Source of the DNA: Chloranthus sessilifolius
Taxonomy: Eukaryota; Streptophyta; Magnoliopsida; Chloranthales; Chloranthaceae
Direction: 5' to 3'
Assembly (NCBI GenBank): GCA_021018995.1
Contig: CM037596.1
Coordinates: 69,295,367 to 69,359,366 of the forward strand
Length of the DNA: 64,000 nucleotides
Part shown: one piece after another, positions 1 through 64,000 of the stretch
Layout: each line of letters opens with the position of its first letter
Numbering within the stretch: the stretch's first letter is position 1
Notes under the pieces: model-generated
Database searches by the model: none
Seen by the model: only the letters and a program-made list of their open reading frames with translations
Told to the model about the DNA's origin: nothing
Program-made: the position numbers and the translations under genes

Positions 1-118
1 CAAATGCAAGTACAAAGTAGGCTACTACAAGGATTGCAGACAAGCTGTCTGGCTGGGAAATGGGGGATTAGAAATGAAACTCAAAATCTGGATGCCCCAA
101 TTGGGCAAATGCTTCATC

Positions 119-262
119 TATTTATAGCTTTCCCCAGGTCCAACTCAGATGTGTATCAACCAATCAGAGGTTCTCAGATTTGTATTGACCAATGGTAGTC
201 GAGCACGGGGATCCAGATCTATTCTGGCCAATCAAAATTCCTCGATCTGGTTCAGCCAATCA
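119..262 (-). promoter_or_regulatory. F LTR core promoter: TATA box and four CCAAT boxes
   Basis: A TATAAATA box on the minus strand lies at 119-126. Four CCAAT boxes, written CCAAT on the plus strand, lie at 160, 189, 228 and 255, all upstream of the TATA box in the element's orientation. The same arrangement is seen in the A LTRs, so it is a conserved U3 feature. CCAAT boxes are bound by NF-Y in plants; use here is inferred. Confidence 0.6.
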
Positions 263-439
263 GGTGAAAAAGGCATCAATTCTGTTATGTATTTTGAAAG
301 TTTGTTAGAGTTTCTAGAAGTTCCCGCCAAGTTATTCCCTCTCTAGGTGCTCACGTGGGGTGGAATATTCCTTCGCTTCATGCTTAGAACCCTCTGGAAT
401 GTCCCTAGGTTTTAAAATGTATTGGGACGTGTAAAAGAC

Positions 440-664
440 TTCGAATTGCCCTTGTTAAAGTGCTGAATCTCCGAATGCCTCTTCTGACTTAGGGCCTTTT
501 CGCAGAAAGTGTTGTGACTCTCAAGCTCTTGTCACAATGTTCGTTCTTTCGAATTGTGTTTTCTTCTTTTGAAAGTTCAATCCTCTCTTGAACAGTTCAG
601 ATGCTCTTCAATGCTAATACCGAGTTTTATTCCTTTTCGCAGAGTTTCGTGTTCTTTGCGAAAG
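440..664 (-). repeat. F LTR motif array (TTCGAA / TTTGCGAAAG type)
   Basis: Irregularly spaced copies of a CpG-bearing motif occur at about 440, 497, 548, 633 and 656 (TTCGAA, TTTTCGCAGAAAG, TTTCGAATT, TTTTCGCAG, TTTGCGAAAG). The set is of the same type as the array in A and lies at the same place in the LTR, upstream of the CCAAT cluster. Confidence 0.55.
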
Positions 665-1579
665 TATGTTCTTCTTGAAAAGGACTAGAGTGCATTTTTC
701 TGTTTGAATTGTTCCATACTTCTCTTCCAGGTCTTTGGTTCTTCTATTCAGACCTTTCAACAGCTGATGAGGTTGCTTCTTCACTTTCTTCCTTTGGATT
801 GACATGGATTGTCATCTTATTGGCACTTTTAAGCTGCTTTTATGGTTAAGCCTGTCTTTATTGTTAGCTGCAATATAAGCACTTAAAACACTTATTTAGT
901 TCTCTCAAAGGTCTATCAAGACTCAAGTTTAGGGGTGAAAAATGGTATTTTTCACTTGTCAACATGACCCGGGAAACCTTCAAATCGATATTTTGAGCAT
1001 CGAAGTGCTAAATATGACTTTGATTTACCGGTCTTTGCCAAAGGCTCTAGGGTAGGGGCTTCGGTTATCGATCGGGAAGGGTTTAGGCACCCGATCAACC
1101 CGCACGTAGCGGTCTCTATCTATGGCCAAAAATAAAAATAAAAGGGCGGAGTTTCCCCTTGCCCGAAGGTAATACGGTCCTATCAAGCTTTGAGCCAACC
1201 AAAATTTTGGTGGCGTAACTGCTTGAATCCTTGGACGGAGGAGACACCAAGAAGGTAGAGGAAGAGAGGGGTGAGCCGGAGCTCACGGGCCCTTGTTGCA
1301 CCGTGGAAGACCTTCGCTTTGGCGTGCTTCCAATGGCTTAAATGGTATGGAAATGGATTCTAACACTAGGATTTGGTAAAATAGGAAGTGTAGGGTGAGG
1401 CTAAAGGCTAGACTTTAGCTAAAGGGAGTGCTCTAATGGTGGAAATGGACTAAAATAGATGGAGTATGCATGCTGGAATTCTGAAAAACTATTGGCATTT
1501 TCTCTCACTAGGGTTCTCTCTTAAGCACTCTCTAATCCTTCAACAAAAATTCAACCCTTTGGGGAGAGGGGGGCCTCTC

Positions 1580-1587
1580 TATTTATA
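1580..1587 (-). promoter_or_regulatory. G LTR TATA box
   Basis: TATAAATA on the minus strand (TATTTATA on plus), in the same position as in the D LTR, where it is at 10397-10404. It lies about 280-500 bp downstream of the palindrome array in the element's orientation. Confidence 0.55.
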
Positions 1588-1866
1588 GAGAAGAGGTGGG
1601 TTAGGGGCTTACTTAAGAGCTAATTGATTTAGCAATTAGGTAATCCCCCATCTAAGGTTTTCTAGGTTTTCAAGGTCCTAGGGTTTTGGGGAAACTGATT
1701 TCAATGGCAGATGATGGCGTGAGACCAAAGGTGACTTAAGGGTTGCCAATAAGCTCAAAGGGGGTGTAACCAATCTCAAGACACCCACCTCAACCAAGGG
1801 GATGGTCAAAGGGTCAAACCAGATGGAGGAAATTCGAGCTACTAATGACAGTTACTGTAGCTAAGC

Positions 1867-2087
1867 TGGGCGTATATATTATATACGCCCAGTTTAGGAA
1901 CAATAAATTTCACCAAAAATAGGGGAGCCTTGGGAAGATGAAGCCCGCGGTGGGTCCCACCTATGCTGGGCGTATATATTATTTACGCCCGGCCAAATTT
2001 CCCCCAATAAAAGGCAGGCGTATATAATATATATGCCTGACTAATCTGGGGCCAAATTGGCTGGGCGTATGTAATATACACGCCTGA
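1867..2087. repeat. G LTR palindrome array, four copies
   Basis: Four palindromes at 1867-1891, 1967-1990, 2015-2039 and 2062-2087. The first is perfect: 12-bp arms TGGGCGTATATA with a one-base centre. The other three carry a few mismatches. They stand 280-500 bp upstream of the LTR TATA box. The homologous LTR of D has palindromes of unrelated arm sequence in the same place. Confidence 0.85.
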
Positions 2088-2465
2088 GTAAAAGTTTTAT
2101 GATTTTATGTGAAACTTTAATCGGCCATAACTTTTGAACCGTAGCTCCAAATTGGGTGATCTTTGGCTTGCTGGAAAGCTGGAGAAGTCCTCTTTCTAAT
2201 GGTATATGGTTCATCCTTGGTAATGGTCTGTGTATAGCTCTCCTCCCATCAACTACTCAGAAGGGTTTAAGTTAGGTCTGGGAAGGGATTCTAGGGTTTA
2301 GGGGTGACTTCTAAGGATTGAGGGAATGACTCTAAAGGTTTTAGGGTGATTCCTAATGGTCTAGGTAGGTTCTGAAGGGTTCAGGGGGTGCCATCGGAAG
2401 CACAGGGGTACATCTCTCCCGAAGTACAAATTGATTGGGCCTTGGGCCGAATTTGGGTGTCTACA

Positions 2466-3653
2466 CATCTTCTTTGACATTTTTCATACTTGAAGTGGCT
2501 AACTTCTCCTCTTATTTCTACTTTTTCCAATGAAATTTCCTCTTGACTCCTCTCCCTTCCCTTTCATTATTATTTTTCTGTTTTTCTTTTTTTTTGTTTT
2601 TCTTTTTTCTATTTTTTTTATTTTTTTATTTTTTAATTTTTTTAATTTTTGGATAAATTTTTCTTTTCTTTTCTTTTTATTTTTATTTTTCTGGAATGCC
2701 ATCCTCTCCCCAGCTACTATACTGCTATCGTCCTTTTGTGTTTCTTCTCCATTCACCCAATGTTGCCCCTAGCTTGTCCATCTTCAACTCCTTCTCCTTT
2801 ACTTTTTGAATTCTCAGAGTGGGGGTAGGTTTGAATCAGGTCCATAGGTTTAGGTACAAGTACTCAGGTATATTTTGAAGAAAACTATAAATCAAGGCTC
2901 AAAAGGTGTATGCACAAGGGTAGTTTACTAGGTTTGGTATGTTTAAGCTCAAATTGTCCAAGAGAAGGCCTTGATCCTTTCCTAAATATCATGGATACTG
3001 TCAGCTGTCTTAACTTGGAGATGCCTAACTTCTAGTGAGGACATTGACTCAGCCAGTCCTTAGAGCAGAAAAAGAAATTGCCTAAGACACTCCTCAAAGA
3101 GAAAAAAAAATTTTTATAGGCCCAAATCTCACTAGGTATGGTCTTCATTGAACTCTTAGGCATATCCTTACCTTTTTCTTTCTTCTGATGGTTCACTAAG
3201 TACTGAGACAAGTGAGTTTTTTTGGTGTTTTCCTCAAGGAAATGTTAAAATTTTAAAAGTTTTTAATGCCTAAATGTCTACAAAATTTAAAATTTTCTCA
3301 TTTTCAAAGTTTTTAGGTGGACATAGCTCTATATCTCTCTCACTCACTTGATTTTACTGTACTTAGGTTAACTACATCATTGGAAAACCTTGTCACACTC
3401 CCAAACCTATGAGGAGTAGTGTCCTCACTGTTTCAAAGATGAAAGGGCATGTGCAGTAGGGATCGTACACAAAATCAGACACAAAATAAGTAAAAGCATT
3501 AAACAAAACACATACAAACAACTAAAAAAAACTAACAACTATAAAGAGAAAAAGTAAACTAAATAAAACATAACAAAGAGAAATTTCATTTATACACAGA
3601 AATTCGTACAATGTAAAGGAAAAAAAATAACACAAAAATTAAACAAAAACATC
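2466..3653 (-). other. H 3' noncoding region
   Basis: No credible gene. The stretch aligns in order with the 3' noncoding regions of B (18552-20387) and E (62609-64000), including the CTCACTAGG...TTTGGGCCT landmark near 3120 and the pyrimidine-rich run at 2573-2693. The phenylalanine-rich ORF across that run is an artefact of the low-complexity sequence. Confidence 0.7.
3392..3410 (-). promoter_or_regulatory. H internal polypurine-tract-like site
   Basis: On the minus strand: ATAGGTTTGGGAGTGTG, followed by the GTGAGGACACT-type block that accompanies this site in the other elements. It lies just after the ORF3 end, not beside an LTR, and matches the LTR-adjacent polypurine tracts of A, B, C and E. 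Confidence 0.6.
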
Positions 3654-5243
3654 CTAATTATCTATTGGCTCAGTCTTGACTTTGGGTATTTTTCCTTTTT
3701 CTTGCTCCATAGTAGCAGCAGTTGAACTGGCAGGAGGGGCAGTCTTAGCTACTTGTGTAGGATCTCTGCCAGTTAGTTCAGTAACTCTTCTATCCAGGAT
3801 TTCTGCCTTCTTCTCAACAAGCAGAACTCTAGTTTCATAGAACTCCCTAATGGCCTTTGTGACATATTTGGAGGCAGCTAATCTTTTCTCTAGGCCATCT
3901 GCTCTCATCTTCTCAGTTGCTGAATTATGCTTTTTAGCTTCATATTGAATCAAAATTCTACCCCACCCCTTTGATATTCCTAGCAATTGAACCTTGTGGT
4001 CCAACTCCATTCGACTTATCTTCTCTTCATGGTTGCCTTATGGAGGTTTTGATGGTTGCCATGCCTTGAATGACTTCATTTTTTAGCTATGGGTTCTTTT
4101 GCATGGCATGGAGGAGAGTAGAGTAGGGAGGGATGGAAAAGGATGAGGCAGGTAGGATGGGCTGCTCATTACTCGAAGAAGGGCCAGCCAGCAAGGGAGA
4201 GTAGGGATGGGTGATGGCATGGGTGGGGTGAATATTGAGGGTAAAGGGTGATGGACTGCAGGTTCAGGCTCGAGGTCTATTTGGATAAGAATGGAGGTTG
4301 GGATGTGGGCTTCCACATTTGTGGTAGCATTAGAGGTAGCTAGAACGGGAGGGAGATCAGGTTAGGGTTTTGGATCAGGTTCAGCTTCAGTTTGAGTGGA
4401 GGCATTGGTAAAGGTAATAGGATGGCTTTCTGGGATAGGTGCAACGGGTGTAATAGGAAGTGTTGTGACAGCTGAGGTTATGGGTTGTGGGGAAGGAGGT
4501 GGGATAGGTAAATGGGTGGGTTGAGGGATAGGTGGCTGTTGTGATGTTTGGGTTAAAAGTGACAAGGTGGCTTGGATGGCTCGTAATCTGGTTTGGATTG
4601 AGGCTTGGTTTTGGAGGGTGGAGTTCATGACATGCAGGTTAACATCTATGGATGATTGGTTGTGGGAGTTGGCCATCACTTGGGCATGAAGGGAGAGCAA
4701 TAGGTTAAAGATTTGGAGTAGAAAATCAGGGGTGATAGGTGGAATTGGTTGAAATGGGGAAGTGAATGCATGAGTGAAGGTGGTGGGCTGTGGTGAATGT
4801 GGAGGGGGGGTGAAATGAGCAGGGTGAGGGGAGTCTGGGAGAGGGGTAAAGTCATAGTTAATGTCCCCTATGATAGAAGACATCATGGCTGAGTATCCCT
4901 CTTTTGAAAGAGGGATTTGGTCATGGGTAGGTGAGGATGGAATGGATTGGCCTAAGAGTTTAAGGAACTCAGGTGGAAAAGGTTGGGAGGTTTCAATGGA
5001 CTGGGGGAGGTGTAGTGGGGAGCTGTGTGGGATTTCAATAGTGTGAGGCTCTGGTTCAAAGGCTTGGAGTGTTGAGGTTTGTGGTAGGCCAATGGTTGAG
5101 TCTGGTATGGCTGTGGTTTCAGGAATTGGGATGGTTTGGAATATATAGGTGGGTTGCGAGTTAAAAGTTTCAGGTGGCTCGCGAGTTGAAAGTTTAGGCC
5201 ACAGAGCCTTGCGAGAAAGCATAATTTTAGCCCCTCTTCTCAA
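3654..5243 (-). pseudogene. H ORF3, distal part (Pro-rich linker, TQT motif, coiled coil)
   Basis: Two minus-strand pieces, 5243-4362 (293 codons) and 4010-3654 (118 codons), with broken sequence between, match the distal two thirds of ORF3 in A and C. Shared landmarks are a YSAMMSSI...YDFTPLPDSPHP segment, a helix of the form LLQIFNLLLSLHAQ, an ASTQTEAEP motif and a C-terminal coiled-coil stretch followed by a charged tail (KIPKVKTEPI). The N-terminal plant transposon domain present in A and C is absent, and the reading frame starts instead in unrelated sequence, so the gene is 5' deleted. No membrane segment or signal peptide is seen. Function is unknown. Confidence 0.65.
5154..5220 (-). 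repeat. H motif array (TTGCGAG / CTCGCGAG type)
   Basis: Three closely spaced copies of GCGAG-bearing motifs lie at the 5' edge of the remaining H ORF3. The variant is the one seen in the B and E LTRs. The position corresponds to the pre-ORF3 spacer arrays of A, B and C. Confidence 0.45.
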
Positions 5244-5678
5244 TGTTGCACATTGGCCAGTGCCTCCATGATATCATGCACCTATCCATTGTGCATCAAC
5301 AACAACCCCTTCACATGTACTCCATTTTATCATTAAAATTGAATGCCCATTATTAACATCTGTACCTAAAAAATGTAGAAATCTAAAGATAGTGTTTCAG
5401 ATCAAATTCATGATATTTATTATGAGAGCATCTCAACCAAAGCAACAAGAAACATGCTCATCAAATTCATATGGCAAGTATGCACATGCACTCAAAGCAG
5501 AACAAAACAAAATAAAACAACCAAGCAAATCATCATCACACTAAAAGCAGTAATTGACAGATTTATAAGCAACACAAAACAAAACACACATTTAACACTC
5601 ATGGTACACATTTTACAAAGCTTTAGATCACTGAGCAGTGGGAGGTTCATGTAGGGGAATGGTCTGAGGAGGCTCCAC
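5244..5678 (-). other. H spacer between integrase and ORF3
   Basis: A-rich spacer without a credible gene; it matches the region after integrase in B (about 21018-21243). The start of ORF3 and most of the motif array expected here are missing, consistent with a deletion. Confidence 0.5.
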
Positions 5679-5926
5679 TTAATTTTCTACATAAATTTTT
5701 AGCCTTTGCCTATTCACTTTCATGATCTTCCCAGACATAGGATTCAAGATCTCCACAACACTAGATGGGAAAGCATGAATGACAGTGTAAGGTCCATCCC
5801 ATCTGGATTTTAACTTCCCTAGAAAAAATCTTAGTTTGGAGTTGAAATGCCAAACCTTAGTACTAGCATTGAAATCCCTTCTCATTAGCTTCTTGTCAAA
5901 GAATGCCTTGGATTTCTCTTTATACC
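5679..5926 (-). pseudogene. H integrase, C-terminal fragment
   Basis: About 80 codons on the minus strand correspond to the last part of Athila integrase: the KSKAFFDKKL segment, WHFNSKLRFF, KLKSRWDGPYTV and the closing VNRQRLK. B (21630-21244) and A (32655-32990) hold the same segment. The core with the DDE residues is missing because LTR I abuts at about 5926. Confidence 0.8.
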
Positions 5927-6582
5927 ATTTTATACCCCTTTAAACTTGGCTTTTGATAGGACTTAGAGTATTTAATGCATGCTTTTGATGTTGTTTTGCA
6001 GCAAAGAGGTAATTATGTCCTTAGTGCAGTTTTCAGTTAAAAAGTGCCAATAAGGAGAGTTTTTGAATCAATCCACAGCTGAGAATGCGAGATGAATGGC
6101 TAGGCACATTGGAGGTGTTTTGAGTGTCACTTGCAGCTTAGCAGCAATTTGGGTTTGATAACCAGTTGAACCTGCCAAGCAAGGCCAATGAAGAATTGAA
6201 GCTGCAGGTTTATCAAGTGTGCAAGACAGGTAGACCACCTTGCACTCACAGCCAAGTTGTCAAGGTGTGCACACAGCTGAGAAGTAAATCTGTCAAAGAG
6301 TGAGAAAGTGGTTTCCACATGGTGGAGCCTTAATGTATTCAGCATCTTCATTAGAGCATACAGCATATCTATCGAGGTGCACCATCAAAACTACCAACAA
6401 ACCTGTCAAACCATGTGAAGCATGAACTTGTCAGGATATGCTTCAGCAACTTGTCAAGTGTTGATGCATTTAAAGCCAGCAACTTCACAAATGGATGGAA
6501 CACCTCCGTTCAGCACCTATCAAAATCTGCAGCTCCATGCATCCCATCTTGTCAACTTGTGCTCAATTAGAACTGCCATAGC

Positions 6583-6585
<3 letters not shown>

Positions 6586-6618
<33 letters not shown>
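6586..6618. repeat. (TA)n microsatellite
   Basis: About sixteen perfect TA units inside LTR I. Confidence 0.95.
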
Positions 6619-6620
<2 letters not shown>

Positions 6621-6734
6621 TATATCGGGTGCACCCTCTTGCAGCAGAAGAAAATGCAGCAGCATCAACAAGTGCATTGGTGCACCTCCAGCTGAAAGCT
6701 TGAAGAGTGCAATTCCATTGCAGCTGCAGCCAAC

Positions 6735-7345
6735 CTCGCGAATAATTGCTGACAACAACAGCCCATCCTATTGACTTACAGCTGAAGGAAAACCTCCCAA
6801 CAATCCTCTCGACAACTTCAGCCATCATGAACCTTTGAACCTATCGACCAACAGCAGTAACTCCCTTCAATCTTCTTGACTTGAAGAAATCTTCCCAGCC
6901 TTTAAACCTGTCAACAGGTGCAGCTACAAACCTATCGACCCGCTAAGCAAATCCCATTGATCCTGTCGACCACTTGGGGCTTGCACCTGTCGACAACTTG
7001 CTACAGACCCCACCTGCAGATCCTGTCGACCACCTGGAGATCCTGTCGACCACTTTAAGATGCAACTTGTCGACATTTTGCAGCCAATCCTCTGGAGCAG
7101 CAACGTCCAAGAGCAGAACCTGTCGATACCTTAGCATGCAATTCATTCACCAACCTCTCAACACCTCCCTTGCAGCACCTACAGGTCTTGTCGAGATCCA
7201 AGCTCCAACATGTTGACTGGTTTAACTCCCAAGAGCATCCTCTCGAATTGCACCTTCTATCCGCACGAAAACATGCTTGAAACTGCTGCTCTTCATCTAC
7301 TCAAACTAAGAACCTATCGACGAGCAGATCCAAACCTCTCGAGCA
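6735..7345 (+). repeat. I LTR motif array (CCTGTCGACC type)
   Basis: At least ten copies of a motif of the form ACCTNTCGA, many as CCTGTCGACCAC, others as AACCTATCGAC, CCTCTCGAGC and CCTCTCGAATT, at irregular spacing. The array lies upstream of the TATA box at 7993. It is the I-family counterpart of the arrays in the A, B and C LTRs. Confidence 0.75.
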
Positions 7346-7992
7346 TTTCATCTCAGCAGCTCCCTTCCTGCATCCATCCTCTCAAAATCATCAACAAACT
7401 CCATGAGATATACCTGAAGCCTACTGCTATGAAAACCTGCAAAACTAATTCGGTAAACTGATATAATCATGCTGCAGTTTATACCTGTTCTTGTTCAAAG
7501 ATGATCCAGCTCGGGCCCATCAAACTCCATTGAGTTTCAGCTGACAATTTATTGAGGATACTGCAAGTGCAGCCATGTGATTGAATACTTTCAAGGCCCC
7601 AGCAGTTCATCAAATCAGATTCTAGTTGGGAGTTTCTTTGGTAATAAACAACGGAAGCTACATTGGGCTGTTTAGAAATAAATTACAGCAGGGGTATTTT
7701 GGGGCAGCCAATAGAAGGATTTATTTGGGGCATTCTCAATAGATTGGTGCAATTATCTAAGGAGTGCAATTGCAAGTATAAAGAGGAGCAGCAGGTATTT
7801 TATGGTTGGCAAGGGCAAACTTGGAACTCCAAGGCTTGGAAGAGGTCTACACATGGGCAAGCTGTTTGCAAGAATTAATGATTAGTGCAGCTGGGTATTT
7901 TTGGTTAAACAAGGGCAGTTTTTGGAACTCCAAAGCATCAAATTCTCTCCTCTGATTGGCTGCAATCCAAAGCACACGGATCACTGCATTTG

Positions 7993-8000
7993 TATAAATA
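7993..8000 (+). promoter_or_regulatory. I LTR TATA box
   Basis: TATAAATA preceded by GCATTTG, in the position expected from the other LTRs: downstream of the motif array and upstream of the duplicated conserved block at 8440-8520. Confidence 0.6.
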
Positions 8001-8439
8001 GAACTCCTTGGTGTTGTAATTTCTCAGCAAAGAATCCATGGAATAACTGTGTTTCTCCTTAGCACAATTAGCTTTTAGTTTTAGTTTTATTTTTCGCTTT
8101 TCTCTTCCCCCTTCTCTCCCTAATCCAGCATGTTGGATTAGATCTAGATAAGCAGTCCAGATCTATTTATTAATTATATTTTGAAAGCTTTAAAGAATTT
8201 GTGAATAGATTGATATTGCACAAGATTGTAGATCTGAGCTCAAAAGCTGTAAGATTACAGTGATTGTGGATTTTAAAGGCAATTCTAATCTATATTTCAC
8301 TTCTTCATATTTGCTTTCCCTGGATTGGATATTCCCATGGATGCCAGCCAGAAATTGGGAGCTGGTAGTCTAGTATCTACAGCATCTGCAATGGTTAACC
8401 TGCTTTAATCAAGATTATTAGATTGGAACAATCCCTAGG

Positions 8440-8520
8440 ATGAACTATATCCAGTAGAAGGGCAGATCATAACCTTAGGGTTGTATCCAGTAGAAGTGCA
8501 GATCCTAACCTGAGGACTGC
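8440..8520 (+). repeat. I LTR duplicated conserved block
   Basis: Two direct copies of a TATCCAGTAGAAG[G/T]GCAGATC-type block followed by TAACCT. They match the paired blocks of B, C and E, whose core on the element's strand is CATTNAAGTGGACAGATCATA. The I copies have lost the GGTCTGTGACC hairpin. Confidence 0.6.
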
Positions 8521-9018
8521 TTCATCCATTGGTGGAGACTAGATTCTTATACCTCACCTCTGCCGGGGTAAGCTGGGTAGCTTGGAGCCAGAATAGAGGA
8601 TTGTAGCAAATCAGATCTATACAATGCCTTTGATTCAATTCATTACAATGAGAACCAGTCCTTGGCTGCCTATTTCTCACCATTTGATCTTTATTCTACC
8701 ATCCATCTTCCTCCATCTTTTAGACATAGTTTTACATTTTTATTTTGTAGATTAATTAGATCTAGTAACACCCGAAAAGCTCTCTTTCTTCTTAGAATTA
8801 CCAGTTCTATAGCCAAATCTGGAGGTCTACTATACACCTGCTAGGTTTATATCACTACTCCCTATGGGACAAACTCTTATCAAAATTTGCTACAAATGGA
8901 CCCTGTATCTTACAGGTCTAGGATATTTTAGATATGTTGAATCCATCCTTTATTTTACTTTGATTTTATTTTACTTTTATCATTACACAATAATCCGCAC
9001 ACTAGAAATCCCGCAACA

Positions 9019-9671
9019 CAAACTACGCACAATCCAGGTAAGTACTACCCACCTTTTTTTCTTTGTTTTACTATATAATCCTCGTAAATATATAGTTAGC
9101 TATGATTAAGTCAAATATTTTCAAAACTCGTCTCTCTCGACTCGTGAATCATTGTAGTTCTCCCATAAGAGACAATCATCAGTACTCGCCGAGAAGGTTA
9201 GATGGAGTATCCGGCATGTCAAGTGTTGTCTTGAAAACCACAATAACGGTCGGGTCCACAAATCTCGTATCGGTAGATCTGCTCAACGACGTCTCGGAAG
9301 CCACATTTTTCGTCGTTTTACCACCAAATTGATTTTAAGTTAAAATCCCTAAAATTTCAAATTTACAAAACCCTCGAATTTTCATAATCTCCTTACTAAA
9401 AAAAAGTTAAAAAGAGAGAAGAAAAAGAAGAACAAAGTAACAAGATAAATAGACCCAACTCACCTTTCTTTAAATACCAAAAAAAAAAACTAATTAAGCA
9501 CCCCATCACTTGCGCACAATAAATTATACTTAAACCTGACCTTTAACTCCTAAGACCCCTGAATTCGCAATCAAGCGCATATCCCACTGCACAAAATTAG
9601 ATCAAGTGCATACTCCACTGCGCAGAATCGTTTATTCAGACACATTAGCACTAGAATTCCCAACCTAGAGG
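9019..9671. other. Unassigned DNA between LTR I and LTR D
   Basis: No match to other parts of the window. A CpG-richer stretch (9100-9335) is open on the plus strand (76 codons, 9102-9332) and for about 50 codons on the minus strand; neither product is recognisable. The rest is AT-rich. A 31-bp direct duplication (TCAAGCGCATATCCCACTGC type) lies at 9571-9632. This may be the oldest DNA in the window, the target of D, or a remnant of another element. Confidence 0.4.
9571..9632. repeat. 31-bp tandem duplication
   Basis: Two imperfect direct copies, the second starting at 9602, immediately left of the D LTR. Confidence 0.6.
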
Positions 9672-10396
9672 TGTGCAACCGTGAGATTTGTGACCATCCT
9701 GTCGTGGCGATGCGCTCGCTTGCAAAAAATATAGAGTCGCCACTCGGAGCTTTTGGTGTCCTGAGAAACCTAGTTCATTTTTATGAGCACCGAAGTGCTA
9801 AAAATATGACTCTGAATTCGGTCCACACCAAAGGCTCTTGGGTAGGGGCTTCGGTTATCAATCGGGAAGGTGTTAGGCACCCAATCAACTGGCTTAACGC
9901 GGTCTCTACTAATGGCCAATACAAAAATAAAATAAAAGAAAAGAAAATGACTTCCTCTTGCCCAAATGGGCCTTAAATCCTATTTGTACCCCTCCATTCT
10001 TTCTAAAAATTCGGCAACGTAACAACACAAATGGGAGGATGGGAAGAGCTAAAGAAGAGATAGGAGAAGAAAGGAGAGAGCTGGAGCCCTCGGGCACTTG
10101 TAGCACCGTAGGAGAGCCTTGCGTTTGCTTACTTTGATGAGCTTTTGAAGGCTAGAATGGTGGAAAAGGGGGTTCTAACTCCTAAGGCTTGAAGCTAAGA
10201 GGTAGAGAGGGAAGGCTAAGGGATTACACACACCTAACCTAAAGGCTTTTAGTGAAATGCTAAGGTCCAAGGGAGCTTTTTGAAATCTGGAATTTGTATG
10301 GGAAGTGTGCACCAAAGGGAGAAAGATCTTCTCACTTTAAGCTCTTTCTCTCTTAGGCCAAAATTCTCAACCCTTAAACAAAGGGGTGGGGGGCTC

Positions 10397-10404
10397 TATT
10401 TATA
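10397..10404 (-). promoter_or_regulatory. D LTR TATA box
   Basis: TATAAATA on the minus strand, at the same place as in G and 280-560 bp downstream of the palindrome array. Confidence 0.55.
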
Positions 10405-10687
10405 GGCAAAGGGTGGGTTAGGAGATTACTTAAGAGCTAAATGGGCTTAGTAATTAGGTAATCTCACATCTAAGGACTCCTAGGATTTTTGGAGCCTTGA
10501 GATGTGTGGAAGGATCCTCAAATGGTTGATGATGGGGTGAGGCTTTAAGCCACTTAAGGGGTTGTAAATAGGTAGTGAATGAGTGCAACAGAACTAGCAA
10601 AATACACCCCAAAGGTCAAGGTGGTCAACAAGTCAAACCCTAATCACGATTTTCAGGGCAAAATCCCAGGGTCACTGTTCATATGCT

Positions 10688-10952
10688 TGGCGCAACTAAT
10701 AGTTGCGCCAGACAAATGTACAATAAAATAGTTTTAAACAGTGCCTGGAAGTTGGTTCGCGAGGGTGGGATCCACAATTAATACTAGCACAACTATTAGT
10801 TGCGCCAGGCTTAAATCTGGGGAGAAGTGGCCTGGCGCAACTAATAGTTACGTCAGGCAAAATTATCACTGGCGTAACCATTAGTTGCGCCAAATCCCTA
10901 GGGTTAGTTGTGGCAGGCAAAATTATCACTGGCGCAACTATTAGTTGCGCCA
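10688..10952. repeat. D LTR palindrome array, five copies
   Basis: Palindromes at 10688-10710, 10785-10807, 10833-10855, 10870-10892 and 10930-10952. The first and fifth are perfect 23-mers: arms TGGCGCAACTA around one base. The fourth and fifth sit in a direct repeat of about 60 bp that also contains a CCAAATCCCTAGGG tail. G has the same arrangement with unrelated arms. Confidence 0.9.
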
Positions 10953-11400
10953 AATCCCTAGGGGGTAGTTGCGCCAAATCCCTAGGGGGCCTCTCGATTT
11001 TACTCTTATGCCCTCCGAGCTCGGTTCGCCGTATCTTTTGATGTATACCTCCGATTGGGGTGATTCTTGGATTGTTGGAAAGCTGACGACCTCTACCTTT
11101 CAATGGTATGAGATTCGATCACAGTAGAGGGCTATAGATAGTTCCAGTGTACCCCCCCCCTCAGCCATTTGCTTGATAAGGCTAGGTTTAGGTTCAGAAC
11201 GGGTTCTAAAGGCCGGGATTGATTTCTAAAGGTTTGGGTCAGGTTCCTAATAGATCTAGGGTGATTCCTAAGGGTTTGGAAAAGTTCCTAAGGATTCTAG
11301 GGGGGTCTTAAAGGTTTCATAAATGTCATCCAAAGCTTAGAATTGCACCTCTCTCGAATGGTGTTTCGATCGAGCCTTAGGCCAAATTTGGGTGTCTACA

Positions 11401-11674
11401 GATGTCCCTCTCTGGTATCCGATCACTAATGATCAAATGCCAAAGAAAAGAAACATCTGAAGAGGCCCAAGGTATTAATGACAGGTCCACTACATTCAGA
11501 ACAAACTTCAAACATCAAATGAGTAACATGGTAAGAAAATAAAAGCCCTGGATGTAAGGCTAAACATTCGTTTCTCAAGGTAATTGGTCCCCAAGCGCTT
11601 AGCGACATTACTGGGGCATAACTGAGGTGGAATGAATTGCGAACTCCCTATAGTCAGGAAAGACATTCGCTTCT
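11401..11674 (-). other. D 3' noncoding segment left of the C insertion
   Basis: No gene. The sequence next to the LTR (GAGAGGGACATC on the minus strand just before TGTAGACACC) is purine-rich and would serve as the D polypurine tract. Confidence 0.5.
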
Positions 11675-12160
11675 TGTTGGAGTGTTTGCCTTTCCTCAAA
11701 TGAGGGTCTAAAATCATCAATAAAACTAGGCAGAACACACTCACAAAGACCTGCAAGTAATCAGGGTCTGTTGTAGCAAGTTTTATAAAGATGGTGAGTA
11801 GGGGAATGTCCACAGGGATGGTGGTTTAAAAATATGATAAATCTCCATATCTGTATTAGATCTGGCACCCTAACTAGTGCTACATTAGCTAAAAGACAGG
11901 CGAGAGGTTTAAAATAGATTGTCACTTAAGCTAAGCTAAAATTAAGCATAGACTAACTTGGATCAAATTTAGGATCTTAGATCTTGCAAGGGAAAGAGGT
12001 AAAAAGAGAAAATGGAGAAGAGTAGCTTGGAGATTGGTTTTCACTGAAATCAGATTCAATTAATTATGCTACAGAGGTTCAGAGTACACAATTCCCTCAA
12101 CTGGCTATAAGCACAACTGCAGGGTATAAACTCCACTTCAAATCGCAGGATCCACCTGGT

Positions 12161-12315
12161 CTTAAGGCTATTATCTGTCCACTTTAATGGTCACAGACCA
12201 TCCTATAGACTTTTTCGAATCCATAGATTTGCAGCAGACGAATAAAATTGGAGCCTGAGCTTGGACTAATCTTAAGGTTATGATCTGTCCACTTTAATGG
12301 TCACAGACCATCCTA
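12161..12315 (-). repeat. C 3' LTR duplicated hairpin block
   Basis: Two copies, 12161-12205 and 12271-12315. On the minus strand each reads GGATGGTCTGTGACCATT then AAAGTGGACAGAT and CCTTAAG. GGTC-TGT-GACC forms a small hairpin. Copies of the same block recur in A, B, E and I, and in the other C LTR at 50475-50520 and 50586-50630. Confidence 0.75.
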
Positions 12316-12802
12316 GGGATCTCCTCCAAAGCTAAGGCCTCAATTACAGCAATTAAAACTACTATAGATGCTGCAATTCCCAGGTCACAGACTCAAGGAA
12401 TCACAGGAGTATCAAATCCAGGGAGATCGGGTGGTATCCAAGAGGCCTACCAGTTAAGTGGGTGAGCTGATCTATAGACTCCTCTACACAAATCCGATCG
12501 ATCACCCAATGGAACCAAAGAAACTTTAGATCTAATTAAAGCATTAAAAACAATATTAATCATTGCAATCAAAGTCACTCTACAATGGAAATACTCTCAG
12601 ATCTATAGTCTGTGCAGCTAGGAACCTACAATAACACTCTTAACCATACCCAATTACAGATCTAACCTCTCTCCTCGCTACTCCAAGGGAATTAGCCAAC
12701 CATGGTTGGGCTAAAGGAGGGAAAATAGAATTTCTCTGCAAGCTCTAATCTCCAGAATTTGGCTCAGATCTCGATCCCCCCTCAATTGCAATTGGGGGTC
12801 TC

Positions 12803-12810
12803 TATATATA
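12803..12810 (-). promoter_or_regulatory. C 3' LTR TATA box
   Basis: TATATATA in CTCTATATATAGC context. The equivalent in the 5' LTR is at about 51117-51126. Confidence 0.5.
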
Positions 12811-13020
12811 GCTTTCTCCTCTGTTTTTCCTGCCAAAAAACCCTTCTAGAAGGTCCTCAGAGTTTGTTAGAGTTCTGTTAGAGCATGTGGGTCAGTTAGG
12901 GTTTCCTAGGGCATCTTCTAGAACCGTTGTGCTAGTCACTAAGTGCCTCAAGTTGCGTGCAGCAGGTCACCGAATCACAATGTGTGCACAGCTGAATTTC
13001 TGAGAAGTTTTTCACACGAT

Positions 13021-13530
13021 TTCGATAGGTTCAAATAGAGCATTTTGGTCCTTTCGCTAGGTTCTCAGATCTCTTCGATAGGTTCTGATAGGATGAGCCT
13101 TCTCTTAGAGTTTCAACATTCTCAGCCCTCGACCTGGAGTATTCGACAGGTTGGAGGGGCTCTTGACTGGGTGGAGAACCATTTCGACAGGCTCCGCTCT
13201 GCATGCCACCATTTTGATAGGGTTGCCCTCACTCCCATTGAAAGGCTCAAGTTCCCTTGGATAGGTTCTGTTCTAGCGCCTTCATCACGATAGGTTTGAA
13301 GAATCCATTCGATAGGTTCCCTTGACGCCTCAGGCAGGTTTTCGATAGGATGATTTCTTCCTTCCTTTCAGCTGCTCGATAGGTTCTTGAATCCTATCAA
13401 ACTCCTCAATTCACATGAATTCATCCTTCTCCTGCCTTCAGATTCTATCGAAAACCTCTTCAACTGCACAAATTCTTCCTTTCTTTGCTTTAAGCTCCTG
13501 TCAAAGTCTCCAGGTGACCAATCGATAGGA
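13021..13530 (-). repeat. C 3' LTR motif array (TTCGATAGG type)
   Basis: At least ten copies, written TTCGATAGG or TTCGACAGG on the plus strand (CCTATCGAA or CCTGTCGAA in the element's orientation), at irregular spacing of about 15-60 bp. The array is upstream of the TATA box. The 5' LTR of C carries the same array at about 51337-51860. Confidence 0.85.
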
Positions 13531-13803
13531 TATTTTCAGCCTATTTTCACTTCTTTCGCCTTGCCCTGCTGCAGCCACGCGCTCCAAGGGTCTAGTGATG
13601 TGCTACCCTCTGGTGTGCTGTTGCTGGGTTTGTCCTGTGCTGAGAGATAGTCCATTTTTGGGCATTCTTGAGTGGTTTTTTGCATTAGTGTCCTCTTTCA
13701 TTGCTGTCTACAACATGCACTTGACAGAAGCTTATTAGTGTGCTCACAGGTCTATCAATGGTCAGGTTAAAGGATGAAAAGTGTCATTTTTCACCACTTA
13801 ACA

Positions 13804-13817
13804 TACCCCCAAACCTA
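13804..13817 (-). promoter_or_regulatory. C polypurine tract
   Basis: TAGGTTTGGGGGTA on the minus strand, directly before the 3' LTR start TGTTAAG; the plus-strand primer site of the element. Confidence 0.85.
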
Positions 13818-13864
13818 AGCTTTGCTAGTCCTTGAGCAAAGGAGAATGATAAAAAAATTAAAAT

Positions 13865-13988
13865 GCCACTTTCGTAGGGAGCACGGATCGATTTAGCTTA
13901 TGCACCAAGCCTTTTAAACCCCTAGGTGATCTCTAGTGGAGGAGTGAAGTCTCCTGAGGGTTTCAGTGAAGGTACCCACAAACTTCTC
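13865..13988 (-). other. C copy of the conserved block beside the polypurine tract
   Basis: About 125 bp, very well kept among A, B, C and E: AAGTTTGTGGGT, CTCAGGAGACTTCACTCCTC, CCACTAGGGATCACCTAGG, GGTTTAAAAGGC and GCTCCCTACGAAAGTGGC on the minus strand. CCTAGG-TGA-TCCCTAG is a near palindrome. A noncoding RNA signal is inferred. Confidence 0.7.
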
Positions 13989-15383
13989 CAATAAGGTTAG
14001 TTTATAGTAGTACATCCTGCTAAATAGAGTTTCAGTGAACTAGAATAAATTCTCATCATGTCTTTTCAGTTCTAGAGGGTTTTTAGCAGAAAAATCACCA
14101 ACTTAAAACATAAAGTTTTGCAATAATTCCTTCATCATCAATCGGTTCATGTCAAGGCATTGTGTCGGAAGATTGATGCATGGCTCACCTTTCACTTGAG
14201 AATGTTGTTTTGATACTACCCCCCCCTCAAATTGGATTTCAGACCCAAGTCTCACCAGGGCTGTTAACTCACAGCAAAAATGAAGGGTGTAGAATTTCAC
14301 ACAACTCAAGAGCAGTTACAGTCCTCAAATAGGGCTGTAAGCATGAGTATAGGTATTGCTCTAATTTTTGAAATTTCCTAACTCTTTTCACCATAGATAA
14401 GACAGATCCTTATCTCCACATGACAGCTCAATCCATTTCAGATCAATAAGGTCTTTCATTGGGTTGTAATGTGGCTTATGGATGAGGTTTATAACAGAAT
14501 GAAAGGGTAAAGGGATTCAAATTGAAAAATCAGTGAAGGTAAGGAGGTGGTCTAGACAACACCTTCTTCATTTCAGCACAATTTCATCTACTTCTTGAAT
14601 TTTCAGAGCCAAAGTGGCCAGCTTCTTCTCTTCCTTTCAATCTTTCAATGAAATGACTTCTCTTTCTCATTCTTTTGCTTTGTTTTTTTTTTTTTTTTTT
14701 AAAGCGAAATGCCACAAAGACCACCAACTGTGTTTTTCTTCTCTTTCAACCACTTCTCAAAGTAGCTCTACCTTCTTCCCTTCCTTCACCTTTTCCTGCT
14801 AAAATCTCGGAGTGAGGGTCAATTTGTATCAGGTCACTGAGATTTTGGGTTCAAATTTTCTAGTTTTCATCGAAGAAAATTGGGACTTTTAAGGCTCAAG
14901 TGGTGTGCATCAAGGGCAGTTCAAAGGTGGGACATTTTAAGCTTAAACTGACCAAGGGATGGCCTTACTTCATGTCCTCAATGTCATGAATGCTGTCAAG
15001 CTATTTCAATTTGGATTTGCCTAACTTCTAGTGATTAGAATTAGATCCCATCAGTCCTTAGGGCAAAAAAATTGCCAAGGCACTCTTCAAAGAAACTTTT
15101 TCATGCCCAAATCTCACTGGGTATGACCTTCCATCAAATTTTTCAGGGGTGCATCTTCACAATCTTCTCTTATTTCAGGTTTACTGCACATCAAAATTAT
15201 TTTTCACAACTTGTTGACATTTGCCTCATGAAGTCTGTTGGACTACGAATTATTTCAGTTTCAAATAGTTGTTTTCTTAGTTTCCTCTTTTTACAAAAAT
15301 TCCAGTGAGAATTTACTGTAATTAATTCCAAACACTTCTTTTTAGCCTAGCTATACTAAAAGTAACTAATTTATTGGTATACA

Positions 15384-15402
15384 TGCCATACCCCCAAACC
15401 TA
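15384..15402 (-). promoter_or_regulatory. C internal polypurine-tract-like site
   Basis: TTAGGTTTGGGGGTATGG on the minus strand, just downstream of ORF3 and about 1.6 kb before the true tract at 13804. The GTGAGGACACT block lies next to it. Confidence 0.75.
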
Positions 15403-15561
15403 AACTAAACAGTGTCCTCACTGTTGACAGCATGAAATTAGGGGAGAGGCATGAGGGGAAAAGAGAGATACAGAAAAACTACATGAAGATAAAATGTATT
15501 AAAATACCAAATATATACATGAGACAAGTGAGGAAGAAACTAAAACAACAAGCTGCCATAA

Positions 15562-16032
15562 CTATTTATAGGCCTCATCTGGCCAATCATAGAGGTCAGC
15601 CAGGTTTTTCAGCTCATCCTTAGATAAGGGAGTTTTTCCTTTAGATTTAGCCTTCGGTTGCGTCTTCTTTACTACTTCCTCAGGCTGGGCAGTGGGTTGT
15701 TTTCCTTTGGGATCAACAGTAGCAACATAATCGGAATCTAAATCAAACGAAAAAAGTGCAGTGGGGTCCAATCCGAGAGCCGCAGCAGCCTTCCTTCTTT
15801 CTTCCTTTGATAGTCAGGTGAAAGAGGTATCAGGTTGGGTTGGGGGCTGGGTGGGAGGGGTGGCTTTAGAATGGGCAACAGGCCTCTTTCCTTTCTTGGC
15901 AGGGGCAGCAGAGGGAGCAGATCTTTTTGCAGTAACTTTCTTCTTGGGGGGAGCCCTTTTAGATTTCGGAGGGGCAGGTTGAGAAGAGGGGAGTTCCTGG
16001 GCTGGAGGAGGGTGCACATCCACAGGGGGGTG
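15562..16032 (-). pseudogene. C ORF3, C-terminal part
   Basis: Two in-frame minus-strand pieces (16023-15814 and 15771-15562), separated by a TGA codon, form the end of C ORF3. They continue the ORF3 part at 43842-46137 across the B insertion. The first piece is strongly basic and Pro-rich with an NLS-like run (KRAPPKKKVTAKR, then AKKGKRPV). The second has LSKEERRKAAAALGLDP, an acidic FSFDLDSDY patch and another Lys-rich stretch. The composition suggests a nuclear, nucleic-acid-binding tail. No membrane segment is present, which argues against an envelope. Confidence 0.65.
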
Positions 16033-16037
16033 GGAGG
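16033..16037. repeat. B target-site duplication, left copy
   Basis: GGAGG, repeated at 43837-43841 on the other side of B. Confidence 0.9.
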
Positions 16038-16529
16038 TGTTACGAATCCCAGTGTGCTTACTTTATTTGTTGGTGGTAAAAGCAATTTAAAATTAAAGTA
16101 AAATAGGGGATGGAATTAGCACAACTGAGAAATCCTAGACCTACAAGATACAGGGTCCATTTGTAGCAAGTTTTGATAAGTAAGAGTTTGTCCCACAGGG
16201 AAAAGTGATCTACGACTCCAAGGGAGCCATCGCTAGTAGTCCCTCCAGATCTGACTACAGATCTGGCAGTCCTAAAAGGAAGGGAGTTTAGTGTCACTTA
16301 TTCTAAATATCCTAAGGTAGCCTAATGAATTAACTGCAGAAAGGGTTGAGAAGATGGATGGAGTGTGGGAAAATAAATATAAAAGGGTGAGAAGTATGCT
16401 ATTGGGTCTAGATCAGAGGAGTTTTGTAACTCAGATTCAGATCTGATGTTATAGAAATCCTGTCTAATGGCTACATTATCACCACTGAGGAGAAAAAATC
16501 CAACCCATCTCTGTGCCATGATCCAATCC

Positions 16530-16999
16530 CTTAAGGCTATAACCTGTCCAATCAAATGGTCACAGACTATCCCATAGGGGAACCACAGTCCAAAGATGGG
16601 TCAAAATAAGTTAATCATTGTAGGCACTACTTTATCCAGACTACAAGCTCAAGAATCCGTAGGGAACCTCAACCTCTAAAGCTCTATGTGTGGGGCTGTA
16701 TAGGACCATGTTAGCCCAGACACATAGAACTAGCAAGGGATTGAGTACAACCTTCGATCTAGCTGTCCATCGCTTGAGTGGGACTATAATGGTCCAATCA
16801 CAAGCCTACAATCTCCATAACCAGATCAGATCTAACATCTAATGGCGGGTCTATACAAATATAGGGGAGTCTGCCTCTGTACAATCTCCCACAAGGCTAC
16901 AAGCACATGTGCAGAGAAGAAGAATCCATCTTGGATTCTACGGATTGGCTTCACCCTAAGGCTATAGCCTGTCCACTTGAATGGTCACAGACTATCCCA
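16530..16999 (-). repeat. B 3' LTR duplicated hairpin block
   Basis: Copies at 16530-16575 and 16955-16999, with AAGGCTATAGCCTGTCCAC and ATGGTCACAGACTATCCC on the plus strand. Equivalents are at about 42000-42046 and 42432-42476 in the 5' LTR. They match the C, E and A blocks. Confidence 0.7.
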
Positions 17000-17121
17000 A
17001 AGGCTATCCTCCTCATAGAGTCCAAAACAGAACAGTAATATTGTTGCCACCATCAGGGTCACAAGGCTACCAGCTCAGGCTCCCATGGGGATTTCAGATC
17101 TAGTGGGTCTTGTGGTGGGGC

Positions 17122-17307
17122 GTGGTGGGGCTAAGGCTATATCAGACCGTGATAGCCCAGACATACAGGTCACTTGGATATGAATGGATCCTTAGAATCA
17201 GTCCTCCATTGCTTGTGGTGGGGCTAAGGCTGTATCAGACCGTGATAGCCCAGACATACAGGTCACTTGGATATGAATGGATCCTTAGAATCAGTCCTCC
17301 ATTGCTT
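17122..17307. repeat. 93-bp tandem duplication in the B 3' LTR
   Basis: Two nearly identical 93-bp units (17122-17214 and 17215-17307). The 5' LTR of B (near 42590-42685) and E (near 61145-61240) have a single copy, so the duplication arose in this LTR after insertion. The small ORF with a repeated protein sequence here is only a consequence of it. Confidence 0.9.
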
Positions 17308-17596
17308 TGAATCACAGCCAAAGCAATGGCGGATCTCAAGGCAGTAGCCTTGCACAGAGCAACTCACAAACACACGAATCCCATAAAAGTACAACACCCA
17401 ATCACAAATTCCATTAATCTAATCTCAATAAACATACATAGGCATGGCCAACAAGTGCTGGGCCATGGAGAGAAAGAAAAAGAAAAAGGAAAACTACTTA
17501 CAACTATAGAAGAACAGAAAAGAAAAAGGTCTCAGATCCTGTATCAGGGATAAAGTCTGGACTCTTCTGGCTTCCCAAACCTAAACCAGGCTTAGG

Positions 17597-17604
17597 TTTA
17601 TATA
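17597..17604 (-). promoter_or_regulatory. B 3' LTR TATA box
   Basis: TATATAAA on the minus strand; the same box is at 42970-42977 in the 5' LTR. It lies downstream of the CGCGAG array in the element's orientation. Confidence 0.55.
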
Positions 17605-17754
17605 GCAGGGGTGTGGTGGCACATTAGGGTTAGGAAACCCTAATTTTAATGGTGTCACGTGGCCAAATACTGTTCCTTGGATGCCTCAAGGCACGTGCAC
17701 AGAGATTTGAGCGTGGGAGTGCGTGCCCTAATCCTTAGAAATTCCTAGAAAGTC

Positions 17755-18335
17755 CTCTGCTGAAGCGATGGAAGGTTAAAGTTTAGAGCTTCGCTAGGTA
17801 GCCATTGTTTCCCAGACTCGTCGCGTGGTAGCTCTGTTCTTCGCGTGGTTGAGTTTAACTCTGAAGCTTCAGCTGTCGCGAGGTTGGTGCGCTCTCGCTG
17901 GATTGAGCTTCGCGAGGTTTGGTTGGAATAGCGCAGGAACTGTGCGAGCATCACTCCAATGGATCTTCGCGAGGATCCTCGCGAGGCTTTAATAGTTTCT
18001 GAGCTGCGCGAGAGTCCATTTCTTGATAAATCTTCACAAGGATCCTCGCGATAGCTTTGAGGCTTTTCTGAACTGCACGACAGCTCCTTTGATGCTTTGT
18101 ATCTCGCAGCAACTGGACAGCAGCTACGCGACAACTTTCCTGAAGCTCTCTTGAACTGCCCGAGACTGCGCGACCTTTAACTTCTGAACTTCGCGAGACC
18201 TGCGCGACTCAAGGCTTCTGAAGCTCTTCTGTCACTCCACTGCGCGAGAACTTCTCTTGAAGTCTTGGGGAATGTAGCGAGGACTGTGCGAAGCCTAAAT
18301 TCCTGAATCCTTTGGAGCTTTGTCAGCTGCGTGAG
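17755..18335 (-). repeat. B 3' LTR motif array (TTCGCGAGG type)
   Basis: Fifteen or more CGCGAG or GCGCGAG motifs on the plus strand, such as TTCGCGAGGTTG, CCTCGCGAGG and TGCGCGAGA, at irregular spacing upstream of the TATA box. The B 5' LTR has the same array at about 43075-43650 and E at about 61755-62395. Confidence 0.85.
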
Positions 18336-18537
18336 GCTTACCTCAGGTCTGGATTCATGGCTCATTCTTCTAAGGGACTTCTGGTGCCAATGATGGGTTC
18401 CTTAACAGGATACTTGGCCTTATTGCACTGCTGTTTATTACCTATAAAAATAGCTTAACAAACATTTATTAAATGGCTAAGGGTCTAATCACAAGTTAAG
18501 TTAAGGGGTGAAAAGTGGTACTTTTCAGGTCTTAACA

Positions 18538-18551
18538 CACCCCCAAACCTA
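18538..18551 (-). promoter_or_regulatory. B polypurine tract
   Basis: TAGGTTTGGGGGTG on the minus strand, directly before the 3' LTR start. Confidence 0.88.
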
Positions 18552-18604
18552 ACCTTTTCTAGTCCCTTAGCAAAGCTACACTAAAATAACTACAGAAATT
18601 AAAT

Positions 18605-18728
18605 GCCACTTTCGTAGGGAGCACGGATACATTTAACATATGTACCAAGCCTTTTAAACCCCTAGGTGATCCCTAGTGGAGGAGTGAAGTCTCCTGAGGG
18701 TTTTCAATGAAGACACCCACAAACTTCG
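18605..18728 (-). other. B copy of the conserved block beside the polypurine tract
   Basis: Same block as at 13865-13988 (C), 37750-37875 (A) and 62661-62784 (E), starting about 65 bp from the polypurine tract, with the CCACTAGGGATCACCTAGG core intact. Confidence 0.7.
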
Positions 18729-20185
18729 CAATGAGACAGTTAACAAAAGTGCATTATTATCAAGTGACCAGTCAAGAAACAGAGTTAGTTCACCATTGAA
18801 TCAGTAAAAATATAAGAAATTCAAACACCTTGGCTACACAGAAATTTAAACAGTATAAGCTTCTCATGAAAGCACAACATTTCCAATCAGTTTACACCAG
18901 AGACACTACACAGGTGTGTCAACATTGAGCTTATCACTGGATCAAAAATTAGGTTATAGGTCACACCTAATGCATTCAAGATCAGACCCAAAACTCTCCA
19001 GGGCATACTCTCATAAAGAACTGTTGAGGGTTTCATTTCCTCTCAAGCTCAAGAGCAGTTACATCCCCCAAATGGGTCTGTAAGCATGAGCATAGGTGTA
19101 GCTCTGAAGTTCTGGCATCATTGACAGATCCTCACCATAGATTGAACAATTCTCTGTCTCCACATGATAGCTCATTTAACTCTGGATCTCAAGGGCTTTT
19201 AACTAGGTTGTAATTGGGCTTATGGTATGGGTTATAAATAGAATGGAAGGTTGAAAAGGGGGGCAAAATTAAGAAATCAGTAGGTGAAGGAGGTGATTCA
19301 TGACTTCACCTTCTTTAATTCAGCTCCTTTCATCTTCTTTGAGGTTTTCAGATTTGAAGTGATCAGTTTCTCTTCTTGATTTTGATTTTCCCAATGAAAG
19401 TTCCCTCTTGACTCCTCTCTTACTCCTCTTCATTATTGTTTTTGTTTCTTTTTTTTATGTATTTTTCTTCTTTTTATTTTATTTTTGCTTTTCTGAAATG
19501 CCACCATTTTCTCAGTTACCATACTGCCAGAATTTTGAGATACTTTTTCTCCATTCACCTAGTGTTGACCATAGCTAGTCCATCTTCAACTCTTTCTTCT
19601 TTACCTTCTGAATTTTCAGAGTGAGGGTAGGCTGAATCAGGTTCATAGGTTCAGGTACAATTACTCAGGTGCATTTTGAAGAAATTTAGGATTTAAAGCT
19701 CAAAGGGGGTATGGACAAGGGCAATTGCTTAAGGTTGGTCTATTTAGGCTCAAACTATCCAAGAGAAGGCCTTGATCATTTCCTAAGTCTCATGAGTGTT
19801 GTCAGTTGTTTCAACTTGGAGTTGCCTAACTTCTAGTGAGCACAATGACTCAGCCAGTCCTTAGAGCTAGAAGAATTTGCCTTAGTCACTCCTCAAAGAA
19901 TTTTTTTTTGTATAGGCCCAGATCTCACTGGTTATGGTCTTCCTTTGAATTCTTAAGTATGTCCTTACCTTTTTCTCTCTTTAATGATTCACTAAGTGCT
20001 GATACAAGGGAGTTTCTTTAGTGATCTCATCATGGAAATGTGAAATTTTTAAAAGTTTGTAATGCCTTTGGAAAAAATTTTAAATTTCATTATTTTTCTG
20101 ATTCTCCAGTGAACATGACCCATTTCCATCTTACTCACATGATTCTGCTGCACTTAGGTTAACTATTCCATTGGCAGGATCTGCC

Positions 20186-20205
20186 TGCCACACCCCCAAA
20201 CCTAT
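20186..20205 (-). promoter_or_regulatory. B internal polypurine-tract-like site
   Basis: ATAGGTTTGGGGGTGTGGCA on the minus strand, about 180 bp after the short ORF and 1.65 kb before the LTR-adjacent tract; flanked by the GTGAGGACACT block. Confidence 0.75.
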
Positions 20206-20387
20206 GAGGAGCAGTGTCCTCACTGGTTCAAAGGTGGGTGTGCAGCAAATTTATGGTCAGAGAAAAGAAAACAGCAAGAATGAAAACAACCAAAAACAGA
20301 GAACTTTACAGAATAATAGAAAAAGAAAATTTCATTAAGACTAAAAGATTACAAAAATAAAATTCCTAAGAAGAAAGGAGAGAGGGA

Positions 20388-20636
20388 TCAAGGATGTGGG
20401 GGCTGAGAAGGTGGTGGAAGGGGTTGAGTGGAGGGGGCAAGGGATGGGGATGGTTCTATCTTTTGCTGTTTCTTCTTGTGCTGGTGCTTGTCTTTCTCCT
20501 CCTTAGCCATGATCTGCTGAACCTCCGCGTATTCATCCCAGAGGAATTGTAGGGGGTTCGGCTCTTTAGGTGGGGGCGGTTCCAACCACATCGGATAAAA
20601 TTTGTTAGGTAGAGCATTAGGCTTGTCATCTGCCAT
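20388..20636 (-). CDS. B short ORF in the ORF3 position, 82 aa
   Basis: An open 82-codon frame starting MADDKPNALPNKFYP. It has a proline-rich first half (WLEPPPPKEPNP), then a charged helix with a Lys-rich run (KEEKDKHQHKKKQQK) and a Pro-rich end. It occupies the place where A, C and H carry the much longer ORF3, and it lacks the plant transposon domain and the coiled coil. It follows the spacer motif array and a TATA-like TTTAAATA at 20709-20716. It may be a small replacement protein or the leftover of a large ORF3 deletion. The frame is intact, unlike all other B genes. Function unknown. Confidence 0.45.
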   Translation of the reverse strand: MADDKPNALPNKFYPMWLEPPPPKEPNPLQFLWDEYAEVQQIMAKEEKDKHQHKKKQQKIEPSPSLAPSTQPLPPPSQPPHP

Positions 20637-21243
20637 TGTTAGGACTAGGGAAGGACCGCTAGGGTGAGAGGAGAAAGGATGAGATGAATATGAAAGGGAG
20701 TCCCTGTGTATTTAAAGACGAGGATGGTGGAAGATGAATCGGTGGAATAACATCCAAGTTGCCGCAATTAATTGAGAGTGAGTTGGGAAGTGAAAAGTTA
20801 TAGCAATCAGCGTGGGAAATGACAAATGCATGTGACTCGCACAGTTGGGCAAGGGGATCACGAGATAGGAACGAAATCTCGTGATGATGTATGTTGCAGC
20901 TTGCAGTGCGCGAGAGGCTCTGCAGCATTTGTTGAAGCTCGCGACGGCATAATAAATACTCTATGTGAATTGCGCGAGAGCTTCCCAAATCTCAATTTGG
21001 AATGCGCAAGGGCTTAGTACCAAACAGGGAGCAATTCATGCAGTGCAGCATACTCATCAAAAATATTCAAACAGTATGCATTCAATTCAAAGATTAGCAA
21101 ATCGCAGAAGAAGAAGTAATCATACCAACCCCACATAAACTCTATCAAACCCAACAGACTCAGACCCCATCAAGACACTACAATTTCCTAAAAACTATTA
21201 AAGAAATGAAAGTAGTATAGTACAACATGGACACAACTGTGGG
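20637..21243 (-). promoter_or_regulatory. B spacer between integrase and ORF3, with CGCGAG array
   Basis: Noncoding. Copies of GCGCGAG, CTCGCG and TCGTGAG-like motifs at about 20835-21012 are of the same variant as the B LTR array. A TATA-like box (20709-20716, minus) lies between the array and the ORF start at 20636. The order array, TATA, ORF copies that of the LTR, which suggests an internal promoter. Confidence 0.55.
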
Positions 21244-22440
21244 TCAGGTAGATGAAGGGGTCCCTTGAAAATGAATAGTGTTCATAGGGTCGGCCGGTTT
21301 TTCGAGACAAGGCTTAAGCCTCTGACGATTCACTTTCAAGGTCCTCCCAGATTTGGGATCCTTGACTTCCACAGCACCAGATGGGGACACATTTAAGACA
21401 ATATAGGGACCTTCCCATCGGGATTTTAGTTTGTCAGGAAAGAATTTTAGTTTGGAGTTAAATAACCAAACCTTGCCACCAGGTACGAAGCTTTTTCTCA
21501 GTAAGCCCTTATCAAAGAAAGCTTTGGACCATTCCATGTAGATCATGGCATCGGCGTAGGCATCCATCCTCAGCTCGTCCAATTCAGACAGCTGCAGGGA
21601 CTTGTAATGACCAACAGAAGTTAGGTTCATATTTAAGTTTTTAATGGCCCAATAGGCCTTGTTCTAACTCTACTGGGAGATGGCAAGCCTTGCTATAGAC
21701 CAGTCTGAATGGGGACATTCCAATGGGAGTCTTATGGGCAGTCCTATAAGCCCACAGTGCATCATTGAGCATATCAGCCCAATCTCTCCTGTCAGTCCTT
21801 ACTGTTTTCTCAAGGATGTGCTTGATCTCCCTAATGGAAATTTCAACTTGCCCACTTGTCTGTGGGTGGTAGGGAGTAGCAATCCTATGGGTCACAGAAT
21901 ATTTCTTGAGCAAGCTTTCGAAATTCCTGTTGCAGAAATGGCTACCCCCATCACTGATAATAGCTCTAGGGGTACCAAATATTGAGAAAATGTTCTGCCT
22001 TACAAATTTGAGAACCACTTGGTTGTCATTGGTTTTTGTGGCAATGGCTTCTACCCATTTGGAAACATAATCCACTGCCACTAAGATGAAATGGTAACCA
22101 TTAGAAGGAGGAAAAGGGCCCATGAAGTCTATACCCCATACATCAAACTGTTCTACAACAAGGATGGGCTGCAAAGGCATTGAATTTCTTTTGGATAGCC
22201 CTCCTAATTTTTGACATCTCTCACATGCCTTGCAGTGTGTATATGCATCTTTGAATAAAGAAGGCCAATAAAACCTACACTGCAGGACCTTGTCAGCTAT
22301 TTTTCTTCCACTAAAGTGGCCTCCACAGGCATTTTCATGGCAGATGGCCAGAATATTGGGGACATCACTTTCGGGAACACATCTTCGGATGATTTGTTCT
22401 GCACAGTACTTGTATAGGCAAGGTTCCTCCCAAAAAAAAT
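21244..22440 (-). pseudogene. B integrase
   Basis: Minus-strand integrase region of pol. The N-terminal zinc part ([10 protein letters not shown], then [10 protein letters not shown]) lies near 22200-22330. The catalytic core is at 22180-21641, with DDE landmarks [20 protein letters not shown] and [12 protein letters not shown]. The C-terminal part (21630-21244) ends VNRQRLKPCLEKPADP. The core frame ends early at 21641 after [12 protein letters not shown], because about 15-20 codons are missing or shifted before the C-terminal part resumes. Integrase joins the element cDNA to host DNA; this copy is broken. A carries the same protein in a similar state. Confidence 0.88.
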
Positions 22441-22447
22441 ATTTGAC

Positions 22448-23938
22448 CTATGAGAAAAACAGGTCTTTGTCCATTTTGGTCCAAGCAAGGTGAATCTTTC
22501 CTATAACAAGATAATTCACAATGTGTGCAAACCAGGGGACCAAGGATTGGATTGCAAATAATTGCTCATCTGGGAAGGCATCATTTGTAGGACCATCAAG
22601 ACACTTCTCCAACACAATTCTAGACAAGTGGTCAGCCACCACATTTTCCACACCCTTTTTGTCCTTGATTTCATTGTCAAACTCCTGTAGTAGGAGTATC
22701 CATCTAATCAGCCTGGGCTTAGCATCTTTCTTGGACAGTAGGTACTTCAATGCTGAGTGGTCAGTGAAGATTATAGTTTTATATCCCAGCAGGTAGGATC
22801 TAAACTTGTCAACAAAGATACACCACCGCCGTAAGCTCTTTCTCGCCAGGTATAATTCAATGAGCTTCAAAGGTGACTTGCTGACATAAGAAATGACCAC
22901 AGGCAGCTTATCCGCTCTTTGGCCCAAGACAACACCTATTGCCAAATCTGATGCATCACACATTAATTCAAAGGGCAGGGTATAGTCTGGTATCTGGAGT
23001 ACAGGGGCAGAGGTAAGGTAGACTTTCAAAGTCTCAAAAGCCTTTAGACATTCAGCCGAGAAGTCGAAAGGCACATCCTGGCAGAGCAGGTGGCACAATG
23101 GCTTAGCAATTTTGCTGAAGTCCTTAATGAACTTCCTGTAGAATCCTGCATGCCCAAGGAATGATCTGATTTGTTTGACTATTTTTGGAGGGGGCAGATT
23201 GGCAATGAGGTCAACTTTGGCCTTGTCTACCTCAAACCCTTCTTTAGAGACTACATGGCCCAACACAATGCCTTGTGTTACCATGAAGTGGCTCTTTTCC
23301 CAGCTTAAGACCAGATTGGTCTCCTCACATCTTTGCAAGACTAGGCTGAGGTGTTGTAGACACTAGCTAAAATTGTCCCCATAGACAGAAAAATCATCCA
23401 TAAAAATCTCCAAAAACTTGTCAATCATATTAGAGAATATGGCATGCATACACCTCTGAAAAGTGGCTGGCGCATTACATAGCCCAAAAGGCATCCTTCT
23501 GTAAGCAAAGGTGCTAAAAGGACAGGTAAAGGTGGTTTTCTCTTGGTCTTGAGGATGCACAGGGATCTGGTTGTACCCTGAGTACCCATCAAGAAAATAG
23601 TAAAAAGCTTTTCCAGCCAATTTGTCCAAAATTTGATCAATGAAGGGGAGAGGGAAGTGGTCCTTTCTGGTCTTAGAGTTGAGCTTTCTATAATCAATGC
23701 AAACTCTCCAGCCAGTGGTCTCCCTGGCTGGTCTCAACTCTCCAGATTCGGTTTTAATAACTGTTATGCCAGATTTCTTGGGCACCACTTGGATGGGTGC
23801 CACCCAGTTAGAATCAGAGATGGGGTAAATCACCCCTGCATCTAGCAATTTAATGATCTCCTTGAGGACCACTTCCTGCATGTGAGGATTTAACTTCCTC
23901 TGCATTTCCCTGGAGGGTAGTGATCCCTCCTCATGATG
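22448..23938 (-). pseudogene. B reverse transcriptase and RNase H
   Basis: RT starts in 23905-23363 (KLNPHMQEVV, WRVCIDYRKLN, YYFLDGYSGYNQI, GLCNAPATFQ, catalytic box FMDDFSVYGD) and is interrupted by a stop at about 23363. It continues in 23338-22448 with the connection ([16 protein letters not shown]) and RNase H ([30 protein letters not shown]). Within RNase H, about 22830-22880, the frame leaves and re-enters the normal one: the EKELTAVVY segment, with its catalytic Glu, lies in another frame. The product would be inactive. It follows protease and precedes integrase, as in all Athila pols. Confidence 0.9.
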
Positions 23939-23944
23939 AATCCT

Positions 23945-25408
23945 TTACATGCAGATTGATGCATCTATTCCTCCCAGACCTGCAATAGTCCAACCAATTG
24001 CCCTTTTGTGCTTCCTCAAAACTGTTAGTAATTCCTCTTCCTGCTCATTGGTAAGAGAGGAGGAGATAATCACAGGAAGCTTATCACCTTTCTCAAGGAA
24101 GACATATTTTAATGTTTCTGAAAGCTTCTTGAGTTCCAGATCAGGGGCTTGTTGGGTGGATGGCAAAATTGGTGCATTGGTGGTTGGAGGAAGAGGCAGC
24201 AATATAGGTTTCCAAATGGAATGTTGCACTGAGCCCACAGAAGACTTCAATGTTTTCATGTCTTTTGTTATCACAGTTGGGCTTTCTTCCTCCACCATAT
24301 CCCAGACTTTAACTAAATTCCTGACAGTGCTGCTCCACTCCAGCAGAGTGGGCAATTCTTCATCCATAATTTCTTCTAGTACATCCACTGTAAAGCTCTC
24401 CTCACTGTCCACTTGAGGGTACTTTGCACTGTTGTACACATTCAGCTCAACTTTCATATGTCCGAAAGTTACCTCCATAATTCCAGACCTGCACTGAATG
24501 TATGCGTTGGCAGTGGCCAAGAATGGCCTGCCGAAGATAACATGTATGGGATTAGTACCTTTGCTGCAGCCCATGTCCAAAACTAGGAAGTCAACAGGGT
24601 AAAAGAATTTCTCTACCCCTACCAAGATATCCTCAATCATTCCCATAGGCCTCCTCTCAGATCTATCAGCCATCATTAGCACAATGGGGGTAGGTTTTAG
24701 CTCCCCCAAACCTAGCTATAGATATACACTGTATGGCAGCAGGTTAACACTGGCTCCAAGGTCTAAAAGGGCCTTCCCGATTGCATGGTCTCTAATTATG
24801 CAGGGAATAGTGGGTATCCCTGGATCTTGCAACTTCTCAGGCATTGATATGTTAAATACAGAATTCACTGTATCAGTTGCAAAGACTTTTTTGGACACAT
24901 TGCCTCGAGCTTTTCTCTTTTGGGTACAGAGGTCTTTCAGGAACTTTGCATAGGCTGAGACCTGCTTAATTGCCTCCAGCAGGAGCAAATTGATTTTTAC
25001 CTGCCTGAAGGTCTCCATCATTTCCTCCATCTGGGCATTCCCTTTCTCAAAAGGGACAGGACCACCCAAAGCTTGAGCAAATGGCAGCTGAGGTACTGCT
25101 GGTTCCTCAGCTGCTAGCCCATGACTAAACTTCTATTTTTTTCTTTTCTCTTATTTTTCTTCCTGCTGAGGCTTAACTACAGCCTCTTTATTTTTCTCCT
25201 GCTGTAGGGTGGCAGGCAATTCTTAGTTCTGTGTTCCAACAACATCCCCATCACACTCATTCGAATAATCTGTGGAAATGACCTCTGCTGGTCTGTTACC
25301 CACCTGGTTGTCTATCAGCCTGCCAGACCTTAGGGTAGTGACAGCATTGGTTCCCTCAAAACTTGAGGAAGCTTCTTCAATTAAAAACTGACCCTTGGGG
25401 TTAGCAAC
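23945..25408 (-). pseudogene. B protease region
   Basis: The minus strand from 25408 downstream encodes the segment after gag (FLIEEASSSFEGTNAVTTLR), then broken linker sequence with stops. Next comes EEMMETFRQVKINL, and the aspartic protease with its catalytic loop ALLDLGASVNLLPY (the loop is DLGA, not DTGA or DSGA). A stop follows at 24716. The frame reopens at 24709 with GLGELKPT, IFGRPFLATANAYIQC and the linker to RT. The right edge is where A inserted, after the codons for ...NPKG; the other half of the gene is at 39762-41153. Confidence 0.85.
25404..25408. repeat. A target-site duplication, left copy
   Basis: GCAAC, repeated exactly at 39757-39761. Confidence 0.95.
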
Positions 25409-25675
25409 TGTTGAGAACTGGAAAATACCATTTTCCACCCCTTAATCTGGGCCTTGATAGACCCTTGAGAGAACTAAATAAGTGTTTTAAGTGTATGTTT
25501 TACAGCTAACAATAAAGATAGGCTTAACCTTGAAAGTAGCTTAAAACTGCCAAAAAGATGATGACCCATCTGGATCTGGAGGAAGAAGGAGAAAGGACAA
25601 CCTCACGAGCTGTCAAAATACCTGAACTGAAGAGGCAAAGACCTGGTCTTAACCTAGAAAAGAAGTGTGGAGCAA

Positions 25676-25930
25676 TTCGAATAGAAGAAAGCAGTACAGA
25701 GAACTTTTCATAAAGAATTTGAACTATTCGAAAAGTTTCTGAACTTGTCGAAAAGAAGCTTAACTTTGCGAAAAGAACCAAAAGCTCCAGGTTTAGCTTT
25801 CGAAAAGCACTTGAACTCTTCGAAAGGATTTCAGACCTATTCGAAAAGAAGAGAACTCCTAGCTTAACAAAGATCGAGCTTTGCGAAATGAACTTCAGAA
25901 GGCACAGAACTCTGCGAAAAGTCCCCCAGA
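25676..25930 (+). repeat. A 5' LTR motif array (TTCGAAAAG type)
   Basis: About nine copies of the consensus GAACTNTTCGAAAAG (or TGCGAAAAG), for example CTATTCGAAAAG, TTGTCGAAAAG, TTTGCGAAAAG and CTCTTCGAAAGG, spaced about 20-40 bp. It is located about 370-620 bp upstream of the TATA box. Confidence 0.85.
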
Positions 25931-26163
25931 CTTTGCAAAATAAATTTCTGAAGATTCTTAGCATCTGCAAGGGTAATTCAGTAATCTTTTGCACGCACCC
26001 CAATGCAGATACAAACCAGGAACATTCTAAAAGATTCTGAGCACGAACCAAAGGCATATTCCACCCCATGTGAACACCCAAAGAAGAAATCACTTGGCGG
26101 GAACTTCTAGAAGCTTTAACAGATTTTCAAATTGCATAACAGAATTGATGCTTCTGTCGCTTG

Positions 26164-26305
26164 ATTGGCTGAACCAGATCGAGCAATTCTGATTGGCCAG
26201 AATAGATCTGGATCCTTGTGCTCGACTCCTATTGGCTGATATGGATCTAACCAATTCTGATTGGTTGATGCGCATCTGAAATGGACTTAGGGAAAACTAT
26301 AAATA
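26164..26305 (+). promoter_or_regulatory. A 5' LTR core promoter: four ATTGG (CCAAT) boxes and TATA box
   Basis: Inverted CCAAT boxes at 26164, 26192, 26231 and 26260, most in GATTGG context, followed by TATAAATA at 26298-26305. The same layout, mirrored, is in F. Transcription would start about 30 bp after the TATA box, near 26335, in the AATTTGGGTATCC region. Confidence 0.65.
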
Positions 26306-27289
26306 GAAGAACAATTTGCCCAATTTGGGTATCCAGATTTTGAGTTTCATTCCTATTCCCCCATTTCCAAATTAGCTAGCTTGTCTGAAACCCTTGTAAT
26401 AGCCTAACTTTTACTTACAATTGAGAGCTGTGAGATACCTCTGTAATTCAAAAAAGAATTGTATTCAAGACTACAAATCTGGGAGCTGTTTAAGCTGTGC
26501 TCTGTAATTGTAATGGTGAATTTGAAAAGGTTGCTGTAAACCGTACGTTCTCAATTAGATTCGTGTTAAGGGTTCCCTCTGATCTTCTTATTGCACTAGA
26601 CTCCTTTAGATTTACTATTTTTCATGCAATTTTCCTTGATTCATTAACCCTGTGGGAATTAGTGTTTGTAACCTAATCTCTCACAGCATTTGTAGTGATA
26701 TTTCTTATTCTGAATTAAGGGTTTAGATTAAAGACTATTGGATGGTCTGTGGCCATTGAAGTGGAAAGACCATAGCCATAAGCCTAAATCTAATCCTTGA
26801 GTTAGATTTCTTTCTCTTACATCTGTGCTTGTAGCCAGATGAAGATTGGATCATCTCTCATTTGATCTGCAGTCATTCTCATTGTGTTTCAAGGACCAAA
26901 TCAAAGTTAGATATTATTTTTCCATTTTTATAAGTTTACATCAAAATCCCCCCAACTCAGATCTGGATCATTTAGTTTAACTTTTACTGTTATCATTTAG
27001 TTAATGTGACAAATTCAACCTCCCATCTTATGTGCTTTGTAGATAGGATAAGAGGCCAGATCAGGTAGCCCAGATCTGGAGGTTTATCTTATATTTTAAA
27101 ATCAATTCCCTGTGGACGATCTTTCACTCACTTATATTTTAAAACTTGCTACAATTGGCCCTGATCTTGTAGGCTAATTGAGGTCTCTCTGTACTAATAT
27201 TTTCGTATTCTTTTAGTAAATTCATCCTCTGTAAGTCTGTTTTCAAAACACAAATAAATCATGCACACTAGACTCAGCAACAAGTTTTT

Positions 27290-27307
27290 TGGCGCCGTTG
27301 CCGGGGA
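27290..27307 (+). promoter_or_regulatory. A primer-binding site (tRNA-Asp type)
   Basis: TGGCGCCGTTGCCGGGGA, seven bases after the LTR end. This matches the tRNA-Asp-type primer site described for Athila elements. Minus-strand cDNA synthesis would start here. Confidence 0.88.
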
Positions 27308-27486
27308 ATTTGTTTTAAAATAGGTAGACCTAAGTTTTAATTTTGTTTCTATTTTATCTCAGTGCTAAACTATTCCATTGTTTAAATCTGTGCAGCTATT
27401 CATATACATTGTGATGCGTGAAATCTATTTTAAAAGGAATTTTGAAGGTTTGCTGTGCATAATTTGATTCTCTGTTCTGTGTTGTA

Positions 27487-28894
27487 TGTCTGGTAGGAGG
27501 ACTCTCAGCCCTGAGATAATCCCGCTAAATTTAGAAGTAGAAAGGCTACTACGAACCAAACAACAAAGACATGTAATCAACAAATTGAAGAACCTCGACT
27601 TTTGAGGGATTACTTTGCACCTGGTGCTTATAATTCTCCATTTTGCATTCAATTTCCTACTGTTGAAGGAAATTATGAGAACAAATCATCAACTATCCAA
27701 ATGCTTCCTTTCTTTTATGGTTTGAGTAAGGAAGATCCATATAAACATGTGGATGAATTTTTGTCTCTTTGTACCACATTCAACATAGCTGGACTGGGTC
27801 CAGAGGCAACTAAGCTTAGGCTCTTTCCTTTTTCATTAAAGGACAAAGCTAGACCATGGTTGTCTATGTTGGCACCAAATAGTATCACTTCTTGGAATGA
27901 TTTGCAGTGTCAATTTTTAGCCAAATACGTCCCTATGTCTAAAACAAGCCAATTGAGACAAAGTATTATTTCCTTCTCACAAAACTCAACTGAAACTTTC
28001 CATGAAGCATGGGAAAGGTTTAAGGAACTTTTAAGGCAATGCCCTCATCATCAAATTCCCCGATGGCAGCTTGTTCAAAGCTTCTATCAAGGAATTGATC
28101 AAAAGGGCAAGAATATGGTAGATGCTTCCTATGGAGGTACCTATTTGCAAAAAACAGTTGAGGAGGTTTGGGACTTATTTGAAGTAATTGGTGAAAATTC
28201 AACTCAACAAGAATCTTTATCAAGAGACATTGAGAATCCTGCTCGGATGAACAATCAACAAACCACCAAAGGAAAGATTTATGAGGTGAATGAGTTGGAA
28301 AGAAAGATGGATAATTTAACCACAAAGTTTGATATATTGATGGACTCACTTAAAAATTCAATGGTTGCAAGAGTAGAGGAGGCATGTCTGATATGCCAGT
28401 CCCCTACTCATTCACTTGACCAATGTCCCGCTGCACCACAGTTCCCAGATTTAGTGGTGGAGTAAGCTCATGCTGCCCAATCATTGGGACAGATGCAGTC
28501 AAATGAATATCCATGGAGAGGGCACCCCAATTTGAGGTGGAGCCAGGGGAATTATCAATCACAACAGTAGCAGCAACCAAAGAACCAAATGCCTTTCAAA
28601 AATGCTCAGCCTTATCAGCAGAATATTTATGCCAAGCCAAATTTTCAGCAGCCCATTCCACAATAACCTGTACAGCAATCTACTCCAGTCCAAGCACCTT
28701 CCAGATCCCCTTCTTTTGAAGATCAAGTCCTAAATTCACTCCAGAATTTAGGATCTTTAACTCAGACTGTGAACTTTCACAGTCAGAGCATAAAGAAGAT
28801 TGAAGAAACATTGGGTCAACTTTTAAATACTTTGGCCAAAAGAGAGGAAGGAAGGCTACCCAGCCAACCTTTGAACAATCCCAAATGACAGTTC
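27487..28894 (+). pseudogene. A gag
   Basis: The native start is the ATG at 27487 (MSGRRTLSPEIIPLN), matching C gag (MFGRRTLQSQIIPLN). A frameshift between about 27540 and 27600 moves the frame to that of the open stretch 27602-28465. The retrotransposon gag domain is seen there (GLSKEDPYKHVDEF, LFPFSLKDKARPWL, AWERFKELLRQCPHH, LVQSFYQGID), then a CX2CX4HX4C zinc knuckle (CLICQSPTHSLDQC). In-frame stops follow at 28463 and about 28568, 28665 and 28887 before the protease region. Gag would form the particle that packages element RNA; this copy cannot make it. Confidence 0.88.
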
Positions 28895-30138
28895 ATGGTT
28901 GCAAAGGCTTCTATTTCACATGAAGAAGTAAAAATTATCACTACTTTGAGAAGTGGAAGAATTGTAAATAACAATGTGGGTACTGATAAGGAAGAAGAAA
29001 AAATTGAGGAAACTGCTAGAGATATGCAGCAGGAGCAGCATGATGTTAGCATTGGGGATGCTGATATACCTCAGAAAAATCAAAAAAACGAAAAACAGAA
29101 AAATAAAAAAAATGCTAATGATGATTCTAGAGTTGTAAATGAAGGACTAGTTCCTCATTTACCATTTCCTCATGCCATGAAATCTGCTTCTCCTTTTGAT
29201 AAAAGAAACACAAAAATAGAGGAAATGATGGAGACTTTCAAGCAAGTCAAGATAAATTTACCTTTGCTTGATACAATCAAACAAATCCCAGCATATGCAA
29301 AAATTTTGAAAGATATTTGCACTCACAAACGACAATCTAGGATACAATTATCCAAGAAAGTCTTTGCTGTAAAAAAAGTTAATCAGGTTTTGTCCATTAC
29401 CACACCTCCTAAACTTCAAGATCCTGTAACCCCCACAATCCCTTGCATTATTGGGGAACATACCATTGAAAAGGCTTTATTAGATTTGGGTGCTAGTGTC
29501 AACCTACTTCCATATACTGTATATGAGAAACTAGGTTTGGGAGAATTAAAACCCACTCATGTGGTGTTACAACTAGTAGACAGATCTGAAAGAAAGCTAG
29601 TTGGGATGATTGAGGATGTGTTGGTAGGGGTAGATAAGTTTGTCTACCCTACTATTTTCTGGTATTGGACATGGAACCTACAAAAAGCAAAACTGCCATC
29701 CCTGTCATTTTGGGAAGACCATTTCTGGCTACAGCCAATGCTTGCATTCAATGCAGGTCTAGTATTATGGAAGTCTCTTTTGAAAATATGAAGGTGAAAT
29801 TAAATGTTTATAATGCAGTCACACAACCTCAATTCAGTTCTGAGGAATGTTTTCTTGTTGATTTATTGGATGAATTGATGGAAGAGACTCTACCACAGTT
29901 TTTACAGTGTGAAGATTTTACCACAGACTTGAAAAATGCTTGGAAAAATGCTATGGAAGAAATGATCTGTACCTCAAATTCTGAGGAAGCAAATGTTGTA
30001 CAAGGAACTCATAATCAATCAGCAAGTTTCTCTTCATGGAAACCTGTTATTCTTCCTCTTCCACAAACAGCTAAGGTACCTTTGCTACCTTGTTTTCTCA
30101 GCCCACCTAATGTAGAATGTAGAAATATGTGTTTTTAG
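28895..30138 (+). pseudogene. A protease region
   Basis: Two overlapping frames, 28895-29791 and 29665-30138. The first has a Lys-rich linker, EEMMETFKQVKINLPLL and the aspartic protease loop ALLDLGASVNLLPY, then GMIEDVLVGVDKF. A frameshift near 29655 moves the rest (VILGRPFLATANACIQCRS and the linker to RT) to the second frame. The protease would cut the gag-pol polyprotein. The layout is the same as in B and C. Confidence 0.85.
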
Positions 30139-31640
30139 GAGACCATAAATCATTGCCTGTGATTATTTCTTCCTCCCTCACAAAGAAGCAGGAGGAAGAG
30201 CTGTTGATTGTATTGAAATAGCATAAGAGGGCAATTGGTTGGACTATTGTTGATTTGGGAGGAATCAGTCCAGCTGTTTGTATGCATAAAATCCATTTGG
30301 AAGAAGATGCAAAGCCTTCTAGGGAAATGCAGAGGAGTTTGAACCCTCATATGCAAGAAGTGGTCATGAAAGAAGTTGTTAAGTTGTTGGATGCAGGGGT
30401 CATTTACCCAATTTCAGATTCAGCTTGGGTGGCACCTACACAGGTGGTACCTAAGAAATCTGGGATCACTGTTGTAACCTCAGATTCTGGTGAGCTTATG
30501 TTAACCAAACAAACAACTGGTTGGAGGGTCTGTATTGATTACAGAAAATTAAACTCAATGACCAGAAAAGACCATTTCCCTCTCCCATTCATTGATCAAA
30601 TTTTAGATAAGCTAGCAGGAAAAGCCTATTACTATTTTCTTGATGGTTACTCTGGTTACAACCAGATTCCTGTGTACCCACAAGATCAGGAAAAAACCAC
30701 ATTCACTTGCCCTTTTGGCACTTTTGCCTATAGGAGAATGTCTTTTGGTCTTTGTAATGCTCCTGCTACCTTTCAAAGATGCATGTACTCCATTTTCTCT
30801 GACATGATTGACCAATTTATGGAGATTTTTATGGATGATTTTTCAATATATGGAGACAGTTTTGCCCAGTGTTTACATCATCTCAACTTGGTGTTACAGA
30901 GATGTGAAGAAACCAATCTAGTTTTGAGCTGGGAGAAGAGCCATTTCATGGTCACCCAAGGCATTGTCCTTGGCCATGTTGTCTCCCACAAGGGCATTGA
31001 GGTGGACAGAGCTAAAATTGATTTAATTGCACATTTGCCACCTCCTAAAACTGTTAAACAAATCAGAAGTTTTCTGGGGCATGCTGGATTTTACAGAAGG
31101 TTCATTAAGGACTTCAGTAAAATTTCCAAGCCTCTTTGTCATTTATTATGTCAAGATGTCCCTTTTGTTTTCAACAATGAATATTTGAAGGCATTTGAAT
31201 TCTTAAAAAATTGTTTGAGTTTAGCTCCAGTATTACAATCTCCAGATTATTCACTGCCTTTTGAGCTAATGTGTGATGCATCAGATTATGCTTTGGGAGC
31301 TGTTCTTGGGCAGAGAAAGGATAAGCTGCCTCATGTCATAGCTTATGCCAGTAGATCAATGATGGATGCATAGCTCAATTACACAACAACTGAGAAGGAG
31401 CTATTGGGAATAGTTTTTGCTTTGGAGAAATTCAGGTCATATGTTTTGGGTTCACAAATTGTGGTGTTCACTGACCACTCAGCCTTGAAATACCTTCTGT
31501 CTAAGAAGGATACCAAACCAAGATTAATCAGGTGGATCCTCCTATTACAGGAGTTTGATTTACAGATTAAATATAAAAAGTGTGTGGAAAATGTGGTGGC
31601 TGACCACCTGTCTCGAATTATAACTGCTGAGATTGATAGG
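30139..31640 (+). pseudogene. A reverse transcriptase and RNase H
   Basis: Frame 30255-31373 holds RT: WRVCIDYRKLNSMTRKDHF, YYFLDGYSGYNQI, GLCNAPATFQRC and the FMDDFSIYGD catalytic box, followed by the [16 protein letters not shown] connection and the first RNase H motif ([12 protein letters not shown]). A TAG at 30219 lies in frame just upstream. A second TAG at 31371 replaces the Gln of the usual [12 protein letters not shown]. RNase H continues in 31404 onward with [10 protein letters not shown] and VADHLSRI. Apart from the stops the catalytic residues are present, so the damage is light. Confidence 0.9.
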
Positions 31641-32990
31641 CTACCTATCAATGAATCTTTCCCTGATGAGCAACTTTTTACTATCAGTATACACACCCCT
31701 TGGTTTGCAAACATAGTCAACTTTTTGGCTACTGAAAGAATTCCTCAACATTGGAATAAAATGGATAAAGACCTTTTCTTCTCAAAGGTTAAGCATTTTA
31801 TTTGGGAGGATCCTTATCTGTTCAAGATTTGTGCAGACCAAATAATAAGAAGATGTGTCTCTGAAGAAGACTTTCATCACATTCTTTCTATGTGTCATGA
31901 GCAGGCTTGTGGAGGTCATTTTAGTGGAAATAAAACTGCTGCAAAGGTTTTACAGTGCGGATTTTATTGGCCTACACTTTTCAAAGATGCTCTGCAGCAC
32001 TGTAAGACTTGCCAGAACTGCCAGAAATTGGGCAGCATTTCTAAGAGAAAATCAATGCCATTACAGCCTATTTTGGTAGTTAAATTGTTTGATATTTTGG
32101 GGATAGATTTCATGGGCCCCTTTCCTCCTTCAAATGGTTGTAATTTTATCTTAGTAGCTGTAGATTATGTATCCAAATGGGTTGAAGCCATAGCTACTCG
32201 AACCAATGATCATAGAGTGGTTTTGAAATTTTTAAAGGATAACATCTTTTCCAGGTTTAGTTCCCCCAGAGCTATTATCAGTGATGGGGGAAGCCATTTT
32301 TGTAATAAGCATTTTGAAGCTTTATTGAAAAAATACTTTGTGACTCATAGAGTAGCTACTCCATATCACCCACAGACCAGTGGGCAAGTGGAGATTTCCA
32401 ATAGAGAAATCAAACATATACTGGAAAAGACTGTGAGAAAAGACAGAAAGGATTAGTCTTTTAAACTGAATGATGCATTGTGGGCATACAGGACAGCTTA
32501 CAAAACCCCAATTGGTATGTCCCCATTCAGATTGGTCTATGGCAAAGCATGCCATTTACCAGTGGAGTTAGAATATAAAGCCTTTTGGGCTATTAAATCA
32601 TTGAACATGGATCTGACTACTGCTGGTAATCACAGGAAACTGTAGCTTGCTGAGTTGGAGGAGCTGAGAATGGATGCATACACCAATTCAAGATCTTACA
32701 AAGAGAAAGTTAAAGCGTTCTATAATAAAAATCTGCTAAGAAAAAAATTCATAACTGGCTCCAAGGTATGGTTATTCAACTCAAAACTTAAGTTTTTTCC
32801 TGGGAACCTGAGATCCAGATGGGAAGGGCCATATACTGTCATTCATGCAGCTCCTTCTGGGGCTGTTGAAATTTTGGATCCAAGTGATGGGAGAACTTTG
32901 AAAGTAAATGGTCAGAGGCTCAAACCATGCATTGAAAATACCCTGGAGCCTGTGCTGACTATCTATCATCAAGAACCTCCCCAAATCTGA
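31641..32990 (+). pseudogene. A integrase
   Basis: This has the zinc-binding N-terminus ([24 protein letters not shown]) and the core with [20 protein letters not shown] and [12 protein letters not shown] (the D, D and E residues are present). TAG at 32454 replaces the Trp of RKDW, which is a G-to-A change. A second TAG at 32643 replaces a Gln. The C-terminal part reopens at 32655 and ends VNGQRLKPCIENTLEPV at 32990. No chromodomain is visible, as usual for Athila. Confidence 0.9.
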
Positions 32991-33712
32991 TGGTATACAA
33001 CTGTACAATATGTTTTTATTCTGTAGTTTTTGCATAGCTTTCTTTTTCTCTATTTTTCGTCATGTTTTTTTTTTTTTTCTCTCTTCGAGAAGTTTAAATA
33101 TGTGAAAAATTAATTCGCAACGTAAAAATTGTCTTTTCGCAAAGTTTACTCTGCTTTTCGAAAAGGATCTGGATCTGTAACGAACTGCTCGAAAGCAATG
33201 ATGTGCTTTTCGAAAAGTTGTTTCTGAAGCTATTTGCTTTTCGAAAAGTTATTTCTGAAGCTATTTGCTTTTCGAATAGTTGTTTCTGAAGCTATTTGCC
33301 TTTCGAATGGTACTGATGCCATTCTCTTTTGTAAAAAGGACTGTTTTGAACTTTTCGAAAACTTAAAAAATTACTTTGCGAAAATAATTTTGAATATATT
33401 TAACCCTTTCGAAGGATAGGTTTCAGTTTCAAAAAGCCCTCCAGAGCGTCTTCTTTCACAGAAAACCCATTTCGTTTCCATCCTTGCGCCCTTTCCAAGT
33501 TCAGCCTCAATTTGCTTCATATTTGTTCAACGGATTAAGCTTGAAGGGGGGGACTTTTTGCTTCTGATTCTAGCGGATTTCATCAAGCGGACATCAAGTT
33601 CAATTAAAACCCTAGATTTTGGTATTTCTCTGTGCATTTCCTCTATTTCTGTTTTGCTAAGTTAGAAATTGATATCAGCTTTCATTTTGGGAGATTCAAA
33701 GAAAGATTTTAA
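32991..33712 (+). promoter_or_regulatory. A spacer between integrase and ORF3, with TTCGAAAAG array
   Basis: Noncoding. From about 33110 to 33420 it carries at least eight TTCGAAAAG-type motifs, the same variant as the A LTR, including a regular 31-bp tandem repeat at 33205-33311. No convincing TATA box is seen before the ORF3 start at 33713. Confidence 0.65.
33205..33311 (+). repeat. 31-bp tandem repeat containing TTTTCGAAAAG
   Basis: Units start at 33205, 33236, 33267 and 33298, the last partial. Each has the palindromic CTTTTCGAAAAG (or GAATAG) followed by GTTTCTGAAGCTATTT. This is the only part of the array with regular spacing. Confidence 0.9.
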
Positions 33713-36223
33713 ATGGGGAAAGCTGAAAAATCACTGGCTGCCATGTTCCCCAAATCTTCTGCTAAGAAAATTATCAAACCAACCCCAAAAGGAAAAACCA
33801 AAACCTCAGCCAAAAGGAAACTATCAATGGATAAAGCTGATAGGATTGAGAAAGGGAAGAAGGTTAGACATGAGTAACCCATCCCAACAGCTGCAACTAG
33901 TCCTGAGCCTGAGCTTCCTCCTCTGCCTATGCATTTGGTACTGCCAAATCCATTCATTGAAGCTCAGAAGCTGATTCCTGAGCTTATTGTTGATGAGAAC
34001 TTTTTCTCCAACAAACTGGAATTTCAGCTATCTTTAAAATACATGCGGGATGCCTCACTGAGCAATATCCTTACCCCTCTGTCAGAGAAAATTTATCCGT
34101 GAATGGTGAGATTATGGTACCAAAACTTGGGAAAAGTGACAGAAAAGGATGCTGATGTCCCTACTCTGGTTATTTTTATTGATGATTGTGATCTAACTGT
34201 CACATATGAAGACATTGGGAATGCTTTGGGGATACCTTTTCAATATGAGCCTGCTAGTCCATTGGCTGCACCAGAAGCAGCCTCTTTCAGAGAAATGGTT
34301 GCACATTTAACCCAAGGGATAGTTGGAACTGGACAATCCATAATGAGGAGAGACTTAGCACCTCAATTTTTACTGATGGATTCAATTTTGAGGGGATGTT
34401 TTTATGTCACGGGGCACAACCAGGAAAGAAGGACACCAATTTTAGAAGCTCTCTTTTATTTTTCTAAGGGGCAATTTTTCAATGCCCTTATGTTAATTTT
34501 TGAAGCCATGGCTGATATTAGTGCCAAGTTAAAAAAGGAGCAGAAATTAGCTGGAATCCCATTTGGTAGGCTGATCAAGCCCTACTAAGAGCTAAGTTTG
34601 ACATTGATGACCAGGAGCCATTTGAAGTTATATCTCCTCATACTTTTGGGAAAAAGGCTTAGACTACAAGCCAAGCAATGTTGAACAGAATGAGAGAGGA
34701 AGGTGAGCCTGCACCTGCAGTTGCTACTGAGCCTGCACCTGCAGCTGCTATTGAATCTGCCGTACCAGAACATATCCCAACAGCTGACATTGAACAAGCT
34801 GTCCTTCCTGTGGTGACCAGCTCTTCAGCTGCACCCATTCTTGAAGAAGTTGTCCTTCATGTGGTGACCAGCTCTTCAGCTGCACCCATTCTTGAAGAAG
34901 TTGTCATTTTACCCTCCTCACCTAGCCCAGCTCTTCACCCTTCACCCATTCCCATAACCACCATTATCCCAATTGCAGACTCCCCCTCTACACCAACCGC
35001 TCCAGCCATACTCACACCACCAATTTCTCCCAACAATGCCCAAGACATGGCTACAGATTTTATTGAACAATCTCCTAGCACTCCTCTTCTCCAAAGCTTC
35101 TTAGATTCACCTGCTCATTCAGCTCATACACCTGAAGTAACTCATACCCTTGAACCTGATATTTTCACTACAGAGGCTTATTCATCATTGATGGGGTCTA
35201 TTTTTGAAAACATTGGGCTTGAATTTGTACCTATACATGCCCCTCCTCATTTCACTCATTTGGCTACTTCACCTTTTACAACCATTTCACCCATTGCACC
35301 TCAACCATCTACTTCAGTTATGCCAGCCCCTACTGTACATACCACACCCATACCTGAGTCAATTAGCCAAATACTTACCTTTCTCCAATCCATTCAAGCA
35401 CAACTACAGATTAACACAGACAATCAGTCTGTGACAAATGCCCTTCTCCTAACCTTAGCCTCCTCATCCCACACAACTACCTTTTCCACTGTACCTGCTG
35501 TTGATAGCCATGCTACCCAAACCGACCCTAAGGTAGTATTTGTTGATCCACCCACCATCACCACTACTAGCCATGCTACCCAAACAGAACCTGAGGTAGC
35601 TCTTGTTGAGTCCCCTTCACCTCTCCTCACTTTCTCTGATCAAGCCAATCAGACAGACCCTGAAATTATTCTGTTGGATTCCTCTTCTCCCATTCCCACT
35701 GCTGGGATACCTTTGGTCCCCTACCACTCCATTCCCATTCCCAGATTTGCTGCCCTCAAAAAGGCTATGGAAGAGAACCCATATATTCGTCGTGATGTCA
35801 TAAAAGGGTTAGCTGATTTGCAAGCTTACATTAGAACCCCTTATGAGAACCAAATTCGGAAATTAGAGTTGTTCATGAAATTTGAGAGAGAGAAAATGCA
35901 GGACTTCTTTGGGTCAAACTTTTCAGATGGTTAGGAGTGAGCAGCACAAGGTGACCATGTTGCAAGCACAGCTTGAACAGGAAAAACTGAGGACTACTAG
36001 ACTTGGAAAGTGCATTGGCCTCACCAAAAAGATCAAATCAGAGGATTACACTGAGCTGCAAAACACAATCCAGGAGAAGGCTAAATCGAGTTCAGACTCC
36101 ACTACTGACTCTAGTTACCTCAAGGACTCCGATTCGATCCCATTGAACCAACTTATGATACAGATTTTGACCCCAGTTATTAGATCACATTGTACTTATC
36201 TGTGTTATGAGTTTGTAATATAA
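33713..36223 (+). pseudogene. A ORF3 (plant transposon domain, Pro-rich linker, TQT repeats, coiled coil)
   Basis: ATG at 33713 (MGKAEKSLAAMFPK) followed by a Lys-rich NLS-like stretch (KPTPKGKTKTSAKRK). Stops occur at about 33875 and 34100. The domain at 34103-34588 (IFIDDCDLTVTYEDIGNALG, AHLTQGIVGTGQSIMRRDL, YFSKGQFFNAL) matches the domain known in databases as putative plant transposon protein. A frameshift near 34582 leads to the frame 34678-35934: a Pro/Ser/Thr-rich linker with a 51-bp repeat, three TQT-like motifs and NPYIRRDVIKGLADLQ. A last frame change near 35900 precedes a coiled coil (QLEQEKLRTTR). No signal peptide or membrane segment. Function unknown. Confidence 0.75.
34801..34902 (+). 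repeat. 51-bp in-frame duplication in A ORF3
   Basis: Two near-identical 51-bp units (34801-34851 and 34852-34902), coding for VLPVVTSSSAAPILEEV and VLHVVTSSSAAPILEEV. The length is a multiple of three, so the frame is kept. Confidence 0.9.
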
Positions 36224-36347
36224 AATTCTGATTTTTCTTGTGTTAATCACTAATTACTGTGCATTTCTGTTCTTTCTTCTTATCATTATGATTTAATTGA
36301 TTGTTTTCTTTTCTTTTTCTTTCAGACTCAAAGGGACCCCGCCACCA

Positions 36348-36367
36348 TAGCTTTGGGGGTGTGGCAG
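36348..36367 (+). promoter_or_regulatory. A internal polypurine-tract-like site
   Basis: TAGCTTTGGGGGTGTGGCAG, about 125 bp after the ORF3 end and 1.58 kb before the true tract. It differs from that tract by a few bases and keeps the GTGTGGCA neighbour seen in B. Confidence 0.7.
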
Positions 36368-37749
36368 AAATGTCAATAATTGAGTTAACATCAATGCAGC
36401 TTATGATCAGCAGAATTTTATTTTTGAAAATGAAGTAATTTCACACCTGTTGTTTTGAAAATGAGGAAGTTGAAATTTTGCTTTTAAAATTGATTGATTT
36501 CTAGTGTAATTCTAATACTTTCATGAAGTGAATGTCAGAAAATTTCCAAAAGAAAATTGATGTTGTAGTAAACCTAAAAAGAGAGAAAACAGTGATGATA
36601 TACTTCAGGAATTTGATAGAAAACCACACCCAGTGAGATTTGGGCCTGCAGAAATGTATTCTTTGGAGGTATGAATTGGCAATTTTTTCTGCTCTTGGGA
36701 TTGTTTGAACCTGCTTATTTTCACTAGAAGTTAGACATATTCAAATTGAAATAACTTGACAGCAATCATGATATTAAAGACATGATGTAAGGCCTCCTTT
36801 GGAGTTTTGAACTTCAAAAAGCCCCACCTTTTAAAGCGCCCTTGATACACACCATTTGAGCTTTATAAATCTAAGATTTCTTTGAAACCTCATCAAATAA
36901 CCTCATCAACCTCATTTAGCCTAACCTCACTCGAGAAGTCAAGATAAAGGAAGCTGAAGAAAGGAGAATTGAGTAACAGTTTGATAAAAGAAGAAGAATC
37001 ATAATTGAAGGCAATGATGTATCAGCAGAAGAAATGTGGCATTCCAGTCAATGTTACTTTGAAAAAAAAAAAAAAAAGGAGAAGGCATTTCATTGGAAGT
37101 TTGAAATAGAAAGAGAAAAAGATGGCCACTTTGGCTCTGAAAATTCAAAGAAGAAGATGAAATTGTGCTGAATTGAAGAAGGTGTGTCTATCACCTCCTT
37201 ACCTTGACTGACTTCTCAATTTTGAACTCCATTCCACCCCTTTATTCTTGATAAATGTCACCCATAAGCCACATTACAACCCAAGTAAAGTCCTTGCTGA
37301 TCAATGGTGGATTGAGCTGTCACATGGAGATAAGGATTTGTGTAATCTATGGTGAAAAGAGCAGTGAATTCAGAACTAAAGAGCAATGCCTACGCTCATG
37401 CTTACAGTCCTATTTGAGGGCTGTAACTGCTCTTGAGCCGTGTGAAATAGTACAACCCTCTTATTTGCATGATGAGTGAAAATCCTGGAGAGAGTTGGGT
37501 TTGAAATCAACTCATTGGGGTAACATCAAAACTGAATTCTCAAATAAAAGGCAAGCTTTTCATTAATTTTTCTTTTAGAAACTTTTTGACACAAATCAAG
37601 TGAATGGTAAAAGAGTTATAGCAGAATTTCAGTTTTGAACTGATGTTTTCGTGAAAATCCTCTTATAACTTGACTGATGTAGGTGTGAATAATCTGATTG
37701 GATGAAAATCTGTTTTAATAGAATTGCATTGATCTTAACTGATTTATTG

Positions 37750-37875
37750 GAGAAGTTTGTGGGTACCTTCACTGAAAACCCTCAGGAGACTTTACTCCTC
37801 CACTAGGGATCACCTAGGGGTTTAAAAAGCTTGTTGCATATGCTAAATGCAATCGTGCTCCCTACAAAAGTGGCT
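37750..37875 (+). other. A copy of the conserved block beside the polypurine tract
   Basis: GAGAAGTTTGTGGGTACC, CTCAGGAGACTTTACTCCTC, CACTAGGGATCACCTAGG, GCTCCCTACAAAAGTGGC; about 50 bp upstream of the polypurine tract. Same block as in B, C and E. Confidence 0.7.
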
Positions 37876-37923
37876 TTTTACTTTGTTTTTTAATTTTGTC
37901 TTTGCTCAGGGACTAGCAAAGCT

Positions 37924-37937
37924 TAGGTTTGGGGGTG
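37924..37937 (+). promoter_or_regulatory. A polypurine tract
   Basis: TAGGTTTGGGGGTG immediately before the 3' LTR start TGTTGAG. Confidence 0.88.
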
Positions 37938-39756
37938 TGTTGAGAACTGGAAAATACCATTTTCCACCCCTTAATCTGGGCCTTGATAGACCCTTGAGAG
38001 AACTAAATAAGTGTTTTAGGTGTTTATTTTATAGCTAACAATAAAGACAGGCTTAACCTCGAAAGTAGCTTAAAAGTGCCAAAAAGATGATGACCTATCT
38101 GGATCTGGAGGAAGGACAAAGGACAACCTCACGAGCTGTCAAAATACCTGAACTAAAGAGGCAAAGACCTGGTCTCAACCTAGAAAAGAAGTGTGGAGCA
38201 ATTCGAATAGAAGAATGCAACTCAGAAAGTGCTTTTCGAAAAGAACTCGAACATCGAAAAGAAGCTTAACTGCGAAAAGAACCAAAAGCTCCAGGCTTAG
38301 CTTTCGAAGAGCACCTGAACTCTTCGAAAGGATTTCTGACCTATTCAAAAAGAAGAGAACTCCTAATGTAACGCCAACTTTGCTAAAAGAGCTTGAGTTA
38401 CAAGAACTTGCTAAAAGTCCCAAACTATGCGAAATGGTATTCTGAAGATTCCTAGCATCTGTAAGGGTAATTCAGTAATCTTTTTCACGCGCCCCAATGC
38501 ATTTAAAAACCCAGGGACATTCTGGAAGATTCTGAGCATGAACCAAAGGCATATTCCACCCCATGTGAACACCCAAAGGAGAAATCACTTGGCGGGATCT
38601 TCTAGAAGCTCTAACAGATTTTCAAATTGCAGAACAGAATTGATGCTTCAGTCGCCTGATTGGCAGAACCAGATCGAGCAATTCTGATTGGCGTAACAGA
38701 TCCGATCCTTGTGCTCGACTCCCATTGGTTGATATGGATCTAACCAATCGATTGGTTGATGATCTCAAATGACTTAGGGAAAACTATAAATAGAAGAACC
38801 ATTTGCCCAATTTGGGTATCCAGATTTTGAGTTTCATTCCTATTCCCCATTTCCAAATCATTTGTCCAAACCCTTGTAATAGCCTAACTTTTACTTGCAA
38901 TTGAGAGTCGTGAGATACCTTCGTAATTCAAAAGAGAATTGTATTCAAGACTACAACCGAGAGTCGTTTAAGTCGTGCTCAGAATTGTAATGGTGAATTT
39001 GAAAAGGTTGTCAGAACCGTACATTCTCAATTGATTCATGTTAAGGGTTCCTCTCGATCTCTTATTGCACTAGACTCCTTTAGATTTACTATTTTTCATG
39101 CAATTTCCCTTGATTCATTAACCCTGTGGGAATTAGTGTTTGTAACCTAATCTCTCACAGCATTTGTAGTGATATTTCTTATTCTGAATTAAGGGTTTAG
39201 ATTAAAGACTATTGGATGGTCTGTGGCCATTGAAGTGGACAGACCATAGCCATAAGCCTAAATCTAATCCTTGAGTTAGATTTATTTCTCTTATATCTGT
39301 GCTTGTAGCCAGATGAAGATTGGATCATCTCTCATTTGATCTGCAGTCATTCTCATTCTGTTTCAAGGACCAAATCAAAGTTAGATATTATTTCTCCATT
39401 TTCATAAGTTTACATCAAAATCCCCCCAACTCAGATCTGGATCATTTAGTTTAACTTTTACTGTTATCATTTAGTTAATGTGACAAATTCAACCCCCCAT
39501 CTTATTTGCTTTGTAGATAGGATAAGAGGCCAGATCAGGTAGCCCAGATCTGGAGGTTTATCTTGCATTTTAAAATCAATTCCATGTGGACGATCTTTCA
39601 CTCACTTATATTTTAAAACTTGCTACAATTGGCCCTGATCTTGCAGGCTAATTGAGGTCTCTCTGTGCTGATATTTTCGTATTCTTTTAGTAAATTCATC
39701 TTCTGTAAGTCTGTTTTCAAAACACAAATAAATCATGCACACTAGACTCAGCAACA
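37938..39756 (+). mobile_element. A 3' LTR
   Basis: TGTTGAGAAC...CAGCAACA, 1819 bp. The motif array at 38205-38440 is shorter than in the 5' LTR, with several copies lost or shrunk. TATA box at 38785-38792 and hairpin block at 39215-39258. Between about 38620 and 39065 it differs from the 5' LTR by many small changes, nearly all at CTG sites (often CTG in one and TCG in the other, or loss of one or two bases), whereas the flanking sequence is almost identical. Confidence 0.95.
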
Positions 39757-39761
39757 GCAAC
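39757..39761. repeat. A target-site duplication, right copy
   Basis: GCAAC, identical to 25404-25408. Confidence 0.95.
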
Positions 39762-41153
39762 CGGCTGGCAGGACAACTTCCCCTCATCTCTCCTAGCCAA
39801 GGCATTTGAAATTATACTTATCTGCTCTTCCATTTCATGGATGCTCTGACTGTGAGAGCATCCAGTCTAAGCCAAGGACCTCAGGTTTTGCAATGAAGTC
39901 AAGACCTGGTCCTCGAAAGAAGTATTTCTGGGTTGAGATGGGGGTAAGACCAATTGATTTTATTGTTGATGGGGCTGCTGCTGGTGTTGGAAAATAGACC
40001 TAGGGGCATATCCCTGATTGAATTGCTGTTGTGGCCTTTGGGGCTGCATATAATTGTCTTGCCTCCACCTCAGATTTGGGTGGTCTCTCCATTTGTAACC
40101 AGCATTTTGGTGCTGGTATCCAAATGGTTGTCTGTTGTAGCCACCAGATTATTGCGGGCCAAAAGATTATGCAGCAGCAGCATGTTCCAATATCAATTCA
40201 GGATATTGCCCTACAGATGGACATTCCTCTACTGTGTGTTGTGGGGACTGGCATATCAGACATGCCTCCACCACTTAAGCAGCCCTTCTAGGTTGCATCA
40301 CAGTCAATAATTTGTCAAACTTCTCTGAGAGGTTTGCCATCTGCAGCTGCAGATCGTTATTCTCAGACACCTGACTAGTTCTTGTCAGGGATAGCTTTTG
40401 AAAAACATTTTTATTGATTACTTCAAACAATTCCCATGCCTCATCAGCAGTCTTGTGCATGTAGGTTCCACCACAAGAGGCATCAACCATATCTCTATTT
40501 TTCTCATCAATCCCATTGTAGAAGCTTTGTACAAGCGGCCAGTCTTGGATCTTGTGGTGGGGGCATTGTTTGAGCATTTCCTTAAACCTATCCCAGGCTT
40601 GATTAAAATCTCTGGCCATGGATTGGGCAAAAGCAAGAATTTCCTTCCTCAACTGGCTAGTTTTGGTCTCAGGGAAGAACTTTGTCAGGAACTTGGTCTG
40701 TAGGTCTTTCCACGAAGTGATGCCATTGTTGGAAAGAGTAGCCAACCAGGTACTAGCCCTATCCTTTAGAGAGAAGGGAAAGAGCCTGAGCCTAGTAGCC
40801 TCAAGTCCCAAACCAGCGATATTGAATGTGGTGCACAAGGCCAAGAACTGGTCAATGTGCTTGTAAGGGTCTTCCTTGCTAAGCCCATGGAAAGAGGGCA
40901 ACATTTGGATGATTGAAGTTTTAATTTCATAATTCCCTTGAACATCAGGGAATTGAATGCTAAATGGAGAGTTATAGTCATCCGGAGCATTCAACTCCTT
41001 GAGAGTTAAGGGTTGTTCTTCACCCATGGCTACTGTCTCAGATTCAATTGGAGGCTCTACTGTGGTGTGCCTATTCCTTCTAAGTCTTCTACCCCTTTCT
41101 AGCTCATGGTTGAAAGGCTCCAAAGTGGGACTAAGAGATCTCCTACCTAGCAT
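39762..41153 (-). pseudogene. B gag
   Basis: I take the start as the ATG at 41153 (MLGRRSLSPTLEPFN), by analogy with A and C, rather than the in-frame ATG at 41192. The gag domain follows: GLSKEDPYKHIDQF, LFPFSLKDRASTWL, AWDRFKEMLKQCPHH, LVQSFYNGIDEKNRDMVDAS. A stop at 40275 cuts the frame just before the zinc knuckle (CLICQSPQHTVEECP), which is still readable. Further stops follow. The sequence then runs to the A insertion at 39761 and continues as protease at 25408. Confidence 0.88.
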
Positions 41154-41486
41154 ACAAACACACCACCAGCAGGGACAACTCCTTCCAGGCACATTGCAAT
41201 TGACTCAAAGAATTTATCTAACAAATTTACAGCTATTTAAGAAAATATAAATTTACAACTATCCTAAATAACTGCTATGAAATTTTCAAAGAAACTAGAC
41301 TGAGTTTTAAAGGTTAGAGAATTGCAAACAGAGGTAGCTAATCTCCAAATGCTGTCCACTATCCTTCTCTGCTGCTGTCTAGATCTGCAAGAAAGATTCA
41401 AAATTACATCAGCAGTATCAATTATTCACAGCTACAAAGAATACTAAAAATATAAAAACTAAGGGTCTACTAATAGATCATCTTAT
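41154..41486 (-). other. B leader between primer site and gag
   Basis: Untranslated leader; no gene. It probably contains packaging signals, but none can be recognised. Confidence 0.5.
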
Positions 41487-41503
41487 CCCTGATAGCGGCG
41501 CCA
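41487..41503 (-). promoter_or_regulatory. B primer-binding site
   Basis: TGGCGCCGCTATCAGGG on the minus strand, six bases after the LTR end. It is like the A site but with CTATC in place of TTGCC. Confidence 0.85.
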
Positions 41504-41509
41504 AAAACT

Positions 41510-43836
41510 TGTTGCGATTCCCAGTGTGCTTACTTTATTTGTTGGTGGTAAAAGCAATTTAAAATCAAAGTAAAACAGGGGATGGAATCAGCACAACTGA
41601 GAAATCCTAGACCTACAAGATACAGGGTTCATTTGTAGCAAGTTTTGATAAGTAAGAGTTTGTCCCATAGGGAAAAGTGATCTACGGCTCCAAGGGAGCC
41701 ATCTCTAGTAGTCCCTCCAGATCTGACCATAGATCTGGCAGTCCTAAAAGGAAGGGAGTTTAGGGTCACTTATTCTAAATATCCTAAGGTAGCCTAATGA
41801 ATTAACTACAAAAAGGGTTGAAGATGGATGGAGTGTGGGAAAATAAATATAAAAGGGTGAGAAGTATGCTATTGGGTCTAGATCAGAGGAGTTTTGTAAC
41901 TCAGATTCAGATATGATGTTATAGAAATCCTGTCCAATGGCTACATTATCACCACTGAGGAGAAAAAATCTAACCCATCTCTGTGCCATGATCCAATCCC
42001 TTAAGGCTATAACCTGTCCACTCAAATGGTCACAGACTATCCCATAGGGTAACCACAGTCCAGAGATGGGTCAAAACAAGTTAATTATTGTAGGCACTAC
42101 TTCATCCAGGCTACAATCTCAAGAATCCATAGGGAACCTCAACCTCTAAAGCTCTATTTATGGGGCTAGGGCTGTATAGGACCATGTTAGCCCTGACACA
42201 TAGAACCAGCAAGGGATTGAGTACAACCTTCGATCTAGCTATCCATTGCTTGAGTGGGACTACAATGGTCCAGTCACAAGCCTACAATCTCCATAACCAG
42301 ATCAGATCTAACATCTGATGGCGGGTCTATACAAATATAGGGGAGTCTACCTCTGTACAATCTCCCACAAGGCTACAAGCACATGTGCAGAGAAAAAGAA
42401 TCCATCTTGGATCCTACGGATTGGCTTCACCTTAAGGCTATAGCCTGTCCACTTGAATGGTCACAGACTATCCCAGAGGCTATCCTCCTCATAGAGTCCA
42501 AAACATAATAGTAATATTGCTGCCACCACCATGGTCACAAGGCTACCAGCTCAGGCTCCCATGGGGATTTCAGATCTAGTGGGTCCTGTGGTGGGGCTAA
42601 GGCTGTATCGGACCATGATAGCCCAAACACACAGGTCACTTGGATCTGAATGGATCCTTAGAATCAGTCCTCCATTGCTTTGAATCACCGCCAAAGCAAT
42701 GGCGGATCTCAAGGCAGCAGCCTTGCACGGAGCAACTCGCAAACACACGAATCCCATAAAAGTACAACACCCAATCACAAATTTCATTAATCTAATCTCA
42801 ATAAACATACATAGGCATGGCCAGCAAGTGCTGGGCCATGGATAGAAAGAAAAAGAAAAAGGAAAACTACTTACAACTACAGAAGAACAAAAAAGAAAAA
42901 GGTCTCAGATCCCATATCAGGGATAAAGTCTGGACTCTTCTGGCCTCCCAAACCTAAACTAGGCTTTGGTTTATATAGCAGTGGTGTGGCGGCACATTAG
43001 GGTTAGTGCACGGAGATTTGAGCGTGGGAGTGCGTGCCCTAATCCTTAGAAATTTTCAGAAAGTCCTCTATTGAAGCGATGGAAGGTTAAAGTTCAGAGC
43101 TTCGCTAGGTAGCCATCGTTTCCCAGACTTGTCGCGTGGTAGCTCTGTTCTTCAGGTGGTTGACTTTAACTCTGAAGCTTCAGCTGTCGCGAGGTTGGTG
43201 TGCTCTCGCTGGATTGAGCTTCGCGAGGTTGGGTTGGAATAGCGCAGGAACTGCGCGAGCATCACTCTAATAGATCCTCGCGAGGCTTTAATAGTTTTTG
43301 AGCTGCGCGATAGTCCATTTCTTGATAGATCTTCGTGTGGATCCTCGCGATAGCTTTAAGGCATTTCTGAACTGTGCGACAACTCCTTTGATGCTTTGTA
43401 TCTCGCGGCAACTGGGCGGCAGCTGTGCGACAACTTTCCTGAAGCTCTCTTGAACTGCACGAGACTACGCGACCTTTAACTTCTGAACTTCGCGAGAGCT
43501 GTGCGACTCAAGGCTTCTGAAGCTCTTCTGTCACTCCACTGCGCGAGAACTTCTCGTGAAGTCTTGGGGAACGTAGCGAGGATTGCACGAAGCCTAAATT
43601 CCTGAATCCTTTAGAGCTTTGTCAGCTGCGCGAGGCTTACCTCAGGTCTGGATTCATGGCTCATTCTTCTGAGGGACTTCTGGTGCCAATCATGGGTTCC
43701 TTAACAGGATACCTAGCCTTATTGTACTGCTGTTTATTACCTACAAAAATAGCTTAACAAACATTTATTAAAGGGCTAAGGGTCTAATCACAGGTTAAGT
43801 TAAGGGATGAAAAGTGGTACTTTTCAGGTCTTAACA
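41510..43836 (-). mobile_element. B 5' LTR
   Basis: 2327 bp, same ends as the 3' LTR with small differences at the inner end (GCAACA versus GTAACA). It lacks the 93-bp duplication and has a deletion of about 85 bp near 43006 relative to the other copy. TATA box at 42970-42977; CGCGAG array at about 43075-43650; hairpin blocks at 42000-42046 and 42432-42476. Confidence 0.93.
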
Positions 43837-43841
43837 GGAGG
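43837..43841. repeat. B target-site duplication, right copy
   Basis: GGAGG, identical to 16033-16037. Confidence 0.9.
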
Positions 43842-46137
43842 TGGTTGAGTTGTAGAAGGGGCACAGGAGTGAGTGGAAGGAGGTGCAGGAGGAGGTGCGG
43901 TGGCAAGAGGGGTAGGTGGAAATGGCTGAGAGGTAAGGGAAGCAACCTTTTTCTCCAATATGTCAATCTGTTTGGCAGCATAGAGCAGGTTGGCATCAAA
44001 GAGTTTTTTGGTGGCCTTGAGTATCTCCTAAGCATTGGCTAATTTTTTCTTGAGAAGCTCAGAATTCTTCTTCTCATATTTGGCAATGAGACTCTCAGCA
44101 GCTGCCAATTGTTTTGCTGACTCATAACGAGTCAGGATTTCAGACCACCCTTGAGAGATATCGCGGAGTTGAATTCGGTGTTCCAATTCGATGTTGGCAA
44201 TCCTCTCCTCATAAGGGGCCTCAATGGAAGGTCGGAGTGCAGCCATACCTCTCAGAACATCCCTGTGGATGTAGGGGTTGTCTCTCATGGTATACAATAG
44301 GGTGAGGTAGGGGGGTATGTACATGGATTGTCTAAGGACAATGGGCAAGGACAAGGGGGTAGTGGATGAAGAGGAGGGGGTGGAAAGAACCAGATCATCC
44401 CAAGGATCAGTTTGGGTAGAGGCATCCTGGAAAACAGGTGGGGGGGTGGTGAAGGGTAGAGGGGATTCAGCTACTACGGAGGCCAGTAAATCTGGGGAGG
44501 AGGGTAAAGTGGCCTGTGGTGAGGAAAGTATGGGGGGAGCTGGTGCGGCTACTTCCTCAGGCTGGGGTAAGTATAGGTGAAGTAGGAGGGGATATGTGAG
44601 GGGGTTGAGGAGCGGAATAGGATGGGGTAAGGGTGGATTGAATTGATTGGAGACATGAGCTCATGAGGGTCTGGTTGTTGGTGTTGATAGTTAATTTGGA
44701 CTGAATGGTTTGGAGGAGGGATAGAATTTGAGTGAGGGTGTTAGGCATGGTTGGGGTAGAAGGGGCCGGTGTTTGGACATGATGGAAGGGGGAGGAGGGT
44801 GCATGGTTAAAATGCTGAGGAGTGGGGTGTGGGGAGTCAGGAAGTGGAGTGTAGTCATGAGCCACATCCTCCACAATTGAGGTCATGAGGGCGGTGATGA
44901 ATAGGTCCACGCCCTGTGGATGCATAGGGGTTGGGGATGGGGGGAAATTAGAATTAGTTTGGGTAATGTGGGGAGAAGAAGTTGTATCAATCCCTCTTCC
45001 AAACGGAAAAAGTAAAGTGGGTGGAGGGGTATGTAATGGGACAGGTATTGTAGGTAGAGGGGTGGATAAGGGTATCTCTGCAGGAGTCTCTGCTGCCACG
45101 GTAGTGGGTGCCTTCTCAGCCGCCTCCCTTCCAACTGGCTGACTCTTCTTAATCAAGGTGAGGCTGGTTGACCATTCTCGCTTTCCATACAATTTAAAGG
45201 TCAGCTTCTCCATTGGTTCATTTTGCTTGATCACATATTTTCCAGTCTTGAGCAAACATGTGATGAGTCTACAAAAAGGCAAACCTCCTCCTTTAGCAAA
45301 AGCTTGCCTCTTCAGCACCTCGTCATTGATGTCCACCATTGTTTTAAAAATTAGCTTAGGTGCATTCACAAATTGCCCCTTTGAACAGAAGTATAGTGCA
45401 TCCACTAAAGGGGCCCTTCTCCCTTGCAAATGGCCAGAGACGTAGACATTTTTCCTCAGAATGGTATCGATGAGTCTGAGGGTAGGATTGAGGTCTCTTC
45501 TCATCAAGGATTCACCAGAGCCCACGATTCCATTAGTAAGCTGTTTAGCCATTTCCCGAAATGTAGCCCCTATAGGTGCTCCCTCAGCTCTAGTGGATTC
45601 AAATTGCTGTGGGACTCCCAAAGCCATCCCAATATCTCTGTAGTCGACAGTTAGCTGCCAGTCATCAATCAAGATTTCTAGTATATCCTCAGCCCCAAGT
45701 ACCGATTTCTTTGTCAAGTTTTGGTACAACAATTTGACCAACCTGTGGTAGACATTTTCCTTTAAGGGTGAAAGTTGGGGTAGTAGACCTTCTTTCTTCA
45801 AATATTCCAACGTCCCCTGACACTCCCCAATGTTAGCAAAATACGCCAGATCAAAATCCATCTCAGGAACAAGACTCAATTTTTCTACAAACTCATTGGG
45901 GGTAGTTAACCTTGCGCTTCATCGAGGAGTAGCTCTCGCTAAGTTTTCTTCCACTACAGGCTCCTGAATCACAACAGCTTTGGCCTTCTTAGCTTTAGGA
46001 GCCTTTTTGGGTGTCATCTCAGTGAGCTTCCTCTTGACAGGTAGTTTGTCAACAAGCTTTGACCTCACGGAAGATTTGGGAGTGGAAGCAGTTGCTCTCC
46101 GGCGTATGTTTGCTAGAGTTTCCTCCGGCTCATCCAT
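43842..46137 (-). pseudogene. C ORF3, main part
   Basis: ATG at 46137 (MDEPEETLANIRRR). An NLS-like region comes first (KLPVKRKLTEMTPKKAPKAKK), then a TGA near 45917. The frame reopens and 45879-44557 holds the plant transposon domain (ILIDDWQLTVDYRDIGMALG, QLTNGIVGSGESLMRRDL, YFCSKGQFVNAPKL) and a Pro-rich linker with LTQILSLLQTIQSKLTIN. Further on come an ASTQTDPWDD motif (near 44420), NPYIHRDVLRGMAALRPS and a coiled coil (44354-44028). B inserted at 43836/43837; the C-terminal tail is at 15562-16032. Role unknown; a nuclear protein is suggested. Confidence 0.75.
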
Positions 46138-46439
46138 TTTACTCTCAGAGACTAGTCACTCACCAACTTGGAGTGGAGCTTGAAGGTTAAAAATTAGAGA
46201 AATGACAGATTGATGGTGGAAAGGCAACTGACCTCGAAATGCCTAGGGTTTAACAGAAATTGCAATACACAGGTTCAATTTTTTCAAAGTCAGGGGAAAA
46301 ATGCTCCTTTGTGCAAGCTAAATGTACTGAAAAATGGCAGATTGAACAACTGAAGGTTTTGTGAGGATTTAGTGGAGAAAGAGGGAGGAAAAAGAGAGAG
46401 GAAAAGAGCTAGGGTTTTGCAGAAGGTATGGAATGAGGC

Positions 46440-46820
46440 ACAAATGACCTAACGACAGGTATATAAGGGGTGGAATACGATTCCGATAGGATGAACTGGA
46501 TGGTCTCGATAGGTTCATGCATCCCGTCAAAAGCATAGCAGACAAAACCTTAAAAGGGGATGATTCGATAGGATCCCGATAGGTGGAACTATCCTTTCGA
46601 TCAGTTTAAACGGCAGCTGAGTCATCATTTCGATAGGTTCCCGATTAGTATCTAGAACCTATCAAAATCTCCGTTTTGCTCTTTTTAACCGATCGAGAAG
46701 TTAATTTTGCATGTCGAGAAGTTCAGTGCCTATCGAAACCATCGAACATCCTGCCGAAATCACCATGTGACCTATCGAAAGGTGAACTTGACCTGTCGAA
46801 GACTTCTAAAAACCAAATAA
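46440..46820 (-). promoter_or_regulatory. C pre-ORF3 spacer with TCGATAGG array
   Basis: At least ten motifs of the C type (TTCGATAGG, CCGATAGG, CTATCGAAA, CTGTCGAAG) lie upstream of ORF3, the same variant as in the C LTRs. A TATA-like site (46460-46467) sits at the ORF3-proximal edge, so the order array, TATA, ORF again resembles an LTR U3. The stretch 46138-46440 between it and the ATG is noncoding. Confidence 0.65.
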
Positions 46821-46905
46821 GGCCGTATTTCTGGGCACTCGCAGTCTCAGTTCCTAGCAGGCTCTGTTGATGTGGTGCCCCATGATTTGATTCTCTTGTG
46901 AACAA

Positions 46906-47146
46906 CTCCCATTACCTCAGGACAGCTGGGAATGACAGTCTAGTATTGAGCATGGTAGTTTTGTTGTTTTCTTTTTATTATTCCAAGGAAATAAAAAGAA
47001 TCAAGTAACAAATATGTAAACACCTAAAAACAAAGTATGGTACATATGATACATACTGGCTTCAGGGGTTAATCTGGAGGGTCTGGAGGGTCCATAGTCT
47101 CCTCAGGCTCATCAAACTTGGCACCTTTCATAGATCTTTTCCTCAG
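46906..47146 (-). other. C deletion junction between protease and the integrase end
   Basis: On the minus strand the protease-linker frame ends at 47147 (...KLHPGNGH). After only a short Pro/Asp/Glu-rich stretch (EPEETMDPPDPPD), which resembles the tail of integrase, the spacer begins. RT, RNase H and nearly all of integrase, about 2.7 kb in A and B, are absent. Confidence 0.7.
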
Positions 47147-48042
47147 TCAGTGTCCATTCCCTGGGTGCAGTTTTCCATCTGTGAACCAAGCATTGTCCTG
47201 CACCAGCCAATGTGGATTATCATGCATCACTTTCTTTTGGGCATTAATGGGAAAGCAAGCCTCTTCAGGAGAGGGTTGATAGCTAGTGTTATACACATTC
47301 AGCTTAACTTTCATGTTTCCAAATGACACTTCCATGATCCCATACCTGCATTGTATGTGAGCATTGGCAGTGGTAAAAAAGGGCCTGCCTAGAATCACAG
47401 GTATGGAAGAAGCACATTTGATTAGTTCCATGTCCAATACCAAAAGTCAGCATGATAGAAGAATTTGTCAACTCCAACCAAAATATCCTCAATTATCCCC
47501 ACAGGTTTCCTTTCAGATCTGTCAGCCAGCTGGAGGACCACATGTGTGGGCTTTAATTTGCCTAAGCCCAGCTTCTCATATACTAAATATGGAAGCAAAT
47601 TTACATTGGCTCCCAGATCTAATAAGGCTTTTTCAATGATGTGATCCCCAATGATGCAGGGGATTGTGGGGGTTCCAGGGTCTTGGAATTTGGTTGGGGT
47701 TGCAATCGACAAAATTTGTTTCACTTTCTCTACTGAAAAGACTTTCTTGGATAGGTGTATCCTGGATTGTCTTTTATGGGTGCATAGTTCTTTTAAAAAC
47801 TTTGCATAGGCTGAGACTTGTTTAATGGCATCAAGTAAAGGCAAATTGATCTTTACTTGCTTGAAAGTCTCCATCATTTCCTCAATTTTTTCTTGTCCTT
47901 TATCAAAAGGGGAAGGTGCTTGTAGTGCCTTAGGAAATGGCAAATGTGGGATTGCTCCCTCACTTGCAGTGTTAGCCAATGGGGCCTCTTTCTTTTGACT
48001 TTTTTTCTTTTCTTGAGGATCCTCATTATCCTCTTTATTCAC
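47147..48042 (-). pseudogene. C protease region
   Basis: Frames 48042-47422 and 47443-47147. The first holds KIEEMMETFKQVKINLPLL, the aspartic protease loop ALLDLGANVNLLPY and GIIEDILVGVDKFF. A frameshift near 47430 leads to the second: VILGRPFFTTANAHIQC and a linker that ends where the pol deletion begins. This is the last pol domain left in C. Confidence 0.85.
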
Positions 48043-48170
48043 AGCTGATTATTCCTTCAAGTCCACCACTGGTGGTCTTTGTTGTGTGCTGGTAGAAATC
48101 ACTTCATTTTCTTTCTCCAAGTTCCTCACAGGCTCACAGCCCACTTGGTTGCCCACTAGCTTACCACTTC

Positions 48171-49667
48171 TCAAAGTTGTAACAGATTTGGCTTCCGCAT
48201 AGGTAGACGAAACTTCGAAACTTCACCCACTACAAACTGCCTTCGTGGGTTGTCCTGTGGTTGGCTAGGCAACCTTCCTCCCTCTCTCCTAGTCATAGCA
48301 TCAAACAGCTGACCAAGTTGGTCTTCTATCTTTTTGATGCTCTGGTTGTGAGAATGCACAGTTTGGGATAAGGTGTTCAAGCTTTACAGTGAAGATAGAA
48401 TTTGTTCCTCAAAGGATGGTGCTCTCACAGCTGCAGGGGGTGCAGATTGTTGCACAGGAGGAGCTACAGGTTGGGCCATGGGTTGCTGATATTGAGGCCT
48501 TGGGACATAACTTTCTCGATAGGGCTGAGCACTTCTGTAGGGCATGGGCTGCTACTGTTGGCTGGGGTATGCATCTTATCGCCACCTCAGATTGGGGTGG
48601 TTCCTCCATTGATACCCAGCAGCAGGCTGCTGCCCAAAAGACTGAGCTGTAGCCACATGCTCCGTTATAAAATCAGGAAACTGATCAGCAGATGGGCATT
48701 CTTCAAGGGAATGAGTAGGGGACTGGCATATGGCACATGCCTCCTCCACCATGGCAGCCACAGGTGATTGCATTGCTCCCATCAGCCTACCAAATTTTAG
48801 GGCTAGGCTGTCCACTTTCCTTTCCAACTCACTTGGCACACTCACTTCATATATCTTCCCTCTTGAGGTATTCTCCTTCACCAATTTAGGAGGCTCTAGA
48901 TCTCTTGCTAAGGTTTTCCTTTGCATAGAGTTCTCACTAATAATATCAAAGAGCTCCCATGCCTCCTCAGCAGTTTTATGGAGATAGGTGCCACCACAGG
49001 AAGCATTTATCATATCTCTGCTTTTAGCATCAATTCCCTGATAAAAGCTTTGAACCAATTGCCATTCAGGGATTTGATGGTGGGGGCATTTCTTTAAGAG
49101 TTCCTTAAATCTCTCCCAGGATTGATCAAAATCTTTATTTGGATCTTGGGTAAAAGAGATGATACCCTTCCTCAATTGGATGGTTTTTGACATAGGGAAG
49201 AACTTTGCCAGAAATTGACATTGGAGATCACTCCAGGACTAAATGTTGTTGGGTGGAAGCAAGGACAACCAGGTCCTGGCTCTGTCCTTTAATGAAAAAG
49301 GAAAGAGTCTCATCCTAGTGGCCTCTTCCCCCAAACCTGTGATATTAAATGTAGTGCATCGTCCCAAGAACTCATCAATGTGCTTGTAGGGGTCTTCTTT
49401 GGTCAGGCCATGAAATGAGGGCAGCATTTGAATGATGGATGATTTTATCTCATAGTTTTTTTGAGCAACTAAGAATTGAATGCAAAAGAGGGAATTATAG
49501 ACCCCTGGTGCATTAAACTCCTTAAGGGTTCTCGGCTGCTGTTGCTCACCCATTTCTACAGAATCAAATACAACAGAAGTAGGTGTAGTTGGTCTGGATC
49601 TGAAAAGTCTTTCAACCTTTGGATTTAGTGGAATAATCTGAGATTGGAGAGTTCTCCTACCAAACAT
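48171..49667 (-). pseudogene. C gag
   Basis: Start at 49667 (MFGRRTLQSQIIPLN). The gag domain runs in 49667-49239 (GLTKEDPYKHIDEF, LFPFSLKDRARTWL), is cut by a TAG in place of a Trp near 49238, and resumes in 49193-48576 (SWERFKELLKKCPHH, LVQSFYQGIDAKSRDM) with the zinc knuckle CAICQSPTHSLEEC. Further stops follow. A last piece (48380-48171) carries SQTVHSHNQSIKKIEDQLGQ and ends by frameshift before the protease region. Confidence 0.87.
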
Positions 49668-49988
49668 ACAACACTCAGATTCTGAATGCAGAATAGATCC
49701 TCAACACAACAAGAAGAATCAACCAAAATTTCTAACTACTCTAACAAAAATTATCAACAGATCTGAAAAATAATAGGGGAGTAGAGGGATGCAAACTACA
49801 GAGTAGTCTCCAGCACGATTCTCCTCTCACTGGTAGCCTTAGATCTGATGAAATGCACACAAAATACTGAAAAACAATAAAACTTACAAAAGTAGTTTGT
49901 AAAATTAAGCAAACATCTATCAATTTCTACAGATCTATGATCAAAACATAGATCTATCAATTTCTAAACACACCTCCCTAGCAGAACT
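49668..49988 (-). other. C leader with damaged primer-binding site
   Basis: The six to eight bases next to the LTR (AAGTTCTGC on the minus strand) stand where A and B have AGTTTTTGGCGCCG. The sequence then continues CTAGGGAGGTGTG, as if most of the GGCGCCG motif had been deleted or mutated. There is no usable tRNA-Asp site. The rest is noncoding leader. Confidence 0.6.
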
Positions 49989-52138
49989 TGTTGGAGTGTT
50001 TGCCTTCCCTCAAATGAGGGTCTAAAATCATCAATAAAACAAGGCAGAACACACTCACACAGACCTACAAGTAATCAGGGTCTGTTGTAGCAAGTTTTAC
50101 AAAGATGGTAAGTAGGGGAATGCCCACAGGGAGGTTGGTTTAAAAATATGATAAATCTCCTGATCTGTATTAGATCTGGCACCCTAACTAGTGCTACGTT
50201 AACTAAAAGACAAGGGAGAGGTTTAAAATGGATTGTCACTTAAGCTAAGATAAAATTAAACATAGACTAACTTGGATCGAGTTTAGGATCTTAGATCTTG
50301 TAGGGGAATAAGGTAAAAAGCAGAAAATGGAGAAGAGTAGCTTGGAGATTGGTTTTCACTAAAATCAGATTCAATTAATTATGCTACAGAGGTTCAGAGG
50401 ACACAATTCCCTCAACTGGCTATAAGCACAACTGCAGGGTATAAACTCCACTTCAAATCGCAGGATCCACCTGGTCTTAAGGCTATGATCTGTCCACTTT
50501 AATGGTCACTGACCATCCTATAGACTTTATCAAATCCATGGATTTGCAGCAGACGAATCCAATTGGAGCCTGAGCTTGGACTAATATTAAGGTTATGATC
50601 TGTCCACTTTAATGGTCACAGACCATCCTAGGGATCTCCTCCAAAGCTAAGGCCTCAATTAGAGCAATTAAAACTACTACAGATGCTGCAATTCCCAGGT
50701 CACAGACTCAAGGAATCACAGGAGTATCAGATCCAGGGAGATCGGGTGGTATCCAAGAGGCCTACCAATTAAGTGGGTGAGCTGATCTACAGACTCCTCT
50801 ACACAAATCTGATCGATCACCAAATGTAACCAAAGGAACTTTAGATCTAATAAAAGCATTAAAAACAACATTAATCATTGCAATCAAAGTCACTCTACAA
50901 TGGAAATACTCTCAGATCTGTTGTCTGTGCAGCTACGAACCTACAATAACACTCTTAACTTTACCCAATTACAGATCTAACCTCTCTCCTCGCTACTCCA
51001 AGGGAATTAGCCAACCATGGTTGGGCTAAAGGAGGGAAAATAGAATTTCTCTGCAAGCTCTAATCTCCAAAATTTGGCTCAGATCTCGATCCCCCCTCAA
51101 TTACAATTGGGGGTCTCTATATATAGCTTTCTCCTCTATTTTTCCCATCAAAAATCCCTTCTAGAAGGTCCTCAGAGTTTGTTAGAGTTCTGTTAGAGCA
51201 CATGGGACGGTTAGGGTTTCCTAGGGCATCTTCTGGAATTGTCGTGCTAGTCACCAAGTGCCTCGGGTTGCGTGTAGCAAGTCACCGAATCACAACATGT
51301 GCACAGCTGAATTTTTGGGAAGTTATGCACATGATTTCGACAAGTTCAGGAAGCTTTCGACAGCTTCAAATAGAGCATTTTAGTCCTTTCGCTAAGTTCT
51401 CAAATCTCTTCAATAGGTTTCGAGAGGATGAGCCTTCTCTTAGAGTTTTAGCATGCTCAGCCCTTGGCCTGGAGTATTCGACAGGTTGGAGGGGCTCTTT
51501 GACAGGTTGGAGAACCATTTCGACAGGCTCCACTCTACATGCCACCATTTCGATAGGGTTTCCCTCACTCCTATCGAAAGGCTCAAGTTCCCTTCGATAG
51601 GTTCTGTTCCAGTGCCTTCATCTCGATAGGTTTGAAGAAACCATTCTATAGGTTCCCTTGACGCCTCCGCAGGTTTTCGATAGGATGATTTCTTCCTTCC
51701 TTTCAGCTACTTGATAGGTTCTTGGATCCTATCGAACTCCTCAATTCACATGAATTCATCCTTCTTCTGCCTTCAGATCCTATCAAAAACCTCTTCAACT
51801 ACACGAATTCTTCCTTTCTTTGCTTTCAGCTCCTGTCGAACTCTTCAAGTGATCAATCGATAGGATGTTTTCAGCATGTTTTCTCTTCCTTCGCCTTGCC
51901 CTGCTGTAGCCACACTCTCCAAGGGTCCAGTGATGTGCTACCCTCTGGTGTGCTATTGCTGGGTTTGTCCTGTGCTGAGAGATAGCACCTTTTTGGGCAT
52001 TCTTGAGTAGTATTTTGCATTAGTGTCCTCTTTCATTGATGTCTACAACATGCACTTTACAGAAGCTTATTAGTGTGCTCACAGGTCTATCAATGGTCAG
52101 GTTAAAGGGTGAAAAGTGGCATTTTTCACCACTTAACA
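49989..52138 (-). mobile_element. C 5' LTR
   Basis: 2150 bp, same ends and internal order as the 3' LTR: hairpin blocks at 50475-50520 and 50586-50630, TATATATA near 51118-51126 and the TCGATAGG array at about 51337-51860. It is followed by CTTAT, the altered target duplication. Confidence 0.92.
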
Positions 52139-54640
52139 CTTATCAGGATGATTTTGAAGGTATTTGATGTTTAAGATTCATTCTGAATGCAACAGCTTCG
52201 TAAGTAAGAGGGGTAATCAACCCACATTCAAAGATAGGTGCGAAGTAAACTTACGCAAGGCTCAATAGTTTATGTCCAATCCTATGAGGCATTTGATTGC
52301 CCCATCTAACTATTCGTGGGTGCCCCTGCTGAAAGCAGGGTTCAAGGTCTTTGGATGAACACATCGATCCCAAAGTTTATTTAGCATGACTGCTCGAGCG
52401 AAGTGAATAGTTGCCACAACGCTTTTTAGGGAGGATGTGCCATTTTTTAAAACGTGCCCCGGATCAACATGACCTAGAGCATCCAGCTTCAAGTATCACT
52501 AAACAGATCAAACCAATCATTGGGTGTCTCCCAAAAAGGGGCCTCCAATCCTGGCTTCCGCGGGCAATGATCATAAACATCAATTAACTATGCATAAATA
52601 TGCACCCATAAGGGGTGATAAGCAACAACAAAGGCGATGGAAGCCTCAACCCGAACCTGCCAATTTACGAGAATAAACGACCATCATACGGATACCTAGA
52701 CACATGGCATACACTATATAGGGATACCGCTGCCCATACAGGTTTTAAACATGTAGAAAATAAAAGGGAAATGAACCCTTCTGAATGCATGGTTGCACTT
52801 AGTTTGGTTGATATGTAATCTCATTTTCAACAGGTTGGTGTCAACTAATGATTGACCTTTTCCAATGGAGAATCTGAAGCTTAAGATACTTAAGTTCATA
52901 TGAATCCAAAATAGAGCGCTCATCGCAAAGATTTAGCAGTGGAGTCGACTCGATCAAAACATTGAGTGTTTGACTGGGACTGACATCGTTGCTCCTTCCT
53001 TGAAGTAGGTTCCAAAATCCAAAGCGTGCCTTAGACTTAGGATGCTACTATAGCACAATGGTGTTGCTAATAAAATATTGACATTTTACCGCATCAGAAT
53101 ACACATGGGCGTAGCTCTGTGAGGAAGCACAGATTTATTCTTTCTTTTTCAAAATGATTTTCTCTCTCTTTTTCTTGAATAGACCTTACGTCAGTGGTGA
53201 GATGCTTCATCTGATTTGTCCATCGCTGAGAAGTTGCCCGCTTCGAGGCTTTGGACCATGTGATGTTCCTGCATATTCTCGAGAAAATGTCAGTTCCTTT
53301 TTTATTTATACATATAAAGAAAATGCATCCTAAACAATAGAAGGAAAAGTAGATTTCTACCTACATTTTTTCATTTTTAATATATTTTTTTGGATTTTTG
53401 TTTTAGGAGATTTTTTGTTATTTTTCTTCATTTTTTAGATTGAAGTATGATGCTAGAAATATGAGTAGAAATATAAGCACATTTTTTGGTATTTCGATTT
53501 TTCTTGATTTTTTGTGTTTAGCTCTCTCTCTTTTTTTTTTTGATGTCTTGACAGTGAGATGTAGTAACGGGTCCTATTTTGAGCATAGTCAAACTCTTTC
53601 ATGCAGTTGGACCAGAGTGAGTTTCTGGATTTTACCAAGGCCGAAACATTGATCCCTTTAGATTGAGTTAAACCTTTCTCCTTGCCTTGGGTTATACGTT
53701 TGACAGTGCGGTTGACAAAGACAATTCTACTCGAGACCCGATTCGAACTAGCATGAGCGGCCCAGTCGGACAAGAGGGTACAGGAAGAGTAACAAAAGGG
53801 TTTCTCAAACATCAATCTTCTCAATCAGTCCAAACCTTTCTTTTTTAATTTTTTCTCTTTTCTTTTCTTTCTTTTTGGCGCCCTTTCGGGTTCTCACCAT
53901 GTCCATGGGCTTGGCTCTCTTACCCCAAGCGCCCTTTCGGGTTTTCACCTGGTCCACACAAGCTCGCTGTTTTTACCTGTAGCGCCCTTTCGGGTTTTCA
54001 CCACGTCCATCTTGCTTTGAGCTTGTATTTTTAATTTATTTTTTATTTTTTATTTTTTTATTTCTTCTTCATTTATTTTTTCAATAGCCACGACATAGAC
54101 GTCGATTCCATCATAGCCGGCTAGATGGGGTTCTGGTGTAATCTCATAACTCGGCTTCTGTTGACTTAACAGATATTATGACTGCTTGTAAACCTAAAAG
54201 AGGACTTTCTTCAGGGTATAGCTTGGCCATGGATTAGGTTAGGATTTGAAGGTATGCTAGGCTAAAAGGGTTTCCTTGATACGACTTCAGTTTTCTCAAC
54301 ATACTTTCTCCCTTGGGGGTTTTACTATACATGACCCGTGATTCTTCTTTTTTTTTTTTTTTTTCATTTCAGGCAATCTCTTTTTGGGGTTTTGCTTTTC
54401 TGATTTTTTTGGATTTTGATAGTAACTTTACTTCCCTTTTTTTATATATGTACACACACATTTTTTGAGGAAGGGGGTTATTGAAAGAAACGCCCAGGCT
54501 CAAATGGGGTAGCAAGAGATCATCATTTTTAGGGATGCTTTCTGGCTACTGTGTTTGGAATGATGGCCTCTTTTGGGTGGTTCTTAAACAGTCACGTATC
54601 TGTTTCACTAATACTTACCTTGACGTGATAGACTAAGAGT
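52139..54640 (-). other. D 3' noncoding region
   Basis: No gene. It contains three spaced copies of GCGCCCTTTCGGGTT at 53878, 53929 and 53982, and several T-rich runs (53380-53550, 54040-54060, 54340-54363). Tat/Ogre elements usually have long untranslated regions here. Confidence 0.65.
53878..54002 (-). repeat. Three spaced GCGCCCTTTCGGGTT repeats
   Basis: Copies start at 53878, 53929 and 53982 (51 and 53 bp apart), each followed by TTTTCACC or TTCTCACC and a more variable TCCA-rich stretch. In the element's orientation they read GGTGAAAACCCGAAAGGGCG; CCCGAAAGGG is nearly palindromic. Confidence 0.8.
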
Positions 54641-55800
54641 AGAACCGCCGGATGTATCCAGCATTGATGGGCTCAGGAAGATGATCTCCGTCCATGGTGG
54701 CGAGGTAGATGGTGTATTTCGGTAGCACTTCTCGAATGATGTAAGGTCCTTCCCAGTTCGGCTTGAACTTGCTTCTCGGATCGGCATGGAGGGATGGGAA
54801 GATCTTGTTCACTATAGTGTCCCCTACCTTTAAATCTCAACCGTGGACACGTTTATTGTAAGCGCATGCGATTCACCCCTGATAAATTTGAGTGTGACGC
54901 AAGGCTAGGAGTCTCTTCTCATCCAATAAGTTCAATTGTTCGAAGTGGGATCTCTCTCTCTCTACTCTGGGTAAGCCTGATTCCATGAGAATTCAGAGCG
55001 AGGGTACTTCAACCTTAACTGGGAGGACGGCCTCAGTTCCATACACAAGGGAGAACGGTTTTGCCCTTGTAGTGGTATGGATCAATGTTCTGTAGGCCCA
55101 CAAAGTGAATGGCAGCATTTCGCTCTAATCTCGATAAGTGAGGACCATTTTCTCAAGGATGAGGATGACATTCTTGTTGGCAGCTTCCGCGGCTCCATTA
55201 GTTTGAGGCCGATAAGGTGACAAGCGATGGTGTTTGATCTTGTATTCCCCACAGAAGGCTTGGATACGCTTATTTGCAAAATTTGTACCGTTGTCCGTGA
55301 TGATATCTTTGGGTACTCCAAATCGGCACACAATATTATTCTTGAGAAACTTCTCGACGTGACTGGCCATGATGTTGGCATATGACGCCGCTTCCACCCA
55401 TTTGGTGAAATATTCAATGGCGACGAGAACAAACCGATGCCTGTTCGATGCTTTTGGGTTAATCATTTCGATGACTTCAAGTCCCCAGGTAGCAAATGGC
55501 CAAGGAGTGGTCATGCAGTGTAGATCGATGGTAGGAGCATGTATTAGACTAGAGTGTTCCTGACACTTGTAGCACTTCTAAATATGTTTGCAACAATCTG
55601 GTTCCATAGTGGTCCAAAAGTATCCCTGCCACATAATTTTCTTAGCAAGAATGTGACCGCTGACGTGGGCTCTGCATACTCCTTCATGGATCTCTCTCAT
55701 GATGTTGGTCGCTTCACTCTCTGTAAGGCACCTGAGTAAGATGTTATTGTACTACCGCTTGTAAAGCCATTCCCCACAAATGACATAGCATGCTGCTAGA
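54641..55800 (-). pseudogene. D integrase
   Basis: The zinc-binding N-terminus is seen near 55800-55560 (REIHEGVCRAHVSGH, CYKCQEH). The catalytic core is at 55514-55125 (WGLEVIEMINPKAS, IITDNGTNF, QTNGAAEAANKN; D, D and E residues readable). The C-terminal part, in other frames down to about 54641, has GDTIVNKIF, KPNWEGPYIIREVL and AGYIRRFYS. Stops and frameshifts break it. Sequence and order are those of Tat/Ogre integrases. Confidence 0.82.
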
Positions 55801-55879
55801 CACTGGATGGTTCGTTGGTCTGTCTTGGATGTACCCTCAGGGAAAGTTAGGGTCTCGAGGAAATTCTTGAATCTGAGAA

Positions 55880-56364
55880 CCAAGGTGGCTCATCATCAGG
55901 CTTTATAGGTTCCTCTATCTATAGGCAGACGGTCGGCTCATTCCTCTGCTCGATCATGATTGGCTTCATCTCAGCACCATATGGAATTTCTATCATCGAT
56001 GCCAACGTCGCTAGTGCATTAGCGAAGCGATTCCTTATCCGGGGGACATATGAGAATGTCACATCTTGAAAGTAAGCTATCAGATCCTCGAGGTGCTCAT
56101 GGTAAGGGATCAAATTCTCATCTTTCATCTTCCAATCTCCATTTGTCTATCATATGATAACTGTGAATCGCCAAACACTCGAAGGTGGGTTATATTTAGA
56201 TTAAGAGCCGCCTGCAGACCAGCGGCACAAGCTTCATACTCAGCTATGTTGTTAGTGCAAGGGAAGTTGAACTTGATAGAGATGGGTATGTGGGATCCTT
56301 TTGGTGAGATCAGAATGGCGCCAACTCCCTGACCCTTGGTGTTTATTGCCCCATCAAAGTGCAT
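55880..56364 (-). pseudogene. D second RNase H (Tat-type)
   Basis: Frame 56364-56125 has MHFDGAINTKGQGVGAIL, NIAEYEACAAGLQAALNL and VFGDSQLSYDRQMEIGR, with the D, E and D catalytic residues visible. Frame 56128-55919 continues with YFQDVTFSYVPRIRNRFANALATLA. This is the extra RNase H between the retroviral-type RNase H and integrase that marks the Tat/Ogre lineage. A stop lies between the two pieces. Confidence 0.85.
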
Positions 56365-57720
56365 TACCTATGATTCCTCTGCCTCCTCAGTATGTCTTCC
56401 GTCATGAACAAGTTATCTTCATCTGGGAACTCAGTTCTCAAAGGTTCATAATCTGGCAAAGGGTTGTCGGCAAGATGATCGGCGAGTGCCTACCCCTTAA
56501 TTGACTTCTTAGTGATGTACGTGATGTCGAACTCAGATAATAAAAGCTGCCATCATGCGGTTCGCCCAGTAAGAGCCAGCTTCTCAAATAGGTATTTCAA
56601 TGGGTCCATTCGGGCCAAAAGTAGAACGGCTTGGGATAACAAGTAATGGCGGAGCCTCTAAGTATCTCATATAAGAGCCAGGCATGCTTTCTCCAGATGA
56701 AAATAGCATGTTTCATAATCAGTAAACTTCTTGCTTAGATAGTAAATTGTCTGCTCTCTTCTTCCTGTGTCGTCATGCTGCCCTAAGACACATCCCATCG
56801 AGACTTCCGTCGTGGAGAGATACATCAAGAGTGGTTTCCCTGGCTCAGGTGGTAACAACACAGGTGGGTTAAGGAGGTAGATTTTGATTTTATCAAATGC
56901 TGCCTGACAGTCATTGTTCCATTCAACGGGCAAGTTCATCCTTAGTAGCTTGAAGATCGGCATGTAGATTGGAGTTAGTTGTGCAATGAACTGATTGATA
57001 TATTGTATTCTGCCTAAGAGCCCTTTAACTTCCTTCTCAGTAGACGGTGGCGGCATTTCTGTGATAGCTTTAACTTTGACTGGGTCGACCTCAATCCCTC
57101 TACTGGTGACGATGAATCCTAATAATTTTCTAGATATAGCACCAAAAGTGCACTTCTGTGGATTTAGACGTAACCTGTACTTTCTTAGCCTCTAAAATAG
57201 CTTTTGAAGGTTTACCAAGTGATCGCCTCACTCCGGTGACTTGGCTATCATATCGTCAACATACACCTCAATCTCTCGGTGCATCATGTCATGGAATAGT
57301 GCAATCATAGCTCTCTGGTATGTTGCACCAGCATTCTTCAGCCCAAATGGCATGACCCGATAGTAAAAGGTTCCCTAGGGGGGAATGAACGCTGTCTTCT
57401 CATGATCAACCTCTGCCATCTTTATCTTATTGTATCCCAAAAATCCATCCATGAAGGAGAGCATCCCGTGCCTAGCAGTGTTATCGACCAAGATGTCGAT
57501 GTGTGGCAATGGGAAATCATCTTTTGGGCTCGCTCTGTTCAAATTAAGGAAATCGATGCACATGCGAACCTTTCCATCCTTCTTTGGCACAGGCACAATA
57601 TTGGCCAGCTACTGCGGGTATTTGGATACCATGAGAAACCCTACATCATACTGCTTGATGACCTTATCTTTGACTTTCAGCATCCATTCGGGTTAGACAT
57701 GTCTCAGCTTTTGCTTGACT
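56365..57720 (-). pseudogene. D reverse transcriptase and first RNase H
   Basis: Frame 57596-57375 begins RT (MPVPKKDGKVRMCIDFLNLN, MDGFLGYNKIKM) and ends with a TAG that replaces a Trp. The next part (YRVMPFGLKNAGATYQRAM, catalytic box VYVDDMIAKS) lies downstream with further stops. Frame 57056-56667 holds the connection (LLGRIQYINQFIAQL) and the first RNase H (LLMYLSTTEVSMGCVLGQ, where the usual catalytic Asp of YLS appears lost). It is heavily damaged compared with A and B, as fits its older place in the nest. Confidence 0.82.
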
Positions 57721-58860
57721 GACTTCATATCAGGGTAGAGAGGCAACTCATGCTCAACCAAGTCAATATCCAAACTAGGCATGTCCTCGTAGGACCAGGC
57801 AAAAACATCTTGGTATGACCGAAGGAATTCAATCATGTTTTTTTTTTCTTCAGGAGACGGTAACAATCTGATCTTGGTTATTCTGGGAATCTCCTCAGTC
57901 CCTATATTGATAACCTCTGTCTCTTCGACAATGGGGGTAGGGCCATGGTCAAAGTCGGCAAACTGATCAAGGAGCTCATTGGGGAGCTCCTCCAAAGGAC
58001 TATCCTCATCCAGACTCGTAACTCCTACCTCTTCTTGTATTTCTACAGGAATGGGGTCAATTTTATGTGGGACGGGTATTTCGATTAAGGCATCTTTTTG
58101 TGTGATTTTATCCAGAATCTTAAAAGACAATATTTTTGGATTTTGTATTTTTTCTGTAGTTTTGGAATTTTATATTTTTTCAATGTTTTTGAGATTTTTG
58201 TTTTCTTTAATGTTTTTGAGATTTTGTATTTCTTCGGAGGCGAACCCTTGGCAGTGCGAGTCTGTGTATATACAAGGTATTGCCTGCCAAGGACTTATCT
58301 CACTTTTTATAGGCTATTTTTTTTTTAGGAAACAGGTGCCAAACTTTAGGCCGCTCCCTGCTTCCAGAGTTTGGGGCAAAGATGCCAAGTTGCGTACCTG
58401 AGGTGCCGCTCTTTTACCTGTTTGGATGGAGGGTGTTGATTGATATGGCTCAGTGGACTCAGCCTCCATCATGTTAACCCCCATTTCGTCTGAGATGATA
58501 TCCTCAAACGTTAATACCACTTTGTGGTGATTTACCACAGGGGGCATTTGTTCAGGTACCAGCCGTTGTTCCTCAAAGAGGGACAATGCAGCCAAATCTA
58601 TTTCCAGGCTGGGAAGGGAGATCTGGGGATTGGTGGGATGTATAGGGGCTGTGGGTTTGTGTGGGGTCAAATGGGTTACCCCATTTCGATCGATCTTTAT
58701 GACCTCAACGTTGACAAAGGATTCCCTGATGTGCGGCTTAGGGCGAGGTTTCTCTTCTATGTTGATTCCTCGAGCTCTAGCAGCTGCAGCAACCCTGACT
58801 TTCTCTTTAGCCTCTCGGACCTCTTCCTCTGTGGGCTTGTAACCTAACCCTAATCAGACT
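57693..58860 (-). pseudogene. D linker between protease and RT
   Basis: Frames 58670-58314 and 58130-57693 plus intervening broken sequence. Upstream is an Arg/Ala/Glu-rich helix (codons near 58740-58840: ARARGINIEEKP). Then KPHIRESFVNVEVIKIDR, and further down FAWSYEDMPSLDIDLVEH, the usual start of the Tat RT region. An AT-rich insertion-like run of repeated ATTTTTGAGATTTTTG-type units near 58130-58230 breaks the frame. Confidence 0.65.
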
Positions 58861-58862
58861 TT

Positions 58863-60059
58863 CTACCCCTTGGCAACAACTAGCTCTCTTCTACCTTGTA
58901 GTCTAAGCCCGAGCCCTCTGCCTTTCTGATAGCCCCATTTCTGGAGCATGGCCACCACTGCTTCCATTCCGCCGCAGGTTATAGAAGTGATGTTTCTCGG
59001 GGGTTCTGGGCCTATTGTCGATACCTCATACTCGAAACTATGGAGGTCGGTGTCTTCCTCAGTATGTGGAACATCCATTACTTTAGGATTTTCAATGCTA
59101 TAAGTGGCCTTGTCTTTCTCATCATGCCCTTCACCAATGATGGTGATCACCTTCTGCCCGGATATGAATTTTAGCTTTTGATGGAGGGTAGAAGGTATCA
59201 CCCCGACCTCATGTAACCATGGGCGTCCTATCAATAAGTTCAAAGAAGATTTGATATCCATCACTTGAAAAGGTAGAGAGAAGGTCATGGGCCCAATTAC
59301 TAATTCCATATCAACCTCGTCCATTATTTCTCTTCTTGTATTATCAAATCCCTGAGCGCTTCCTTGTCGGCCTTAGCATACAGGGGTCCACGCCGATCTT
59401 GGTGGCAGTCCTCAACGGGCACACCTTCAGAGCCAACCCATTATCAATTAGAACCAAGGGAATTATCATGTTCCCGGATTCGACAGTAATGTTGAGGGAT
59501 TTAGCATGACTGTTTCCCTCCTTCGACAGATCCGCATCCGAAAATGAAATGGCATAAGGTGCCATTACCTGTCCGATTATTTGCTTGACCTCGTTTGGGC
59601 TCACCTGTTGGGACACATGCACATTCTTTAATGCCCCCATTAATGCTTGAAAATGGAGTGGGGATGTCATCAACAAATCCCATACAGTTATATGGGTAGG
59701 CATTCTTCTCAACTGAGTCTCCAGTATATGTTCTCGTCTCATCTTCTCGAAGGGGTTCACTGCGCTGTCTTTCTTTTCTTCTGGTTGGGTTTGTGCTGCT
59801 GTTGTTGTTGCCTCGAGCTGTTTTGAGATTCTTCCAGATATGATAACTAAGTCCACTGCCCCCTCCCTGTTGCTGCTGCCGGCATTAGCAATGGTTTGCT
59901 CAAAGCTCAACGGGACTTGATGTGGATCATAGGTTGGTCCTGAGAGCTGGAAAGGTATGGCTACCGATATCTAAAGTGCATGTACCGATGGCTCTAGGAT
60001 GATAGGTAAGACCTGGCTCACCTCAGTGACGGATGGGTGGATGGAAAAATTGGGCCAGG
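58863..60059 (-). pseudogene. D protease and G-patch-like segment
   Basis: From 60059 downward: the end of the gag-protease linker (GPTYDPHQVP), then frame 59910-59344 with LRRMPTHITVWDLLMTSP and the protease loop VLIDNGLALKVCPL. The usual Ser after DNG is Leu, so the site is altered. Frame 59324-58863 follows after a frameshift, with LLIGRPWLHEVGVIPSTLHQ and a G-patch-like segment MLQKWGYQKGRGLGLRLQGR. This order is diagnostic of Tat/Ogre pols. E inserted upstream at 60060. Confidence 0.8.
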
Positions 60060-62594
60060 TGTTGGCGGACTTCTGAGTGTGTGCTTACTTTGATGGTTGG
60101 TGATGAAAGTCATTTAAAAATTAAAGAAAGAGTAAAACAGGGGATGGAATCAGCACGACTAAGAAATCCTAGACCTGCAAGATACAGGGTCCATTGTAGC
60201 AAGTTTTGATAAGTAAGAGTTTGTCCCACAGGGAAAGGTGATCTACAGCTCCAAAGGAGCCATCTCTAGTAGTCCCTCCAGATCTGACTACAGATCTGGC
60301 AGTCCTAAAAGGAAGGGAGTTTAAGGTCACTTATTCTAAGTATTCTAATGTCTAAACTACAGAAAAGGTTGAGAGGATGGATAGAGTGTAGAAAATAAAT
60401 ATAAAAGGGTGAGAAGTATGTTATTGAGCCCAGATAAGAGGAGTTTTGTAACTCAGATTCAGATCTGATGCTATAGAAATCTTGTCCAGTGGCTACATTA
60501 TCACCACTGAGGAGAAAGGATCCAACCCATCACTCTGCCATGATTCCTCCCTTAAGGCTATAACCTGCCCACTCAAATGGTCACAGATTATCTCATAGGC
60601 AAACCACTATCCAGGGATGGGTCAAAACATAATTAGTAAATCATTGCAGGCACTATTTTATCCAGGCTACCAGCTCAAGAATCCATAGGGAACCTCAACC
60701 TCTAAAGCTCTATATGTGGGGCTAAGGCTGTATAGGATCATGATAGCCCAGACACATAGAACCAGCAAGAGATTGAGTACAACCTTCGATCTAGCTGTCC
60801 ATTGCTTAAGTGAGGCTACAATGGTCGAGTCACCAGCCTACAATCTCTATAACCAGATCAGATCCAACATCTGATGGCGGATCTATACAAATATAGGGGA
60901 GTCTGCCTCTGTACAATCTCCCACCAGGCTTCTACAAGCTCAGGTGTAAAGAAGAAGGATCCATCTTGGATCGGTGGATTAGAATCACCCTAAGGCTATA
61001 ATCTGTCCACTTAAATGGTTACAGACTATCCCAGAGGTTATCCTCCTCACGGAGCCCAAGACAAAACAAGAATATCGCTGCTACCACCATGGTCACAAGG
61101 CTACCAGCTCAAGCTCCCATGGGGATTTCAGATCTAGTGGGTCCCGTGGTGGGGCTAAGGCTGTATAGGACCATGATAGCCCAAACACACAGGTCACTTG
61201 GATCTGAGTGGCCCATAGAATCAGTCCTCAATTGCCTTGAAACACAGCCAAAGCAATGGCGGATCACAAGGCAGCAGCCTTGCACAGAGCATCTCACACA
61301 CAAACACAAATCCCACAAAGTACAGATCCTATTACAGAACTTCCATTAATCTAGTTCAAAATACATACAAAGACATAGCCAGCAAGTGCTGGACTATGGA
61401 GAGAAGGAAAAAGAAAAAGAAAACTACTTACAACTACAAAAAGAAAAACTAAACGATCTCAGATCTGGCCTCCCATAAATGAGATGGGTTCCTAGCTATT
61501 CCAGGATGTAGAAAGAAAAGAAAGTCTAAGCTCCCCAAACCTAAGCTAAGTGTGGGTATTTTTAGTAGTGGTGTGGTGGCGCATTAAGGTTAGGAAACCC
61601 TAATTTTAATGATGCCACGTGGCCGAATAGTGATCCTTCGATGCCTTGGGGTGCGTGCACAGAGATTTGAGTGTGGGAGTGTGTGCGCTAATCGCTGGAA
61701 ATTCCCAGAAAGTCCTCAGCTGAAGAGATGGAAGTTTGAGGTTCAGAGCTTCGCTAGGTAGCCATTATTTCCCAGACTTGTCGCGTGGTAGCTTTTGTTC
61801 TTCGCTAGAATGATTTGAAATTGAAGCTTCCGCCTTCGCGAGGTTGGCTTGGTTTGCTCTTCAAGCAGTCACGAGGTTGAGTGGACATCAGAGCCTCAGA
61901 TGTCGCGAGGTTGGAGCTTAAGCAGTCGTGAGGTTGATCTTCGCGAGGATAGATTTGAATAGCGTGAGAACTTCGCGAGCACTTATCCTCACTGGACTTC
62001 GCGAGTTACCTCACGAGGCTTTGATGAGCTCTGAACTGCACAAGGTTCCATGTCTTAACTGATCTTTGTGAGGGTGGCTTTGCCTTCGCCAGGAGGCTTT
62101 CTTCTTGAATGGCGCGAGAACTGCGTGAGGAGTTCTCTTTTGACAATTGTATCCCGCGACGACTGCACGATAGCTGCGCGAGGAGTCTTCTGAAGCTCTC
62201 TCTTCTCAGCTGTTCTTAGCAAACTGCGCACGGTTGAGAGAAGTCTGCTTTGAACTGCGCGAGACTGCGCGAGGTGTTCTATTCTTGAGCTTGGCGAGAG
62301 CTGCGTGAGTTTATGTTTCTGAGGCTCTTCAGTCAATCATCTGCGCAAGAAGTTATTGTAGAGTCTTGGGAAGCTCAGCTGGACTGCGCGAGACTCATTT
62401 TCAGGTCTGGATTCAGACTTCATCCTTCTGAGGGACTTCTGGTGTCAAAATAGGCTTTTTAGCTGGATTCCTGGTCTTATTTCACTGCTGGGTACTACCT
62501 ACATAAAACACTTAACAAGGACTTATTAGTTGGCTATGGGTCTAATCAAAGGTTAAGTTAAGGGGTGAAAAGTGATACTTTTCAGGTCTTAACA
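60060..62594 (-). mobile_element. E 3' LTR (B-like)
   Basis: 2535 bp, TGTTAAGACC...CCAACA on the minus strand. It differs from B by many small changes but has all the same blocks: hairpin blocks near 60552-60598 and 60991-61036, a single copy of the unit duplicated in B, and a CGCGAG array at 61755-62395. The TATA region near 61560 is degraded (GTATTTTTAG on plus). Confidence 0.9.
61755..62395 (-). repeat. E LTR motif array (CGCGAG type)
   Basis: Many CGCGAG, GCGCGAG and TCGCGAGG motifs, the same variant as in B, plus decayed TCACGAG and TCGTGAG forms that fit CpG loss by deamination. Confidence 0.8.
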
Positions 62595-62608
62595 CACCCC
62601 CAAACCTA
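62595..62608 (-). promoter_or_regulatory. E polypurine tract
   Basis: TTAGGTTTGGGGGTG on the minus strand, directly before the LTR start. Confidence 0.85.
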
Positions 62609-64000
62609 ATCTTTTCTAGTCCCTTAGCAAAGCTACATTAAATCTACTATAAAAATTAAAGGCCACTTTCGTAGGGAGCACGGATACATTTAGCATATGT
62701 ACCAAGCCTTTTAAACGCCTAGGTGATCCCTAGTGGAGGAGTGAATTCTCTTGAGGGTTTTCAGTGAAGCCGCCCACAAACTTCTTCAATGAAACAGTTA
62801 ACAAAAGTGCAATATCATCCAGTGAGCAGTCAAGGGGCAGACTTAGTTTACTCTTGCATCATTAAGCATAAAAGAAATTTAATTCATTGGTTGCACAGTA
62901 ACTTAAACAGCATAAACTCTTCATGATTGCACAACATTTCCAATTACTTTACAATCACAGAAAAGTGCACTAGTGTGTGCCAACACTGAGCTTATCCTTA
63001 GGTCAAAAATTAGGTTAAGGTCATACATAATGCATTCAAGTTCAGCCCCAAAAACTTTGTAGGGCATAATCTCATAAGGGTTTTGTTGAGGGGTTCATTC
63101 TCTCACAGGCTCAAGAGCAGTTACATCCCCTAAATGGGTCTGTAAGCATGAGCATAGGCAGAGTTCTTAAGTACTGACATCATTGGCAGTTCCTCACCAT
63201 AGATTGGATAACTCTTTATCTTCACATGACAGCTCACTCAACTTTTGGATCACAAGGGCTTTTAACTGGGCTGTAATGTGGCTTATGGAGTGGGGTTGAA
63301 AGAATGGAGGGTTGAGAAGGGGTTCAAATTTGAGAAATCAATAGGTGACAGAGGTGATTCATGACTTCACCTTCTTGAATTCAGCTCCTTTCATCTTCTT
63401 TGAGATTTTCAGATTTGAAGTGTCAGTTTCTCTTCTTGATTTTAATTTTCCAATGAAAGTTCCTCTTGACTCCTCCCTTTCTTCTCTTCATTGTTATTTT
63501 TGTTTCCTTCTTGTGGAAATTTCTGATTTTTTTATTTTTTTATTTTTACTTTTCAAAAATGTCACCATGCTCCCAATTATCATACTGCCAGATTTGAGGT
63601 ATTTCTTTTCCATTGACCTACTGTTGACCATAGCTAGTCCATCTTCAACTTTTTCTCCTTTACCTTTTGAATTCTCAGAGTGAGGGTAGGCTGAAGCAGG
63701 TTCATAGGTTCAGGTTCAAGTACTCAGGTGTATTTTAAAGAAATTTAGGATTTAAAGCTCAAAAGGGGTATGGACAAGGGCAGTTACTTAAGGGTTGGTC
63801 TTATTAGGCTCAAACTGTCCAAGAGAAGGCCTTGATCCTTTCCTCAGTCTCATGAGTACTGTCAGTTGTTTCAACTTGGATTTACTAACTTCTAGTGAGC
63901 ACAGTGACTCAGTCAGTCTTTAAAACAAGAAGGGATTGCCTTGGTTACTCCTCAAAAGATGGAAAGATTTTTTATATAGGCCCAATTCTCACTGGTTATG
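62609..64000 (-). other. E 3' noncoding region
   Basis: No gene. It matches B 18552-19960 in order, including the T-rich run near 63520-63555. The conserved block is at 62661-62784. Confidence 0.75.
62661..62784 (-). other. E copy of the conserved block beside the polypurine tract
   Basis: Same block as in A, B and C; the core GGTGATCCCTAGTGGAGG on the plus strand is intact, with one change in the adjacent AACGCCTAGG. Confidence 0.7.

Follow-up and report, generated by a model that had tools for sequence, protein, structure and literature searches.

Paired CpG motif arrays in the LTRs and ahead of the env-like gene of Athila retrotransposons in Chloranthus sessilifolius

Three LTR retrotransposons in a 64,000-nucleotide stretch of the Chloranthus sessilifolius genome (the window) each carry arrays of one short CpG motif variant in two places, the U3 region of the LTR and the spacer ahead of a third open reading frame (ORF3), and the pairing recurs in further elements of the genome. 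From their structure and primer site we take the window elements to belong to the Athila lineage. The observation was first made in an earlier note on this DNA, which read it as cis sites coevolving with a trans factor; the observation is partly confirmed here, and the interpretation partly supported.

Results

Paired arrays in the window

Paired arrays are borne by elements A, B and C, and further elements (D, E, F and I) are represented by an LTR or a remnant. The elements are nested, A inside B and B inside C, with B and C on the minus strand. Element A encodes gag, a weak protease, reverse transcriptase (RT), RNase H and integrase, and element B encodes gag, RNase H and integrase, with RT only at E 0.084; the order characteristic of Ty3/gypsy, and hence of Athila (RT and RNase H before integrase), was found in the two elements tested, A and B. 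By position, a sense ORF lies between pol and the 3' LTR in A (33713-35934, plus strand, a broken frame with open pieces at 34103-34588 and 34663-35934) and in C (44557-46137, minus strand, broken near its start, open at 44557-45918), and where ORF3 would stand in B there is only a short frame of 82 codons (20388-20636, minus strand).

In element A, arrays of the TTCGAAA type occupy the U3 of the 5' LTR (25678-25915, plus strand, TATA at 26298) and the 3' LTR (38132-38372, plus strand, TATA at 38785), and the spacer array (33058-33420, plus strand) has 11 TTCGAAA/TTTCGAA matches ahead of an ATG at 33713. The arrays of B are of the CTCGCG type and lie on the minus strand in the 5' LTR (43193-43634, TATA at 42977), the 3' LTR (17882-18248, TATA at 17604) and the spacer (20835-21005, three core sites). 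Those of C, of the TATCGA type and likewise on the minus strand, lie in the 5' LTR (51208-51862, TATA at 51125), the 3' LTR (13027-13527, TATA at 12810) and the spacer (46453-46840). Arrays are also present in the U3 of the E 3' LTR (61842-62392, minus strand, CTCGCG type) and the I LTR (6936-7400, plus strand, GTCGAC type with some TATCGA). The proposal that each Athila LTR has an array upstream of its TATA box thus holds for A, B and C, with arrays in E and I too, and is weaker for the A-like F LTR (1-964), which has a single TTCGAAA (p=0.17). Element D retains a CTCGC array remnant followed by TATATAT at 5147, ahead of an ORF3 tail (5147-5215, minus strand); this remnant is related to the spacers of a further family, G.

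Within the window, arrays of TTCGAAA are confined to the LTRs and pre-ORF3 spacer of A, those of CTCGCG to the B and E LTRs and the B spacer, and those of TATCGA to the LTRs and spacer of C, with four additional sites in the I LTR. The variants of A, B/E and C are therefore distinct, as had been claimed, and that of I is mixed (5 GTCGAC, 4 TATCGA, 1 CTCGCG). A further claim, that all sites share the frame RAAC[C/T]T-N-[T/G]CGA, proved wrong: only 26 strict sites were counted against 284 CpGs in 11 arrays, with none in spacer B or the A 3' LTR, which rules out a fixed RAACYT frame in every site.

The CpG observed/expected ratio of 12 array regions is 0.53-1.66, against 0.31 for the window. Own-variant counts exceeded those of 2000 dinucleotide shuffles (p<=0.0025) in the LTRs of A, B, C, E and I and in the three spacers (scored at 33050-33420 in A, 20770-21012 in B and 46450-46850 in C); the arrays therefore exceed mere CpG richness, and neither chance nor CpG richness alone can be their source. 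When the CpG contexts of the spacers were compared with the model of their own LTR, the fit (z=6.6) was equalled in 0 of 20,000 permutations, and the correct spacer-LTR assignment was the best of the six possible. That each spacer carries its own LTR's variant, beyond chance, is thus upheld. Spacer B, with only three core sites, fits the E model slightly better than its own (1.09 vs 0.88 bits), since B and E have one variant in common. Array sites occur in either orientation. The longest string common to a spacer and its own LTR is 15 bases in A, 10 in B and 13 in C, which rules out a long spacer/LTR duplication, and non-own pairings also have 9-11 bases in common.

Paired arrays across the genome

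In a search of the rest of the 2.17-Gb genome, the commonest motif was identical in spacer and LTR in 28 of the 31 scored elements. The matching pairs fall into five motif classes, three of Athila and two (S1 and S2) ahead of other ORFs of the Pfam family PF20167; beyond a CpG core and, in most cases, dyad symmetry the motifs have nothing in common. The 16 C copies belong to a single family; the five classes, each with at least one matching pair, are the independent units. The cores of S1 and S2 (the latter at loci L068-L071), like some of the region limits, were set once the sequences had been viewed. Random association of the variants was sought in these additional copies, most of them from one family, and was not found.

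Twenty C-family loci were taken from 93 scored candidates, four of which were left out of the pair count: L012, L019 and L023, which have no usable LTR of their own, and L015, whose LTR at 2902 is B-type and whose spacer is mainly C-type. The L015 LTR was taken as a nested insertion, since other C LTRs start near 5600 (compare B within C in the window); were it the element's own, L015 would count as a mismatch. From 150 scored PF20167 ORFs, 19 were picked by hand. Six spacers and three LTR stretches of family G were fetched, with L049 excluded as the LTR of another element; no LTR was fetched for L032, L034, L036, L038, L039 and L042, and no pair could be formed for the A copy (L029/L030).

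The three non-matches differ in kind: in L040/L053 the LTR lacks the core and has a degenerate site, in L044/L052 the LTR stretch L052 departs from the S1 family after about base 283, and in L043/L050 the spacer has no array. An array was absent upstream of the PF20167 ORF in 3 of the 19 stretches (L039, L042 and L043). The spacer of the C-family locus L016 is a mosaic in which CGCGAA sites precede TATCGA sites. In relatives with 77-93% ORF3 identity, sites are kept in spacer and LTR alike.

The 3' region of the I elements is related to G, yet their motif is different. No second array was found in the two of their internal regions that were read, and no ORF3 was seen among frames of at least 90 codons in two 6.4-kb I elements. 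In a search for an autonomous partner of I, stretches between LTR pairs spaced 11-13 kb apart (L055, L057 and L059) showed no GTCGAC spacer array; by CpG content these stretches appear foreign or nested.

TATA-like boxes after the spacer arrays

In B and C the spacer array is followed by a TATA-like box and then an ATG: TTTAAATAC in B (20708-20716, minus strand, 80 bases ahead of the ATG at 20636) and TTATATACC in C (46458-46466, minus strand, ATG at 46137). The word TATAWA occurs at bases 681-800 in 17 of the 20 C-family loci, compared with 3.4% of 680 100-base windows elsewhere in the same loci. TTATAAA follows the array in three of six G spacers, and the A spacer has a weak TATA candidate, TATATTTAA, at 33395. 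Common sites and TATA-like boxes ahead of ORF3 would be consistent with an internal promoter.

ORF3 and the PF20167 family

The ORF3 products of Athila and the ORFs behind arrays in other elements match the same family, PF20167, some of the Athila matches being weak: the A piece at 34103-34588 scores 16.3 bits (E 0.0092) and C ORF3 20.9 bits (E 3.7e-4), both under the curated cut-off, and two of the four Athila ORF3 frames scanned have no match at E<=0.01. A PF20167 ORF stands behind arrays in Athila G and also in an element with a copia RT, the class S1 element L037/L045, which is Ty1/copia (RVT_2, 231.4 bits). The ORF3 domain is under purifying selection (dN/dS 0.21 over 208 pairs; 0.49 over 210 pairs in the tail), and by eye the N terminus is rich in lysine and arginine. 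Two structure predictions (pLDDT 35) gave no usable model, a profile search of the PDB returned nothing of note (two matches at E 0.16), and a PF03078 profile search of the genome gave no match, and neither did its controls.

Discussion

A two-promoter model

The agreement of cis sites within elements, and their difference between families, suggests that a single trans factor serves each family, whether the host or the element encodes it. We tentatively favor, at a little under an even chance, a model in which each ORF3-bearing family has two promoters with one enhancer, and in which the most probable trans factor is the PF20167 protein that ORF3 encodes. Genomic RNA would come from the U3 promoter (array, then TATA), and an ORF3 mRNA from an internal promoter located in the spacer between pol and ORF3 (array, TATA-like box, ATG). 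Both arrays would be read by the same factor; were this ORF3 itself, its binding would create positive feedback, and the motif variants would track changes in the protein. A dimer would fit the CpG sites, most of which are palindromic. We count in favor of the model that the I elements, in which no ORF3 was seen, have no second array in the regions read. Against it we count the mosaic spacer of L016, the three array-less stretches, the weak internal TATA of A, the PF20167 scores under the cut-off, the divergent motif of I despite its 3' relationship to G, and the unhelpful structure predictions and PDB search.

Known systems

The earlier note had named the VANC system of VANDAL transposons as the best precedent. 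Its layout is fairly compared, but the Sireviruses are closer, and the Tas system of foamy viruses better fits a two-promoter layout. In the portion of the Sirevirus report available to us, clustered element-specific short CpG motifs (RM boxes) precede the TATA box in the LTR and recur just ahead of the env-like gene, as do the arrays of A, B, C and others here (Bousios et al. 2010, PMC2829016). The same portion describes CpG islands, a linker that lacks RM boxes where env is absent, and a proposed internal env promoter (PMC2829016). Sireviruses are Ty1/copia, unlike A, B and C, which are gypsy, though like the S1 element. Moreover, 12 of 13 Sirevirus elements have a CGG-CCG palindrome core in the text available (PMC2829016), unlike the Athila cores found here (TTCGAA, CTCGCGAG and TATCGA); class S1 (CGGACGTCCG) has that core, and probably belongs to the Sirevirus type. 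The TATA-like boxes after the spacer array and the common ORF family behind the arrays go beyond the Sirevirus description. We did not find the paired-array layout described for Athila in the literature searched; as far as the accessible sources go, it is known for Sireviruses (PMC2829016).

In foamy viruses, as described in the extract available, the LTR and an internal promoter in env both have response elements for Tas, an element-encoded transactivator of established activity that is made from the internal promoter (PMC12789967). An LTR promoter and a candidate second, internal promoter with common sites would resemble this arrangement. Foamy viruses differ in being animal retroviruses with the internal promoter within env, and ORF3 is here only a putative activator.

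Gene23 of Grande is reportedly to be credited to Gomez-Orte et al. 2013. This accessory gene, located between pol and the 3' LTR, has a promoter of its own and yields a nuclear product, and differs from ORF3 in being antisense to gag-pol; the available part of the source makes no mention of LTR-matched arrays (PMC7264820). The additional ORF of sunflower Athila 14 is in sense, similar to PF20167 and has a predicted nuclear localisation signal, and the sections of that report at hand mention neither motif arrays nor an internal promoter (PMC11728184).

Alternative explanations

The same two promoters might instead be driven by host transcription factors, a different one in each family, with ORF3 simply the driven gene. 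The arrays do stand ahead of TATA boxes like ordinary enhancers, the motifs of Sireviruses correspond to known plant stress elements listed in PLACE according to the accessible part of that study (PMC2829016), and DNA binding by ORF3 is a proposal only. However, the genome has at least five motif classes, so that as many host factors would be needed, and it would be coincidence that one ORF family stands behind the second array in both superfamilies. We regard this explanation as unlikely, though far from negligible.

It is less probable still that ORF3 binds the arrays and thereby takes away or prevents DNA methylation, as VANC does, with promoter activity secondary. The VANC work, in the part available, demonstrates binding and hypomethylation, with motifs that lie in a single orientation within introns and between genes, and with targets that vary between related families (PMC5735166). 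Dense, family-specific short motifs in noncoding DNA are a genuine likeness, and CpG is retained in the arrays inside otherwise CpG-poor elements; VANDALs are, however, DNA transposons, unlike the window elements with their LTRs, gag, RT and integrase, and the arrays here are placed directly ahead of a TATA or ORF rather than scattered across noncoding parts. An anti-silencing role keeps a modest probability here. It is very improbable that the arrays arose without function, through slippage or conversion that carried copies from LTR to spacer or back. For all the common strings of A and C and the entry of B-type sites into the L016 spacer, other pairings have 9-11 bases in common anyway and B's own pair only 10, and the sites are in both orientations and kept in both places in relatives.

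Significance

Discussion of the env-like gene in plant retrotransposons usually treats it as an envelope gene. To judge from the layout, the matched arrays suggest that this gene has its own switch, and that its product, instead of a viral coat, may be the protein that works this switch. Extending the two-promoter model, it is a serious possibility, if somewhat less likely than not, that the env-like ORFs of plant Athila and of at least one copia lineage are one PF20167 family of sequence-specific self-activators, coevolving with their own CpG arrays in two promoters and keeping retroelement families apart. Overall, the matched arrays, the likely internal promoter and an ORF family found in two superfamilies turn the function of the env-like gene into a question of binding and reporter assays with a built-in control, since each ORF3 protein can be set against arrays of its own family and of others. 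Should ORF3 prove to be the factor, LTR retrotransposons would possess cis-trans recognition of a kind comparable to that of VANC or of foamy virus Tas.

Results

The window, from a 2.17 Gb genome of 32 contigs, holds a nest of Athila-like elements in which A lies within B and B within C. A, on the plus strand, is bounded by LTRs at 25409-27282 and 37938-39756, while the minus-strand elements B and C have their 5' LTRs at 41510-43836 and 49987-52138, and their 3' LTRs at 16038-18537 and 11673-13803, respectively. Element E contributes a 3' LTR at 60079-62594, and element I an LTR ending near 9018. The domains of A follow the gypsy order (gag, a weakly matched protease, RT, RNase H, integrase); B retains gag, RNase H and integrase, with RT at E 0.084 only.

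CpG is depleted across the window (observed/expected 0.31), a depletion that is smaller or absent (0.53-1.66) in the motif arrays of U3 and of the spacer between pol and ORF3, the env-like ORF. Counting four cores across 12 window regions produced a near-diagonal table, against shuffle means of at most 0.8. TTCGAAA occurs 5 and 4 times in the A LTRs, 11 times in the A spacer and once in the A-like F LTR; CTCGCG 10 and 9 times in the B LTRs, 10 in E, 3 in the B spacer and once in I; TATCGA 7 times in each C LTR, 5 in the C spacer and 4 in I; and GTCGAC in I only (5). The CpG contexts of the spacers match the LTR models of their own elements (z=6.6), a value reached by 0/20000 permutations. These data uphold the earlier note's claim that the spacers of A, B and C carry their own LTR's variant; the single frame it saw in all arrays proved a minority feature, its strict form occurring at 26 sites vs 284 CpGs. 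Further CpG clusters of imperfect inverted motifs, TATATACGCCCAGC-like and GCGCAACTATTAGTTGCGCC-like, lie at 1835-2140 and 10647-11116.

Searching the genome with C's ORF3 yielded 93 scored matches from 64626 first-look candidates, and 20 of these were retrieved as 10-kb loci. These feature a CpG-dense spacer approximately 550-1000 bases upstream of the ORF3 match start and, wherever an LTR was found, a second CpG-dense stretch no more than 1 kb into the 3' LTR. TATCGA is the commonest core in both regions at 16/16 loci with a usable pair. One of these, L016, has a mosaic array, with CGCGAA-type sites at bases 350-510, early in the spacer and ahead of the TATCGA sites, which speaks against strict matching.

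A search with Pfam PF20167 scored 150 of 13856 first-look candidates, and the upstream stretches of 19 hand-picked ORFs were read. Arrays precede 16 of them and none was seen upstream of L039, L042 or L043; at L043, judged by eye, a copia pol lies immediately upstream, the spacer apparently having been lost. Six of the 16 (L031-L036) form the Athila family G, with CTCGCGAG arrays, some decayed; two G LTRs (L047, L048) carry the core of the G spacers and start like E's LTR. Eight belong to class S1, defined by CGGACGTCCG palindromes. Its member L037 has a copia RT encoded upstream (L045, RVT_2 231.4 bits) and an LTR (L046) with four CGGACGTCCG sites immediately ahead of a TATA. The remaining two, class S2, have both TCGATTAATCGA and TCGATGCATCGA in the LTR region as well as in the spacer, with dense arrays on both sides of the PF20167 ORF at C7:31388646-31391346 and C7:137740455-137743155 (L068-L071). 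In an apparent insertion into an S1 element (L052, reverse strand, bases 800-1400), TCGACTAGTCGA-like palindromes are densely arrayed and possibly represent a further motif class. Overall, LTR and spacer agree in 28/31 scored elements (31/34 rows), with matching pairs in each of the five classes, so that the association noted in the window extends to other copies.

The I elements measure approximately 6.4 kb from LTR to LTR (L060, L061, window 6500-9018). A U3 array is present in L060, L054, L056 and L058; the internal regions of L060 and L061 contain no ORF3 among frames of at least 90 codons and no second array. Their 3' regions are related to family G, with a different motif. L061 also bears a gag remnant, judged by eye.

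By eye, the C-family ORF3 (827 residues in L014) comprises a K/R-rich start, a conserved region and a Pro/Ser/Thr-rich part, with a coiled-coil-like C terminus in L014. Among 21 C-family sequences, broken copies included, the conserved region gives a dN/dS of 0.21 (208 pairs) and the tail one of 0.49 (210 pairs). The curated PF20167 cut-off of 45 bits is exceeded by the six G ORFs (54.6-56.9) and L037 (63.7). Below it fall the window ORF3s of C (20.9) and A (a piece, 16.3), as do the copies L008 (A family; 35.3, E 1.3e-8) and L012 (C family; 23.7); for the ORF3s of L014 and L003, the scan returned nothing at E<=0.01. ORF3 of the A family is abundant (39093 first-look candidates genome-wide), and most of 150 scored copies are stop-free over a 159-codon stretch at 90-94% identity.

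A candidate internal promoter follows the C spacer array, where TATAWA occurs at bases 681-800 in 17/20 loci, compared with 3.4% among 680 windows, each 100 bases long (bases 1301-4800, same loci). In B, TTTAAATAC lies 80 bases upstream of an ATG, and array, TATA and ATG are retained although ORF3 is reduced to 82 codons. TTATAAA lies downstream of the array in 3/6 G spacers; the A candidate is weak and located inside the array.

Discussion

The two-array layout is already known from Sireviruses, each with an identical motif in LTR and linker; those without env have no linker copies (PMC2829016), and the two I internal regions read, in which neither an ORF3 nor a second array was seen, resemble them. 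For Athila the layout was not found in the open-licence literature searched. Published work describes a sunflower Athila ORF that resembles PF20167 and is predicted to carry a nuclear localisation signal (PMC11728184), strong purifying selection on the tested Arabidopsis Athila ORFs (PMC2410132), and extra ORFs in Grande and Retand (PMC7264820, PMC11963269); foamy virus (PMC12789967) and VANC (PMC5735166) serve as comparison systems. Assigned Arabidopsis EST rows (env 10, gag 5, pol 0; PMC2410132) lend mild support, since ESTs can favour 3' ends.

The location of the arrays ahead of TATA boxes points to a role in transcription. LTR and spacer are non-homologous, yet share a motif variant within an element that differs between families; the simplest cause would be a single factor in each family that acts on the two of them. 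Host factors are common to all families in the genome, whereas the sites are not, which is one reason to favour ORF3 as that factor. Against ORF3 as this factor stand the I elements, with a G-like 3' region but another motif, the mosaic spacer of L016, L015 if the LTR there were its own, the three PF20167 ORFs without arrays, and the low PF20167 scores of some Athila ORFs. We nonetheless prefer ORF3 as the putative trans factor, because in gypsy as well as copia elements the second array precedes a member of the same ORF family.
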